From the NCBI GenBank assembly GCA_903813345.2, contig CAIIXF020000005.1:21641375-21705374 (forward strand): 64,000 nucleotides of DNA, in the 5' to 3' direction. The DNA comes from Owenia fusiformis (taxonomy: Eukaryota > Annelida > Polychaeta > Sabellida > Oweniidae). A program made the position numbers and the translations under genes. The notes below the pieces were generated by a model. It saw only the letters and a program-made list of their open reading frames with translations, did no database searches and was not told where the DNA came from. Shown one piece after another: positions 1 to 64,000 of the stretch (positions are counted from its first letter, which is position 1; every line of letters starts with the position of its first letter).

Positions 1-129
1 ACATGGTATTTTATGTAATGTTGACTGATTAACAACAATTTAATGCGAAAATTATTAAGAAATATTTGATATAACTGTTTTTGTTAACATTTTTTGTTTT
101 TTTAGTGCAATTGTTTTTGCTCCTTTCTA

Positions 130-460
130 CCAATTCTTGAGAATGAAATAAAATGTCTTTCCGAACCTTGTTGGAACAAAATACCATATACAACATGTTT
201 TTGGACCTCTCAATATTAAAGTTATACAAAGGAATTTTTGGTTCATTTTAAAAAAGTATTCAAAAAATTAAAACAAAATCCCCCCAAAATAGATAAAAAT
301 CAAAAAAAACTTTTATTTCATTAACAAGATACTTTTTTAAAATGAACCAAAATATCCTTTGTACAATTACAATATTGAGAGACCTAAACATGTTGTGTTT
401 ATGTCGTTTTGTTCCAATGAGGTTCGGAAAGATGTTTCATTTCACTCTGGAAACATGATA
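130..460. repeat. Foldback (inverted-repeat) element, arms about 115 bp
   Basis: The segment at about 140-265 reappears in reverse complement at about 325-450: both contain the stretch around TTTCCGAACC, the phrase CAATATT and the poly-purine run before GAACCAAAAAT. The spacer is about 60 bp and AT-rich. No coding sequence is supported. The structure fits a non-autonomous foldback MITE; no target-site duplication was identified, so the superfamily is open. Confidence 0.6.
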
Positions 461-649
461 CCAAGAACAAAACAAGTGTTTGATGTGTTTTTTAAAACAA
501 TATAGATGATAGTATGTATATCTATTTCAAATTATATTGTTACCATTCAAAAGATGGCCATTCAATTGACAATTTGTAAGATTTTCAAAAATTTTTGATG
601 ACTTGTTTAAGAAAAACGTGTGTTCAAAAAGTTCGCCATATCGATACCC
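461..649. repeat. Repeat shared with 62190-62990; unoccupied insertion site
   Basis: The sequence around AAAACAATATAGATGAT and the following TTACCATTCAAAAGATG is repeated near 62205-62225 and 62842-62905, where a TA-flanked MITE interrupts it. Here the site is empty, with the single TA at 503-504. No gene is seen. Confidence 0.65.
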
Positions 650-995
650 AATCTTTGCAGAAATTATAAGCCCTAACGTAACATCACTGAAAATCGATGT
701 GAACTTCAACATTTGCGATTCTTCAACCCTTCAACAATCTTCCTCTAAACTTATATCTCTCACTGTAAGCTTTTTTTAAGATCATTAAATGTGTTTCAAC
801 AATTTCCGTGAATCACATTGGTAAAATTTTGCACAATATCTAATTTTAGTCATGTTTATTTAATTCTTGTAATTTCTGCAAGACTGAGCATAAATTATGG
901 CATCAACAAAATTTTTAGACCTTTCTCTACAAGATGTTTGTAGGAAAATATAGCCTGTTGCAGGGGTTCACCTTTTTGGTTTGGCCCACCCTGTA
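650..995 (+). mobile_element. Mariner-like MITE, right-end fragment
   Basis: Ends in GGCCCACCCTGTA and shares its interior (GCAGAAATTATAAGCCC, TAAATTATGGCATCAAC, GCCTGTTGCAGGGGTTCAC) with the longer copy at 31734-33596. The left terminus and middle are missing. TA-ended TACAGGG-type termini suggest a Tc1/mariner-class non-autonomous element; no transposase is present. Confidence 0.6.
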
Positions 996-1231
996 GATAG
1001 CTGTGGCTTATATTTTAAGTTAGCCAGTATTATCAAAATGTGATATGTGGAACTTTCTTTCTATTTCAATAATTTTTTGTTTGAAAAATTGTTAACCTTT
1101 TTGAAATAAGTCAGTTAAATTATGGTCAGTCCTTAAGAAGTTTACTCCTAATTATCCTGTGTATGTGTATGGGGGTTTGGAAAACAGGAATTTGCATTAA
1201 TTTTGAGATCTTTCTGAAGTATGGCTTTATT
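996..1231. other. Intergenic; small Helitron-core fragment
   Basis: No gene seen. The stretch near 1180-1230 (GATCTTTCTGAAGTATGGC) resembles the core of the Helitron at 44540-44570. Confidence 0.35.
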
Positions 1232-1349
1232 ATGGGGCCCTCTAAGGGGCTTCCTATAGTTTTTGTCTATTGTTTTTGCTTCTTTTCTTTATTTTTATTA
1301 TTTTTATTATTAAACTGAGTCTATGAGTCTATTGCTTTTGTCACTTTTT
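1232..1349 (+). mobile_element. Stacked Helitron 5' ends
   Basis: Two hairpin-type 5' termini follow each other, one around GGGGCCCTCTAAGGGGC at 1234 and one around GAGTCTATGAGTCT at 1317, each followed by CTAT(T)G-CTTTTG-type sequence and a pyrimidine-rich run with TTATT. The second is interrupted at 1350 by another element. The same leaders occur on the minus strand at 27759-27960. Confidence 0.45.
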
Positions 1350-2748
1350 ATCATACCTAATAAAGGTATGATATTGTTGTCAGCTTGACGGGTGGGCGGC
1401 GGGTGGGCGGCGTCTCACTTTTCAGCTTGTCTACAGGTTTCCAGCCAAACCATTTGACAGATTCATCTGAAATTTTCAGGAATGTTTCTTTGTATCAAAG
1501 TTAAGAACTGATTAGTTTTTGGGCAATCTGGGTAAATTTTAAGATGGCCATTTTGGATTTTCCGTCCTAAAATCTTCACTTTCAAGATTTGTCTACAGGT
1601 TTCCAGCCAAACCATTTGACGGATTCATCTGAAATTTTCAGGGATGTTTCTACGTATCAAAGTTAAGAACTGATTAGTTTTTTGGCATTCTGGGTAAAAT
1701 TTAAGGTGGCCATTTTGGATTTTCCGTCCTAAAATCTTCACTTTCAAGACTTGTCTACAGGTTTCCAGCCAAACCATTTGACGGATTCATTTGTTTGAAA
1801 TTTACAGGGATGTTTCTACATATCAAAGTTAACAACTGATTAGTTTTTGGGCATTCTGGGTAAATTTTAAGGTGGCCATTTTGGATTTTCCGTCCTAAAA
1901 TCTTCACTTTCAAGACTTGTCTACAGGTTTCCAGCAAAACCATTTGACGAATTCATCTGAAATTTTCAGGGATGTTTCTACGTATCAAAGTTAAGAACTA
2001 ATTAGTTTTTGGGCATTCTGGGTTAATTTTAAGGTGGCTTTCCATCCTAAAATCTTCACTTTCAAGACTTGTCTACAGGTTTCCAGCCAAACCATTTGAT
2101 GGATTCATTTGTTTGAAATTTACAGGGATGTTTCTACATATCAAAGTTAACAACTGATTAGTTTTTTGGCATTCTGGGTAAGATTTAAGGTGGCCATTTT
2201 GGATTTTCCGTCCTAAAATCTTCACTTTCAAGACTTGTCTACAGGTTTCCAGCCGAACCATTTGACGGATTCATTGAAATTTACAGGGATGTTTCTACAT
2301 ATCAAAGTTAAGAACTAATTAGTTTTTGGGCATTCTGGGTTAATTTTAAGGTGGCCATTTTGGATTTTCCATCCTAAAATCTTCACTTTCAAGACTTGTT
2401 TACAGGTTTCCAGCCAAACCATTTGACGGATTCATCTGAAATTTTCAGGAATGTTTCTACGTATCAAAGTTAAGAACTGATTAGTTTTTGGGCATTCTGG
2501 GTAAATTTTAAGGTGGCCATTTTGGATTTTCCATCCTAAAATCTTCCCTTTCAAGACTTGTCTACAGGTTTTCAGCCAAACCATTTGACGGATTCATCTG
2601 AAATTTTCAGGAATGTTTCTACGTATCAAAGTTAAGAACTGATTAGTTTTTGGGCATTCTGGGTAAATTTTAAGGTGGCCATTTTGGATTTTCCGTCCTA
2701 AATTCTTCACTGTCACACTGCTACGATATTGTTCACGTCTGTGCCTTG
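1350..2748 (+). mobile_element. Helentron-like element with tandem core array
   Basis: It begins in a T run with the hairpin ATCATACC-taataaa-GGTATGAT followed by ATTGTTGTC, and ends with ACGATATTGTTCACG, a small CAC/GTG hairpin and CCTTG before TT. Flanks are T on both sides and no target duplication is visible. Inside (1423-2710) are about eight units of roughly 160 bp recognised by CTTGTCTACAGGTTTCC, at about 1428, 1588, 1750, 1914, 2067, 2235, 2395 and 2556. Minus-strand open frames here are translations of the repeat. It splits a Helitron leader that resumes at 2749. No Rep or helicase gene, so non-autonomous. Confidence 0.65.
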
Positions 2749-2782
2749 TTCTTATTATTAGACTCCAGATGATAATCTGGGG
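2749..2782 (+). mobile_element. Helitron (GACTCC family) 5' hairpin fragment
   Basis: TTATTAGACTCCAGAT followed by gataATCTGG: the same 5' hairpin seen complete near 23405-23428. Its right arm runs directly into the next repeat at 2779. Confidence 0.5.
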
Positions 2783-3085
2783 GTCATTAACAGAACTTTC
2801 GCAAAGTTACGAATTTGAAATTCGTAACTTTATGAAATTCGTAAATATTTAAAAAGTTACGAATGACTTTCGAATTCGTAAAGTTAACAGAACACTTTAG
2901 TAAGTCCTTCATAAGTTTTATCATTCGTAAACGAATATTAAATTGTAACATCATCTTTTATCATTACATGTATTTAGCAAAAATAAAAATATGGTGTGAT
3001 TTGATATCATTGCGCGCTTTCAAAGATTTCAAAGATATCAAAGATTCCCAGCTCAGGAACATATTTGCTTATCATGTAGAATAGA
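2779..3085. repeat. Half copy of the GGGGGTCATTAAC MITE
   Basis: Starts GGGGTCATTAACAGAACT, then TTCGCAAAGTTACGAAT. The remainder matches, in reverse orientation, the 50840-51060 part of the complete MITE at 50568-51170 (shared CATGATAAGC-type string, GCGCGC, and the AAAGTTACGAATGAC region). The other terminus is missing. The short open frame here is not a gene. Confidence 0.6.
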
Positions 3086-5145
3086 TTGAAATATAAATAT
3101 TCTAAAAATTAAATATGAGATCCAAAGTAACATCATGATCATCAAGTTGTGCTTATGGAGTCACAGTGTGTAGGGGGCGTGGGGGGGTTGTAACAATTCT
3201 ATTATACTATTTACCTCTTGGTTTCTATCAGAAATGTATCATTAAATGTAAAATTTGATTTTCAGTGTGATATTGATTGTATGGAAATAAATTTACTCAG
3301 ATTGAATCCGATTCAGAATTTGATTGTTATCCAAAAACCGAGCCCGCTTTTTTTAGATATCGCTCACTATATATGCACATTTCAAGACAATGAAGAAAAA
3401 AGTACTTCAAAACAAATATATAGTTCTAAAACATCTAAAACCTCGACATTATGATCACTATCTCACCTTGGTTCAGACAATCAATGCATATTTGTTTAGA
3501 TTACCGATCAGTGATATCGAGTTTCGGGAATCATGCCCGGAATCATGCATAATCTGATAATGACTATTCAAATACTCAACTGGTCACAATTTCCTTGTTT
3601 AACAATTATTTCAAACAGTTGGTAATGTAAGATTAAATTGCGTCAAGTGTATGTTAATGCTATGCTGCATTTTGATCTTTAATTCATGACCAAAAATTAA
3701 CATAACGTTTTTGTTTTGCCGGTAAAGTACCGTTTTTTTGTTTCCTAGTTTTTTTTAGCATTAAAAAATGATTTAATCACATGTATTTCAGTAACCTTTT
3801 AAGTACAAAACTAATGTTTTGAATTTTAAATGAAACAACTAGTTTGTCAATCCAAGTCTTCCTCCAGGTATCCTGTTTACGTGAGGAACATGTAATCGCA
3901 ATGAGACAGTTAATTAGTATTTGCTTTGTCTAGATTATTGATAAAAAAAAAATTTGTGCGAATCTTTGAAACAACTTTATTTTTGTTGATTGGAAATAAA
4001 TTGGAGGGGTGAGCGGAATAGAATGAATTTAATGAATTTACTTACTTGATTAAATTATCAAAGGAAGTAATGCGCTTGCCATTGTGATCTCCCCATGAAA
4101 AAAAATTAATTCATCTAATTTTTCAAAATGAGTATACTGGATTTATTATTACATTTATATGTACACTAGTATCTTGTTGACCTATATTCAGCACTGTATT
4201 GATGTATTTACCACTTATTAGGCTCATGATTCAATCATGAAGTGTAGAGGTGTAGATTCCAAACTAGGAAGTGTTTTTGTGTCTATCAAAATCCATTTGC
4301 ATCCTACGCATTCCTACATCTTATCCAAATATGACACTAAATAATGAAATATAATATAATAATCATTGGTTTTGCAAAGTTTTATAATATTTGATAAGTG
4401 AAAAAGATGTTTTTGGAGCATTTTTCTATAGCCATTTTGTAGGGAAAAAATGATGTAAAAATGTACAATCTTTTAATTTAAAGTATGACCTGAATCGATT
4501 GCTAACTTCATATTTGCGCAATTGATGAGATGAACCATTTGTGTCATATTGTGAAATTATTAAGTTTGCAATCGATTCAGGTCAAAGTGTATTTTGGTAT
4601 TTCTGAGATAATCAATGGAATCCAATGGCATCTATTGGGATCTAATGATAACCCCATGTTAAGTCAATGGTGCACAGCCCCATGTAAGTCAATACAACCT
4701 TACTGAACGAAATGATCCATATCTCAGCTTATGTGTGCCCGAGCACTTTAATATTTTCCAAAGTATTATCTGACATTCTATTCTTCATGTTACACCTAAG
4801 AATGATTCATTTTGACCATAGGGATATTTGCCAATAATCGCACCTCTTCCATTAAGATGTGCATCAAGTAAAAAAATGTAGGTTTATGTTATCTACAACA
4901 AAAGATAAACATGTACGCACAAGTGCCTGATAAAATAAAATTAGTATCAATTAAAGTATCTCAATTAAACTAAACTTATGGAAATATTCAAGGCCTGCCA
5001 TGCTGGATTTTAATTAAGATATTGGCTTTGTAAATTGTAATTAGTCTCTACATTATAGTCATGTTGTCGAAAATTGTGCGAAAAATTTGTTAAGAGACTG
5101 CTTAAGGGATTTTAATCAGTCTCAACACGTGCAAAGACTTTTTAT
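3086..5145. other. No recognisable gene or repeat
   Basis: About 2 kb of AT-rich sequence. I see no exon, splice-bounded frame or mobile-element end apart from the inverted repeat at 4487-4583. Confidence 0.4.
4487..4583. repeat. Inverted repeat around CCTGAATCGATTGC
   Basis: CCTGAATCGATTGC at about 4490 is exactly mirrored by GCAATCGATTCAGG near 4567, with a loop of about 60 nt. The stem is 14-16 bp with the ATCGAT palindrome in each arm. Confidence 0.6.
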
Positions 5146-5641
5146 TACCGTATTATCTCTATTAAACACACACACTCTCTAATAAACGCACACCCGACTT
5201 TTTGTCCCAGGTTAGAAAGTCCTGTCAAGATAATATTGAGATCTGACGAAGCTCTAATAAAAAAACATTGTGGGCGATAATAGAGTATTTTCACCGTTCG
5301 TTAAAATAATGCATCATGATTTATGACGTCACAATTTCCCATCATGCAACGTAAGAAATTTCTTCAGGTGTTCGTGTAAATAACACACAATAGTGTATTT
5401 ATATACTAAATTTGTCGTCTAGGAGCTCACAATTCAAGGTAAAAAATAACATATAGCATATTCTCTCTAATAAACGAACATATCTACTATATTTGATCGA
5501 TTTAAGGTATAGAAGTAAATTTTCACCCATTATCGCCCACCATCATAATTTTTTAGAATTCCTGGGGATTTAGCTGCTTGAAACCTCTCCCCAACGGGAA
5601 TTTGCTAAGCGCACTGTGCGTTTAATAGAGATAATACGGTA
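5146..5641. mobile_element. TIR MITE, TACCGTATTATCTC family, about 496 bp
   Basis: Left end TACCGTATTATCTCTATTAA and right end TTAATAGAGATAATACGGTA are exact inverted repeats of 20 bp; the inner continuation (CACACAC against GTGCG) is looser. A TA dinucleotide sits at each outer edge, which would fit a TA target duplication. No transposase. Confidence 0.75.
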
Positions 5642-6099
5642 TGCCTGTCTTTGCACGGTACGCCTTTATACTAAGTGCACTGAGAGCTTAGCAATGCAAT
5701 ATTTCCTCTCCAGAGTCTCTGATTAACCATAGTCAGATTTATCATTACGCCTATAATGTTATTGTTCGCCGAAAATATCATTAATTTAGGAGATTCATCA
5801 CATGAACATGTATGTTAAAATGGTGATGGGTTATTTAACGAGCAGATTTGTTTTACAAATCGATGCATCTATAATACATTAATTTATTATATTTTCATCG
5901 ATCTAAGCATTTTTGTTTTCCATTAACAATTTTTTTTATTTCATTAAAGATTCTAGTATATGGTTTTAAAGTGATAACTGTGGCTGGGTAAGAAGACAAA
6001 GCTGGTATGTCGTCACGCCAAATAAAACGCAGAAAATACTTTGTTTTTGTTTACTTTAATTTGTTTGTACAAATGACTCTTGTAGGATCAAGAATAGTA
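5642..6099. other. No recognisable feature
   Basis: AT-rich spacer; no gene or repeat end identified. Confidence 0.35.
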
Positions 6100-8876
6100 G
6101 CATACCTGCCAACCTAAGACCAAAAATTTGCGGTGGTTTTTCATGAATTTTGGTATTTTTGCGGTAGATTTTTTATGTCACCACCAAAAGTGGTGACATA
6201 TTGTTATGGTCTCCGTTTTTTTATGTCACCACCAAAAGTGGTGACATATTGTTATGGTCTCCACACCAAAAGTGGTGACATATTGTTATGGTCTCCGTTT
6301 TTTTGCGACGGCGGTTGGAGGTTGGCGTCCGGCGTCTGTAACAATTTCTTACAACTTCCTATAACTTAACAAATACTGTTTAGACTGACTTCAATGTTTT
6401 TCTAAATCATCTACATGTTCTCAGAAGTTCAAATCTGACTTAGATTTGACATTTGACCTTCAATGACATTCTCAAGGTCAAAAAGGTATTTTTTCAACTT
6501 GCTTCACATTGACTAAATTTTTTTTCAAAATCATCTACATGTTCTCAGAAATTCAAATCTGACTTTAGATTTGACTTTAGATTTGACATTTGACCTTCAA
6601 ATTTGACTTTAGATTTGACATTTGACCTTCAATGACCTTCTCAAGGTCAAAAAAAGTCAAAAAGGTCTGTTTTCAACTTGCTTCAAATTGACTAAAAAAA
6701 TTTTTCAAAATCATCTACGTGTTCTCAGAAATTCAAATCTGACTTTAGATTTGACTTAAGATTTGACATTTGACCTTCAATGACCTTCTCAAAGTCAAAA
6801 AAGGTCAAAAAGGTCTTTTTTCAACTTGCATCAAATTGACTAAATTTTTTTTTCAAAATCATCTACATGTTCTCAGAAATTCAAATCTGACTTTAGATTT
6901 GACATTTGACCTTCAATGACCTTCTCAATGTCAAAAAAGTCAAAAAGGTATTTTTTCATTTTGCTTCAAATTGACTAAATTTTTTTTTCAAAATCATCTA
7001 CATGTTCTCAGAAATTCAAATATGACTTTAGATTTAACTTTAGATTTGACATTTGACCTTCAATGACCTTCTCAAGGTCAAAAAAGGTCAAAAGGGTCTT
7101 TTTTCAACTTGCTTCAAATTGACTAATTTTTTTTTTCAAAATCATCTACATGTTCTCAGAAATTAAAATCTGACTTTAGATTTGACATTTGACCTTTAAT
7201 GACCTTCTCAAGGTCAAAAAAGGTCAAAAAGGTCTGTTTTCAACTTGCTTCAAATTGACCAATTTTTTTTTTCAAAATCATCTACATCTTTTCAGAAGTT
7301 CAAATTTGACTTTACAAGTTCTCAGAAGTTCAAATCTGACTTTAGATTTGACCTTTGACCTTCAATGACCTTCTCAAGGTCAAAAAGGTCTTTTTTCAAC
7401 TTGCTTCAAATTGACTATTTTTTTTCAAAATCATCTACATGTTCTCAGAAGTTCAAATCTGACTTTTGATTTGACATTTTACCTTCAATGACCTTTTCAA
7501 GGTCAAAAAGGTCTTTTTTCAACTTGCTTCAAATTTACTTAATTTTTTTTTCAAAATCATCTACATGTTCTCAGAAGTTCAAATCTGACTTTACATTTGA
7601 CATTTGACCTTCAATGACCTTCTCAAGCTCAAAAAAGTCAAAGAGGTATTTTTTCAACTTGCTTCAAATTGACGAATTTTTTTTTCAAAATCATCTACAT
7701 GTTCTAAGAAGTTCAAATCTGACTTATGCTTATACTATTTAACTTTTGATCACTATAATATTGTGTGCAACTAGTTTTAACTTGCTTCAGATTGAACAAT
7801 TTCTTTTTTTCAAAATCATCTACAAGATCCCAGAAGCTCAAATCTTCAAAAACCTTCTTAAGGTCAAAAGGTATTTTCCAACTTGCTTTAAATTGACCAA
7901 ATTGTTTTAGGTGGTGACATTTTGTCATGTTAATGCCTTGTTTCAAAATGCGGTAGTTTTTGCGACAATTTTCGACAAAAATGCGGTATTTTTATGATAT
8001 ATTTTGAAAAAATTCGGTAGTTTTTGCGGTAGATTGTTGAAAAAATGGTACTTTTTTGGAAGTTTTTGAAAAATACGGTAGTTTAACTGTAGATTTTGAA
8101 AAAATGCAGTAGTTTTGCGGTAGATTTTTGAAAAAACAGTAGTTTTGCGGAAGATTTTGAAGAAATGCAGAAGTTTTTGCGGTAGATTTTTGAAATTAAC
8201 TGTAGTTTTGTGGAAGCTTTTAAAAAATGCGGTAGTTTTACGGTAGATTAAAAAAAATGTGGTAGTTTTTGTGGAACATTTTGAAAAAATGCGGTAGTTT
8301 TTGCAGTAGATTAAAAAACTGATTTTGCGTAGATTTTGACACACTTTAATGAATAAATAATAAAGTATGTTTTTCTAACACAGCATTCAATGAACTCTCA
8401 TAAACAGATTTGAACACTTCGGTGTTTTTATAACTACAGTATGTATATATACATGTGGTAGTTTTTGCATCACGATACTCCCCAGTGTGTTGACTGATTA
8501 CACGCCAGCTTACTTAGTTACTTACTAAGTAAGCAATACGCAATTACCACTGTCACCGACCTGCTGACACCTATTTATTTTCTGGTTGGTAATGGAATAT
8601 TACAAGGGCAATGTGGGAAGACTTCAATTTTTCAGAATTTCCAAACAATAATGGTAGATTTTAGGGTAGTTTGAACAAGAATACTGTTAATTTCAGCAGA
8701 AATACAGTAGATTTCCAAATACTTACAGTATATTTTACAGCCGTTCTTACAGATTTTTTACGTTAGTTTTTACGGGAAAAATGGTAAATTTTTTATGGTA
8801 GTTTGTCATTTTTTTACGGAAAAACAAAAATTTTACGGTAGATTCCTGTAAAAATATGGTAGGTTGGCAGGTATGC
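6100..8876. mobile_element. TIR element GCATACCTGCCAACCT with GCGGTAG minisatellite interior
   Basis: Left end GCATACCTGCCAACCT and right end AGGTTGGCAGGTATGC are perfect 16-bp inverted repeats, with AGTA-like flanks on both sides. The interior is a degenerate array of GCGGTAGTTTTTGCGG/TAGATTTTTGAAAAA units (6120-6175, 7947-8340, 8640-8860). A Helentron-like element (6175-7940) is inserted in the array. The open frame on the minus strand at 7943-8344 only translates the array. Confidence 0.6.
6175..7940 (+). mobile_element. Helentron-like element, ATGTCACCACC family
   Basis: 5' hairpin ATGTCACCAC-caaaa-GTGGTGACAT then ATTGTTATGGTCTCC; the head is partly repeated at about 6221 and 6266. 3' end is GGTGGTGACATTTTGTCATG, a CAT/ATG mini-hairpin, and GCCTTG before TTT. 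Flanks are T runs. The core is about eleven units of about 140 bp marked by ATCTACATGTTCTCAGAA and TGACCTTCTCAAGGTCA. No coding genes. Confidence 0.65.
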
Positions 8877-9251
8877 AAGTATATCCAGTTTTGCACATGA
8901 CTAAAGGGAATAATTTGTATTATATGTCAGGCTAGGTTAAATATTATGCGTTATATTAATATTTGCAGGAGAAATTAGAAGATACTAGGATATATTTTCT
9001 TTCCGTATAATAAACCAAAATCTTCATCTGTCATATGGCCAAAATTATTCCTAGTTAAAACCGATTACAACAACTTATATGGCCATGTAATTTGCGTATA
9101 AAAGTCCCATATTTTGTCTATTCTACTACATGTGATATATCTCTAATATTTGTGACAAATTTTGTGACAAATACAGATTGATATATGTTATCTGGAGTTG
9201 CCGTTTTCTAGTTCATGTTTAAATGTATATTGGATATGTATTTTGTTTCAG
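8877..9251. other. Sequence upstream of the first DMTF1 exon seen
   Basis: Ends in the pyrimidine-rich acceptor TTTTGTTTCAG at 9241-9251. No further exon recognised. Confidence 0.4.
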
Positions 9252-9328
9252 GGCATGACTGGAAGCAGGGACAGTGGTCAAAAGAAGAGATTGAGATTTT
9301 GAAGTGTAATATATCACAATATTGTGAG
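9252..9328 (+). CDS. DMTF1: DMTF1 exon (pre-Myb segment)
   Basis: Exon between acceptor TTTGTTTCAG and donor GAG|gtaggg. It starts with two bases completing a split codon and ends in phase 0. The peptide contains GHDWKQGQWSKEEIEIL, matching the vertebrate DMTF1 segment just before the Myb repeats (GHKWKQGMWSKEEIDIL as I remember it). DMTF1 is a nuclear DNA-binding transcription factor that binds D-type cyclins and, in mammals, activates the ARF tumour-suppressor promoter; an invertebrate role is inferred only at the level of Myb-type DNA binding. The next exon, 12.5 kb away, joins in frame. Confidence 0.93.
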
Positions 9329-9501
9329 GTAGGGTATAGCATTAAAGCCACTTAGTATTATCATATAATATGATATTTGTAATTAACTTTCTGCTTCCAT
9401 ATAACTATACAGGATACTTTGTATAGTCAAAAGTATCTTCTTGATATATTTGATATTTCACCCATTATGTTCTTTCATAGAGCTCAGTCTTACCGTACTA
9501 T
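9329..9501. other. Start of DMTF1 intron
   Basis: Intron runs to 21821. Nothing else recognised in this piece. Confidence 0.4.
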
Positions 9502-10291
9502 CACACCAAACTAGTTTTCACTACGTTCTTGAAAACAGGCTTCAACTGTGTAAGAACGGACTGGACGTACTTAGAACCGTTTGGGGTCTATTTACAAACG
9601 TCATCGAACGTACTCGAACAGGTAGGTCCTCTAGAACTTAGAACCTGCTCAAAATTTTCTTGTGGTCGATACATTCTACAATTAGAACGAGTGAGAACGT
9701 ACTAATGACGAGCTGGACGTACTACGAACGGAACCGTCGTACTTCAATCCTGCTAGGGACGTTTTAATAATGAGTTGAACTTCTGAGGACGTATTGAGAT
9801 TGAGGTTTAACTAATTGCAAATGGGTTTAAACTGATTAAGAACGTATTTAAGACTGCTTATGAACGAGTTAGCAGAAATATAGCTAGCACACCAAACAAG
9901 TTGCCAATGTGTTCTTAAAAACTGGTTTTAAACTGTGTGCGAACGGAATGGATGTAACTGCAACTTTCTAAGGTCTATTTACGAACTTCATGAACGTTCG
10001 AAGACGGGAAGGTGATTTTAGAATTTTGAATCGATTCAAAATTCGATGGCGACCATACCATTCTGTAATCAGGTCATGATGACCTTCTAGACTAAGGGAC
10101 GCGTTATACTATGTTGCACACCGATGTGATGCGACCTGAACAAACTGCGAATGAGATGGACGTACTGCAGACTGTTCATGAATGAAGTAGCTAATTATTT
10201 TAGACATATTTCCCGACCACAGCCAGATTGAGCCCGTTTTACGACGTTTTCGTAGGACTGGCAAGAACGGGTAAGAACTAGTTTGGTGTAA
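9502..10291. mobile_element. TIR element ACACCAAACTAGTT, GAACG-rich
   Basis: Left ACACCAAACTAGTT (about 9503) is mirrored by AACTAGTTTGGTGT (about 10277-10290). The interior is rich in GAACG/CGTTC words. A second left-end-like segment (CACACCAAACAAGTT, then CTGTGTGCGAACGGA) starts near 9889, so the left half appears duplicated. No transposase. Confidence 0.6.
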
Positions 10292-10669
10292 TAGGTGGGT
10301 AAATAAGTGTTTCAATTTTCAGCATTAGTCATTCAGCTTTACTTGAATTGAATCTTATAGAATCTGCCATCTTCCTGGCATTATTAGAGCAAATGGGTGA
10401 TGTTGAGAATCTGAAAATAACATGCCACAAGTTGGAAATATTCATATATAATGATCACAACATGTAAAGGACGAGTGCCTTTAAGACCCTATATCAGCCC
10501 CCAAGATGTTTAGAAGAAATTGTACAGGATATTAAAGAAAGGACTTTGTTTGATAACCAGGTTCACAAATTAGGTCATTCTAACCTCTACATGTATATTT
10601 CAAAATATAGGTCATTCTATCAACATGTATAAAATGACCTTTTGAAGGAAAAATCACTCTTTTCACATC
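10292..10669. other. Intronic sequence, nothing recognised
   Basis: No gene or repeat end identified. Confidence 0.35.
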
Positions 10670-11476
10670 ATTATTGTCACTGTTTCTATTTATTATCAAA
10701 ATAATCATTATTTACAGTCATTTAAGACTTTTTTAATTGATCCTCTTGGTATTATCTTACATAATAGTGACAAAGCATAATGGGCAACATTCGAAAACAC
10801 ATAAAATATAACAAGTCAAAAATGCAAAAAAATTACTGAATAGTGGTCTTCTTTATACTTTATTGAGATCAATTGTCTACAAAAAAGTTTGCAAAAATGT
10901 GTCAGAAAACAATATTGAGTTTTTTAATTTACATCACAATGAGAAAGAACAAGGGGCAACATGAGAAAAAACATGAAGTAATTATTAACAAGTCAGTAAT
11001 GCATATCAATCAATTATATTATTGATCTGCTTTCTTGAGAGCAATTGCTCATATACAGTTTGCATTAAAGTGGCTGTGAAATACTGAATTTATTATTTTA
11101 TATAAAATATAACAATTTCTAAAAGGTTACTCTGGACTTAACATAACTGTTGTTCTTCTGTAGATGAGCACATTCATGTGTTTCTTCATTATAATAAGAG
11201 ACTCTATGAGCTATCATCATCTTCTTCAAATGACAACATTTCAGACATATCTTTTGATTTTAAAATATTAAACTTTGTGCAGTTCTTTTTGCTTTTATAC
11301 CCCTTGTGCCTACAGCCCTACTCCCAACTGGGCATGAACAACACCATCCATTGATAGCATCAATACTATTACATACATCTGGATCTGGGTTGTACTCCAC
11401 TCATATATAGTGAGATTTATAGTGAGACACAAACCTATTACTGGGCTTTTACACAAATTAGGCCATGTTTCTTTTT
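10670..11476 (-). pseudogene. Transposase-associated SWIM-finger relic, copy 1
   Basis: About 800 bp present again, inverted, at 33800-34620. On the minus strand, around 11270-11400, it reads EYNPDPDVCNSIDAINGWCC then SCPVGSRAVGT, resembling the C-terminal SWIM-type zinc finger of some invertebrate transposase-like proteins (typically GWYC-x-C-x5-11-VG-x-C-x-H). Here the last C-x-H is replaced by R-G, and the frame closes soon after. The flank resumes at 14336, beyond the inserted element. Family assignment is by motif memory only. Confidence 0.45.
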
Positions 11477-11525
11477 ATGTGCCCACCACATAGTGTGGGG
11501 CCATATTGTCGGCCTAGGCACGTCC

Positions 11526-11704
<179 letters not shown>

Positions 11705-11767
11705 CGTACATCAGACAATTTTCTCCAAAAATGCTACAGATATCACCTTCAAATTTTCAGGGGTAAC

Positions 11768-12153
11768 CAGGGGGGGGGGGAGATTTCCCAAAGATGCCCT
11801 ATCATATTAGCACTTTCGAAAACAAATTTTATAAACAGGCCTCAATTTGCCATTGAAATAGTTCTCCAAATGTTCACTGTAGTTTTATGAGTATTCTCTA
11901 CAAGTATGGATCGAGTAACTTCAATAGTATTACCGTAGGTTTGAAATGATGATGTTGAACTGATGTTAACGCCATTCCTAGGATTTCAAATTTAACTCTG
12001 CGCATGCGCAGCACTGAGAGAGCACGTGTTCATGATTGTTCACGTGATCGAATCCTGCAATTTGATTGGAGATGATGCAAGAGATGATGTAATGGGGAAT
12101 CCCCGAATACGATAGAATATGAAAGAATCATGGGAGCTACTCACTCCTCCTGA
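11768..12153. mobile_element. hAT-like MITE nested in the Helentron-like element
   Basis: Relative to the uninterrupted copy at 58605-58620 (TTTTCAGGGATAACTTA), this copy has an insert between GGGGTAAC (11760-11767) and GGGATAAC (12154-12161), an 8-9 bp duplication with one mismatch. Ends are CAGGGGGG and CCTCCTGA. Terminus and duplication length fit hAT. No coding. Confidence 0.6.
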
Positions 12154-12298
12154 GGGATAACTTATGAGTGCATACAGATGTGGATGAAAAAATTAAACTC
12201 GATACCTACTTCCTGTCAGCCATTTTGAAGTCAAATGCTAAAATCCTTATCTGCAAACTTTAAGAAAAACAGCTTTACAGTTGCTTTTAAAACTTTAA

Positions 12299-12828
12299 AG
12301 GGGCAATACCGGAAATCAGGAATAATTCCTTAGAAAAACTTCAAAATAAATCGTTGGTGCCTCAAACCTGCCCCCAAGAATGGCTACGACGTGAACTTAC
12401 TTTTGTCAAAATACCGGAGCCTGAAAAAAATCACTCACCTAGATATCAACGAAAGAAGTGTCAGTTTCGTTCGACTGCGAGAGCAAAATTGAAGCTGAGC
12501 TAAACGGTTTTCGTTTGTCGTAAAATTGACCTCATTTAACTGCGCCATCTGGCGAATGAATCATTGTTTCGTGTCATATGATTCGTTGTTTTGTGTCACG
12601 TGACCTACCTTTAGCCACCTATCGTAAGTTAATCGAATTAAAATGAATTTTTCGATCCAAGAAGAAAATTTGCACAAAAATTATAAACTCCGCTTGACAT
12701 AATCTTTGTCACTCTATCGTTTTCTTGATGAGGCACATCGGAACTTGGGATTCAACCAAGCCACAAAAAGTATGTATATTAGTTGTTCAACATGTTCAAT
12801 TGTGTTAATATTTCCCGGAACTCGGCCT
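12299..12828. mobile_element. TTAA-flanked MITE, 530 bp
   Basis: TTAA occurs at 12295-12298 and 12829-12832; the other family copy near 58740-58755 has one TTAA and no insert. Ends are AGGGGCAATACCGGAAAT and, inverted, AGGCCGAGTTCCGGGAAAT. TTAA targets are used by piggyBac and Kolobok types; the termini do not decide. Confidence 0.7.
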
Positions 12829-12950
12829 TTAATATCTTGTTCAGCTCACTTCATTCTACATCTGATTAGAACAGCGGATTATATAAAAATGGACTGTAAC
12901 AAATACCCGGATTTGTTGGTTTTTGAAAAGAGTAATTTTTTGATATCACT

Positions 12951-13062
12951 TTTTATGCCCAGCATAAAAAGTGATGTCCCATTTTATGCTGGCATAAAAA
13001 GTGATATCCCATTTTATGCTGAGCATAAAAAGAGATACTCCATTTTCTGCTGGTATTATTTA
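12951..13062. repeat. Short array of GCATAAAAAGTGAT units
   Basis: Three units of about 31-33 bp, each with ATAAAAAGTGATRTCCCATT followed by TTATGCTG, able to pair through TATGC/GCATA. Confidence 0.6.
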
Positions 13063-13159
13063 GGAAGTGATGTCTAAAGGTAGTTCAAGATTTAAGACCC
13101 ATCATTCTGACATAGATTGCTGAACTAATGTTAGTTAAAAATTCCTAATAGAATTAAGA

Positions 13160-13577
13160 ATTAATAGCTGAAACTGTTCTGTTTGCCCTAGCAAACAATA
13201 TCCCAAGATGCATTTAAAATTCATTTCTATCTATATGTGTTTACAGTCTGTGATGTCATCATCAATCATCACAATGGGAATTAGGTGAATTCTATCTGTG
13301 ACAGCGAGATTGTCTATGATGTCACATAGTAGTTTGATTTCTAAGAAATGTGGCAGAGTTCTATCTATGACAGAGATGCTTTGTGATGTCATCATGAATT
13401 ATCTCGTTTCCATTGTGATGATTGATGATGTCATCACAGATACTTTGTGATGTCATCGTGAATTACCTCATTCTATTGTGATGATTGTTGATGACATCAC
13501 AGACTGTCAACAAATAGACAGAAATGAAGTTGAAATACATGTTGGAAAATTGTTTGCCAGGGCAAAACAACTGTTTC
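13160..13577. mobile_element. TIR MITE nested in the Helentron-like element
   Basis: GAAACTGTTCTGTTTGCCCT at the left pairs with AGGGCAAAACAACTGTTTC at the right, and the inner GTGATGTCATCA/TGATGACATCAC segments extend the pairing over about 100 bp. Internal ATGTCATCA words recur several times. No transposase. Confidence 0.6.
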
Positions 13578-13589
13578 CTTTTTTATTGT

Positions 13590-14310
13590 CGGCAATTTTG
13601 GATTTTTCCGTCCTAAAATCTTGTCTGTAAAGTCTTGTCTACGCGTTTTCAGATGAACCGTTTGGTAGATCAATTTCAAATTTTCGAAAATCTAGATCTG
13701 ATTAGTTTTTGGGCATTCTGGGTAAATGTCAAGGCAGCCATTTTGGATTTTCTGTCCTAAAATCTTTTCTGTAAAGTCTTTTCTACGTATTTCCAGGTGA
13801 ACCGTTTGGTAGATCAATTTCAAATTTTCAGGGTGATTCTTAGTATGAAAATCTAGATCTGATTAGTTTTTTGGCATTCTGGATAAATTTCAAGGCAGCC
13901 ATTTTCGATTTTCGGTCTTAAAATCTTGCCTGTAAAGTCTTGTCTATGCGTTTTTAGGTGAACCGTTTGGTAGATCAATTTCGAATTTTCAGGGATGATT
14001 CTTAATATGAAAATCTAGAATTGATTAGTTTTTTGACATTCTGGGTAAATTTCAAGGCAGCCATTTTGGATTTTCCATCCTAAAATCTTGTCTGTAAAGT
14101 CTTGTTTACATGTTTTCTGGTTAGCTGTTTGACGGATCAATTTCAAATTTTCAGGGGTGGTTCTTAGTATTAAAATCTAGAACCAACTGAATTTTGGGCA
14201 TTCTAGGTAAATTTAAAGGCCGCCATTTTTGATTTTCCGTCCTCAAATTGTGTCGGTAAAGTCTTGACTACTCATTTTCAGGATAACCATTTGTCGGGAT
14301 CACTAATTGG
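13590..14310 (+). repeat. Core tandem array of about 165-bp units
   Basis: About four units marked by GCAGCCATTTTGGATTTTCC, AAAGTCTTGTCTACG and GATTAGTTTTTGGGCATTCT. The same core occurs at 58850-59750, 1423-2710 and 61355-61915. Confidence 0.7.
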
Positions 14311-14335
14311 TGGGGACATTTTGTACTTGTTCTTG

Positions 14336-14650
14336 TTTAAAAATGATGGTGTATTTCCCATTTACTTGGAAGATGGTCGTCTGTGTATCATTTAGATTGG
14401 TTGATTTGATATACACCAAAAGTGAGTAGACATACATGTACATTGTCTTTAGTCAAAATGGGGAAGTCCTTAAAAGAGTCCACTACGAGTGATTGCAGTT
14501 CACTCGTACAGTTCCCTTTTTTTTGGGCATTTTATTAGCAAATGACATTTTCCCGCCTACTGATTGTGACTTACAGTATATGTAAAAATAAAATAAAAAA
14601 ATGATAAAAAAATTATTCATTGACAAAAATGACGCCTGTCATATGAAGAT
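14336..14650. other. Flank of SWIM-relic repeat, then LINE approach
   Basis: The first about 70 bp continue the repeat interrupted at 11476 (shared GATGGTGTATTTCCCAT and GTGTATCATTTAGATTGG words, inverted at 33800-33870). The remainder holds nothing recognised. Confidence 0.5.
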
Positions 14651-14820
14651 TAAATGATTGTACAACAATCATTTCAATTCTGCATGTACATTTATATGAA
14701 TGTATAGTACAGTTAGTACTCCTATGCAGAGGCAGTAAGCATGGGAAACCCTCGCAAATCTCGAACTGGACTGAAGTTATAAACACTGATCAGTGTGATA
14801 GCATCTCAAACACAGAATGT

Positions 14821-16092
14821 ATGAGTGATTCTTTAAATGAGATAAAACACAATTTTATTCATTTCCATGATTCAAATCATATGATAATGAGTGAAGCTCC
14901 ATTTTGTGCAAATGATGTAACTCCAAATAATTCTGATTTGGGCCCCAACAATATGGAATTAAACACCACGTTAAGTCAAGTTTCCCAAAATGAAATCAAT
15001 ATTCAACCCTCTAGTCCTATAACAACACAGTTGAATGCCCAGTCGCAGGATCTGCGCTATAGGCTCAAATCAACTGACAACAACATAAATGGTAATTTAA
15101 AGCAAACAAATGATAATATGAGTCAAGGTGACATAAATTTTCTATTTTGGAATATTAACAGAATTTCCGATAAGTTATACGACGGATGTGATATTTATGA
15201 GCTCTTCAGTAAATATTCAGTGATCCTGTTAAGTGAGACATGGCTGGATCCATGTGACAACATATCATTCAATGGTTATACTGTACATAATCTCGCAAGA
15301 AAAACCAAAAACACTAACTCAAATTTTTATTCTGGAGGCATAGCTGTCTTCATAAAAGATGACTGTTATAATTCAATTGAAGTGCTAAAACAGACTCATG
15401 ATTTCTTTGTATGGTTAAGAGTTAAGTCTTCTTTTTACAATTTAGAGAATGATATTTATATTTGTTTTGTTTATATGCCTCATAAAGGTTCAACTTATGA
15501 ACATTTTGACAACTTTGACATTTTAGAAAAATCAATTGCCTCCTATCAACTTTCTGGTAAAACAATCATATGCGGAGACATGAATGCCCGCACTGCCCAG
15601 TTATCAGATATGAATATTGACATTCATGGATCGAATGATCAGTTTTCTTATTTTTTAAATGATCACTATATAAATAATAATAATCATCACCATGAACCAA
15701 GTGACCCTCTTCATAACCGTGTTTCAATGGATAAAAATATAAAGGCAATAAGCCAGACACATGGCAATGAATTCATAAGTCTATGCAAGGCATCTAATTT
15801 AAGAATCCTAAATGGCAGATTTTTTCATGATAAAAACATTGGTCAATTTACATACTATAGATACATAAATGAAATTAACCTAGATCCAAGTAAGGGAAAA
15901 TCTGTATTAGACTACGTTGCAGTTCAAGCTGATATACTTAATACAATTTCAGACTTTAAAGTACATGAAAGGCGTCCAGATTCTGACCACTGTCCTATAA
16001 ATTTTAATCTTAATCTAGGTCAGGCCAAAATTAAAAATAAAGTCAGCAAAAATATGCAGAATTTACCTTACTCATACTTTAAATGGGATCAT
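14821..16092 (+). CDS. LINE ORF2, AP-endonuclease part
   Basis: About 424 residues read in the LINE frame before the inserted element. The exonuclease-endonuclease-phosphatase domain starts near residue 107 (FLFWNINR) and keeps all expected motifs: SETW with Glu139, VYMPHKG, GDMNA with Asp253 and Asn255, SVLDYV (361-366), and SDH with Asp389-His390. The first 100 residues are low-complexity and unassigned. In LINEs this domain nicks the target strand to prime reverse transcription. The ATG at 14821 is a convenience start; the frame is open about 165 nt upstream without another ATG. The stop at 16099-16101 lies inside the inserted element, so the catalytic domain itself is undamaged. Confidence 0.9.
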
Positions 16093-16094
16093 AA

Positions 16095-18231
16095 CCCTTA
16101 AGAAAAAAGCCATGGTAACCATGGTATTCCATGGTGCGTCCATGGTAATCCATGGTTTTCCATGGAAATTCATGGTTTTTCATGGTATTTTCCATGGAAA
16201 TTCATGGATACCCATGGTAATCTTCCATGGATATTTACCATGATTTTCCGTGGTAATTGGTGGTTTGGTAATTGTTTTTTCATGAACATGCCATGTTTTT
16301 ACCATGACACTTGAGTTGTAAAATCAACAATTTTGGCAGGTTTTGTTTTTACCAAAATCTTCAAAATTGAATCAATATTTTAACGAATGAACCCAAGCTG
16401 GATTGAGAATTAGTCTCATTAATCATAGATAAAAGAATATGACACCCCCCCCCACCCCAAAATATTTGAGAAAGTCAACCTTCTTGACAAAAGCTGGTTT
16501 CAGGCCTGAAATACAACCATGTTTTTACAATCTGAATATATGTTTAGTACATTCTGTACATAGTGTCATATGACAAAGAACTGTTTACTTAATATTTTTT
16601 TAATTGATGATTTGACCCCACAATTAAAAGTAGTAATTTGTTTGCTGGGATTTGCTATCATTTAACTTTGGCACTTATGTAAAAAAAGACAAAATAAGTG
16701 ATAAAATCAGCTCACTGGATTCCCTTATTGCAGACTGAATAAACATTTTTACTTGGAGTAAATCCTATTTGGTTTTATTTGATCAACAATGAGTTTTTGA
16801 CTTGCACTGTCTACACTCACAGACAATAATAATAACTGAAGAGGGAGCATTAGAAAGAGTAAGATTATCATATATAATAACAATTAAGATCAGAATATTT
16901 AAGAATTATGCAAATGAACTCTTATAATCTGTTGTAAAGAGATTAATCTTTTGACATTAATTTGAGAGTTAAGACACCTAATTAACATAGAATAATGGCA
17001 ACCAAATATTTAAAAATTATGCAAATGATTATTTAATATTCCTATTCAAAGACAAATCAATTTTAATTACTTATACTATGTTTCATGTTTTTAGCCAAAT
17101 GGTGTTGTTAACCCCCTCCCCTTCCTTCATGCAACTTCTTTTTAAATATAATATTCTTACATAGACAAATTGATTTTTTATCACTTAGGTATAACATTTC
17201 AGTTTGCAGCCATAGGCTTGTGTTTAATCCCCCATCTCAATTTCAAGTCAAAATTCTGTAAAAGTATATACTTTTCTGTGGATTTTTTCAGATAATATGC
17301 TTATAAAAGTTGAATGGGACTTAATTTGGAGAAGTTCATTTAGAAACATAATGTATTATTCATTTTTCTGCTTCCAAAAGACCAAACAAATAGCCCATGG
17401 AAAACCATGGACTTTCAAAAGATCAAAAGAATAATCATGGAAAACCATGGCTTTTGATTGCACTTTCCAAAACATCAAAGAAATAACCATGGAAAAGCAT
17501 GGCTTTCGATTGCAATCAACCGTCTTCCATGGCTTTTGATTGCAGTTTTCTCAACTTCAAAGAAAGAAACCATGGTTTTTGATTGTATTCTCAAATGTAC
17601 GAAATGTAATTTAAGAAAATGAGTTATTTATTTCTTAAATTACTTCATATTGATTTTTAAAACTGAAAATTAAAGAAAGTATTGAAATAAAACAGAGCTT
17701 GGGCTGGTTTGACTCAATCTTTTTCAAAGGAAAGAGGTGTTTGGCCTAAAAAATAAGCAATCTCTATCTAGTCTTGATCTACACAAAAGACCTTTGCACA
17801 ATTGTTTTTGAAATCTTGTGGCCTACTCTCTGCTCTGCTGTTTCACATATTTTCTCATTTGTAAGTTGAGTCTAACATTCGATGAATGTTCTTGCTATAC
17901 CTTCAAAATGAAATGTCCACCCTTTTTTCTCAATGATAAGTCTCAGTCTAACTGGGATATATCATCAAAACATTCATTTTGGAGATTTTGGTAAATACAA
18001 ATCCTACCAAAATTGTTGATTTTACATCTCCATGACACATCCATTAAAAACCAATTACCAAACCAACAATTACCACGGAAAATCATGGTAAATATCCATG
18101 GAAGATTACCATGGGCGTCCATGAATTTCCATGGAAAATAACATGGAAAACCATGAATTTCCATGGAAAACCATGGATTACCATGGGCGCACCATGGAAT
18201 ATCATGGTTACCATGGCTTTTTTCTTAAGGG
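16095..18231. mobile_element. CCATGG-rich inverted-repeat element inside the LINE, 2137 bp
   Basis: Ends CCCTTAAGAAAAAAGCCATG and its exact inverse. The terminal inverted repeats run about 280-300 bp and are built of CCATGG words spaced every 10-20 bp; further CCATGG-containing words lie at 17395-17575. AA is present on both flanks (16093-16094, 18232-18233), and removing the element plus one AA rejoins the LINE reading frame (H-K-L-K-E). An alternative with TTAA as target would leave an in-frame TAA. No transposase ORF was found. Confidence 0.8.
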
Positions 18232-20763
18232 AAATTAAAGGAACAATTCACCGAGCTATTGGATGCAAATATCAACAATGGTTTACTTGAAAAATTTTAT
18301 ATTGATGTTGGTTCCAAAACTAATTCAGATTATTTACTACAGTCTCTTAAACATGTTATATATGACACTTCTGATAAAATACTCCCACTTAAACATTTAA
18401 AGAAAAGTACTAAAAAGTTCCCAATGAATCCATGGTTTAACAGTGAATGCAAAAAATTGAAAAAGGATTTACATTCTGCAATTAAGCAGAAGCTACCTAA
18501 TAACATTATTGCTGATTTACAGAGAACGTATAACCGAACTAAACAGCGCGAGAAAAGAACATATCAGTCAAATCTTTTAAAATCTCTCATTTCTTTCAAA
18601 TCTAAAAATCCAACAGAATTTTGGAAAATGATAAATAATATCCCAGGTAGCAGTAATACAAATGAAATCCCTATTGAGGCATCAGAACTTTTTTGTGCTT
18701 TTGAAAAGTTGGGTAAGAATCCCAAAATAGACTATTTTGACGATGGGGCATTAAAAGAGATGCAATTATTTATAGATGAATATGATAAAAATAGTGTTTT
18801 GAGCAGAGAAATTGGATTTAGTCATGAAGTGCTTAATAGCAATATAAAGGAAGCTGAGGTATATGCTGCTCTCAATAAGGTTAAAGTTAACAAAGCACCT
18901 GGAATAGATGGGTTATCTTCTAATATCATTAAGAATTGCAGTATATTAGTCCCTGAATTCACGTCCCTTTTTAATCACATCTTTTCTCATGGTGACTACC
19001 CTAATGAATGGAGTATAGGCATGTTAACAACTCTCTTTAAACAAGGTTGTAGATTTAATCCTGATAACTATAGGGGAATAAATGTGTTGACTTGTATCGG
19101 TAATATCTTTGATAGAGTAATACAAAACAGACTTGTTTTTAATGCTGAAATGTTAGATATCCAAGATCCACTCCAAGGGGCATATAAACCTGGACATCAA
19201 ACAACAGATAATTTATATATTTTAAATACAATCTTAGCCCGTTATAAGCTCATGAAAAAGCCTCTATACTGTATCATGATAGATTTTAGAAAAGCATTTG
19301 ACTATGTAAATAGAGTGGCGCTTATGTATAAACTTTGTAAATCAGGAATTTCACCTAATTCTAATATATTCAAGGTTATATCTAGTATGTATGAAAAATC
19401 AAAAGCATGCCTAAAATTTAAAGAAGGTATCACCCCTACTTTTGAAACAGATGTTGGAGTAATGCAGGGCTCTGTACTTAGTACCTATTTATTCAACCAT
19501 TTCCTTGATGACTTAAAAGATAATTTACCAAAAGAAAATGGTATTCAATTTAATGGAAATATGTTAAACCATTTACTTTGGGCTGATGATCTTATCTTGA
19601 TGTCAAATAGTAAAGATGGTGCCCAAATTTTGCTCAATTGCCTTTTTGATTTTTGTAAGAGATATCATCTCATAGTTAACACAATGAAGACAAAATCAAT
19701 TATTTTTAACTCAAAAGTTGATGCAGTTTTCAGATTCAATGATAGTGCTATAGAAAATGTTGAGCAGTACAAATATCTTGGATGTGTATTAAGTAAAACA
19801 AAGAATTTTGACCAGCATGTATTTTACTTGAAAGAGCAAGCAAGGAAAGCTTTGTTTAAAGTTAAACAGCAATATAAAAAATTTAATGACATTCCAGTTA
19901 ATGTTGCATTGCACCTTTTCGATTCCTTAGTTGAACCTATTTTAACTTATGCCTCGGAGGTGTGGATCAATGAAAAACATCTGAAGTCAATAGAGACAAT
20001 GCACCTATCTTTTCTTAAATGTCTGTTAGGTGTTAAAAAATCAACTTCAACACCAGCAATTTATGGAGAATTGGGACGCTACCCGTTAAAAATACGTTTT
20101 GAAATCAAATTAATTAAATATTGGCTCCGTTTACTTCACCTATCACCAGGAAACATTCTTCATAAAACATATATATATGACCGTGAAATGAGTCAATTTG
20201 GTTTTAAAGGCACTTGGTCAAACAAAGTCATTGATATTTTAAAAAAGTGTGATTTATTATCTTATTGGGATACTCAAAAGATTGATGATGACAATATTTT
20301 TATCAAGACAATAACAAAAACACTGTATCAGAATTATAAAACTCAATGGAACAAAGATATATTAAATTACCCTGTCTTGAGAACTTATGTTAAATTCAAA
20401 AATGTCTTTGAAAGAGAGAGTTATTTAAATATCCAAAATAAAAATTACAGGCAAGCAATTTGTAGATTTAGGCTTAGTTCCCACAAGTTACATATAGAAC
20501 TTGGTCGTCATTTAAAGCCAAAGCCAAAACCTGTAGATGAACGTTTATGTAATATTTGTGGTATTTTAGAAGATGAACAACACTTCATCATGATTTGTAA
20601 GAAAAACACTACAGAAAGAAAATTTTTGTTTGACACCCTTACACGATTTAATTTTGTAGGCAGTCCTGACATTATTTTTAAAAAACTAATGTCTCACAAA
20701 AATTCTTATGTAATTTTACATTTAGCAAAGTTCATCTATCATTCACTCAAAAAATTGGATTAA
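18232..20763 (+). CDS. LINE ORF2, reverse transcriptase part
   Basis: Counting from the TTG at 18259 gives 834 residues. The reverse transcriptase has APGIDG (213-218), IDFRKAFDYV with Asp342, MQGSVLS (402-408) and the catalytic ADD at 442-444. A Cys/His knuckle follows at C764-x2-C767-x7-H775-x4-C780 (RLCNICGILEDEQHF). There is no RNase H motif that I can see. The last about 50 residues are repeated almost exactly in the second copy at 23527-23683. The frame is continuous with the endonuclease block once the insert is ignored, so apart from that insertion this copy looks intact. The TTG is not a real start. Confidence 0.92.
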   Translation, partial: KLKEQFTELLDANINNGLLEKFYIDVGSKTNSDYLLQSLKHVIYDTSDKILPLKHLKKSTKKFPMNPWFNSECKKLKKDLHSAIKQKLPNNIIADLQRTYNRTKQREKRTYQSNLLKSLISFKSKNPTEFWKMINNIPGSSNTNEIPIEASELFCAFEKLGKNPKIDYFDDGALKEMQLFIDEYDKNSVLSREIGFSHEVLNSNIKEAEVYAALNKVKVNKAPGIDGLSSNIIKNCSILVPEFTSLFNHIFSHGDYPNEWSIGMLTTLFKQGCRFNPDNYRGINVLTCIGNIFDRVIQNRLVFNAEMLDIQDPLQGAYKPGHQTTDNLYILNTILARYKLMKKPLYCIMIDFRKAFDYVNRVALMYKLCKSGISPNSNIFKVISSMYEKSKACLKFKEGITPTFETDVGVMQGSVLSTYLFNHFLDDLKDNLPKENGIQFNGNMLNHLLWADDLILMSNSKDGAQILLNCLFDFCKRYHLIVNTMKTKSIIFNSKVDAVFRFNDSAIENVEQYKYLGCVLSKTKNFDQHVFYLKEQARKALFKVKQQYKKFNDIPVNVALHLFDSLVEPILTYASEVWINEKHLKSIETMHLSFLKCLLGVKKSTSTPAIYGELGRYPLKIRFEIKLIKYWLRLLHLSPGNILHKTYIYDREMSQFGFKGTWSNKVIDILKKCDLLSYWDTQKIDDDNIFIKTITKTLYQNYKTQWNKDILNYPVLRTYVKFKNVFERESYLNIQNKNYRQAICRFRLSSHKLHIELGRHLKPKPKPVDERLCNICGILEDEQHFIMICKKNTTERKFLFDTLTRFNFVGSPDIIFKKLMSHKNSYVILHLAKFIYHSLKKLD

Positions 20764-21004
20764 TGTGTCAACGATGCATCACACTGATATTTAAATTTCT
20801 GTCAAGTTATATTTGTATTTTACAATTATCTTGTATTCTGTATTTTACATTTGATGATGTAATTAGAATTGTATTTGACAACAACTTTATTTTTGTATTC
20901 AATAGTTAGTTTAGTCTTAGGTCAGTTTTGTAGATTGTAGTTTTTAGTGACTAATATGTCATTGTAATGACATCAGAGAGTCAATAAAAGATATATATAT
21001 ATAT
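20764..21004 (+). other. LINE 3' UTR with (AT)n tail
   Basis: Includes TTTGATGATGTAATTAGAAT and ends GAGAGTCAATAAAAG followed by (AT)n. The second copy repeats it at 23684-23932 with few differences. Confidence 0.8.
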
Positions 21005-21821
21005 AGTAAGAAATTACATGTTATTTTGTTGTTTAGAGCCATGGTAAAATATATGCTTCTCCAGAGGTCATGCTTCAGTGCAATCATAAATATTAGTTTA
21101 TGAAATGATAATATGAAATAAGAAAATATACTTGAATATATAAAACACAATTGGTACAATCATTCTAAGGATTTTCAAAATGGCTGACATCATTTTATTT
21201 CATGCTGAAAATTGCATAAAAGTTCTATTTTCCAGTCCAGTCAGTATCTAGATAAGGTGTATAGCTCCAACAGGGCGTTTTGGAAGAGAATGGGGCGTTT
21301 TGATCAGTTTCGAACAGATGCGTAGGACTTTTGGAAATTGCTGCGTTTTATGTAATAAATATGTTGATGCAGAGATGGAGGGTTGTAATGGGAGTCCTTG
21401 TGCAAAATATAGGGGAGAATAATAAAAGAAATGGCAATGTATCGAGGTTTTTTGGTTGAAATCTCTGAAGATTTGCATCTTCTCACATCTGGGGACCAAA
21501 ACGATGCTAAAACGAGTGACTATGTACTCAAAAACAATGTCTCGAGTGAAAGGTATATCTGTGAAGGTTTTAATGGAACAAGTTTGAAGAAAAATGGTGT
21601 ACTGTGAGACTCACAATCATTGATTTTCCAAAGAAAGGGTAGGTTTGAAATTCAAATTAATGGCTTTGCGGGGTGTTTTGGTTTCGATACGCCCCGGTGA
21701 GTTAGTACTGCGTAATTATGTATGGGAATTTATCGTTTCACATTATTCAATACATGTACTTGAAAATATTTAATATTGTATATTTTTGCAATTTAATGTT
21801 TCAAATAACTCTTCATTGTAG
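21005..21821. other. Intron end before the second DMTF1 exon
   Basis: No element recognised. Small minus-strand frames here have no family resemblance. The acceptor is CTCTTCATTGTAG at 21821. Confidence 0.4.
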
Positions 21822-22012
21822 GCCAGAGGTATTACAGACCCCACTGAGATCATATTTGAGATGTCAAAAGATGAGCGAAAAGATTTCTATCGCACAGTAT
21901 CAAGAAACCTACAGCGCCCTCTGTTCTCTGTGTACAGGAGAGTCATCAGAATGTATGATCAGAAGAACCATATGGGGAAGTATACCCCTCAGGAACTCCA
22001 AAAACTTAAGGA
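21822..22012 (+). CDS. DMTF1: DMTF1 exon (conserved block and start of Myb repeat 1)
   Basis: 191 bp, acceptor TTCATTGTAG, donor GA|gtaagt. The peptide begins ARGITDPTEIIFEMS and continues KDERKDFYRT, RPLFSVYRRVIRMYD and KNHMGKYTPQELQKLK, very close to vertebrate DMTF1. GKYTPQE opens the first Myb-like repeat. It enters in phase 0 from 9328 and leaves with two bases of a Glu codon, completed by the G at 28531. The 112-residue open frame overlapping here from 21718 includes intron sequence and a different frame and is not the product. Confidence 0.96.
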
Positions 22013-22101
22013 GTAAGTTTGACATGATGTATACGTGTATATCAATCAAAACATAGCCCAATAAAAATTGGCATTAAGATGCATATGAATAGTAAATATA
22101 A

Positions 22102-23426
22102 CTAGATTGGTAAATTGAACAAAGTTCAATAAACAATGAACAAAGTTCAATTTAAGACTCCAGATTGATTTACTTGAGTAAAGAGCTGAGTAAGTAACTG
22201 AGTAGGAAGCTGAGTAAGTAGACGATTAAGTAATTGAGTAAGTAGCTGAGTAGGTAGCTGAGTAAGCAACTGAGTAGGTAGCTGAGTAGGTAGCTGAGTA
22301 CGTAGCTGAGCAAGTAGCTGAGTAGGTAGCTGAGAAGTACAGGGTGTTCAAAAAAACGCAACCCAAAGAAATCACTATATCTTGAAAAATATTGGTTCAA
22401 TTATGTTCATATTTTCAGGAAATAAAGAAGAGACTGTGTATGTATAGCTCCTGTAAATGGTTAGTTGTAAAACATGATGCCTTGGACACCTGCTCAAAAG
22501 ACAGTTGAACTAGGAAAATACGAAAAACGTAGTCAGGGGTGACTGCAACCGCAAAAAAATTAAATAACTTCCTAACCGTAGTGTTTTGGCTCTTCAAATT
22601 TGGCACAAATCATCTTCATTCACTGTATGGTAAATCTGTAGAGTGAAATCAAAATCACTTCAGGGACTTCACAGTCATGGTTGAAATGCTTTCAAATCGC
22701 AGTCAAACGCCCTGGTTCAGGGAGACTTACGAAGGCATTTTGACCATGACTGTAAAGTCCCTGGAACGATTTTGATGAAACTCCACAAATTCACCACACA
22801 TTAAATGAGGATAATTTGTGCCAAATCTGAAGTGCCAAAACACCATGGTTAGAAAGTTATTTGGTTTTATTGCTGTGGCAGTCACCTCTGACTACGTTTT
22901 CATATTTTCCAATTTCAGCTGTCATTTTAGCAGGTGTCCAAGGCATTATGTTTTACAACTTACTGACGAACGGAGCTATACAAACACAGTCTCTTCTTTC
23001 TTTTCCTGAAAAAATGAACATAATTGAATAAGTAATTTCCAAGATATAGTGATTTTCCATTCACGCTTTTCGTATTTTGCTAGCATATCTGCCTTTTGAG
23101 CTAGTGTCCAAGACATCATGTTTTACAACTAACTAACAACATGGGCTATACATACACAGCCTCTTCTTTCTTTCCTGAAAATATGAACATAATTGGATTA
23201 GTATTTTCCAAGATATAGCGATTTCTTTGGGTTGCGTTTTTTTTTTGAACACCCTGTAGGTAGTTAAGTAGGTGGCCGAGTAGGTATGTAGCCGAGTAGG
23301 TAAATTGACTGAATAATGATCTTTATTGGAAGCCTTATGGTTATCGAGAAAACTGGGAAAGAATAATAAAGAATAAAGAATACTGACGAAAACAATAGAC
23401 TCCAGATTTACATCTGGAGTCTAATA
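22102..23426 (-). mobile_element. Helitron-like element, GACTCC family, interrupted copy
   Basis: On the minus strand the 5' hairpin is AGACTCCAGAT-gtaa-ATCTGGAGTCT (about 23402-23428), followed by a TTCTTTATTATTC leader. The 3' end has ATCTGGAGTCTTAAA, hairpin TTGAAC-ttt-GTTCAA and CTAG (22102-22105) before TTAT. The body is an array of CTACTCAGCTACTTA units (plus strand GTAGCTGAGTAGG, about 22175-22335 and 23259-23310), broken by a mariner-like MITE. The open frame of LLSY repeats translates the array. TC/CTAG ends with a subterminal hairpin are Helitron hallmarks. Confidence 0.7.
22338..23258. mobile_element. Mariner-like MITE with duplicated inverted interior
   Basis: TACAGGGTGTTCAAAAAAAC at the left, GTTGCG-rich and TTGAACACCCTGTA at the right; TA on both ends. 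The about 300 bp after the left end pair with 22740-23055, and a third partial copy follows at 23065-23250, so the arm is present three times. The minus and plus open frames with MPNLK starts are two arm copies. No transposase. Confidence 0.7.
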
Positions 23427-23526
23427 ATAACTAGAAATTAAAAATTGAACAAGTTCAACTCCAGATGACAGACAGACCGACAGACAAACAGATAGATATA
23501 GACTCATATACATATATATTCATATA

Positions 23527-23932
23527 CACTACAGAAAGAAAAATTTTGTTTGACACCCTTACACAATTTAATTTTGTAGGCAGTCCTGACATTATTTTTA
23601 AAAAACTAATGTCTCACAAAAATTCTTATGTAATTTTACATTTAGCAAAGTTCATCTATCATTCACTCAAAAAATTGGATTAATGTGTCAACGATGCATC
23701 ACACTGATATTTAAATTTTTGTCAAGTTATATTTGTATTTTACAATTATCTTGTATTTTTGTATTTTACATTTCATGATGTAATTAGAATTGTATTTTAC
23801 AACAACTTTATTTTTGTATTCAGTAGTTAGTTTAGTCTGAGGACAGTTTTGTAGATTGTAGTTTTTAGTTTTTAGTGACTAATATATCATTGTAATGACA
23901 TCAGAGAGTCAATAAAAGATATATATATATAC
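23527..23932 (+). mobile_element. LINE copy 2, 5'-truncated
   Basis: Begins at ACTACAGAAAGAAAAA, corresponding to about 20608 of the long copy, and runs through the final about 50 codons, stop (23681-23683), 3' UTR and (AT)n tail. By eye it differs at only a handful of positions. 5' truncation is the usual outcome of target-primed reverse transcription. An open frame starting upstream at 23465 is fortuitous. Confidence 0.93.
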
Positions 23933-24547
23933 AAAAAAACGCCACTTTTTTACACTACAACTTTTTTATTTTCCAACCTACATACCCCAAATTTTTCAGT
24001 TATATAGTGCCAGGGGTTCTCAGTAATGGTATGATGTAACAAGTCCTTCAACTTAGATTATATTTGATCTAAAAGGGGAGTTCAATTGGTCCGCCACCCT
24101 AATTGATGATATATTTTAGCTTTAGTCGCCTTGCTGATATAGCAGTATCAATGAAATGTTAGCTATGTTTTTTTCAACCGGTCTTAATTGCCAGCTTTTG
24201 TTGAGCAATTTTCTAGATTGGGTGCCTTCATACAATCTCCTGGGGACCTTCCCCTACCCTAAACTCACTGGGGTTTGCATCAGGGCTATTACCTTGGCGG
24301 TCATCAGGTCATCAGGCCATATCAGTTCAGGAACATTTTGCAAATTATGCTTATTTCTCATGGCACACCACATGTTTAAGTGAGACGCTGGTGACATATT
24401 TTATTCAAGTAAAAGTGTACAATTCATGATGGATGGCTATAAAACGACTTCAAGTTTCATTTGGTATGCAAATTATAATTTTGTACCAAAAATTAAAAAA
24501 GTTATAGCATTTTGAAAAAAAGTGGCATTTTTTTGGCCCACCCTGTA
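23932..24547. mobile_element. Mariner-like MITE abutting the LINE tail
   Basis: Right end AAAAAAGTGGCATTTTTTTG then GCCCACCCTGTA; the left end AAAAAAACGCCACTTTTTTA is its inverse but lacks the outer TACAGGGTGGGCC, being joined directly to the LINE's (AT)n tail. Confidence 0.6.
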
Positions 24548-24557
24548 TATATATATA

Positions 24558-24625
24558 TACAGGGTGTCAAATGGCGTTGTGCCCCCCTTCCACAGCATAA
24601 ACTTAGAAAGGTAAATGAGAAAAAT
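24558..24625. repeat. Solo left end of the TACAGGGTGTCAAAT MITE
   Basis: TACAGGGTGTCAAATGGC followed by a CCCCCC run, like the left end of the complete element at 62223-62843. No partner right end was found nearby. Confidence 0.45.
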
Positions 24626-24627
24626 GA

Positions 24628-24774
24628 TATAGATTAGATTAGATTAGTTTAGAGATTAGATTAGATCAGATATTAGATTAGAGATTAGATTAGATTAATG
24701 ATTAGATTAGAGATTAGATTAGATTAGATTAGATTAGATTAGATAGATTAGATAGATTAGATAGATAGATAGAT
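24628..24774. repeat. (GATTA)n / (GATA)n microsatellite
   Basis: Slightly irregular AGATT pentamer array that turns into TAGA tetramers at its right end. Confidence 0.9.
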
Positions 24775-25149
24775 GTTCAATATTTTCTTCAGTAATCCTG
24801 ACTTTCTATAAGGATACCATCAAATCGATTTTTCGAAATTTCAAAATGGCGTAGAATCTTAACTATCAGTCGGATTTCAGTTTTGATTTCAGATCCGTAA
24901 TCCTGAGACTATGTAGATGATTTTTTAAAAATGGGTCAATTGAAGCAAGTTGAAAAATGACCAATTTTACCATTTTCAAATATCTCAAAATTGGTTAGCT
25001 TTGTCTCCAAGGAACATAATGAAAAAAGACCAAGAAAAAATATTGAAAGATGACTGAGAAAAATGGTAAAATAGTGAAATCACAAGATTTGACTGAGCTC
25101 TTGACCTTTGACCTAGATAAAAATTTGACCCTATTTCCCACCAACTAGA
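24775..25149. other. Intronic; diverged core-repeat fragment
   Basis: GATTTTTTAAAAATGGGTCAA, GAAGCAAGTTG and GACCTTTGACCTAGAT words relate it to the cores at 6400-7900 and 63370-63620. No gene. Confidence 0.4.
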
Positions 25150-25718
25150 TACAGGGTGGTCAAAAAAACTGGAAGCCCTTACACCATTATCCTAATATCT
25201 TAATTATTTTAAGAAATAACTTTGCACATTTGTACATCACTCAATTTCCTACCAGCCTACCATATTTCATGACCATCTGATTGATAGTCATTGTGTTACA
25301 GCACTTTAAAGAACATTCCCGGTGGCCACTATTGCGCTGAAGACCAACCTGCACATGTCGTCCAAAATGTCCCTACCTATGGGGATATGGCAGAGATAGA
25401 GTATATAATAATGAGCCCAGGACAATTGCAGACCTCAAAAGTGAGATCATCTGTATCATTCAGGCCATACCTGCTGAGGAATGCATTTGGATCATTGACA
25501 GCTGTACAGGTTTGCCTCCAGCGCAATGATGGCCAAACCTGAAGCATGTTGTTCAAAGTGCTGTATAATTGTGACTATCAGTCTGATGGTCATGAAATAT
25601 GGTAGGGTGGTAGGAAATTGAATGATTTACAAATGTGTGAAATATGAGGGAGTAATTTCTTAAAATGACAAAGATATGAGGAAAATCCAGGGTTTCTGTT
25701 TTTTTTGACCACCCTGTA
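25150..25718. mobile_element. Mariner-like MITE, TACAGGGTGGTC family
   Basis: TACAGGGTGGTCAAAAAAAC and, at the right, TTTTTTGACCACCCTGTA. Inverted repeats extend about 180 bp (for example CTACCATATTTCATGACCAT against ATGGTCATGAAATATGGTAG). TA at both ends. Internal open frames are not genes. Confidence 0.75.
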
Positions 25719-25909
25719 CTATACCTAAATTGACCATATAATAGTCTTGAAAAGATACCTTATTCACCTTTCCACAAAGTAAAGCAAATTGATAATTTCC
25801 AATAAATGTCGTCAATGCCTGAAAGTTTTGAAGAATTAGTACAGCCAGCATAGGAATATTTTGATTTAACTGCAATAAAAAGGATTCTATTTGCCCAATG
25901 CACTAATTA

Positions 25910-27535
25910 TTCCATTGAACGAAGTTCGGAGGGATATAGGGAACGCCTCTGTCCGTCAGTCTGTCTGTCTGCCATTTTGAAAAATGGCCACCATTTTTAC
26001 GTGTGTTATTTAACATTTACTGAAAGTCAAAAAGTAGTGGAGCGATTTTGTTCATATTTGTTATGTGAATACTTTAAGCATGGCCCAATGTCTAATGACA
26101 CTTTGGGTAGTAGGCGGTCATTTTTCAAAATGGCTGCCATTTTTACTTGTGTTATTTTACATTTTTTACTCTTAACTCAAAAAGTAGTAGAGCGATTTTG
26201 TTCATATTTTATATGTGAAAAATATAAGCATGGCACACTGTCTAATGACACTTTGGGTAGTAGGCGGCCATTTTGAAAAATGGCCTCTGTTTTTTGTTAC
26301 ATTTTTTACTATAACTTGAAAAGTAGTGGAGCGATTTTGTTCATATTTGATATGTGAATACTTATGAGCCTTGCACACTGTCTCATGACACTTCGCTTAG
26401 TAGGTGGCCATTTTAAAAAATGGCTGTAATTTTTACATTTTTTACTATAACTTGAAAAGTATTGGAGCGATTTTGTTCATATTTGATATGTGAATACTTT
26501 AAGCATGGCACATTGTGTAATAAAACTTTTGGGAGTAGTCGGCCACCATTTTTATGTGTATTATTTTACATTTTTATAATAATTCAAAAAATTATACAGC
26601 GATTTTGTTCATACATGTATTTGATATGTGAATACTCGTAAAGATTGCATACTGTCTTATGACATTTTGGGTAGTAGGCGGCCATTTTAAAAAATGACCA
26701 GCATTTACATGTATGTGTGTGCGATTTTTAAAATTTTTTATATGTGGCTACTTAAAAGCATATTACTTCTTCTGATGACAACTTGGCTAGTGAGCAACCA
26801 TTATGAAAATGTTGGCCTTTCTTATGGGTGTTATTTTATATTTGCTATATATTTTGTTTGCTATATACTTTTTGGCGTTGCCGTTGTTCTGGTTATTTTT
26901 AATCACATATGAAATATGGACTGGGCACTTTCATTCCCAAATCTTATGTAATTTAATTTAATCATTATTTGACAGAACTATTGTTATCCCATCAAATGAA
27001 GTTCGGAGGGATATAGGGAACCTCCGTCCGTCCGTCCAGGCAATAACTCAAATACCCTTGGCCAGATTTTGTTCATGGTAGAAGTTCAGCTCGTAAGCTG
27101 ATTTTCAAAATGGCTGCTCATTTAAAAATTGCGGCCATTTTACAGATTATACAGTTATTAAGGTACAGTATGTAAAACTGTAATAGCAATATGTTTTAAA
27201 TGTAAAAAACTTAGTAGGACAAATAGGACATTAATAAAGCTAGAAATGTAGGTATTAAAGAAGCACATGGCAGCCTTCTTGAAAAATGGCAGCCTTTACT
27301 TGCTATTTTACAATTTTTGCTGTGACTCAAAAAGTAGTAGATTGTTTTTGTTCATATTTGGAATGTGAATACTCTAATAAGCATGGCACACTGTCTAATG
27401 ACACTTTTGGTAGAAGGGGGCCATTTTGAAAAATGGCCGCCATATTAATGTATTTTACTATAACAGGAAAACTAGTGGAGCGATTTTGTTCATATTTGGT
27501 ATGTGAATTGGTAGAAGGCGACCATTTTAGTTTTA
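25910..27535 (+). mobile_element. Helitron (GAACGAAGTTCG family) 5' pieces, two starts
   Basis: 5' ends at 25910 (TCCATTGAACGAAGTTCG) and 26987 (TCCCATCAAATGAAGTTCG), each followed by GGAGGGATATAGGGAAC and a TCCG/TCTG tract. The body is a tandem core of about 130 bp with CATTTTGAAAAATGGC and AGTAGTGGAGCGATTTTGTT. No 3' end precedes exon 28531-28640, so these are fragments, not a whole element spanning the exon. The MAAIF-type open frames come from the core. Confidence 0.6.
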
Positions 27536-27758
27536 GTCTTAGTTTATTAAGACTTCTCAGATCAGCCTCACATACCCGGGCTCACATGTCTTGTGCGATT
27601 GTAAACAAAAAATGTAAATTATATTATCTGATAGTGGTCATACAATATCCTGTTAAATGGTTATTATGTCGTAGTAAAAAGTTCCATTAGAAATTCACCA
27701 TGAGTGACACTCGCGCAATAAAGAATAAATAAAAAATAAGAAAAGCTACAAAAGCCAT

Positions 27759-27960
27759 AGGAGACCCTTTTTAGGGTCTCCTAATAAGAATAAGAATAAG
27801 AAAACTGACGAAAACAATAGAGTCCAGAGTCTGGAGTCTAATAATAAGAAAAAAGAAAAATGGCAAAAGCAATAGACTCCAGATTTCATCCGGAGTCTAA
27901 TAAGACTAAGAAAAAAGAAAAATGGCAAAATAATAGACTCCAGATTTCATCTGGAGTCTA
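27759..27960 (-). mobile_element. Row of nested Helitron 5' ends
   Basis: On the minus strand four hairpin leaders follow each other about 65 bp apart: three versions of AGACTCC...GGAGTCT (at about 27825, 27887 and 27945) and one AGGAGACCC-taaaa-AGGGTCTCCT (27759-27784). Each is followed by CTATTG-CTTTTG/CGTC and a TTCTTATT run. Confidence 0.6.
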
Positions 27961-28232
27961 GTAACTTATGAATATTTTTAGAGCTGTGGATTAATTCAAA
28001 TAATTCTAAAAAATTTAACATTGTTTTGAATCAAGTATGTCCCCCATCCCACGTACTTGAAAAAATGTTTGTTTTATAATCAGCAACATGCCTGGAGTCT
28101 AGTAACTTATGAATATTTTTAGAGCTGTGGATTAATTCAAATAATTCTAAAAAATTTAACATTGTTTTGAATCAAGTATGTCCCCCATCCCACGTACTTG
28201 AAAAAATGTTTGTTTTATAATCAGCAACATGC
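27951..28232. repeat. Exact tandem duplication of 141 bp
   Basis: 27951-28091 and 28092-28232 look identical base for base by eye (both start CTGGAGTCTAGTAACTTATG and end CAGCAACATGC). Confidence 0.9.
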
Positions 28233-28240
28233 CTTTACAT

Positions 28241-28453
28241 CACACTGGAGTAGCCTGACAACGGTAAAGTCAGATGCCGTTGTCACAAATGGTGGACATA
28301 ACGGTTGCTTCAATTAGATTTTCATGAACTGTATGTTTAATAGAGCACCTAGACTAAATGAGGACCAAGTGATTAAACAGTTGAAGCGACGATTATGTCC
28401 GGCATTTGTGACAACAGTATCTGACTTTACCATTGTCAGGCTATTCCAGTGTG
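28241..28453. mobile_element. 213-bp TIR MITE, CACACTGGAGTAGCCTGACA
   Basis: Long inverted repeats of about 70 bp cover most of the element (CAGATGCCGTTGTCACAAAT against ATTTGTGACAACAGTATCTG). TACAT flanks both sides (28236-28240, 28454-28458) as a 5-bp duplication. It lies 77 bp upstream of the next exon. Confidence 0.75.
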
Positions 28454-28530
28454 TACATGTTATTCTTTGATTTCAATGGGTTGTAAAATGTTTAAGTCAT
28501 GTTTGTTTTACAAGTTTGATATTGATGTAG

Positions 28531-28640
28531 GTTGAGACAAAAACTTGGCAATGACTGGGCCAGTATAGGGGCAGAGCTTGGCAGGAGTGCTGCCTCTGTC
28601 AAAGATAGATGTCGCCTTATGAAAGATACATGTAACTCTG
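28531..28640 (+). CDS. DMTF1: DMTF1 exon (rest of Myb repeat 1)
   Basis: 110 bp, acceptor TTGATGTAG, donor CTG|gtaagt. Enters with one base (completing Glu) and leaves with one base (G of a Gly codon). The peptide reads ELRQKLGNDWASIGAELG then RSAASVKDRCRLMKD, the helix-turn-helix half of the first Myb repeat; Trp in NDW and the SVKDR recognition-helix segment are kept. It is almost identical to vertebrate DMTF1 (HGNDWATIGAALG as remembered). Confidence 0.96.
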
Positions 28641-28689
28641 GTAAGTCCAATAATTTATATGTTACTAACAATTTAGCTGTTAAAGTAGG

Positions 28690-29440
28690 TCACCATGGTT
28701 CACAATAGCCCCCACATGGGAGCAGCCCCCATAAAATGCTAAATACCTGTTTATTGATCTTTCGACCTTGATTGATTCTTGAATCCATAAACATTGACTT
28801 TGACGTCAGGTCAACTTATCTCGGGTCACAAAGTGTCATAGCAGCACTGATGGTCTTAAACAACAAAATCCTAGATATTGACCATTGAACTTTGAATGAC
28901 CTTGACCTCAGGTCACCTAATCATGGGTCACCAAGAGTCACAGTAGCCCCCCTCCTAAAATAGCCAAATATTAGATATTGACCTTTCACCTTGAGATGAC
29001 ATTGACCCATAAACATTGACCTTGACCTCAGGTCACCTAATCATGGGTCACTAAGGGTTACAGCAGCCCCCAGGGTCTTAAAACACCAAATACCTTTATA
29101 TTAATTAACCTTTGACCTAGGACTGACCCTAAACTCGTGTCACCTAATTATGGCTCCCCAAGCGTCACAGCAGCTTCATAGTTCCTTAAAACAGCAAATA
29201 CTTAGACATTGACCTTTGATCTTGAGATGACCTTGATTGATAAGCATAGACCTTGAACTCTGGTCACCTCATTATTATTGGCTGCCAAGGGTCACAGCAG
29301 CCCCAAGGACCTTAAATCACCAAATACCTAGATGTTGACCTTGATCTAGGAATGACCTTGACCTCAGGTGAGTGACATAATCATTGGACACCAATACTCA
29401 GATTAGCCCCCAAATGCATTAAATGACCAAATACCAAGAT
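28690..29440. repeat. Minisatellite of about 120-bp units rich in GACCTTGACC
   Basis: About six units recognised by CCTAATCATGGGTCACCAAG, CAGCAGCCCCC and TGACCTTGACCTCAGGTCA. Units differ by substitutions and small gaps. It lies 50 bp downstream of the exon donor, inside the intron. Confidence 0.75.
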
Positions 29441-29988
29441 TTTAAATGCTGATGCCTAGGGACATAGGAGCTCTGCTCGAGAAAGGATTTTTCAAGATGG
29501 CAGCTTAATTTCAAAATGGCGGCCATTTTTCGTAAAAAAACGTTATCTTTGATAACTCAAATACCATTGAATGGATTTGGTTCAAATTCTATATGCTGAT
29601 GCCTAGAGACAAAGAAGTTCTGCTCAAAAATGAATTTTCAAGATGGCCACTGAATTTCAAAATGGCCGCCATTTTTTGTAAAAAACGTAATTAATGATAA
29701 CTCAAATACTGGTGGATGGACTTGGTTCCAATTTTATATGCTGATGTTTAGGGAAAAGGGAGATCTGCTTCAGAAGAAATTTCAAAGGCGATAGCTGAAT
29801 TTCAAAATGGCTGCCATTTTTCATTAAAACTAAAGTTGACAGCTGAATTTCAAAATGGCAACCATGTTTCATAAAGACATAATCTTTGATATATCAAATA
29901 CCAGTAGATGAATTTGGCTCAATTTTTTTTATCAAAACATGTTTTGTTCAATGGGATTTGCTACTCCGTGGAGTTGCTGTTTTTCTAG
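29440..29988 (+). mobile_element. Helitron (GAACGAAGTTCG family) 3' part
   Basis: Three to four core units (TATGCTGATGCCTAGGGACA, CAAAATGGCCGCCATTTTT) and a complete 3' end: GTTCAATGGGATTTGC, hairpin CTCCGTGGAG, TTGCTGTTTTTCTAG before TT. Confidence 0.7.
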
Positions 29989-30383
29989 TTCAAATATCAG
30001 TTGATGGATTTGATTGAAATTTTATAAGCGTTTGCCTTTTGGGTGAAGAACCACTGCTCAATTCAAAATGGCTGCCAATTTTCATAATAAATGTAGTCTT
30101 TGATAATTCAAATACTGGTTTCTGGATTTTGTTCAATTTTACATGATGATGCCTAGGAGCAAAGGAGCCTTGCTGAAGAAGGGCCACTGATTTCAAAATG
30201 GACGCTATTTTTCATAAAAAATGTGAACTTTTATAAATCATATACCAGAGAACAGATCTGGTTAAAATTAAACATTTTTGATGCCTAACAACACAGTAGC
30301 TTTGTCTGGGAAAGAATTTCCAAGATGGCAGTTGAATTTGGAGTCTGAAATTGAACTTGTTCAATTTCCAAAGTCTAGTTATT
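29989..30383 (+). mobile_element. Helitron fragment ending in TTGAAC hairpin and CTAG
   Basis: Core units like the preceding element (GGATTTG, ATGGCTGCC), then GGAGTCTGAAA, hairpin TTGAAC-t-TGTTCAA and AAAGTCTAG before TTATTATT. The core and the GACTCC-type end come from different families. Confidence 0.5.
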
Positions 30384-31473
30384 ATTCTTTCCCAGTTTTC
30401 TCGTTAACTAGAAGATATTGAGTCAAGTCTTATATATGGTCCATTTAGGTCCTAGATTTAGTTTCTCGGAAATTGGGTCAAATTTTATCTAGGTCAAAGG
30501 TCAAGAACTAGGTCAAATCTTACATTTTCATCATTCTGTCATTTGTCTTCGTCGTTGTTTATCATAACTCCTAAATCTTTTTTTCATCATGTAGCTTAGA
30601 AAAAGCCAAAGCAAAGATATGACATTAGATTTTTGATTACGCTTACCGATTTTGAAATATGGCGTCCAGAAAGTAGGTCACAATAAAAAGTTCTCCAAAT
30701 TTAACATATGAGTTATGAATTAAGGGTAGAATTTTCTCAGGAATCCAAATCTGCAAACCAAATTTCGATCCGACTCTCGGTTCGGAAGTTATGGCGTTTT
30801 GAAAGTTCAAAAATCACTAAATTTGGTGCCCCATGTTATGTCAATGAGAAAAAGGATTTTTTGAAGTGTAAAATACCAGATATAGACTGAGTACAGCTTA
30901 ACATTCTGAAAGCCTATAAAAGAATGGGACTTCGAAGGCTATCTAGCTTTAAAATTTGGACACCAAAATGCCTAGGTCAAAATCTAGGTCAAATTCATAG
31001 TTTTTCCTTATTTTTGCGATTCTGACATTATACTTTAATGATTAGCTTCGAAATTTTGTATACAGGTAGCAAAGAGTGTGTTTATAGTGATAGCCTTTTG
31101 CCCTCAGAAAGTATTTTGACCCACTTTTGAGATATGGTGTCTGTAAAGTAGGTCAAAATAAAAAGTTCTCATAATTTAACTTAGTAGTTATGAATTAAGG
31201 GTAGAATTTTCTCAGGAATCCGATTCTGCAAACCAAATTTCAATCAGACTTTCGGTCAAAAATTCCTACTTACCTACCTACCTACATACCTACTCGGCTA
31301 CTTACTTAGCTACCTACTTCTCCACTACCTACTCAGCTACTTACTCAGCTACCTACTTACTCAATTACTTAATCATCTACTTACTCAGCTTCCTACTCAG
31401 TTACTTACTCAGCTCTTTACTCAAGTCAATCAATCTGGAGTCTTAAATTGAACTTTGTTCAATTTACCAATCT
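30384..31473 (+). mobile_element. Helitron-like element, GACTCC family, plus-strand copy
   Basis: Starts within the leader TTATTATTCTTTCCCAGTTT that follows the 5' hairpin in the 22102-23426 copy; the hairpin itself is absent. Core units carry AAAGTAGGTCACAATAAAAA and CAAACCAAATTTCGATCCGA; then a CTACTCAGCTACTTA array (about 31262-31425) and the 3' end GGAGTCTTAAA, TTGAAC-ttt-GTTCAA, CAATCTAG before TTAT. Confidence 0.65.
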
Positions 31474-31733
31474 AGTTATCCTTGATATGTGGGATCAATT
31501 TGTAGAAAAATATGTATATTTTCAAAAATTAGCAATAAAAAGCATTCAAGATTACTGATATGAGTATATTTTGGTTGATTTGGGAGGTATGTATCACTTC
31601 CTGTGAAAATGTGAATTTTTATCAGTCTCAGAAAATGTCTCCAGAATGTATAAACCCAACTTGGCAGATGTCCCTACATTGTTTGATTGCGTCACTCTAC
31701 ATACACTCATCGGATTAATATGTTGTATATATG

Positions 31734-33596
31734 TAGGGTGGTCCAAAAAAAGTGAAACCCTGCAACGGGCCATATTTCCCTTATTACTTGCAGGAATTCT
31801 TCTTTATTTTCACATGTTGTAGAGGAAGGTCTAAAGTTTATGTTGGTACCATACATTTTTCGTAGTCTTGAAATTTGCAGAAATTATAAGCCCTAACCAA
31901 ATGTTACTGAAAATGGATAAAATGTTATTTTCAATATCCGCGATTCTTCAACCCTTGAACACCCTTCCCCTGACATTTTTTAAGCTGCAGTCTTAAAGAA
32001 CTAATATTTTCTGACTAAAACTAGCATCCTACCTTTGTTAGTTGCAAAGTTATTGTGATCCAAGGAAATATTCTAAGCTTCCATAAACAAAAACATTTTC
32101 CAGTGAAATCGCGAACATATGCCTATATGATCTAGAAATGTAAATATCTTCAAAAATCATTGACCAATTTTAATGAAATATGGCTCAAAAGATTGAATAT
32201 TGGATTTTCTTTTGATTTTTTAAAGATATTTGATGAAGGTCTTCTCAGATTCATGGTCACAGGGGGCAACTTCCTTCCACAAGAGGCCCCCCTAAACTGT
32301 TGGTGTAGGTAACATACCCCTGAACTGTTGAACGGTTAAAACTGCCCTTAGGAAAAATGTTATGGGTATTACCCATAGTGTTATCCATAATAATGGTAAT
32401 TCATAAGGTCATTTATAGTTTATATATACATAACCCATAGTGTTACCCATAGTGTTACCCATAACCAATAGTTATGGTTAAAACTTACATGTTATAACAA
32501 TGATATACTCATGATTTAACATAAGTAGATGTTATTGGCTAAGCATGTGTAGGTTATGGGCAAATTATGTGTCCCCATAACATACACATAAATTCCAAAA
32601 AATTTAAGACAGAGAATAAATTATGGCATCAACCAAAATTTTAGAGCTTTCTCTACAACATGTGATAATATGAGCCAATTCATGCAAGTATTAAGGAAAA
32701 TATTAGAGGTGTGCACGGATGGTAAATCACTTAAGTGATCAACGAAATATTTTAATCATGATCGATTAATCGATTCTAACAGAAATGATGGCTATAGACA
32801 TAATTTCCAGACAATTTTCTAGTACTGGGCGATAAATCATTCATTTAACTCTCACTCACCTTTTTCAAGTCTTCCTTGCAGACTTCCATTCAGTCATATT
32901 TGTATTCAAGTATCAAGTTATCATGTGAATTTTGGACTATGTTTCATGATGATAAGTTAACAGAACTTGTGTGAAAGAATATGAATTTATTTCAATATTT
33001 ATTTTTCGTTATCAAAGATGATTATTGGCGATGTTGTTGGAGTTTTCCTTGCAATTCCCCATATGAGCATTAGATAGATGGTGTTAGCTCATACCTGTAG
33101 TGCTATTAGAATACTCCAATGTCCAATTGTCTTCATGAAAAATGACCATTAGTCTATCTCGCTTTTTTCCCTGGAGATGTCGCCATTTCTTGACCGCTTC
33201 TAAACTAAATAAAATCGGGACGATTACATTCAAATGTGCCAACGATTCGCCTTGGATTTGTTTGCATACCTCTATTGAATATATACATAACAACAAAATG
33301 TATCGGTAAAACACAAAAGTAAGCATCTGGCTTAGATTAGTTTGTTTGTTTGGCAGTTTGAGTTTTTTGCTTGGCATGTCAATCTGACTAATCAGGGCTC
33401 AATCTGTCAGTGACGTCACGTAAGCTTACACACGGCGGGATATTGAAGATTAACTTTTTGAGAATCAGTCAATTGAGTATTAAGAATCTTATTTGATTAA
33501 ACGTGTGTCGATCAATTAATCAATGATCAAATAAAAATTCACACCTCTAGAAAATATTGCCTGTTGCAGGGGTTCACTTTTTTGGACCACCCTGTA
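31734..33596. mobile_element. Mariner-like MITE, interrupted by a hAT MITE
   Basis: Left TAGGGTGGTCCAAAAAAAGT with ...GAAACCCTGCAACGGGC; right GCCTGTTGCAGGGGTTCAC then GGACCACCCTGTA. TA at both ends. Without the inner 846-bp insert it is about 1 kb. A truncated relative is at 650-995. Confidence 0.7.
32704..33549. mobile_element. hAT-type non-autonomous element, 846 bp
   Basis: Flanked by a perfect 8-bp duplication GAAAATAT (32696-32703 and 33550-33557); ends TAGAGGTGTG and CACACCTCTA are perfect inverse repeats. Both are hAT signatures. A minus-strand frame (33084-33377) ends SNSTTGMS, then a stop, then HHLSNAHM, faintly like a BED-finger tail (TT-x-M-x2-HL-x3-H); this is a weak hint of a decayed hAT N-terminus. 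Confidence 0.85.
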
Positions 33597-33799
33597 AATA
33601 GTCATATTTCATATATGTTCATATTTAGAAATCCAGCTCAAATTTATTATGCAGAAGAAATATACCGTAAGTCACAATCAGTAGGCAGGAAAATATCATT
33701 TGCTAATAAATGCCCAAAGCAAAGGGAACTGTATGAGTGTCCCCTGTATGGAGACAGAGGGTTACATCTAAATCGTAGTGTACTCTCATGAGATCAAGC

Positions 33800-34620
33800 C
33801 ACCCAATCTAAACGATACACAGACAACCATCTTAAAGTAGATGGGAAATATACCATCATTGTTTAAAAAAGAAACACATGGCCTAATTTGTGTAAAAGCC
33901 CAGTAATCAGTTTGTGTTCTCTAAACCTCATTAAATACATGGGTAGAGTATAACCCTGAATCCAGATGAATGTAATAGTATTGATGCAATCACTGGATGG
34001 TGTTGTACATGTCCAGCTGAGAGTAGGGTTGTAGGCACAAGGGGTATAAAAGTAAAAAGAAAAGACACTTTAAAATCAAAAGATATGTCTGAATTGTTGT
34101 CATCTGAAGAAGATAGAATCTCTTATTATAATTAACAAACAAATGAATGTGCTCATCCACAGTTATGTAAAGTCCAACCTTTTAGAAATTGTTATATTTT
34201 ATGTGTTTTCAAATGTTGCTCTTTGTGCTTCCTCACTGTGATGTGAAATAATAAATTCAGTATTTTACAGCCACTTTAAAGCAAACTGTATCAGACTGTG
34301 TATATGAGCAATTGATCTCAAGGAAGCAGATCAATATATAATTGATTGATTTGCATTTTTGACTTGTTGATTAATTCTTGTGTTTTTTAATGTTGCCCCT
34401 TGTTCTTTCTCATTGTGATGTAAATTTAAAAAAACTCAATGTTCTTTTCTGACATAGTTTTGCAAACTTTTTTTGTAGACAATTGATCTCAATGAAGTAT
34501 AAAGAAAATCACTATTCAATATTTTGTTTGCATTTTTGACATGTTTTTTCGAATGTTGCCCATAGAGCTTTGTCACTATTATGTAAGATAATACCAAGAG
34601 GATCAATTTAAAAGTCTTAA
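33800..34620 (+). pseudogene. Transposase-associated SWIM-finger relic, copy 2
   Basis: Inverted copy of 10670-11476 plus 14336-14400, here uninterrupted. The plus strand near 33965-34130 reads DECNSIDAITGWCCTCP then AESRVVGTRG and LLSSEEDRISYYN. As in copy 1 the C-x-H pair expected after VGT is missing (R-G), so the shared ancestor probably already lacked it or the family differs. It is bounded by the MITE end at 33596 and core repeats from 34660. Confidence 0.45.
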
Positions 34621-35640
34621 ATGACTGAAAATAATGATCATTTTGTAGTAGCTCTGTTGGAGATGGAATTGTCGAGATGGCAGCTTAATTTTAAAATGGC
34701 TGCCGTTTTTCATAAAAGAAAATTATCTTCAATAAATGCCAATACTCCTATTCGTGATAAGAGTTCAGGTGGTAATTTACATATTATCTCCCATGATGCA
34801 TCGATTTGGAAGGGACAAATTTTAATTGGCCCGCCGAACGAGTCGATTACTCTGAACGTTTCTCAGCTTCTGATTCTCAAAGCTTTACTTACCTCTAAAC
34901 TGTACATATTGTTTAAATCAATTGTATGTATGGATCAAATAAATATATATTTACATAATCCTGGACAGATAAATCAAAAACATTCATTCATAGCTGAGTA
35001 AATTGGAATTCATCAAGAGGGTTGTAAAATATGTGATTTTTTTGCTTCTGGCCCCCACCCTCTTTGAAGGTCTCCAGACACCGTAACAATTTTTTCTAAA
35101 TTTTTTTAAAAATACTACCCAAAAATATAGACTTCAATCTATGCATTTCTGATGTTTTTTTCTCCCATTCTTAAAAAAAGTTTTTTCACACTTCAATTGG
35201 GGCACTCTCTGTTGCTAGTTTACCCAACTCCTTTCAAAATGGCTGCTATTTCCATTGAAAAACATAATCTTTGGTAACTCAAACATAAGTGAATGCATTT
35301 GGTTCAAATTTTATATGATATTGCCTTTGGACAAAAGAACTCTGCTTGAGAGGAAATTTTCAAGATGACAGCTGAATTTCGAAACGGCTACCATTTTCTG
35401 TAAAAATGTTATATTTGCTTTATCAAACACCAGTGGATGGAATTGGTTCAAAATTAATAAGCTGATGCTTAGAGATAAAGGAGGTCTGCGCAAGAAAATA
35501 TTTTCAATTTGTCTTAAAATGTAATATTTTTGATAATTCAAATACTAGTTGATGAATCTGGTTCAAATTTTATTTGCTGCTACCTAGGGACAAAGGAGCT
35601 CTGCTTAATAAGAAAATTTCAAGAAACAGTGCTTTCAGTA
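34621..35640 (+). repeat. Helitron core fragments (GAACGAAGTTCG family)
   Basis: Units around 34665-34745 and 35230-35640 contain TTCAAAATGGCTGC, GGTTCAAATTTTATATG and GGACAAAGGAGCTCTGCT. No ends are present. Between them (34750-35225) is unassigned sequence with a chance open frame. Confidence 0.5.
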
Positions 35641-35689
35641 GGTTTGTCTGAGAGTGCTTTCCTGGGACGGATTGATTTGATTACTCTTA

Positions 35690-35900
35690 CCGTTTTTGAG
35701 ATGGTGCCCGAAAAGTAGGTCACAACAAAAAGTTCTCAAAAATCAACATATGAGTTATGAAATAGGTGTAGAATTTTCCCAGAAATCCGAATCTGCAAAC
35801 CAAATTTTGATCCGACATCTGGGTCAAAAGTTATGGCATTTTGAAAATTGGAGAAAAATCGATCTGATGGTATCCTTAAAAGAAAGTCAAGATTACTGAA
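35690..35900 (+). repeat. GACTCC-family Helitron core fragment
   Basis: AAAGTAGGTCACAACAAAAA, GAATTTTCCCAGAAATCCGA and CTGCAAACCAAATTTTGATC match the core units at 30670-31250. Another piece lies at 37005-37130. Confidence 0.55.
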
Positions 35901-35924
35901 GAAAATATTGAAAATTGATATATT

Positions 35925-36030
35925 TATCGATCTAAATATATCTAAAAATCTATCTAAATATATCTAAAAATCTATCTAAATCTATCAAAAAATCTATCTA
36001 AATCTATCTAAAAATCTATCTAAATCTATA
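35925..36030. repeat. TCTATCTAAA minisatellite
   Basis: About eight units of 10-12 bp (ATCTAAA-TCTATCTAAAAA). Confidence 0.85.
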
Positions 36031-36840
36031 ATATCCACTATGAAAACAAGCCGCTAGACACCCAAGTGGGTATTTGTTGCAGTTTAACAAATTTTTTAAA
36101 TGACATGTAGACTACATATTAAAGAAAGCACTTATATTATGTTACATGAAGGTATATAAAAATGGTATTAACAAGTAATTTAAGGATGTACAATTAATGT
36201 AGGAATGTACAAAAAATCAGGTACCAGTATAAAATCAACAATCAACAAAATGATCAAATATCAGGCATTATGATCAAATATCAAATATTTTCCATAAAAA
36301 AACTGGAGAGTTAACTGATCAAATTTCAAAGATATTACAATATAGTATGTATAGTCACCTTTCATAAGTATTTCCAGATTGTTTATAAATAGTAATCCAT
36401 AGTTATTTTGCTTGTAATATCCCTCATCACACTAGATTTTGAAGAAACACAGCCAGCAAATATTTTTCTGACTTATGTTTTGACCTGACCTTGACCTCCA
36501 AAGCCGACCACAATGCTTGGGCCTACAATATTGGTGATGACAAAAATAATAGAATGGACTTCAACAATGACGGTGAAATTTTATGTCTGAATTATGAATT
36601 CAAACATGACCGTGCTCTATTCGAATTTCTCAACCAATCAGAATGCAGCATAGCCAATATAGAACGTTCTCTAATTCTCCATAGATGCACGACCATGCTC
36701 TATTCAATCTGCAATTTGCATTGTTTTGAGTGACGTCACATCTCAGCTGTACATCTGGGGCTCTGTCCGGGGATAGCTGTTCGTATTCTTCCTTCATGCC
36801 CGTTCCACAGACACGGCTTTTACTAATTTTTATGTTTGAA
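36031..36840. other. Intronic, nothing recognised
   Basis: No repeat end or exon seen. Chance open frames on both strands near 36491-36974 lack family resemblance. Confidence 0.35.
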
Positions 36841-37003
36841 TCGGAATAAATAATGATAGGCCATTCAATATGGTGAAATTCAGCACTCGTTGGACAGAAT
36901 GTTAGTACAAATGCACTCACCTTCGGTTCGTGCTTTGTACAACATTCTGTCCAACTCGTGCTGAATTTCACCATATTGAATGGCCTATCATTATTTATTC
37001 CTT
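36841..37003. repeat. Near-perfect long hairpin, arms about 68 bp
   Basis: GGAATAAATAATGATAGGCC at about 36844 is mirrored by GGCCTATCATTATTTATTCC ending at 37001; pairing continues through CAATATGGTGAAATTCAGCAC and GGACAGAATGTT with only a few mismatches. The loop is about 22 nt. It could be a foldback MITE or transcribed as a hairpin within the intron. Confidence 0.85.
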
Positions 37004-37304
37004 AAATAAAGGTAGAATTTTCTCAGGAATACGAATCTGCAAACCAAATTGCAATCCGACTTTCGGTTCGGAAGTAAGGGCATTTTGAAATCGCAAAAAA
37101 ATCAATATGATGATATCCTCATCTTTACTCAATGGTGCCAGTTCGAATTGAAAAATACCAGATTTTTGCTCAGCTACCTACTCGACAGCCAACTTAATGA
37201 AAGCCTTTAATAGATTTTTGCTATATACTTTGTTTGAAAAAATGCCAGCCATGGCTGTTTGATGGGATTTTAAGATAAAAAAAATTATGTTTCATTTGAT
37301 TTAG

Positions 37305-37373
37305 GGAAGTGGCTTCCAGAAGAGGAGAATCGGCTTACACTTGCAGTACAAGAGTTGACTGGCTTAGAACCAG
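37305..37373 (+). CDS. DMTF1: DMTF1 exon (start of Myb repeat 2)
   Basis: 69 bp, acceptor TTTGATTTAG, donor CCAG|gtgacc (weaker than the others). Phase 1 in, phase 1 out. The peptide is GKWLPEEENRLTLAVQELTG then LEP, aligning to GKWTEEEEKRLAEVVHELTS of vertebrate DMTF1, the first helix of the second Myb repeat with its conserved Trp and acidic EEE. The split Gly is completed at 49349, 12 kb downstream. Confidence 0.93.
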
Positions 37374-37785
37374 GTGACCTTTCTAGCCCTACTTGAACTT
37401 TCATTAGCATAGTACTAGTGACTAGAGTTGTAACTCGCCAGAAAAATCCAACTCGAGTTCAACTTGCCAAATATTTCCAAAACTCGAGTAAAACCTGAGT
37501 TAATTAATTTCATCCAGTTCATATTGTAAACCTGGGTAGACAAAATTACTGTAACTCTAGAGGCAAGTTTCTCTTGTTTAGTCACATCTAAAAGCTGTTT
37601 AACACGTCGGGGCCATAAGACAGTGTGATATTCATTGCAGTTATCTCATATTTCAATCAAAAACAATCTGGGATACGGCATCATCGCCGCATACGGTAAG
37701 GACTAGAGATTGCTAGAAATGAACCAGGAAGGGCCCTCAAATTATGACTTATGATCTTAATTTAATGATAGAATATCTTTTTATT
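37374..37785. other. Intron start, nothing recognised
   Basis: No repeat end or gene seen. Confidence 0.35.
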
Positions 37786-38904
37786 AGCTCACATGGTGAG
37801 CTTTTGCAATCGCTCACTTGTCCGTCTGTCTGTCCGTCCGTCCGTCCGTCTGTCTGTCCGTCAACAATAGTGGCACGTTTTAAAACCTCTGTCGATAGGA
37901 TTCCTGTTTTAAGTTATTTCTGTTCAACATCAATACAGAAAACTCCCCTATGACTCCTGGTTCAAAAGCTCGCCTATTTTCAAAATGGCCGCCATTTTTG
38001 TCTCGCGAAATTCACTTTTGACCTATTTCCTAGCTTTACAAATAACTTCAAGTGTGCTACATTGTTAAAATCCATGTCAATGTAAAGAGTAGATGTATGA
38101 AATAATTTTGTTACGAAAAATCAGCAAAAAATTATATCCATTTTTTTTTATTTTCAGCCATTTTAGTTAACATTGATTTGTCCATCTGTCTCGCAAAATC
38201 CACTTTTGGACCATTTGCCTTAAACCCTCTGTCGATAGGATTCCTGTTGTAAGTTAACTTTGTTCAACATCAATACAAAAAACTCTCCTATGACTCTTGG
38301 TTCAAAAGCTCGCCTATTTTCAAAATGGTCGCTATTCTTGTCTCGCGAAATTCACTTTTGGCCCATTTCCTAGCTTTACAAATAATTTCAGCTGTCCTGC
38401 ATTGTAAAAAGCCATGTCACTGTAAAGAGTAGTTGTATGAAATAATTTTGTTACAAAAAATCGGCAAAATACTATATCTGTTTTTTTTATTTTCAGCCAT
38501 TTTAGTTAACATTGATTCGTCCATCTGTCTCTCAGTCAGTCCAAAATAGTGGCAAGTTTTAAACCTCTGTCAACACTTGGCTCTTTTTAAATCCTCTGTA
38601 GATAGGATTCCCGATTTAAAATATTTTTGTTCAACATCAATAAAGAAAAAAAACCTGTGACTCCTGCTTCAAAATCTCGCCTATTTTCAAAATGGCCACC
38701 ATTTTTGTCTCGGGAAATTCACTTTTGGCCCATTTCCTAGCTTTACAAATAAGTTCAGGTGTCCTGCATTGTAAAAAGCCATGTCTTTGTAAAGAGTAGT
38801 TGTATGAAATAATTTTGTCACAAAAAATCTGCAAAAAATTATACCCGTCTTTTTTATTTTCACTTTTGAGCAACACCATATGAGCCCAGTACCCACGGTA
38901 CTGA
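37786..38904 (+). mobile_element. Helitron-like element, AGCTCAC family
   Basis: 5' hairpin AGCTCAC-atg-GTGAGCT after TTATT, then GTCCGTCTGTCTGTCC. The core has three units of about 340-365 bp marked by CCTCTGTCGATAGGATTCC and CAAAATGGCCGCCATTTTTG. The 3' end has ATATGAGC and hairpin CAGTACC-cac-GGTACTG, then ATTATT. A core scrap is also at 40860-40925. Minus-strand open frames are from the core. Confidence 0.6.
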
Positions 38905-39576
38905 TTATTTTATTTATGTAAAAGTCATGGAAACAACATGAGAAAGTTGGGGACCATTTTTTATTCAATTTGAGTGACTACTCTATTATTGCCCGCTTGA
39001 GTTCCTTTGATAGTCAATCTTTTTCTGATTTTCTTTGGTGTAACTTGTCATTCCTAGATTTTTGTTGTTGAACTTTATGAGGCTTTGAAAGTGCTTTTTA
39101 GGTGACAGGCGCTAAATACAGCAATCATTGGTATATTTATTCTCCTAATGAAGTAATGTTGCACAATCTCTGGGACCTGAATTCATTTTACATGCTTGCG
39201 AGTTTACTCGAGTTATACCTAGCTCGCAAGTTGAAATATATATGCGAGTTTCTAGAGGACAACTCGAGGCAATGTATAGGCAGCTCTGACGAGCTGTACT
39301 CAAGTTACGGACTCGGGAGTTACACCTCTAATTTTATGACTTTTGCTCTTTGGTATCATAATTTACAGTTTTGCATTGGGTCTATGGTTGTAATAACAAG
39401 ATAATGTTGAAAAAAGATGGCCAATATGATATGTAGAAAAATCTGATCCACTTTCTCTAAAACATGACAGAGAAAGACATTAACAAAACGAAATGCTTGT
39501 TTTGTTGTTGACTAGGTAACATATTAATGACGTCACTGATTAATATATAAATATAATCAAGACACCCTATACAGAC
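38905..39576. other. Intronic, nothing recognised
   Basis: One open frame at 39102-39404 without recognisable domains or splice evidence. Confidence 0.35.
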
Positions 39577-39734
39577 TGTGCTATACGAAAATAAGTGGTG
39601 CGGATATCATGTGCGCAAGGTGCGGATATTTACAGTCATATTTGAATTTGTGATATTTCATGAACTAAGGTATGTTGGGTACTCAATTATAGTCATTCAT
39701 TTGTATAGGAGACCTAATAAAAGGGAAATTTTGG

Positions 39735-40110
39735 GGTTTGTAGAAAAAACTGGGTACTGGGTACCAGGTAGTAAATCCTCCATGCTGGGTTCAAACTTGG
39801 TACCCGGTACCCGGTCGAAAAAACAGGGTACCCAAAAAATGAAAAATACGAATTATATAACATAATTAGATCATTAGAAAACATGTAAGATTTGTTTTGA
39901 ATTTACAAAAATGTATGTAACTTCCTTCAAAATTGAGCTAGGAGCTTCAAATAAAAAGCATTTTAAGGCTGTATCATCATGGTCATATTTTCAATGGTTA
40001 TGGGGGAAGGGGGGGGGGGTGTACCATCGAACCTCCTCCTGGCTACGCCTATGACATTGTAAGACGATGTGAAAACATGACATATCAATCTTACTCTATT
40101 TTCAATAGTT
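39735..40110 (-). repeat. Unclassified repeat R, copy A, uninterrupted
   Basis: Reverse complement of copy C. It runs (minus strand) from TAGGCGTAGCCAGGAGGAGG through CTTAAAATGCTTTTTATTTG, TGAAGGAAGTTACATACATT, TTATGTTATATAATTCG and GGGTACCCTGTTTTTTCGAC. It serves as the empty-site reference for two insertions in copy C. The repeat contains several GGTACC palindromes. Origin unknown. Confidence 0.75.
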
Positions 40111-40224
40111 CGTATGCAGGTATGTTGGTACGTGATGAATTGTTTTGATTATGATTTAAATCTGTAAATAGCTATCGTTACTTTAGCAGAGAGGTGATGT
40201 GTGTTAATTTATATGATGTAACAT

Positions 40225-40495
40225 ATAATTTTAAGTCATCCAAATTTTCGATGAAATGTCCACTGAAGTGTAAATTGTTACACCTAACAATGTCAAAGGC
40301 GTAGTCAGGAGGGGGTGCGATGGTGCAATCGCACCCCCCCCCCCTATAACAAATGAAAATATGACCATGATGATAGAGGAAGAAAAGAGCCTTAAAATGC
40401 TTTTTATTTGAAGCTTCTAGCTCAATTTTGAAGGAAGTTACATATATTTTTGTAAATTCAAAACAAATCTTATACATTTTTGCATTTTGAAAGTT
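40225..40495 (+). repeat. Unclassified repeat R, copy B
   Basis: Same orientation as copy C; includes AATGTCCACTGAAGTGTAAA, GGCGTAGTCAGGAGGGGG, a C10 run, and GCTCAATTTTGAAGGAAGTT. It stops after CAAATCTTATACATTTTTGC. Confidence 0.75.
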
Positions 40496-40546
40496 ATAAG
40501 CTTTCTGTGTGAATTTTTAAAAAATTGGAAACATTTATCAGATATA

Positions 40547-40628
40547 TGCTACCTCTAAACAAGTGGTGCGGATATCTGTCACTCTACAGATATCCATGGA
40601 TATCTGCACCGCTTATTTAGAGGCAGCA
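40547..40628. repeat. 82-bp foldback, GCTACCTCTAAACAAG
   Basis: TGCTACCTCTAAACAAGTGG then TGCGGATATC pairs with GATATCTGCACCGCTTATTT then AGAGGCAGCA, about 31 bp per arm. A related single arm is at 39577-39600 (AATAAGTGGTGCGGATATC). Confidence 0.75.
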
Positions 40629-40914
40629 CATTTTTGTTTGATGTTTCCCATTTTGTTTAAAATCACACAGAAACCTTTCAACTTTGAAAATACAAAACAT
40701 AATTTGTATTGATAGGTCATCTCGATCACCAATAATGAATGAATGCTGTTTGTGCTGTGAAACAGCTGCAATTTCAAATTATTTGCTTTGGAGAGAAAAT
40801 TATCGCTTGATGTGTCGCTATAGAACAAACTACACACCTATTTACACAATTCCTTTTTATTTTGTTACAAAAAATCGGCAAAAAATTATATCCGTTTTTT
40901 TATTTTCAGCCATT

Positions 40915-41114
40915 TTAGATAACATTTTAAGTTATCCCAATTTTTGACGAAACGTCCACTGAAGTGTAAATTGTAACGTCTTACAATGTAATAGGCATAG
41001 CCAGGAGGAGGTGAGATTGTGCGATCCCATCCCTCCATTACCAATGATAATATGAATATGATGATAGAGGAAGAAAAGAGCCTTAAAATGCTTTTTATTT
41101 GAAGATTCTAGCTC
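40915..41114 (+). repeat. Unclassified repeat R, copy C, first part
   Basis: Starts near TTTTTGACGAAACGTCCACT and reaches TTTGAAGATTCTAGCTC, where a 5.3-kb element is inserted. Resumes at 46412 and, after a second insertion, at 48149-48270. Confidence 0.75.
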
Positions 41115-41979
41115 AAAGGAGCACGTAGGTTATCGCAAACAATTTCAGAAGGTTACATCTCGGATTTTGACTGATTTCTGACAAATGAAGACAGGTTTAT
41201 CTTTTAGATCAATGCATTATCTCAAAGAAAATTATATACAGTAATAATAAAGTCAAACAAACTCAGAGATATTTAACTAGCAATAAACCCATCAACACAC
41301 TTTTTCAAAGATGTTGACCCCATTTTCACCAAAAGTGCAATCATTTTTTACAATGTTTAATGCATTACTATTCTTTATTTTGATGTATCAAATACACGAG
41401 GGGAAAGTGAACCCGTGTATATACAACCTACTGCCGAGCAAGACACGCATATACCGCCTATCAAATGTTTGGTTAACTACATCTCATAGGAAAAAGGACA
41501 ATAAAGGTAATATTGGACCTCTATCAATTCCCTTGGATGGTTAGAATCATTACTAAGATGTTCTAGCAGGCGGAATTAGCCTAGAATTATAGTTGAAATA
41601 TATTTGTTATGTCCAAATTAAGAGATAAGTTAAACCTATAATGGTTTTCGATTTGTTTTTCTCATTCATACTCACTTTAATTGAAATTGAGCGATCCAAT
41701 GTTATCGGACATCGGACCCGATGTGATCAAAGAGTAATATTATAAAGATCCAAAAATATCTTGAGTAAATGATCTCAGAATCCGAACATTACTTGAGAAA
41801 AATCTGTTGAGATCCGATTATATCATCGAGTCTGTGACATGCTGATGATGAAATAGTGTTTGTGTTACTTTTGGGAGTTTTCGAACCTTGATTTAATTGC
41901 CTTTATTAGAAGGGTTACTTGTTATTATCCCAACGAACGAAGTTCGGTAGGGATATAGTGAAGCCCTCCGTCCGTTGAA

Positions 41980-42408
41980 TTGAAAGAATTGAAAAAACTT
42001 GGAATGATAAATATAGAAGATAATGATAGACTACACACACAACTTAAAATTACTCTGGAGGACAGAATCCAATCAAAACTCAGGAAAAACAATAAACTAA
42101 AAACCAAGAATAGGAAAAAGAAACCAACCAAATTCTGTAAAATACTATTTGAAAACAAAGCAGTAGAAGTAATCAACATTGCAAATATCTTAAGAGATGA
42201 AGAAGTGATCAAGACAATACCTCCAAGTATCAAAAATAAGGAACCACCAGGAATTGTCTATATATACACTAAGCCAATAAGGAATAAATTGTTCAACTAT
42301 AGTGAGATTACAGAAAGTATCGACGAAGGCAACAATATAGGAGAATGTGATTGTAATACATCTGAATTTAAGGATGAAGACCATGGTCACGTCATATGGG
42401 AAATCTGA
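41980..42408 (+). pseudogene. PLE-type RT, N-terminal block
   Basis: About 142 residues: a lysine-rich start (DRIQSKLRKNNKLK), GIVYIYTKPIRNKLFNYSE, and ECDCNTSEF then DEDHGHV, a Cys-x-Cys...DxDHGH motif that I associate with this RT group. The frame ends at HVIWEI; the next block begins about 90 bp later, so there is at least one disruption here. The first codon listed is TTG, not a real start. Confidence 0.6.
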
Positions 42409-42501
42409 AGATTATACAAAATTCAAAATTGAGAAAGCTATTCAGTAAAGGTCCTGGCTATAGAGAAAAACGTAATGAGAAAATAGAGAGAAAATACTGT
42501 A

Positions 42502-43275
42502 ATGGAAAAGGTGAAACAAAAGATTGAGTTACTTCAAAATAAAAAATTTAGACACATTAAAAATCCAAAGCAGACACTAAAGGACCAAAATGCTATGGAA
42601 GAACTCAATCAACTCAAGGAAAAATATGCCATTGTACCTATTGATAAGGCAGCAAATAATATTGGGTTTATGTGCAAACAATACTACATAAAGAAGATTA
42701 AAGAGGAAATTGGAAATGACACCTATCAAAGGATAGAAGATAAAGAAGAAGAAGATATAGTGAAGGAAATCAAAGAGACAATGAAAACAAAATTCAAGAT
42801 TGAACCGGGAGAAGAACAAAATATTATACCAAGGATTCATCTTACAATTAAAATACATAAACAGCCAATTAAATTTAGATATATCATTGGCTCAAAGAAA
42901 AGTTCTGTAAAACCAGCTGCCAAAAAACTGACCAAAATTCTTAAACTAGTGCAATATACTAACAAAAGATACTGTGAGAAGATTAAGGATTATACAGGTG
43001 CCAATAGGATGTGGATTAGCGACAATAACCAAAATATGTTAGATAACATAAAAAGTGTAAATTTAAGGAATGGGGCAAGGAACATAGCCTCGTATGATTT
43101 CTCTACACTATACACAAAGATTAATCTAACTGACATAAAGGAAAAACTGAAATGGGTTATAGATAAAGCCTTCAGAGGAGGAACTAACCAAAAGATAACA
43201 GTAGGCGGAGATGAAGCCAAATGGGGTGGAAAGGCGGATAATAAAAAAGGCAAATACCAAAGGAGAGTGCAATGA
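42502..43275 (+). pseudogene. PLE-type RT, DKx motif and first RT motifs
   Basis: Contains KYAIVPIDKAANNIGFMCK (the D-K motif upstream of RT1 in Penelope-like elements; here DKA), IPRIHLTIKIHKQPIKFRYI (RT1-RT2) and IASYDFSTLYTKI, where the DFSTLYT segment carries the first catalytic Asp. The frame is lost within a glycine-rich stretch near 43190-43260, overlapping the next block in another frame. Confidence 0.7.
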
Positions 43276-43960
43276 TCTAGTGGATTTCATCGTAGACACA
43301 GCCTACTTTAAAGCAGGGAAATCAATTCTAAGACAGAAAATTGGAATACCGATGGGAATCGATCCGGCGCCATATATGGCAAACCTATACTTATACAGTT
43401 ATGAATTTCAAGCCATTGAGAAAATGTATAGGGAAGACTACTCCAAAGTACTAAAATATGCTAAAACTACAAGATTCATCAATGATTTATGTACAATAAA
43501 CAATGACGGAGAAATGGAGACTGATATGAATAACATCTATCCTGAAGAACTAGTGTTAAACAAGGAAAATGAGAAGGATACAGAAACAACTTTTCTGGAC
43601 ATACAAATGAAAATAGTAAATAAACAAATCACAACAAAACTATACGACAAAAGGGAAAACTTCAATTTCCAAATAGTCTCATATCCAGATTTATCCGGAA
43701 ATATTCCTAGAAACCAGTCCTATGTAATAGTCATATCACAAATAATAAGGATTTCAAGAATCTGCAGTCATATGGAAGATGCAACAAACAGAGTTACCAG
43801 CCTGGGAAATAAACTACAACGTCAAGGTTACAGGAGTAACATACTAAATTCATATACTAAGAAAGCTATAACAAGAAATAAATGGATATGTACTAAATAC
43901 GATATGCAGGAGAATATCATCATGAAGCACTGGAAAATTAATGAGAGAAGTGAACATTAA
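43211..43960 (+). pseudogene. PLE-type RT, catalytic and thumb block
   Basis: NDLVDFIVDTAYFKAGKS, QKIGIPMGIDPAPYMANL (RT motif 4) and RFINDLCTINNDG: the catalytic pair normally written x-D-D reads N-D, so the first of the two Asp is replaced. Downstream TTFLDIQMKI, YDKRENFNFQIVSYP and the RISRICSHMEDA segment match the C-terminal part of the group. With the Asp loss and frame breaks this copy should be inactive. Confidence 0.7.
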
Positions 43961-44926
43961 CAAATGTAAATGAAACAGTATATTCTCCGCAAAGAGGGTA
44001 AACTAAGAAGACAGATCAACATAAGAACATCAGTCAGGGGAAGGGGAGAGTTTTCCGGCCGGATCAAAACGTTTAACCCACCTACGCGCAGTCTCAAGTC
44101 TGTGGACCCTGAAGAAAGATAACTAACATCACAATCAAATCAAGACAAAGAAAGAAGACAAAGAAAGAAGACAATGAATGAAGAAACTAATGCAGCAACA
44201 ACAAATGACGTCAGTCCGTCCGTCCGTTCGTCTGTTCGTCTGGAAGATAACTCAAATACTAGTAGACGGATTTTCTTCATATTTAGCGGAAAGATGTGTA
44301 TTGGTGAATAGTTTTAAGCAAAAAAAATTTTTTCAAGATGGCCGCCGCTTTAAAAATGACGGGACTTTTTCGCAAAAATCATAAATTTTTCATTCTAAAC
44401 CAAAGTAATTAATATTATTGTTTGAAATTTTTGTAGTATATTCACAACATTTATCTATTTCACATATATTCCGTGTTTTTCATCCTGACCCCCAGGGGCC
44501 CTGTATGGGGGGTCAGGAAAACAGAAATTTTCGCTAATTTTTAGATCTTTCTGAAGTATAGCTTTATTACACTCAAATGAAAAGCAATTAAGAGTAGATT
44601 GCAAATATTGTATCTTTTTTCTGATTCGAGCCTCGTAAAATTCAAAATGGCCGTCTAATGTATGATTACGCAATAATTTTTCGATCCCTTCAAAGTATGG
44701 CTATATTATACTCATATTGAAGGGATTTTGGAGTAGATCACAATTATGGTATAATTTTTCAGATTTGTACCTCAGAAAATTCAAAATGGCTGCTTTGCAG
44801 GAATTCGCAATTCTAAAATCTAATTTTTTCAATTTTAACCAAAATAATGAGTATAATTGATTGGAATTCAGTAATTGATATTTTGTTCGTTGGGATTTGC
44901 TACTCCGCGGAGTTGCCGTTATCTAG

Positions 44927-45894
44927 TTAACACTATTGTAACATTTTGACCCAGACTGACATAACAGAAATTAGGCTATCAACATTGGAGGATAGGAGAA
45001 GCACAGAATTGCGTTTAAATCAGTTATGAATATGATCTTTCTTCATTTTAGGAGCTGTTGTACTGATATTTTAGTCAAACTTGAGAGCGAATGAATTGCA
45101 TTTAAATCAATTATTATCCATAATTATGGATAGAAATGAATATGTGTCTCTACTGGTCAATCTTTTTCATTTTAGTAGCCTTTCTACTGATATCTTATTT
45201 TATTCAATATTAAGATCGAATGAGCATAATGGGTAAACTTTGCACATTTTAGACCAATCAAAATATATAACTATTTTTCATATGTTTACCGTCTTGGTAG
45301 ATACAAAATAACACGTACCAAACTCATTGGATTATGAGCATAGTCAGTTAGAAGTGGTGATATCATCAACAATGAAAATTATGGTGATTCGAGTGAAAGC
45401 ATGAATTCAATGTTTTAAAGAACTTCGCGGGACACAGACGTTGACATATAGTGCTGCGGGAATTATATCATATTAACAGGAATATTTATGATATACTTCA
45501 TGTTATTATATGATCATTCGAAAGCTTACTCACTACCTCATCGCGTTTTACTCATGGTAAATTCGGAATACTCAGGCGGTAGCATCGGGTCCTATTGAAT
45601 CGTACTCGTGGTATAATCGGGTCTTTCATTTTCAACTTTCACTGGTGTTTTCAATGATATGCAACGTATGGGAGTGTAACAAATGTAATATATTTGCACC
45701 TACTGTAAAACCTGATTCTAATATTTAGAAGTTGAATTTAGCGATTTGATAGTAAATATTGCATTAAGTACTCATTATTTTCTAAACGTGAGTGCCTGGA
45801 ACAACAATTATATCGGTTACAAACAATTTTGTGTTTTATTTATTTCTCATATTGAGAAATTCAATATAAAACAGGAGTTTATTGACTTATCCCC
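44927..45894. other. Interior of the 5.3-kb TIR element
   Basis: No gene seen; the short frame at 45746-45967 runs into the right inverted repeat. Confidence 0.4.
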
Positions 45895-46411
45895 TACATT
45901 TTCAGACATCTTCGAGTCTTTGCTCGGCGGTAGGTTGTATATACACGGGTACACTTTCCCCTCATGAAATAGTTCTTGAAAGAAAAATTTAATTGCTTTA
46001 AGATAAGTGTTTCCCATGTTATTTCTCCATTGAAAAATCTCTTGTTATCCATTGGTTTCAGTTCATTTTGGTCATCCAAATTCAGTATCTTTGAAGTCCC
46101 TGGAGCAATCAACTTTTCTTTTTAGGAAATCAAACATGTCCCAAAGCACATTCTAGTTATGCATTCAACAATATAAAAAAAAGGTTGCATTTTTGGTGAA
46201 ACTTGGGTCAACTTTTTTGAAAAAGTATGTTGATTGGTCCATTGCCCCTTCAATATCACTTAAGTTTGATTAACTAAATTATCATTACATTTACTTTTCT
46301 TGAAGGTAATGAATGGATCTAAAAGATACACCCATGTTCATGATCAGAAAACATTCATAATTCAAAGTTAGAATCGTTTGAAATTGTTTGCGATAACCTA
46401 CGTGCTCCTTT

Positions 46412-46484
46412 GAAGGAAGTTACATACATTTTTGTAAATTCAAAACAAATCTTACACATTTTCTAATGATCTAATTATGTTATA
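46412..46484 (+). repeat. Unclassified repeat R, copy C, middle part
   Basis: GAAGGAAGTTACATACATTT through CTAATTATGTTATATA, continuing copy C after the 5.3-kb element and up to the next insertion. Confidence 0.75.
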
Positions 46485-48148
46485 TAGGGTGTCTCAAAAA
46501 ATGTACCCAAAAGTAGATCAACACCATAGACAAACCAATCAATATTTTCAGACATATTTTGCATGGCCTTGTAGATTAAAGATGAAAGTTTTTCCCTTAT
46601 ATAGAGTTTTTAATTCAGTTTTGCCTTTTTGATACTTTGACCCGTTACCTATTACACCACATATTCAATGTAACCTCATATTTCGATGACAATCTGTATC
46701 CTTACTACTACATTGTTCATCACATTTGATATTTCTGGTGGAATGTTTTGATTTCTGTTCGGATGCTTGTTTTAAGTTGTTCTAGGTCTCTTAGCTTGGG
46801 TTTAGCATAAATTGGTCCTTTAAATAGCCTCAGAGAAAAAAGTATGGGCCGTCAAATATGGTGAATAGTCCACCCGTGTAGCTCAGCGGTAGCGCAGGTA
46901 CCTCTTACGCAATAGGTCCTGGATTCAATCCCCGGTTCAGGCAAGACTAAATTTGCTTGTTTGCGTGAAGTACTTCATGGTGTTTGACTGAGTGGTCCGC
47001 AACTCGTACAAAAGGCTGTGGTGTGTACTTGTATGTCTATGTATAAGTGCACATAAAAGAACACAGGGCTCCTTCAAGGAGGGGTTTCTGGGTCTATCTT
47101 CCATGTTAATTACCTTCATTGGTAGTAAACAAAATACAATACAATAGGGAGGCCCTCACAATGTCTTATAGCGCCCTTATACAAAGAGGTCAGAGGTTCA
47201 AGAAACTGAATTGGTTGGGTTTCTAGTGTAGCTTCTGTTGTGTGTATCAATTTGAGACCACTGTGTTTTCATTTGGTGTTCAGGCTAGTATCACGAGGGG
47301 ATTTTATTGTTTATTTGATGTTTACTTTTTGTTTCACTTTTGCTAAAATAATGTCAACTTAAGTTTTGTAATTAAAGATGTACTCATTAACTCAGCAATT
47401 AGATTTAGGTCATTAAAATATTCTCAGACTTCTTCCTAAATATCTGTTAAAATTCAAGTGGTCATTTGTATTGTAGTAAGTTTTATGTAATCAGAAATAT
47501 GAATTTATAATTTGTCACATGGTGTCTGGGAAACCAGCTGACTTGTATTGTTGGGCAGAGTTTCGGCCTAACCTTCAAAATTATAACATGGAAAATAAAG
47601 ACCTCTCACCAAATTCTAAATTAAGAGTTAGTAATTAATTAACAAGAGAGAACAATGAATAAAATACATAGACAGAAATTATATAAAACCACCCCGTCAT
47701 ACTAGCCTGCCTAACTCTGAAAGGTAACTCCTGAATCATTTGCCGATAATTGACCTGATTATCTGTGTTTGTTCTGTCATTGTCATCCTCAAACATCTTT
47801 CATTGTGGCTATTTGAAGGAGTGTTCTAATGCTCATTCCAAGCAAAAAAAGACCTAGAACAACTTAAGGGCAGCAGGCAGCATCCAAAGAGAAATCCAAA
47901 ACATTCCATCGGAATTACTACAAATGTGATGAACAATGTAGCAGTAAGGATACAGGCTGTCATCGAAATATGAGGTTACATCGATTATGTGGTGTAAAGG
48001 GTTAAAGCATCAAAAAGACAAGACTTAAATATGGTGTATTGGGGAGAAAACTTTAATGTTTTGGCTACATGACCATGCAAAAAATGTCTGAAAATATTGA
48101 TTGGTTTAACTGTCCTCTTGATATACTTTTGAGTACATTTTTTTGAGA
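46485..48148. mobile_element. Mariner-like MITE with 320-bp TIRs, containing a SINE
   Basis: Left TAGGGTGTCTCAAAAAAATG; right CATTTTTTTGAGA, with the last few bases lost. Inverted repeats of about 320 bp (46487-46815 and 47825-48148) pair at TCAATATTTTCAGACAT, GTAACCTCATATTTCGATGA and AGTTGTTCTAGGTCT. The target TA is in repeat R (copy A reads GTTATATAATTCG). The internal 47150-47825 segment has no transposase. Confidence 0.75.
46871..47147 (+). mobile_element. tRNA-derived SINE
   Basis: The head has an A box (TAGCTCAGCGGT, from 46879) and a B box (GGATTCAATCC, 46921-46931) at normal tRNA spacing, but the acceptor arms do not pair, so it is a SINE head rather than a working tRNA. The body includes GTGCACATAAAAGAACACAG and ends AAAATACAATACAATAG. 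AATAG flanks both sides as a possible short duplication. It is inserted in the mariner-like MITE. Confidence 0.75.
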
Positions 48149-48270
48149 TTCGTATTTTTCGTTTTTTTGGGTACCCGTTTTTTTAGACCGGGTAACGGGT
48201 ACCAATTTTGAACCCATCATGGAGGATTTACTATTCGGTACCCGGTTTTTTCTACAAACCCCATTACTAG
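48149..48270 (+). repeat. Unclassified repeat R, copy C, last part
   Basis: TTCGTATTTTTCGTTTTTTT, GGGTACCCG, GGTAACGGGTACC and CATGGAGGATTTACTA, as in copy A reversed (39735-39850). Confidence 0.75.
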
Positions 48271-49348
48271 ATACTTAATTATGCCTAGATAATCAAAATT
48301 GATATCACTGTACAGGCTTTTCCGAATGGTTTCCTTCTTAGGCAACACCAACATATTAAGCAAAGTACTCGATTACTATCTTGGCCTCTTTGTTCCTCAC
48401 TAGTCTGTTTTCACTGCTCGGATGTCCAGTGCACAGAATATCATTTCGTAGACAGGATAGTTTGGCAAAGATTGCCATGATCAGTTGTCAGATTCTTGAA
48501 CTTTTCAGTTAATCACGCTGATGAGTTCAGAAGTTCCAAAAATGACCATTGCCTCTGTTCCGATAGAATTGAAATGTTCATCCAATTGAAATCACGTACA
48601 TCCATAGATATGTCAATCAAGGAAATCCAGACTTCTGTTTTTACATTTGTCTCAGTGGAGGTAGCAAAAAGACTTCGCAAAATCACCGATCCTTTTTTCA
48701 GTAAATCCAATCGACACTCTGGTTAGGGTCTGGTCTTGTGGGCCATTCATGTTTTGAGCAATAGCTGTCAATTTTCAAAGAGTTTAGCTTACTTTACTTC
48801 CTAGTTGCAAATTTTCAACATGTCAATGTTCATGTACCTCTCCCTCGTAGCTCAGCAACTTCTTTAGTTGTTCATGTAAGGATCAAGCCCTTTCCTTAGA
48901 CGAGATTGGCAAGTGCATTAATGTGAAGGTAGATCAATTGTCTTGACATAACTTTTTGCACTAGTTAACTGTCCTGTTGCAAATGGTTGAAAATCACAGC
49001 CAATGTTCTCTATCATCTCGCACCCTCTGAAGATTTTTTATGTCACCAGAGAGTTACCGTGATTCCCAGCTTGTTGGCCCCCAATGTTACACGTTTCGCT
49101 GCTCGTGTGGAATAATCCATGATGACAATTAACTAAATAGGTGATGTTCCAACTTCATATTTATTGATATACAAAACAAGCATCTAATGCAAAGCATTGA
49201 ATCTATTAACTGCAACCCAAGCTTAGTAGATGTTTGCTATAGATGTTGCCTCTTGAGTTACAGCTAGTAGACTGAAGAATATATTTTTAGAAACACATAG
49301 TAATACGCATAACACTACTCACACTTTTCCCCTATTCCCATTTTATAG
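48271..49348. other. Intron end before DMTF1 exon; unassigned
   Basis: One moderately long frame on each strand (about 48496-48726) without recognisable motifs. The acceptor for the next exon is CCCATTTTATAG at 49348. Confidence 0.35.
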
Positions 49349-49508
49349 GTGTAAATGTGACCAGTGGTCTATCATGGGCAAGTGTTGCGGAGAGAGTGGG
49401 AACTAGATCAGAGAAACAGTGCCGCACAAAGTGGTTGAACTATCTTAACTGGAGACAGAATGGGGGAACAGAATGGACAAGGGATGATGATATACAGTTA
49501 ATTACAAG
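49349..49508 (+). CDS. DMTF1: DMTF1 exon (Myb repeat 2 and start of repeat 3)
   Basis: 160 bp, acceptor CATTTTATAG, donor AAG|gtagct. Completes the Gly codon and ends with two bases of Arg. The peptide includes GLSWASVAERVGTRSEKQC, RTKWLNYLNWRQNGGTEW and TRDDDIQLIT. It contains the helix-turn-helix and last Trp of the second Myb repeat and the opening W and acidic stretch of the third, nearly identical to vertebrate DMTF1 (VGTRSEKQCRSKWLNYLNW). This is the best-conserved exon in the window. Confidence 0.97.
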
Positions 49509-49562
49509 GTAGCTTCCTTTAAATATAACATTATCAATTAGGTGAACAATATACTGTTATAA

Positions 49563-49847
49563 TCCTACCGAACAAAGTTCGAGGAGGACATAGGAAAGAG
49601 TAAATCACAATTATGGCATTGTTTTTCTGATTTGTGCCTCAGAAAATTCAAAATGACTGCCTAGAGCAAGAATTCGCCATTACTTAGAGATATCTTTAAA
49701 GAATGGTTACATGATACTACAATAATCTCAAGTATTTATTGAAGGGAAGAGTAGTTGGTAAATATTACATTGTGACTCACTGTACAGATTCATGATTTAT
49801 ATATTGTTTGTTGGGATTTGCTACTCAGTGGAGTTGCCAATTTCTAG
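49563..49847 (+). mobile_element. Helitron (GAACGAAGTTCG family), complete short copy, 285 bp
   Basis: A|TCCTACCGAACAAAGTTCG at the start; GTTTGTTGGGATTTGC, hairpin CTCAGTGGAG, TTCTAG before TT at the end. One short core piece (CAGAAAATTCAAAATGAC). The (TCYG)n tract is missing. A and T flank the two ends as expected for Helitrons. Confidence 0.8.
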
Positions 49848-50261
49848 TTATAATGGTTACTCCAAAATTGAATTCTCTTAGTCTAGAAGAAAGCCAGAAG
49901 GGGGTTATTTTGGAGTATATACAATCTTTTATTACATAATATGTTGGTCTGATGTGTTCTGATGAAGATTTGACAAATATGCAGCAGTGTTCGCGCTAGG
50001 CACTTGAATTCTGAGTCCCAGGGACTTTTTTTTTCTTTTTTATATTTCATAATACATCATCACGCCCGGTGATCGTTCAAAAATGATGGAGGGGGGGATT
50101 AGGCGATTTCTGCAAGAAAACTCAACAAATTTGGAAGATTTATTTTTTCAAGAGAAAAATTACAACTGAATTGCCAAATGAATAGGCGCAGTGCATGGCA
50201 AAATATGTTAGGTCACCTCGTATTTTTTTTGAACTGATACCCTTCTAAGATATGAGATCTA
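49848..50261. other. Intronic, nothing recognised
   Basis: No repeat end or gene identified. Confidence 0.35.
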
Positions 50262-51484
50262 TTAAAAAAGGCGCATCATCACCACTGTGCAAAAGTCCAT
50301 GTTTTTGCTATAAATCGGGCAACAATGGTCTACATGACCTGTGATAAATAGGTATAAGGGACGTTATTATCACAATACTTATGACATTGCTCACTTTTTA
50401 AAGTTAGTTTCCATACGTTATACAAAAAATAATCGAAATAAATTAATTTGGGATGGAGGGGGGATCGGATGGAGGGGGGATTTATATATCTTTACGATGG
50501 AAAAAATTCACAAGAACTCGTGTATTTGAAAAAACTAAACTCAGTTCCCCAGTAAGAAACTGGGGGTCATTAACAGAACTTTCGCAAAGTTACGAATTCG
50601 CAAGTCAATTGTTAATTTTACGAATTTGGTAAATGTGCATTAACAGAACTTTCGTAAAGTTACGAGCGATTCGCAAAGTTATGAAAAAATGACGTCACGT
50701 ATGCTTTCGTTCGTAACTTTAATAGCACCTCAGACCCTTTCATAACTTTGCGAATGGCATATTTCTCATCCAGTTCTTATGTAAGGTACACAGGTTGGCA
50801 AAAAGAAATTGTTCTTTATATGCATGCTAAGTTTCAAGCTAAAATATCCACCTATTCTTACATGATAAGCAAATATGTTCCTGAGCTTGGAATCTTTGAA
50901 ATCGCGGAGACAGGTTTAATCACAGCGCGCATTGATATCAAATGACATCACATTTTTATTTGTGCTAAATAATGATATAAGATGACGTCACAATTTGAAA
51001 TTCGTTTACGAACGATAAAACTTATGAATGACATACGAAAGTGTTCTGTTAATGGCCGATTTGTTACTTTATGAATTCGTAAGTCATTCGCAACTTTTTA
51101 AATATTTACGAATTTCATAAAGTTATGAATTACAAATTCGTAACTTTAAGAAAGTTCTGTTAATGACCCCCTGGATATTATATCTCTGGAGAATGAAAAA
51201 TGGGAAAATTTGGAATGGTAAGAATAAATTTAAGTAGCCTGTCTGATCATGTCTTATATACACGCGATCCCCCCCTCCATCCGATCCCCCTCCATCCCAA
51301 ATTAATTTATTTTGATTATTTTTTGTATAACGCATGGAAACTAACTTTAAAAAGTGAGCAATGTCATTAGTATTATGATAATAACGTCTCTTATACCTAT
51401 TTATTACAGGTCGTGTAGACCATTGTTGACCGATTTATAGCAAAAACATTAACTTTTGCACGTTGGTGATGATGCGCCTTTTCT
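50262..51484. mobile_element. Inverted-repeat element with about 215-bp arms and a nested MITE
   Basis: Arms 50262-50480 and 51266-51484 pair at about nine in ten positions by eye: GGCGCATCATCACC, TTTTTGCTATAAATCGG, GACATTGCTCACTTTTTAAA and GGATGGAGGGGG. The spacer holds the GGGGGTCATTAAC MITE. The two short open frames ending in NKLIWDGGG are the two arms. No transposase. Confidence 0.8.
50568..51170. mobile_element. GGGGGTCATTAAC MITE, complete, about 603 bp
   Basis: GGGGGTCATTAACAGAACTT and its exact inverse AAGTTCTGTTAATGACCCCC bound the element. Subterminal GCAAAGTTACGAATTCG words repeat. A half copy is at 2779-3085. No clear target duplication. Confidence 0.75.
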
Positions 51485-52098
51485 GACTAGAATTTTTTGT
51501 CTACGGCATGTCTTAAATACACTACCCGATAAATGAAACCATAGGAATAATTTGTGATATGAGTGCTGGTCTTCTAATAAATTGAATCCAATTACCGTAC
51601 CAAAGACAAACAATCTTTCAGACAAGACTGTGCATATTATAGGAATATTCATTTAACATAAATATTCAAATACATTATTATGTTTCTATAAAAAAATATA
51701 ACATATGAAGAACAGTTTGTAAAGTAACAGAGGCTAATGATATTTTTCTCATGCTTGCACAAACCTAATAAACAATTTCCAAACTCATGATGGTGGGTCG
51801 TGGACTATTATTTCATTTTAGATGCAATTTGAAGTAACGAATAGTCATACATCATAGCTTGTATTTTTAAAATTGCAAATGCAATTACCAGATAGAACTT
51901 TTCCCTTGAAGGTATTACGTCCATAAATATCGTGAATATTCTCTCAGCAGTTCTATATTTAAAAATGACGCCCATGGGATTTTAAGAGGTAAATCTCATT
52001 CAAATAAACGATCGTAGGAAAAACAGCTAGAAACCTTGTCTCAATAAAACAACTTTAACATTGTTCAATGAAATTAATCATCACTTATGTAACCATTA
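51485..52098. other. Intronic, nothing recognised
   Basis: Possibly the 3' end of the transposon whose gene follows on the minus strand; no terminal repeat identified. Confidence 0.35.
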
Positions 52099-53317
52099 TC
52101 AAAGTAACGCACTGTTAGCCCAGATTTGATTGATAGATCCGAAAAGATTGATCGGGATTGCTCGATCAAAGATGTGGTTATTTTTCACTTTATTGATACT
52201 ACGTTCTACATGTATTCTTTCTGCAGCAATCTGCTGTGTTTGATACACATCATTGGCATCCATTTGATCGTTCTGGCCAAGGAAAGGGGGAATATTTAAG
52301 TTCACGCCAAGTGGATCGAGCAAATCTTTTATCAAGAAACCCTTGTCCACCATAACATCATCGTTTTTATTGAACGACAGTCTTAAAAAGCCAGAACGCT
52401 CGGTCAATTCTCTGTCAGATATGCTACCATGGTATAGTGAACTGACGAACGTAGGGCTACCCTGAGGAGCGATTCCGATGAGACCTTTAAGCGTATTGGT
52501 ACCTTTGTAGTTGGAGTACGTTTTGATTTGAAAGTTAGCGATTTTGGCATTTGACACTTAATTTCAAATGCATCTAGAATAACCAGTATATTAGGATATT
52601 TCTCCTTGAAAAACCCTGGCATCGTTAAGTTAACATCATTTCTATCAGGCCAGATATTCATTGATCCTAGTGTTACATAAAGGAAATTCGCCCACTTGAG
52701 AAAAATTCGAGAAACTGTGGACTTCGATTTACCGAACTTTACTGCTAAGTCGAGCTCAAACATTCCAACCCTGACTCTACAGAGGCAAAGTAAAAATTCA
52801 TCCTCAACACAGAGCTTATGTGGTCTTCCAGATTTTTTCTTCTTGTCGTGCATTTTTTTCTCGGAATTACGATCCGCAATGTTTTCACCATCTTTACCTG
52901 GATTTAAGAATTTAAGTAGGGTTCTGTATATAGCCTTATTTGGAAAGCAGGTATATAATGCAACATGTTGTTCCTTTAAATTATTGAATGTAAATTCCTT
53001 AGCACGCAGTGCCTCATTTTCTTCACGTAACCTATCACACACGGTTTTACTTTCATCAATATCAACATTCTCAGATTTCATCAATTTTGCCTTTTCTAGT
53101 TTCTGATTGTCAATCTCATTTCTCAACTTGCTTATTTCGTCAGTCAATACCAATATTTCTAAGGATTTGCTTGCTTCACTCAAAGTCTTTGAAATACAAT
53201 TTTCACATTGAACCTCATTTCCTAAAGTCGGGGTTGCAGTTGGGGTAAGAAGACCAAATGGCTCAGGTATCGAATCGTAAATAATACCAATGTTTTTACT
53301 GTTGATTGATCAATTAG
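52099..53317 (-). pseudogene. DDE_4 / HTH_Tnp_4-type transposase (THAP-associated, IS4EU/ISL2EU-like)
   Basis: The minus-strand gene reads through in two overlapping frames, 53317-52560 and 52557-52099, so there is one frameshift near 52555-52565. From the N-terminus: short acidic leader, a coiled coil (EILVLTDEISKLRNEI onward), FTFNNLKEQHVALYTCFPNK, a helix-turn-helix (DEFLLCLCRVRVGMFELDLA, FGKSKSTVSRIFLKW), then the catalytic core with Asp in VILDAFEIKC, Asp in YHGSISDRELTE and Glu in ERIHVERSINKVKN. TYSNYKGTNTLKGLIGIAPQ is characteristic of this family. The usual N-terminal THAP finger was not found upstream. All three catalytic residues persist. The TTG near 53183 is not a real start. Confidence 0.85.
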
Positions 53318-53999
53318 TATCTATTTTACCTAACCATATGAGAAAATATAGCACAAGCTTATTATTACAGTGTAGTAGTCACTGGTATGTTGACAGTCAA
53401 GAAGTACATATCAGGGTCAATGTGCTGTAAACACTGGACTCTTCACATCAATTTTACTCTATTCATTTGATTTCTCAGAACAGTATAATGAAGGGAGAAT
53501 ATGAACGAGAGTGTAATCAATGAGATTCCAGCACATTTATGATACAGATTATTAAGTACTCACCATGATTCAACAATTAAATGAGCCCGTCTCTGTCGCG
53601 ATTCACATTGACTTGTAATGTGTTCAGATTTTGCCGCGAAAATCTGCCCTACTCTGACGTCAGAGATTCTAGATTTGCTAATTATAATATTCATGAGCTG
53701 ACTTTGTGGAAAGGTGAATACTCTTTTATGATCAATATTTAATCCTGCTGACTCTTGGCTCATACAGGCAAATTAGTGACAAAAACAAATGTCAACTTAA
53801 TTGACATTAACAGACAGAATTAGCAAGACATGAGGTTATTGCAAACAATTTTAGATACAAGTGAAGATGTGATGATTGGATATTGTTCCAGATTATGTAA
53901 GAATTGCATCATTGACATTAATGTCTTGTTTTTATAACATTTTTGATATAATTACTAATTTCCCTCCTTGATCATGTAAATTACTAGATTAAATAATTA
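53318..53999. other. Intronic, nothing recognised
   Basis: A minus-strand frame (53560-53763) shows no THAP cysteine pattern. No other feature. Confidence 0.35.
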
Positions 54000-55177
54000 T
54001 CCCACCGAACGAAGTTCGAGGGGATATAGAAAAGCCGTTTGTCCATCCGTTCGTCCATCCATCCCTCCATTCGTCCGGCCGTTTGTGTGTCCAGGCAATT
54101 ACTCAAATACCGGTTGACGGATTTTGATCAAATTTTATAGGCTTTATACCTTATGTGTGTAGGACCACCGCTCGAGAAGGAATTTTCAATATGGTCACTA
54201 AATTCAAAATGGCGGCCATTTTTCAGAAAAATATAATCTTTGATAACTCTAATACTAGTGAATCGATTTGGTTCAAATTTTATATGCTGTTGCCTGGGTA
54301 CAAAAGAACCTTGCCCAAGAAGATTTTCAAAATGGCCGCCATATTTCAAAATAGCGGCCATTTTTCGTAAAAAAACGTTATCTTTGATAACTAAAATACC
54401 ATTCAACGGATTTGGTTCAAATTTTACATGCTGATTCCAGGGACATAGGAGCTCTGCTCAAGAAGGGATTTTCAAGATGGCAGCTAAATTCCAAAATGGC
54501 CACCATTTTTCATAAAAGAACGTAACCTTTGATAACTCAAATACCAGTTTATGGATTTGGTTCAGATTCTATATGCTGATGCCTAGAGACTAAGAAGTTC
54601 TGCTCAAGAAGACATTTTCAAGATGGCCACTGAATTTCAAAATGGCCAGTGGATGGATTTGGTTCCAACTTAATATGCTGATGTTTAGGGAAAAGGGAGA
54701 TCTGCTATAGAAGAAATCTCAAAGGCGTCAGCTGAATTTCAAAATGGCTGCCATTTTTATAAAAAAAGGTAATCTTTGATAACTCAAATACCATTAGACG
54801 GATTTACTTCAAATTTTATATACTGATGCCTAGAGATAAAGGAGTTCTGCTTGAGAATAAATTTTCAAGGTGGCTGCTATTTATCAAAATCTCCGCCATT
54901 TTTCATTAAACATGTAATCTAAATAAATCAAGTACCAGTAGACTGATTTGGATTAAATTCTATATGCTGATGCCTTGGGACATAGGAGCTCTGCTAAAGA
55001 AGAAATCTAAAGATGACTGCAGAATTTCAAAATGGCAACCATGTTTCACAAAAACATAATCTTTGATAATTCAAATACCAGTGGATGAATTTGGCTCAAG
55101 TTTTATGTTGCTGCTATTTATCAAAACATGTTTTGTTCGGTGGGATTTGCTACTCCGTGGAGTTGCTGTTTTTCTAG
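54000..55177 (+). mobile_element. Helitron (GAACGAAGTTCG family), complete, 1178 bp
   Basis: 5' A|TCCCACCGAACGAAGTTCG, then GGGGATATAG and a TCCA/TCCG tract; about eight core units (GATAACTCAAATACCAG, GATTTGGTTCAAATTTTATA, CAAAATGGCCGCCATTTTTC); 3' GTTCGGTGGGATTTGC, hairpin CTCCGTGGAG, GTTTTTCTAG|T. The first 12 and the 3' 12 bases (TCCCACCGAAC/GTTCGGTGGGA) are inverse repeats. Non-autonomous. The FKMAAIF frames come from the core. Confidence 0.85.
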
Positions 55178-55390
55178 TTTCAGTTAAATAAAGTAAAATA
55201 AAAGATTTTATAAGCAAAGTTGTTTTAATACTGAATGTGTAATTTCAAGTCTATCTGCTATTACATGTTAAAGGTAATTGTTTTGGAAATATTTTGAAGT
55301 TATGTAATACTTGTATATGTTTAGGTTCAATTATATCAGGTGACAATAGATTAATTAAATAATACCACCTTTTGAAGTAAGAGTAAAATA

Positions 55391-55575
55391 TAAGCTTGCA
55401 TTTGCGAATGAAACTAACAGCTAGCGACTACCGGATAAGCCTACTATTTTATGACCAATTCATTTAAATATGAATGGAATTGTGGCAGGTACTATTCATA
55501 TTTAAATGAGTTGCCCATAAAAAATTAGGTTAATCCATTAGCCGACGGCGTTAGTTGCATTTGCGGATACAAGCT
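55391..55575. repeat. 185-bp foldback, GCTTGCATTTGCG
   Basis: GCTTGCATTTGCGAATG pairs with the inverse of GCATTTGCGGATACAAGC; the arms continue through AATTCATTTAAATATGAAT. A related smaller inverted repeat is at 57838-57950. Confidence 0.7.
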
Positions 55576-56100
55576 AAGACTGATAGCATAGTGTATTATA
55601 TTGCATAAATAATCAAATTGAGTTAATGTAAAAAAGGAATTAAAATATATATGTTAATTAGTAAGCTAATTAATATGCATTAGTGCAATTAAATCCATTT
55701 ATAACACATTTATATTTTATAATAGAATTGATTCCATATTCTGCACATTCTTAGCTTTACAATGATACCAAATTTCTGTTCCACCAAAGATGAACCTGTT
55801 ATCAGACAATCTTTACTGCATATAGTTTACATTGTTCCAGTAGTGTTGATTTAATGACTTATTTTTCATAATTACTGTATTTTTCAGAGAGATAATGTTC
55901 AACCTACTACTACTGCATATTTGTGGCTTTTTGGCCAGGACATGTCTATCAAAAAATGCAATAAAATATTGTATATACTCCAAAACAAGGTTCAGTGATA
56001 AGTCCTTAATGTTTTCATTTAGACTAATAAGATGATATGATATTATGTGTATTCTGAAGTAGTTTTAGGGGGTGTCATTGTTTCACCCTGTACTTCACAA
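55576..56100. other. Intronic, nothing recognised
   Basis: AT-rich; no feature identified. Confidence 0.35.
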
Positions 56101-56109
56101 ATGTTGCAA

Positions 56110-57240
56110 ACCTTCTCGCCCTTGTATATCTCAATTCAGATTAGCACTCATAATTCTTACACATGTATATTCAGGTTACCACTTATAATTCTTACACTTG
56201 TATATTCTCATAATCCGTACATTTATATTTTATGTTTATTTCTTTTTAAAAACACACAAATAATATGTTATGTCAAGTATGTATATGTCCATATTCAGGT
56301 TAGCACTCATAATTCTTACACTTGTATATTCAGGTTAGCACTCATAATCCTTACACTCGTATATTCAGCTTAGCACTCCTAATCCGTACATTTATATATT
56401 CTGTTTATTTCTTTTTGAAAACACACAAATGATATGTTATGTCTAGTATGTATATGTCCATATTCAGGTTAGCACTCATAATCCTTACACTTGTAACACT
56501 TGTATATTCTGGTTAGCACTCATAATCCTTACACTTGTATATTCCGGTTGGGATTCATAATCCTTATACTTGTATATTCAGGTTAGCACTTATAATCCTC
56601 ACACTTGTTTATTCTGGCTATCACTCATAATCTTTACACTTGAATATTCATGTTAGTAATCCTTGAACTTGTATATTCTGGTTAGCACTCATAATCTTTA
56701 CACTTGAATATTCAGGTTAGCAATCCTTGAACTTGTATATTCAGGTTAGCACTCGCAATCCTTATACTTCTATATTCAGGTTAGCACTCATAATCCTTAC
56801 ACTTGTATATTCTGGTTAGCACTCATAATCTTTACACTTGAATATTCAGGTTAGTAATCCTTGAACTTGTATATTCAGGTTAGCACTCGCAATCCTTATA
56901 CTTCTATATTCAGGTTAGCACTCATAATCCTTACACTTGTATATTCTGGTTAGCACTCATAATCTTTAAACTTGTATGTTCAGGTTGGCACTCATAATCC
57001 TTATACTTCTAGTTTCTTTACACTTGTATATTTTAGTTAGTACTCGTAATCCTTATACTTGTATATTCAGGTTGGCATTTATAATCTTTATACTTGTATA
57101 TTCAGGTTATCACTCTTAATCCTTATTCCTCTATATTCAGGTTAGCACTCATAATCCTCACACTTGTATAATCTGGTTAGCATTTATAATCCTTACACTT
57201 GTATATTCAGGTTGGCACTCATAATCCTTAAACTTGTGTT
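56110..57240 (+). repeat. 35-bp minisatellite, CAGGTTAGCACTCATAATCC
   Basis: About 28 units of TATTCAGGTTAGCACTCATA then ATCCTTACACTTG, with some longer composite units that include AATGATATGTTATGTC (56265, 56430). It ends 10 bp before the next exon. Each full unit contains CAG followed by GTTAGC. Confidence 0.9.
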
Positions 57241-57249
57241 TGAATTAAG

Positions 57250-57318
57250 GTTAGCTGACACTGGGGCTGCTGATGAGAATGAGGTGGACTGGACAGCATT
57301 AGCTAAGGACTGGCCTAG
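57250..57318 (+). CDS. DMTF1: DMTF1 exon (middle of Myb repeat 3)
   Basis: 69 bp, acceptor TTTGAATTAAG, donor CTAG|gtaata. It completes the Arg codon and ends with two bases of Ser. The peptide is RLADTGAADENEVDWTALAK then DWP, corresponding to RIAELDVADENDINWDLLAE of vertebrate DMTF1. ADEN and the conserved Trp are kept. The exon begins GTTAGC, the same six bases that follow CAG in the minisatellite directly upstream. Confidence 0.93.
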
Positions 57319-58493
57319 GTAATAAATGATACACTCAATTCTACAATGTAAATGGGTACTTCATCTATATAGATGCATTCCTGATGAATTGCCTGAGTTA
57401 ATGAATAATGTGAAAAAAAGGAAGTGAAAAGGCCAATAGGATTGAGTCTATATGACAGATGTATTTAGTAGGGTTGTTGCAAAATCGACTGCGACAACCT
57501 AGTCCCGACACCAACTTACTGTAAATTGATACTATAATTTTATATTTCCTAAATTTATTTTTCGGAATAAATTGACTATCTAACCACAAACTATTCCAGA
57601 TGAAAAACAAGTGTATTAATGCATTAAAAAGATTTCCACATATACGTGATTATTTGATATCAGATTTATTTCATTTATAACAATAAAGACATGTTTTTTT
57701 AATAAGTTTATATAATTTACGAACAGACAAAAAGCTCATCAATCCTGACTTTTTTATGCATTGGATTTCTGTACAATGAACCGATTACTTTTAAACAGTT
57801 TTTGCAAGCAATTGCAAATTTAACTCCTGGCTAATGATTTGACCCTATTATATGGTCAACTTATTATTATATATGAATATGATAAGTAGCAGTTACTATT
57901 CATATTTATGAGTTGGTCATAAAATAGTGGGTCAAGTTGTCACAAATCGTACACAAAATTTACAAATCGTAAGCTGACAGCACAGGCAATTAAATTCTGT
58001 ACAGCGTTTGAGGTGTTTTTGCTCAGAGGCCAGGAATTTTGGTCAGCTGATTTTTTCTTAGTGTTTTACAATTGCCTCCTATTCATTTATCAATTAAAAT
58101 ATTAACTGAGACTTTGATTTCGTCATCTTTGGAATTTTCTTATGAATTTCTCTCACAATTTCATGATACGATTTTTTTGTCTTAGTGTTGTTTTTTGAAA
58201 ATTGGACACATTCTAAGAATATCCATGATATCAGGAATAATTAATTTTATGTAACAACTTGAATATCATTTTTATATGATCCATATATTTTACTTAATGC
58301 ACATAAAAAATTGGGTTGATAGGATAGGTTTTTAAGAAATCATGACATTTTTAAAGGGTTCTGTTTTTTGGGTCACCCTGAAGATATGCTTCCAATGCCA
58401 TATTCCAATAGGGTTGCACGGAGTAAATAAATGGGAGGAAAAGACCACATGATATTAGGGTGCATGCCATTGCCAATGCCTGAATACTTTTTT
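57319..58493. other. Intron; small inverted repeat only
   Basis: 57838-57950 holds an inverted repeat (GACCCTATTATATGGTCAAC against GTTGGTCATAAAATAGTGGGTC in shorter pieces). GGGTCACCCTGAAG at 58370-58383 resembles a decayed mariner-like right end. Otherwise nothing. Confidence 0.4.
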
Positions 58494-59795
58494 ATGTCCC
58501 CACCACATAGTGTGGGGCCATATTGTCGGCCTAGGCTTGTCTGTCAGTCCGTACATACGGCAGTTTTCTCCAAAACCGCTACAGATATTGCCTTCATATT
58601 TTCAGGGATAACTTAGGAGTGCATACAAATGTGGATGAAAATTTTTTTACTCGATACCTACTTCCTGTCGGCCATTTTGAAGTCAAATGCTAAAATCCTT
58701 GTCTGCAAACTTTAGGAAAACGGCTTTACAGTTGCTTTTAAAACTTTAAAATCTTGTTCAGCTCACTTCATTCTACATCTGATTAGGTTTTGGACCTGTC
58801 AGCTCAGTCATGGCAGCCATTTTGCATTTTCTGGTTAACTGTTTAATGGATCAATTTCAAATTTTCATGGATGATTCTTTGTATAAAATCTAGAACTGAT
58901 GATTTTTGGCATTCTTGGTAGATGTCAAGGCAACCATTTTGGATTTTCCATCCTAAAATCCTGTCTGTAAAGTCTTGTCTACACGCTTTCAGGTGAACCG
59001 TTTGGTAGATCAAATTCAAATTTTCAGGGATGATACTTAGTATGAAAATCTAGAACTGACTAATTTTTTGGCATTCTGGGTAAATTTTAAGGTGGCCATG
59101 TTGGATTTTTCGTCCTAAAATTGTGTCAGTAAAGTCTCGTATACTCATTTTCAGGATGACCATTTCACGGATAATTTTCAAATTTTCAGGGGTGATTTTT
59201 CATATGAAAATCTAGATCTGATTAGTTTTTCGGCATTCTGGATAAATGTTAAGGCAGCCATTTTGGATTTTCTGTCCTAAAATCTTTTCTGTAAAGTCTT
59301 GTCTATGCATTTTCAGGTTAACTGTTTGAGGGATCAGTTTCAAATTTTGGGAATGATTTCTAGTATGAAAATCTAGAACCGATTTCTTTTTAATCATTCT
59401 GCGTAAATTTTAAGTTGGCCATTCTGGCTTTTCCGTCCTAAAATCGTGTCTGTAAAGGCTTGTTTACCCAGGATAACTGTTTGACAGATCGATTTCTAAT
59501 TTTAAGTAATGATTTATAATATGAAAACCTAGAACTAATTAGTTTTTCGGCATTCTGGGTAAATGTTAAGGCAGCCATTTTGGATTTTCAGTCCTAAAAA
59601 CTTGTCTTTTCTTTTTCAGGTTAACCATTTGAGGGATCGATTTTTCTGGGATGATTCTTAGTATGAAAATCTTGGAACTGATTTTTCTCTGATAATCTTG
59701 TCTTTTCAACTGATTTGTGTAAGGCATTAAGGATGAAAAATTTGCAGTATAGAGGATCACCCATTGGTGGGGACATGTACACATTTGTGTTCTTG
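58494..59795 (+). mobile_element. Helentron-like element, ATGTCCCCACC family, copy 2
   Basis: 5' hairpin ATGTCCCCACC-acatag-TGTGGGGCCAT then ATTGTCGGCC; 3' end GGTGGGGACAT, hairpin ACACA-tt-TGTGT, TCTTG before T. Five or six core units of about 165 bp at 58850-59750. It lacks the three inserts of copy 1, so it serves as their empty-site reference. Confidence 0.75.
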
Positions 59796-60033
59796 TAAAC
59801 CTTTCTAAAGTGAATGCTGCTGGTACTTGCTAAAAGTGTTCTCTGAGCATGTTCACTTATGAAACCTTATTAAACAAGACATTCAACAAATAGTAATACG
59901 TTATAACAAAAGTAGCAATACTTGTATATGTATTGCAGAATACTACTATATGTATTGCAGAAATAACACACAAGTGCAATATTCTTTCCATGAAACTCCA
60001 TTCTAAATGTTTGATGTTATTCCTTTATTTTAG
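59796..60033. other. Intron end
   Basis: Acceptor TTCCTTTATTTTAG at 60033. Nothing else. Confidence 0.4.
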
Positions 60034-60116
60034 TGCCAGGTCTCCACAGTGGCTGAGGGGAAAGTGGTGGACACTTAAGAGACATGTCTTAGATAAAGAT
60101 CTCATATCATTTCAAG
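60034..60116 (+). CDS. DMTF1: DMTF1 exon (end of Myb repeat 3)
   Basis: 83 bp, acceptor TTTATTTTAG, donor CAAG|gtaaga. The peptide SARSPQWLRGKWWTLKR then HVLDKDLISFQ aligns to SVRSPQWLRSKWWTIKR of vertebrate DMTF1: the recognition helix and paired Trp of the third Myb repeat, among the most diagnostic words of the family. It leaves with one base of an Asp codon. Confidence 0.96.
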
Positions 60117-61133
60117 GTAAGAGGCTTAATGATAAAGTTGGGCTTTTATGCAATGACAAACTTTATGCTTTATAATTACAACCCAGTGGTAACTTTGCTA
60201 GGTTTCTTAATTCCTCATCTGTACAGGTATGTTGTACAACATATTCTCAATTTTTCAGGTAGGATAATCCTTTTGGGTTGATGAATTTAGTTTATTGTTG
60301 ATGTCCTCCTTATTTATATGGATCATTTGAGCTTCAAAATTATTAATCAGGTTGATCTCACTTCTGCCCTGTCAACCCTCACGCATTAGGCATGATTGTC
60401 ACGCATTTGCTGGAAAAATAGAAATTATGCATCAATTTAGCGTGTATGATCAAATATCACGCAAATCACTCATTTTGTTGATATTTTTAAAAATCGTTTT
60501 TTGTGAAATGCCGATACGGTACAAAACCGAACGGCGAAAAAAAGCGAATGCATTCCGTTCGGTCTTTGCACGCGATTGCCATTTATGTCACGCATTTGGT
60601 ATAAAATATGTGTATATATCACGCATTTGTTTCGAAAATATTTATACCTAAAAAGCCAATATCTTAAAATATGTCATTGCATAAATAACAAGAGACATTT
60701 CGAAAATTACAATGATGTGGATTTGCTCCCATCAAACGCAACAATCCACCTGCCCATTCCAAAAAAATGATTGTTCATACAGGTATGTTCTCCACTTTTG
60801 TTGGACAGATACAAACCAATATTAAAACCATGTCCCTCTCGGCTCATTTTTATATAATACAAGTGGTAATCTCAGGATATATTGCATTACCTGACCTTCT
60901 ATATTGCTATATATACGTTAATAATTCCTATGATTTTCATACTTTTTCGCAGTGGTAATTCCAGCAAATGTGTCCAATATAGACAAATTATGTTTTGAAA
61001 TATAGTGTGAAATGAGCTACATGTATTTACTGCTGTTACTGAAATGAACTTCACAAACGAAAAATGCTATGGCATCTAAGAGTTTATATCATTAATTCTT
61101 CATTTTAGCTTTACATTTTATTCTTGACTTCAG
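60117..61133. other. Short intron
   Basis: Contains several CACGCATTTG words (60370-60630) of unknown origin and chance open frames. No mobile-element ends identified. Confidence 0.4.
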
Positions 61134-61283
61134 ACCTTGTGGCATATTTGCGGGACACAAATGCGCAAACTATACGAATGCGACCACCTCCCAATATCCT
61201 ACTTGCAAGAATGGAAACACCTCGAGTCAGTGTCATGCAGAATATGTCATTCACAGTGCCCTCTTCGTATGCAACCTCTGCTA
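61134..61283 (+). CDS. DMTF1: DMTF1 exon (after the Myb repeats), probable
   Basis: 150 bp between acceptor ATTCTTGACTTCAG and donor CTA|gtaagt. The frame fits the previous exon exactly (G + AC = Asp), has no stop, and reads DLVAYLRDTNAQTIRMRPPP, then ARMETPRVSV and NMSFTVPSSYATSA. The short match to the LKQLHEN and IRVARLED stretches after the Myb domain in vertebrates is weak, so support comes mainly from phase, splice signals and open frame. An alternative acceptor at 61108 would put the exon in a frame that stops at the donor. Later exons should lie beyond 64000. Confidence 0.7.
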
Positions 61284-61354
61284 GTAAGTACAAGTGAAAA
61301 AATGTCTGTTTAGGTAACTACATGCTGATTGTTCATTCAGCAGAATTTTGGGTG

Positions 61355-61915
61355 TCCCAAAAATCTTGTCTACAGGTTTCCAGCCAAACCGTTTGAGGGA
61401 TTTGTTTAAAATTTTCAGGGATGATTTTAAGTATGAAAGTCTAGATTTGATTAGTTTTTGGGCATTCTTGGTAAATGTTAGTGCGACCAATTTGGATTTT
61501 CCTTCCTAAAATCTTGTCTGTTGAGGCTTGTCTACAGGTTTCCAGCCAAACAATTTCAGCGATTCATCTGAAATTTTCAGGGATGTTTCTACATATGAAA
61601 GTTTAGAACTGATTAGTTTTTGGGCACTCTGGGTAAATGTTAAGAGCGCCATTTTAGGTTTATGTCCTTAAATCTTGTCTGTCAAGGGTTGTCTACAGGT
61701 TTCCAGCCAAACCATTTCAGGGATTCATCTGAAATTTTCAGGAATAATTCTACCTGATTTGTTTTTGGGCAATCTGGGTAAATGTTAAATCGGCCATTTT
61801 TGATTTGCCATCCTACAATTTTGTCTGTCAAGGCTTGTTTACAGGTTTCCAGCCAAACAGTTTCATGGATTCATATGAAAATGTTAGGGATGTTTCAACA
61901 TATGAACGTTTTGAA
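61355..61915 (+). repeat. Core array fragment, about 160-bp units
   Basis: Three to four units with CTTGTCTACAGGTTTCCAGC and GGGCATTCTGGGTAAATG, as in the 1423-2710 array, but without element ends. Confidence 0.7.
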
Positions 61916-61921
61916 CTGATT

Positions 61922-61950
61922 ATCCCAACGAATGAAATTCCAACCCATCC
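61922..61950 (+). mobile_element. Helitron 5'-end scrap (GAACGAAGTTCG family)
   Basis: TTATCCCAACGAATGAAATTC resembles the family start in two overlapping words (ATCCCAACGAA, GAATGAAATTC), then diverges. Confidence 0.4.
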
Positions 61951-62189
61951 CACCTAACTGGAACAAACAGGATGTGGATTTGCCAAAATAACAATGGTGC
62001 CCATAAAGAGGCATGTGACAGGACAAATAGTTGTCCAATACTCGATTTCCGAGCAGTAATCAGTATGACTCTTACAATTGGCCACTAGCTGAAGACCTGA
62101 TTTAAACCATTTTCTATTGGTCAAGTGCGATCACGCGATCATTATTTAAGAACTGAACCAAAAATGGAACCTCGCGCAGATTGCCCCTA

Positions 62190-63004
62190 ATAAAGATGTT
62201 TGATGTGTTTTCTAAAACAATATACAGGGTGTCAAATAAGTCCCGTCCCCCCTGCTACAGTTAAAACCTTAATAGATGGTACCTAGTGTGATATACCATT
62301 GGAAAGATCATCTAAAGTTATGTTACCTCACCAACTCTCAAGTATTTTGGATGAAGTTTCCCTATATTTTTATGATGTCCTTTATGACTGATGTACCCTC
62401 CTTTAAGCAGCTTTTTTGCGTCAAAATGACAAGGATATCACCTCAGAATTACGTCAAAAAGTTAATCTTTTTCGCATTCCACTTGTTACAAAAAGGTTTT
62501 CACCACTTTCCTTGCACCTCTATTTTCTACACATCTAACCCTATCCAGAAATTGGTAAAATTCATTGCCATATACATGTTTAATCAACTTTTGGTCCTTT
62601 GACCTTTCTTATATATAATATCTGATTCTTAAAATCCTGCCAAATACGCCAAATTGCAATGTTTCTAGGCCTATGGTCTCCTCAATTGATACAATGTAAA
62701 AATTTGTGAGATTGATTGACATGTGTCAGATATATGCCAATCAACGTAACTTTGGAAGACCTTTCCAATGGTATATTACACTTGGTACCAAATATCTTGG
62801 TTTTGGCTGTAGAGGGGGGACGGGACTTATTTGACACCCTGTAGATGAAAGTACATATGTATTTTTCAAATTATATTGTTACCATTCAAAAGATGACCAT
62901 TAAATTGACGATGTGTTGACCTTAGGCTTGAGATTTGACCTTTTGCTGACCTTCAAATTGTCAAAAATGCCTACTGGGCCTCCTTAAGATTGCTTGCAAT
63001 CTTT
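62190..63004 (+). mobile_element. Helitron-like fragment with CTAG end, interrupted by a MITE
   Basis: Resumes after the MITE at 62844 and ends with the hairpin AAGATTGC-TTGCAATCTT, TAAATT and CTAG before TTATTA, a Helitron-type 3' end of a third hairpin family. The 5' boundary is unknown; 461-600 is a paralogous piece. Confidence 0.5.
62223..62843. mobile_element. Mariner-like MITE, TACAGGGTGTCAAAT family, 621 bp
   Basis: TACAGGGTGTCAAATAAGTC and its inverse GACTTATTTGACACCCTGTA at the ends, with inverted repeats continuing about 110 bp (ATACCATTGGAAAG against CTTTCCAATGGTAT). Target TA is duplicated; the unoccupied paralogue is at 503-504. The 108-residue open frame within is not a gene. 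Confidence 0.85.
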
Positions 63005-63013
63005 AAATTCTAG

Positions 63014-64000
63014 TTATTAGGAAGCCCTTCAAGGGACCGCCTATAGTTTTTGTAGTTATTATTTATTTCTTTATTTATTTATTATTCTTTTTAGCACTTT
63101 TTCTCCTACTTCTAGTTAGGTCTGAGTTAACTCTTATATGCTCCTACTAGGGACCTCGGCTGAAATTGGCAGGAAAGAAACTTTTATCTACGTCAAAGTC
63201 AAAGGTCAAAATCTAGGTCAAATCAAAGTTTTTTTTTAAGATTTCTAAGAATTCATCCTCATACTTCATTATTTCTTGCGATGAATTAAAATGTAACTAG
63301 ATATTAGCATTCCCTACAAATTGCTCACTATATTTTTGCGTTAATTTTTTACCATCTTTGAGATAATTGACCTAAATAAACAGTAAAAATTGGTCATTTT
63401 TCAACTTGTTTCAAATTGTTCAAATTTGTTTAAAAAATCATCTACAAGTTCTCAGGAACTCAAATGTGATCTTAGTTTTGACCTTTGACCTGTGGTTGAC
63501 CTTCAGTAACCTTCGAAAGGTCAAAAAAAGATTTTTCAAATTGATTTTCTGGATTCAAATTTAGGTATATTTGATCACAAAAGAACCAAGGTCTAAAAAA
63601 GTAAAATTTGCAAGGTCAAAGGTCAAGGTCGTCAAACTAAATCACAAACCATGTTTTCTAAGTTTCTCAAAATTGGTGACTACAAATCAATATTTTTTAA
63701 ATGAAATTCAGTATATATATTCCTCTTAATTTTTACACATATTAGCAATTGACTATTTATTATTATTAAAATTAAGCACCAGTTTTGAGATATTGGAACT
63801 CAAAAACTGAAAAAAGGTCAAATTTCGAAATTTTCAAGATGAAATTTCACGACTTGCAGACTTAGCAATTTCCTTGTAATAATTTCCTCCTAATAATTAG
63901 GGTGACATTCCTTAGGTATCAACTCTCATAAATGAAATATGAATATCGAATATGGCATACAATATGTACTAACTGAACAAAGTGTACACCAACAACTGTA
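63014..64000 (+). mobile_element. Helitron-like 5' end and core, continuing past the window
   Basis: TTATTAGGAAGCCCTTCAAG leader like that at 1234, then TTCTTTTTAGCACTTTTTCTC. Core with CAAGTTCTCAGGAACTCAAA, GACCTTTGACC and AAAGGTCAAGGTC words related to the 6400-7900 and 30450-31250 cores. No gene. Confidence 0.45.

Follow-up and report, generated by a model that had tools for sequence, protein, structure and literature searches.

Helentron-derived repeats with matched subterminal arms in a 64,000-nucleotide stretch of Owenia fusiformis

In the 64,000-nucleotide stretch analyzed here (the window), several repeat families begin with an arm and its local complement and carry the complement again before their 3' end. 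What these elements are, and what keeps their arm copies alike, is the question that the locus raises. A sequence-only reading had described Helitron- or Helentron-like families, unrelated in sequence, that share one terminal plan. The first part was borne out: our data support most of the window's repeats being HINEs, i.e., non-autonomous Helentrons, derivatives of rolling-circle transposons (Table 1). The plan runs 5' arm, partial local complement, tract, tandem core, 3' complement, and hairpin, and it is not new, having been published for the oyster Cg_HINE and Drosophila DINE-1.

Table 1. Helentron-related features of the window, by position in the 64,000-nucleotide stretch
Feature	Position	Strand	5' arm	Local complement	3' complement (match to arm)	Other features
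F3, HINE-like	1350..2748	+	1350-1357	1365-1372	2720-2727 (weak)	162-bp core; CTTG end
F2 HINE	6175..7940	+	6175-6185	6190-6199 (10-bp hairpin)	7910-7920 (11/11)	~148-bp tandem core; CTTG end at 7940
F1 HINE, more diverged	11477..14335	+	11477-11487 (1 change)		14309-14319 (10/11)	(GTCT)n 11522-11704; 162-bp core 13686-14293; CTTG end
F5 HINE	22102..23422	-	23422-23412	23407-23397	22165-22155	hairpin; CTAG end at 22102
F6c element	25909..26894	+	ATTCCATTGAAC	F6c local arm		end placed solely by tail similarity to F6c 3' end
F6c 5' ends	25909 (start of the element above), 26986
Tandem F5 5' ends	27959-27839	-
F6 3' end	29946-29988
F5 3' end, decayed	30336	+				6 mismatches
F5 3' end	31433	+
F4, HINE-like	37786..38903	+	37786-37802 (self-complementary)		38874-38886	(GTCY)n; repeats; 3' hairpin; end provisional
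F6b HINE	41927..44926	+	ATCCCAACGAAC 41927-41938		GTTCGTTGGGAT 44885-44896 (complementary at the variable position)	CTAG end; not listed in the sequence-only reading
Short F6 element, 286 bp	49562..49847	+				degraded arms; CTAG end
F6a HINE	53999..55177	+	ATCCCACCGAAC 53999-54010	54014-54025	GTTCGGTGGGAT 55135-55146 (12/12)	hairpin; CTAG end
F1 HINE	58494..59795	+	58494-58504	58512-58521 (one mismatch, near-fixed across F1)	59766-59776 (11/11)	162-bp core; CTTG end

The common plan held for families F1, F2, F5, and F6, while F3 and F4 fit it only in part. Each of F1, F2, F5, and F6a to F6c has at its two ends a subterminal inverted repeat (subTIR) of 11 to 12 bp, in consensus or window copies, which reaches the minimum of 11 identical bp expected of Helentrons and HINEs. 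For F4, the 3' arm matched at 11/13 positions in the window copy, which has no CTAG or CTTG close behind its hairpin, and at 12/13 in a second copy, where CTAG lies 17 bases past the hairpin. F3 has a perfect local hairpin, yet its 3' arm matches at just 7/9, and no second copy was found in a 200-kb block or the other stretches examined. The element at 22102 does have an 11/11 match between arm and 3' arm, but it lies on the minus strand, with its 5' end at about 23422. The partial inverted repeat complementary to the 5' subTIR, as in DINE-1 and Cg_HINE, was present, and a palindrome between the 3' subTIR and the terminus was seen in F1, F4, F5, and F6; the predicted 3' stem of F2 includes part of the arm. 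The tandem cores mostly differ between families, but not all families are unrelated: F1 and F2 have the arm frame ATGT..CCACC and CATATTGT in common, and F1 and F3 contain 162-bp units that resemble each other by eye. The terminal letters are CTTG in F1 and F2, CTAG in F5, F6a, and F6b, and CTGG in F6c (3/4 copies examined); CTAG and CTGG conform to the canonical Helitron 3' CTRR, whereas CTTG does not. The canonical Helitron1 5' TC was absent from these ends, which consist of a T run and then ATGTC (F2), ATCCC (F6), or similar.

Blind scans failed to set the plan apart from ordinary repeats. Downstream of 57 hairpins with 8-bp arms on the window plus strand, a further copy within 5 kb occurred 21 times as the complement and 22 times as the arm itself (reversed controls, 4 and 2; the other three strands were similar). 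With the two orientations about equal, this is an enrichment over reversed letters with no preference for the complement. Scanning for the whole plan gave 72, 71, and 128 candidates on the window plus, window minus, and block minus strands (reversed controls, 15 to 33), and same-strand copies were as common or commoner (152, 103, and 132), so that the plan does not stand out in such a scan. We therefore traced the families through their own ends.

These ends proved numerous. The F2 arm pair, spaced 4 to 30 bases, was found at 2,698 genomic places, including at least one that is no 5' end, versus 0 in the reversed control. F6 5' ends numbered 1,353 + 1,414 and F6c 3' ends 732 + 727, with control counts of 0; the F6c 3' allele was A at 1,459 places and another base at 4. 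The F1-type pattern occurred at 607 + 646 places (control, 3 + 8), and 92 of the 100 listed were taken as F1; listed places here and below come from the first part of contig C1. A first F1 3' pattern, taken from the diverged copy at 11477, matched nothing but itself and was dropped for one derived from three of the five F1 stretches examined. Of 56 listed F2 5' loci, 34 were followed by an F2 3' end less than 4 kb away on that strand, 22 had no linked 3' end, and none was misordered or on the opposite strand; 2 of 37 listed F2 3' arms departed from consensus. For F6, a linked 3' end was lacking at 42/100 5' ends, and four neighbors were misordered or on the opposite strand. Unrelated palindromic minisatellites or MITEs, alike by chance or capture, would account for the mostly differing tandem cores and for whole-plan scans that fail to separate the plan from ordinary repeats. 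Such an origin is nevertheless very improbable, given the copy numbers of the F2 and F6 end patterns against 0 in the reversed control, their fixed 5'-to-3' order, and the existence of coding elements with the same ends.

Autonomous Rep/helicase partners of this kind were found in this genome for F1 and F2. Each is about 12 kb and encodes Helitron_like_N and PIF1 within one open frame. The F1 partner (C1:4661045-4673245) has the F1 5' end, a GTCY tract, 162-bp repeats, and a 2,053-amino-acid frame with DUF6570, Helitron_like_N, PIF1, and a C-terminal Exo_endo_phos domain (E value, 1e-5); its 3' end has an 11/11 arm and a 22-base tail with 2 mismatches. In this element, the set of Rep, helicase, and endonuclease with the same ends is complete. 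The F2 partner (C11:29198331-29210187) has the F2 5' end, F2-type repeats, and an 11/11 F2 3' end around a single 2,424-amino-acid frame, of which the domains known are Rep and PIF1, as read outside the 5 kb that contain the endonuclease region. Shared ends link the F1 and F2 HINEs to coding Helentrons, which makes activity and specificity testable for these two families. No partner for F3, F4, F5, or F6 was among the three Rep loci examined, out of 58 that include a group with 3,000-aa frames. The third of these, a Helentron at C1:21115714, had no exact window-arm copy in the 15 kb read, its ends lying outside; its tandem array extends past that segment. The F2 partner sits inside an F6c copy, and an F6c copy supplies its empty site. 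In this one case, nothing at the target is duplicated except perhaps a single T, with the break point among the Ts ambiguous, and no A|T insertion site of the canonical Helitron1 kind. Very probably, the listed elements are deletion or core-replaced derivatives of autonomous Helentrons, which depend for their movement on the Rep/helicase/endonuclease that a coding partner sharing their ends provides in trans.

We then considered the claim that arm changes are compensatory with respect to both complements. Toward the distal arm, this stood at the subfamily level across three changes of state. Position 7 of the F6 arm is C, A, or T by subfamily, and the 3' arm correspondingly has G, T, or A. Complementarity at this position held in 57/58 linked elements (shuffle mean, 29.9; 0/100,000 shuffles as high), although the 58 represent only two changes of state, the large count reflecting descent and not 58 events. 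The two ends of the one discordant element are 3,050 bp apart and may come from different elements. In the F6 5' pattern, the only arm letters allowed to vary were positions 6 and 7 and the center of the local arm, and in the F6a/b 3' pattern two arm positions could vary; because the other arm letters were fixed, covariation is visible only at the free positions. The third change, at position 6 between F1 and F2, is matched in all three arm copies. Our data support the matching of the 5' arm and distal arm across subfamilies.

The local arm behaved differently, with compensation clear in one of the three changes, a near-fixed mismatch in F1, and a central bulge in F6. Among individual F1 and F2 copies, mutations broke the local hairpin at least as often as they kept it, contrary to the compensatory claim. 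In F2, 39 departing pair positions in 61 places comprised 30 broken, 8 wobble, and 1 compensatory (overlapping rows merged by hand; two near-armless places, 10010368 and 14327655, were retained and give 10 of the 39). Altered arms were present at 12 of the 92 F1 places; pairing was broken at each of 12 positions with a one-sided change, and one pair was changed on both sides; the eight places dropped by eye were seven F2-like ones and 12937989, probably a decayed F1. Broken hairpins are what would be expected of dead insertions, and we rejected within-family covariation as evidence for structure.

The arm and its distal complement do stay matched, as selection on a single-stranded structure would have it, but the same covariation would arise if the two were a single protein-binding site in inverted orientation, leaving such selection unproven. 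It is possible, although we consider it the lesser prospect, that the subTIR consists of double-stranded binding sites only, that no pairing of the arms matters, and that the local arm is a decaying relic. The same site, inverted, would remain matched while the local arm drifts centrally, and single copies would freely break the local hairpin, as observed. This does not sit well with the retention of a local complement in F1, F2, F4, F5, and three F6 subfamilies, with the position 6 change being matched in the local arm as well, or with the 5' complement or hairpin reported at Cg_HINE and FoHeli ends. The matched single-base changes suggest that families are set apart by the subTIR, with a looser local hairpin, which narrows what the transposase must read.

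The sequence-only reading had also proposed that the 5' arm switches between its two complements. We folded the joined ends of six consensuses as naked DNA, with two Ts assumed at the junction. The distal arm was chosen in four of the six and the local arm in two. Predicted pairing with the distal arm had a mean probability of 0.95 to 0.97 in F1, F6a, F6b, and F6c, exactly those with a persistently imperfect local arm; F2 and F5 have a perfect local arm, and there it won (0.88 and 0.99). A general switch is unsupported. One version, in which the 5' arm of single-stranded or joined-end DNA pairs first with an imperfect local arm and later moves to the perfect distal one, so that CT-N-G|TT, the joined end, is enclosed, seems unlikely to us. 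For a Helitron2 relative, joined ends have been reported (PMC5148889), in line with this version. However, the best F6b and F6c folds place the joined end within or next to a small secondary pairing rather than in a plain open loop, the folds presuppose the two Ts and naked DNA, and one protein-binding site per end explains the data equally. Slightly more doubtful still is a state-dependent switch confined to F1 and F6, with a weak donor 5' hairpin exchanged for a perfect 11- to 12-bp junction stem around the CT-N-G|TT nick site; if true, it would let Rep distinguish a finished circle from a donor end.

By analogy with published Helraiser and Fusarium work, we infer the following course, including a circular intermediate. 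The subTIR comprises the 5' arm at one end and, near the 3' end, the reverse complement of that arm; through these two copies, one Rep protein most likely recognizes and synapses both ends. On the displaced strand, the weaker local complement may fold the arm into a 5' hairpin, the 3' hairpin would halt the helicase, and the joined strand would insert at T-rich sites.

The closest published likeness is Cg_HINE of Crassostrea gigas (Vojvoda Zeljko et al. 2020, PMC7492417), described with an 11- to 12-bp subTIR, a 7- to 12-bp complementary inverted repeat after a 1- to 12-bp spacer, a GTCY-type microsatellite in several elements, a tandem core, a 3' subTIR, and a 3' palindrome, all shared with the elements here. 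That study reportedly could link no autonomous element to its HINEs, and another oyster study likewise describes autonomous elements as not detected, whereas two partners were identified here. Nor is the Cg_HINE study known to report a between-arm covariation test; here, the local and the distal complement behave differently. Helentrons and HINEs (Thomas et al. 2014, PMC4067079) and DINE-1 (Yang and Barbash 2008, PMC2374699) are reported to have subTIRs, a partial inverted repeat beside or nested in the 5' subTIR, a 3' stem-loop, a TT preference, an endonuclease-bearing Rep/Hel partner with the same ends, and families defined by subTIR sequence. To these common features, the present elements add three sister subfamilies with matched single-base changes. 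Canonical Helitrons and Helraiser (PMC4778049, PMC5876387) likewise have Rep and helicase, and the 3' hairpin is the transposition terminator in Helraiser, but they are described with a 5' TC, insertion between A and T, and ends that lack similar inverted sequences. The Helitron2-type FoHeli of Fusarium oxysporum (PMC5148889), whose joined ends were detected by PCR, differs in being fungal, with TCAG...ATTTT termini and, for FoHeli1 and 2, insertion between TNAT and T. It resembles our elements in its 5' hairpin, with a GAA loop as in F6, and in a 12-bp inverted repeat common to the 3' end. Some FoHeli copies also have multiple 5' termini, as does the F2 element at 6175, in which extra tandem copies of the 5' terminus place local complements at 6238-6247 and, in a partial copy, at 6272-6281.

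Six repeat families in the window (C5:21641375-21705374), HINEs (nonautonomous Helentrons) or HINE-like elements termed F1 to F6, were read, tandem repeats were scanned, and end motifs were mapped on both strands. The sequence-only reading had given all six one terminal plan, in which a 5' arm is followed by a nearby complement (local arm) and by a second complement near the 3' end (distal arm). We found this plan in F1, F2, F5, and F6 and, in part, in F4 and F3. The plan itself is already published for Cg_HINE (PMC7492417), DINE-1 (PMC2374699), and other HINEs (PMC4067079) and, in a fungal form, for FoHeli (PMC5148889). Our additions are two coding partners, i.e., Rep- and helicase-coding Helentrons with the same ends, and the finding that the distal and local complements clearly differ.

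Positions of the elements and of tandem 5' termini (window positions unless a contig, C1 or C11, is named)
Feature	Position	Strand	Observation
F1	58494 and 11477		described plan present
F2	6175		described plan present
F5	22102	minus	described plan present
F6	54000		described plan present
F4	37786		3' arm imperfect, putative end
F3	1350		local hairpin perfect, 3' arm weak
Tandem F2 5' termini	6169-6304; C11:29198331 (coding partner); C1:7060706, 9864777, 9995380
Tandem F5 5' termini	27839-27959	minus	~60-bp units

Some neighboring sequences were also recorded. A degenerate 30- to 61-bp tandem array of the GCGGTAGATTTTTGAAAAA type lies directly 3' of the F2 end (7945-8312), and by eye similar sequence is also found upstream of the F2 5' end; thus, F2 may have inserted into such an array. 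Long reverse-transcriptase-like frames (42487-43960), Penelope-like by eye, are enclosed in an F6b element (41927-44926), which may therefore have captured a retroelement or been hit by one. By eye, the region 14647-20763 has the look of a LINE, with a pair of long frames (484 and 844 aa) resembling its endonuclease and reverse transcriptase.

The window elements are repeat families, not single accidents. We searched the genome (498 Mb) for end patterns, with reversed patterns as the control. F2 arm pairs 4 to 30 bases apart occurred at 2,698 places (control, 0). Counts were 1,671+683 for F2 5' ends (a pattern that can match more than once at one site), 845+838 for F2 3' ends, 1,353+1,414 for F6 5' ends, 678+702 for F6a/b 3' ends, and 732+727 for F6c 3' ends, all with controls of 0, and 607+646 for the F1-type pattern (control, 3+8). 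After tandem 5' copies were merged, 34 of the 56 F2 5' loci listed were followed on their own strand by an F2 3' end no more than 4 kb away (at a median distance of 1,581 bp); 22 had no 3' end, and there was no case of inverted order or opposite strand. Blind scans for the whole plan were not specific, as same-strand arm copies were as many as inverted ones.

The sequence-only reading had proposed to look for an autonomous Rep/helicase element with the same ends, and a coding partner of this kind was found for F1 and F2. Helitron_like_N gave 58 matches in this genome versus 0 in 14 control genomes. One match has an F1 5' end (C1:4661045) 6.1 kb upstream. In addition to this end, the 13 kb read there contain a GTCY tract and 162-bp repeats, a frame of 2,053 aa encoding DUF6570, Helitron_like_N, and PIF1, an Exo_endo_phos domain, and the F1 3' end (arm, 11/11). 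A second Rep (C11:29204960) lies between F2 ends, with the 5' end present as two tandem copies and F2-type repeats alongside; its 2,424-aa frame has PIF1 as well as Helitron_like_N (this partner was read except for five kb). Equal-score matches lie at C6:5181419 and C10:10908056. A third Helentron (C1:21115714), read within its ends, carries OTU, DUF6570, Helitron_like_N, PIF1, and Exo_endo_phos. By comparison, one oyster paper states that its HINEs could not be related to any autonomous element (PMC7492417), and another that autonomous elements were not detected in oyster. Uninterrupted frames of at least 3,000 aa hold 23 of the 58 matches (C13, C515, C505, and others), 17 of them on contigs numbered 13 or higher; these intact frames suggest recent activity.

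The F2 partner is inserted within an F6c element, and an F6c copy without it (L031; 294/328 aligned) provides one empty site, GTTTTATGATA, compared to GTTTTT[element]TATGATA when filled. Therefore, any target duplication is limited to at most a single T, and where the break falls within the T run is ambiguous.

Arm changes had been described as looking compensatory, and this held between the arm and the distal arm at subfamily level. F6 comprises three subfamilies (F6a, F6b, and F6c, with C, A, or T at arm position 7). Among the 100 5' ends listed, the free positions 6 and 7 were AT in 62, AA in 19, AC in 18, and GT in 1. The F6a/b 3' arms listed were GTTCGGTGGGAT and GTTCGTTGGGAT only; a search for GTTCGATGGGAT, complementary to the F6c arm, tolerated up to two mismatches and located the F6c 3' arm without mismatch in 4 of 5 fetched stretches, and the base in the F6c tail is A at 1,459 places versus a different one at 4. 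Linking ends on the same strand within 5 kb left 42 of the 100 5' ends without a 3' end and gave AT-AT 38, AA-TT 9, AC-GT 9, GT-AT 1, and AT-TT 1 (n = 58). Position 7 was complementary in 57 of 58; shuffles averaged 29.9, and none of 100,000 reached this value. Likewise, arm position 6 is C in F1 and A in F2, with G and T to match in the distal arm; a non-G base occurs there in F1 tails at 14 places. Taken together, these matches represent three changes of state rather than dozens.

The local arm behaved differently. The F1-to-F2 change at position 6 is matched there too. However, where individual copies depart from consensus, pairing is mostly broken: in F2, both arms were at consensus in 42 of 61 places, and the departures were 30 broken, 8 wobble, and 1 compensatory; in F1 (92 places), 12 positions were broken by a change on one side, and 1 pair was changed on both. 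F1 also has a T-C mismatch at position 4, with C in 91 of 92 places counted as F1 (arm T set by the search pattern, local base left free). With the outer and inner five pairs set by the pattern, the middle of the F6 local arm usually reads GGA, GGTA, or GAGG/GAGA; in none of the F6 subfamilies does the consensus pair fully.

It had also been proposed that the arm can switch between local and distal pairing. For Helraiser, a 3' hairpin is shown to serve as terminator and a circle to join the ends (PMC4778049, PMC5876387), and joined ends are reported for a Helitron2 relative (PMC5148889). Among six consensuses folded as joined ends with DNA parameters, those of F1, F6a, F6b, and F6c were predicted to pair the arm with the distal arm (mean probability, 0.95 to 0.97). 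This stem encloses the junction CT-N-G|TT, which is unpaired in F1 and F6a; in F6b and F6c, the junction takes part in, or lies next to, a small secondary pairing. These folds make a switch possible in those families, whereas F2 and F5 favored the local arm (0.88 and 0.99), making it unlikely there. Duplex energies of isolated arms favored the distal arm in 7 of 7 consensuses, ignoring closure of the long loop. Our preferred reading is that one site would be recognized in common at both ends, which would account for the matching of arm and distal arm with no pairing needed. No covariation test of this kind appeared among the papers listed by literature searches, with most subscription journals outside their scope, on the covariation of Helentron arms or hairpins at joined ends and on oyster autonomous Helentrons.

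At the 5' terminus, the first ~48 bp of F2, including the T tract, form two or three tandem repeats in several copies, with 5 extra copies among the 61 places listed. Multiple 5' termini, here in F2 and F5, are likewise reported in FoHeli (PMC5148889). That paper also has, in FoHeli1 and FoHeli2, the GAA loop that we observed in F6 5' hairpins (CGAAC GAA GTTCG) in fetched stretches L028, L030, and L031 and at 53999 and 41927 in the window. This loop is either a feature common to distant Helitron2 elements or a coincidence.
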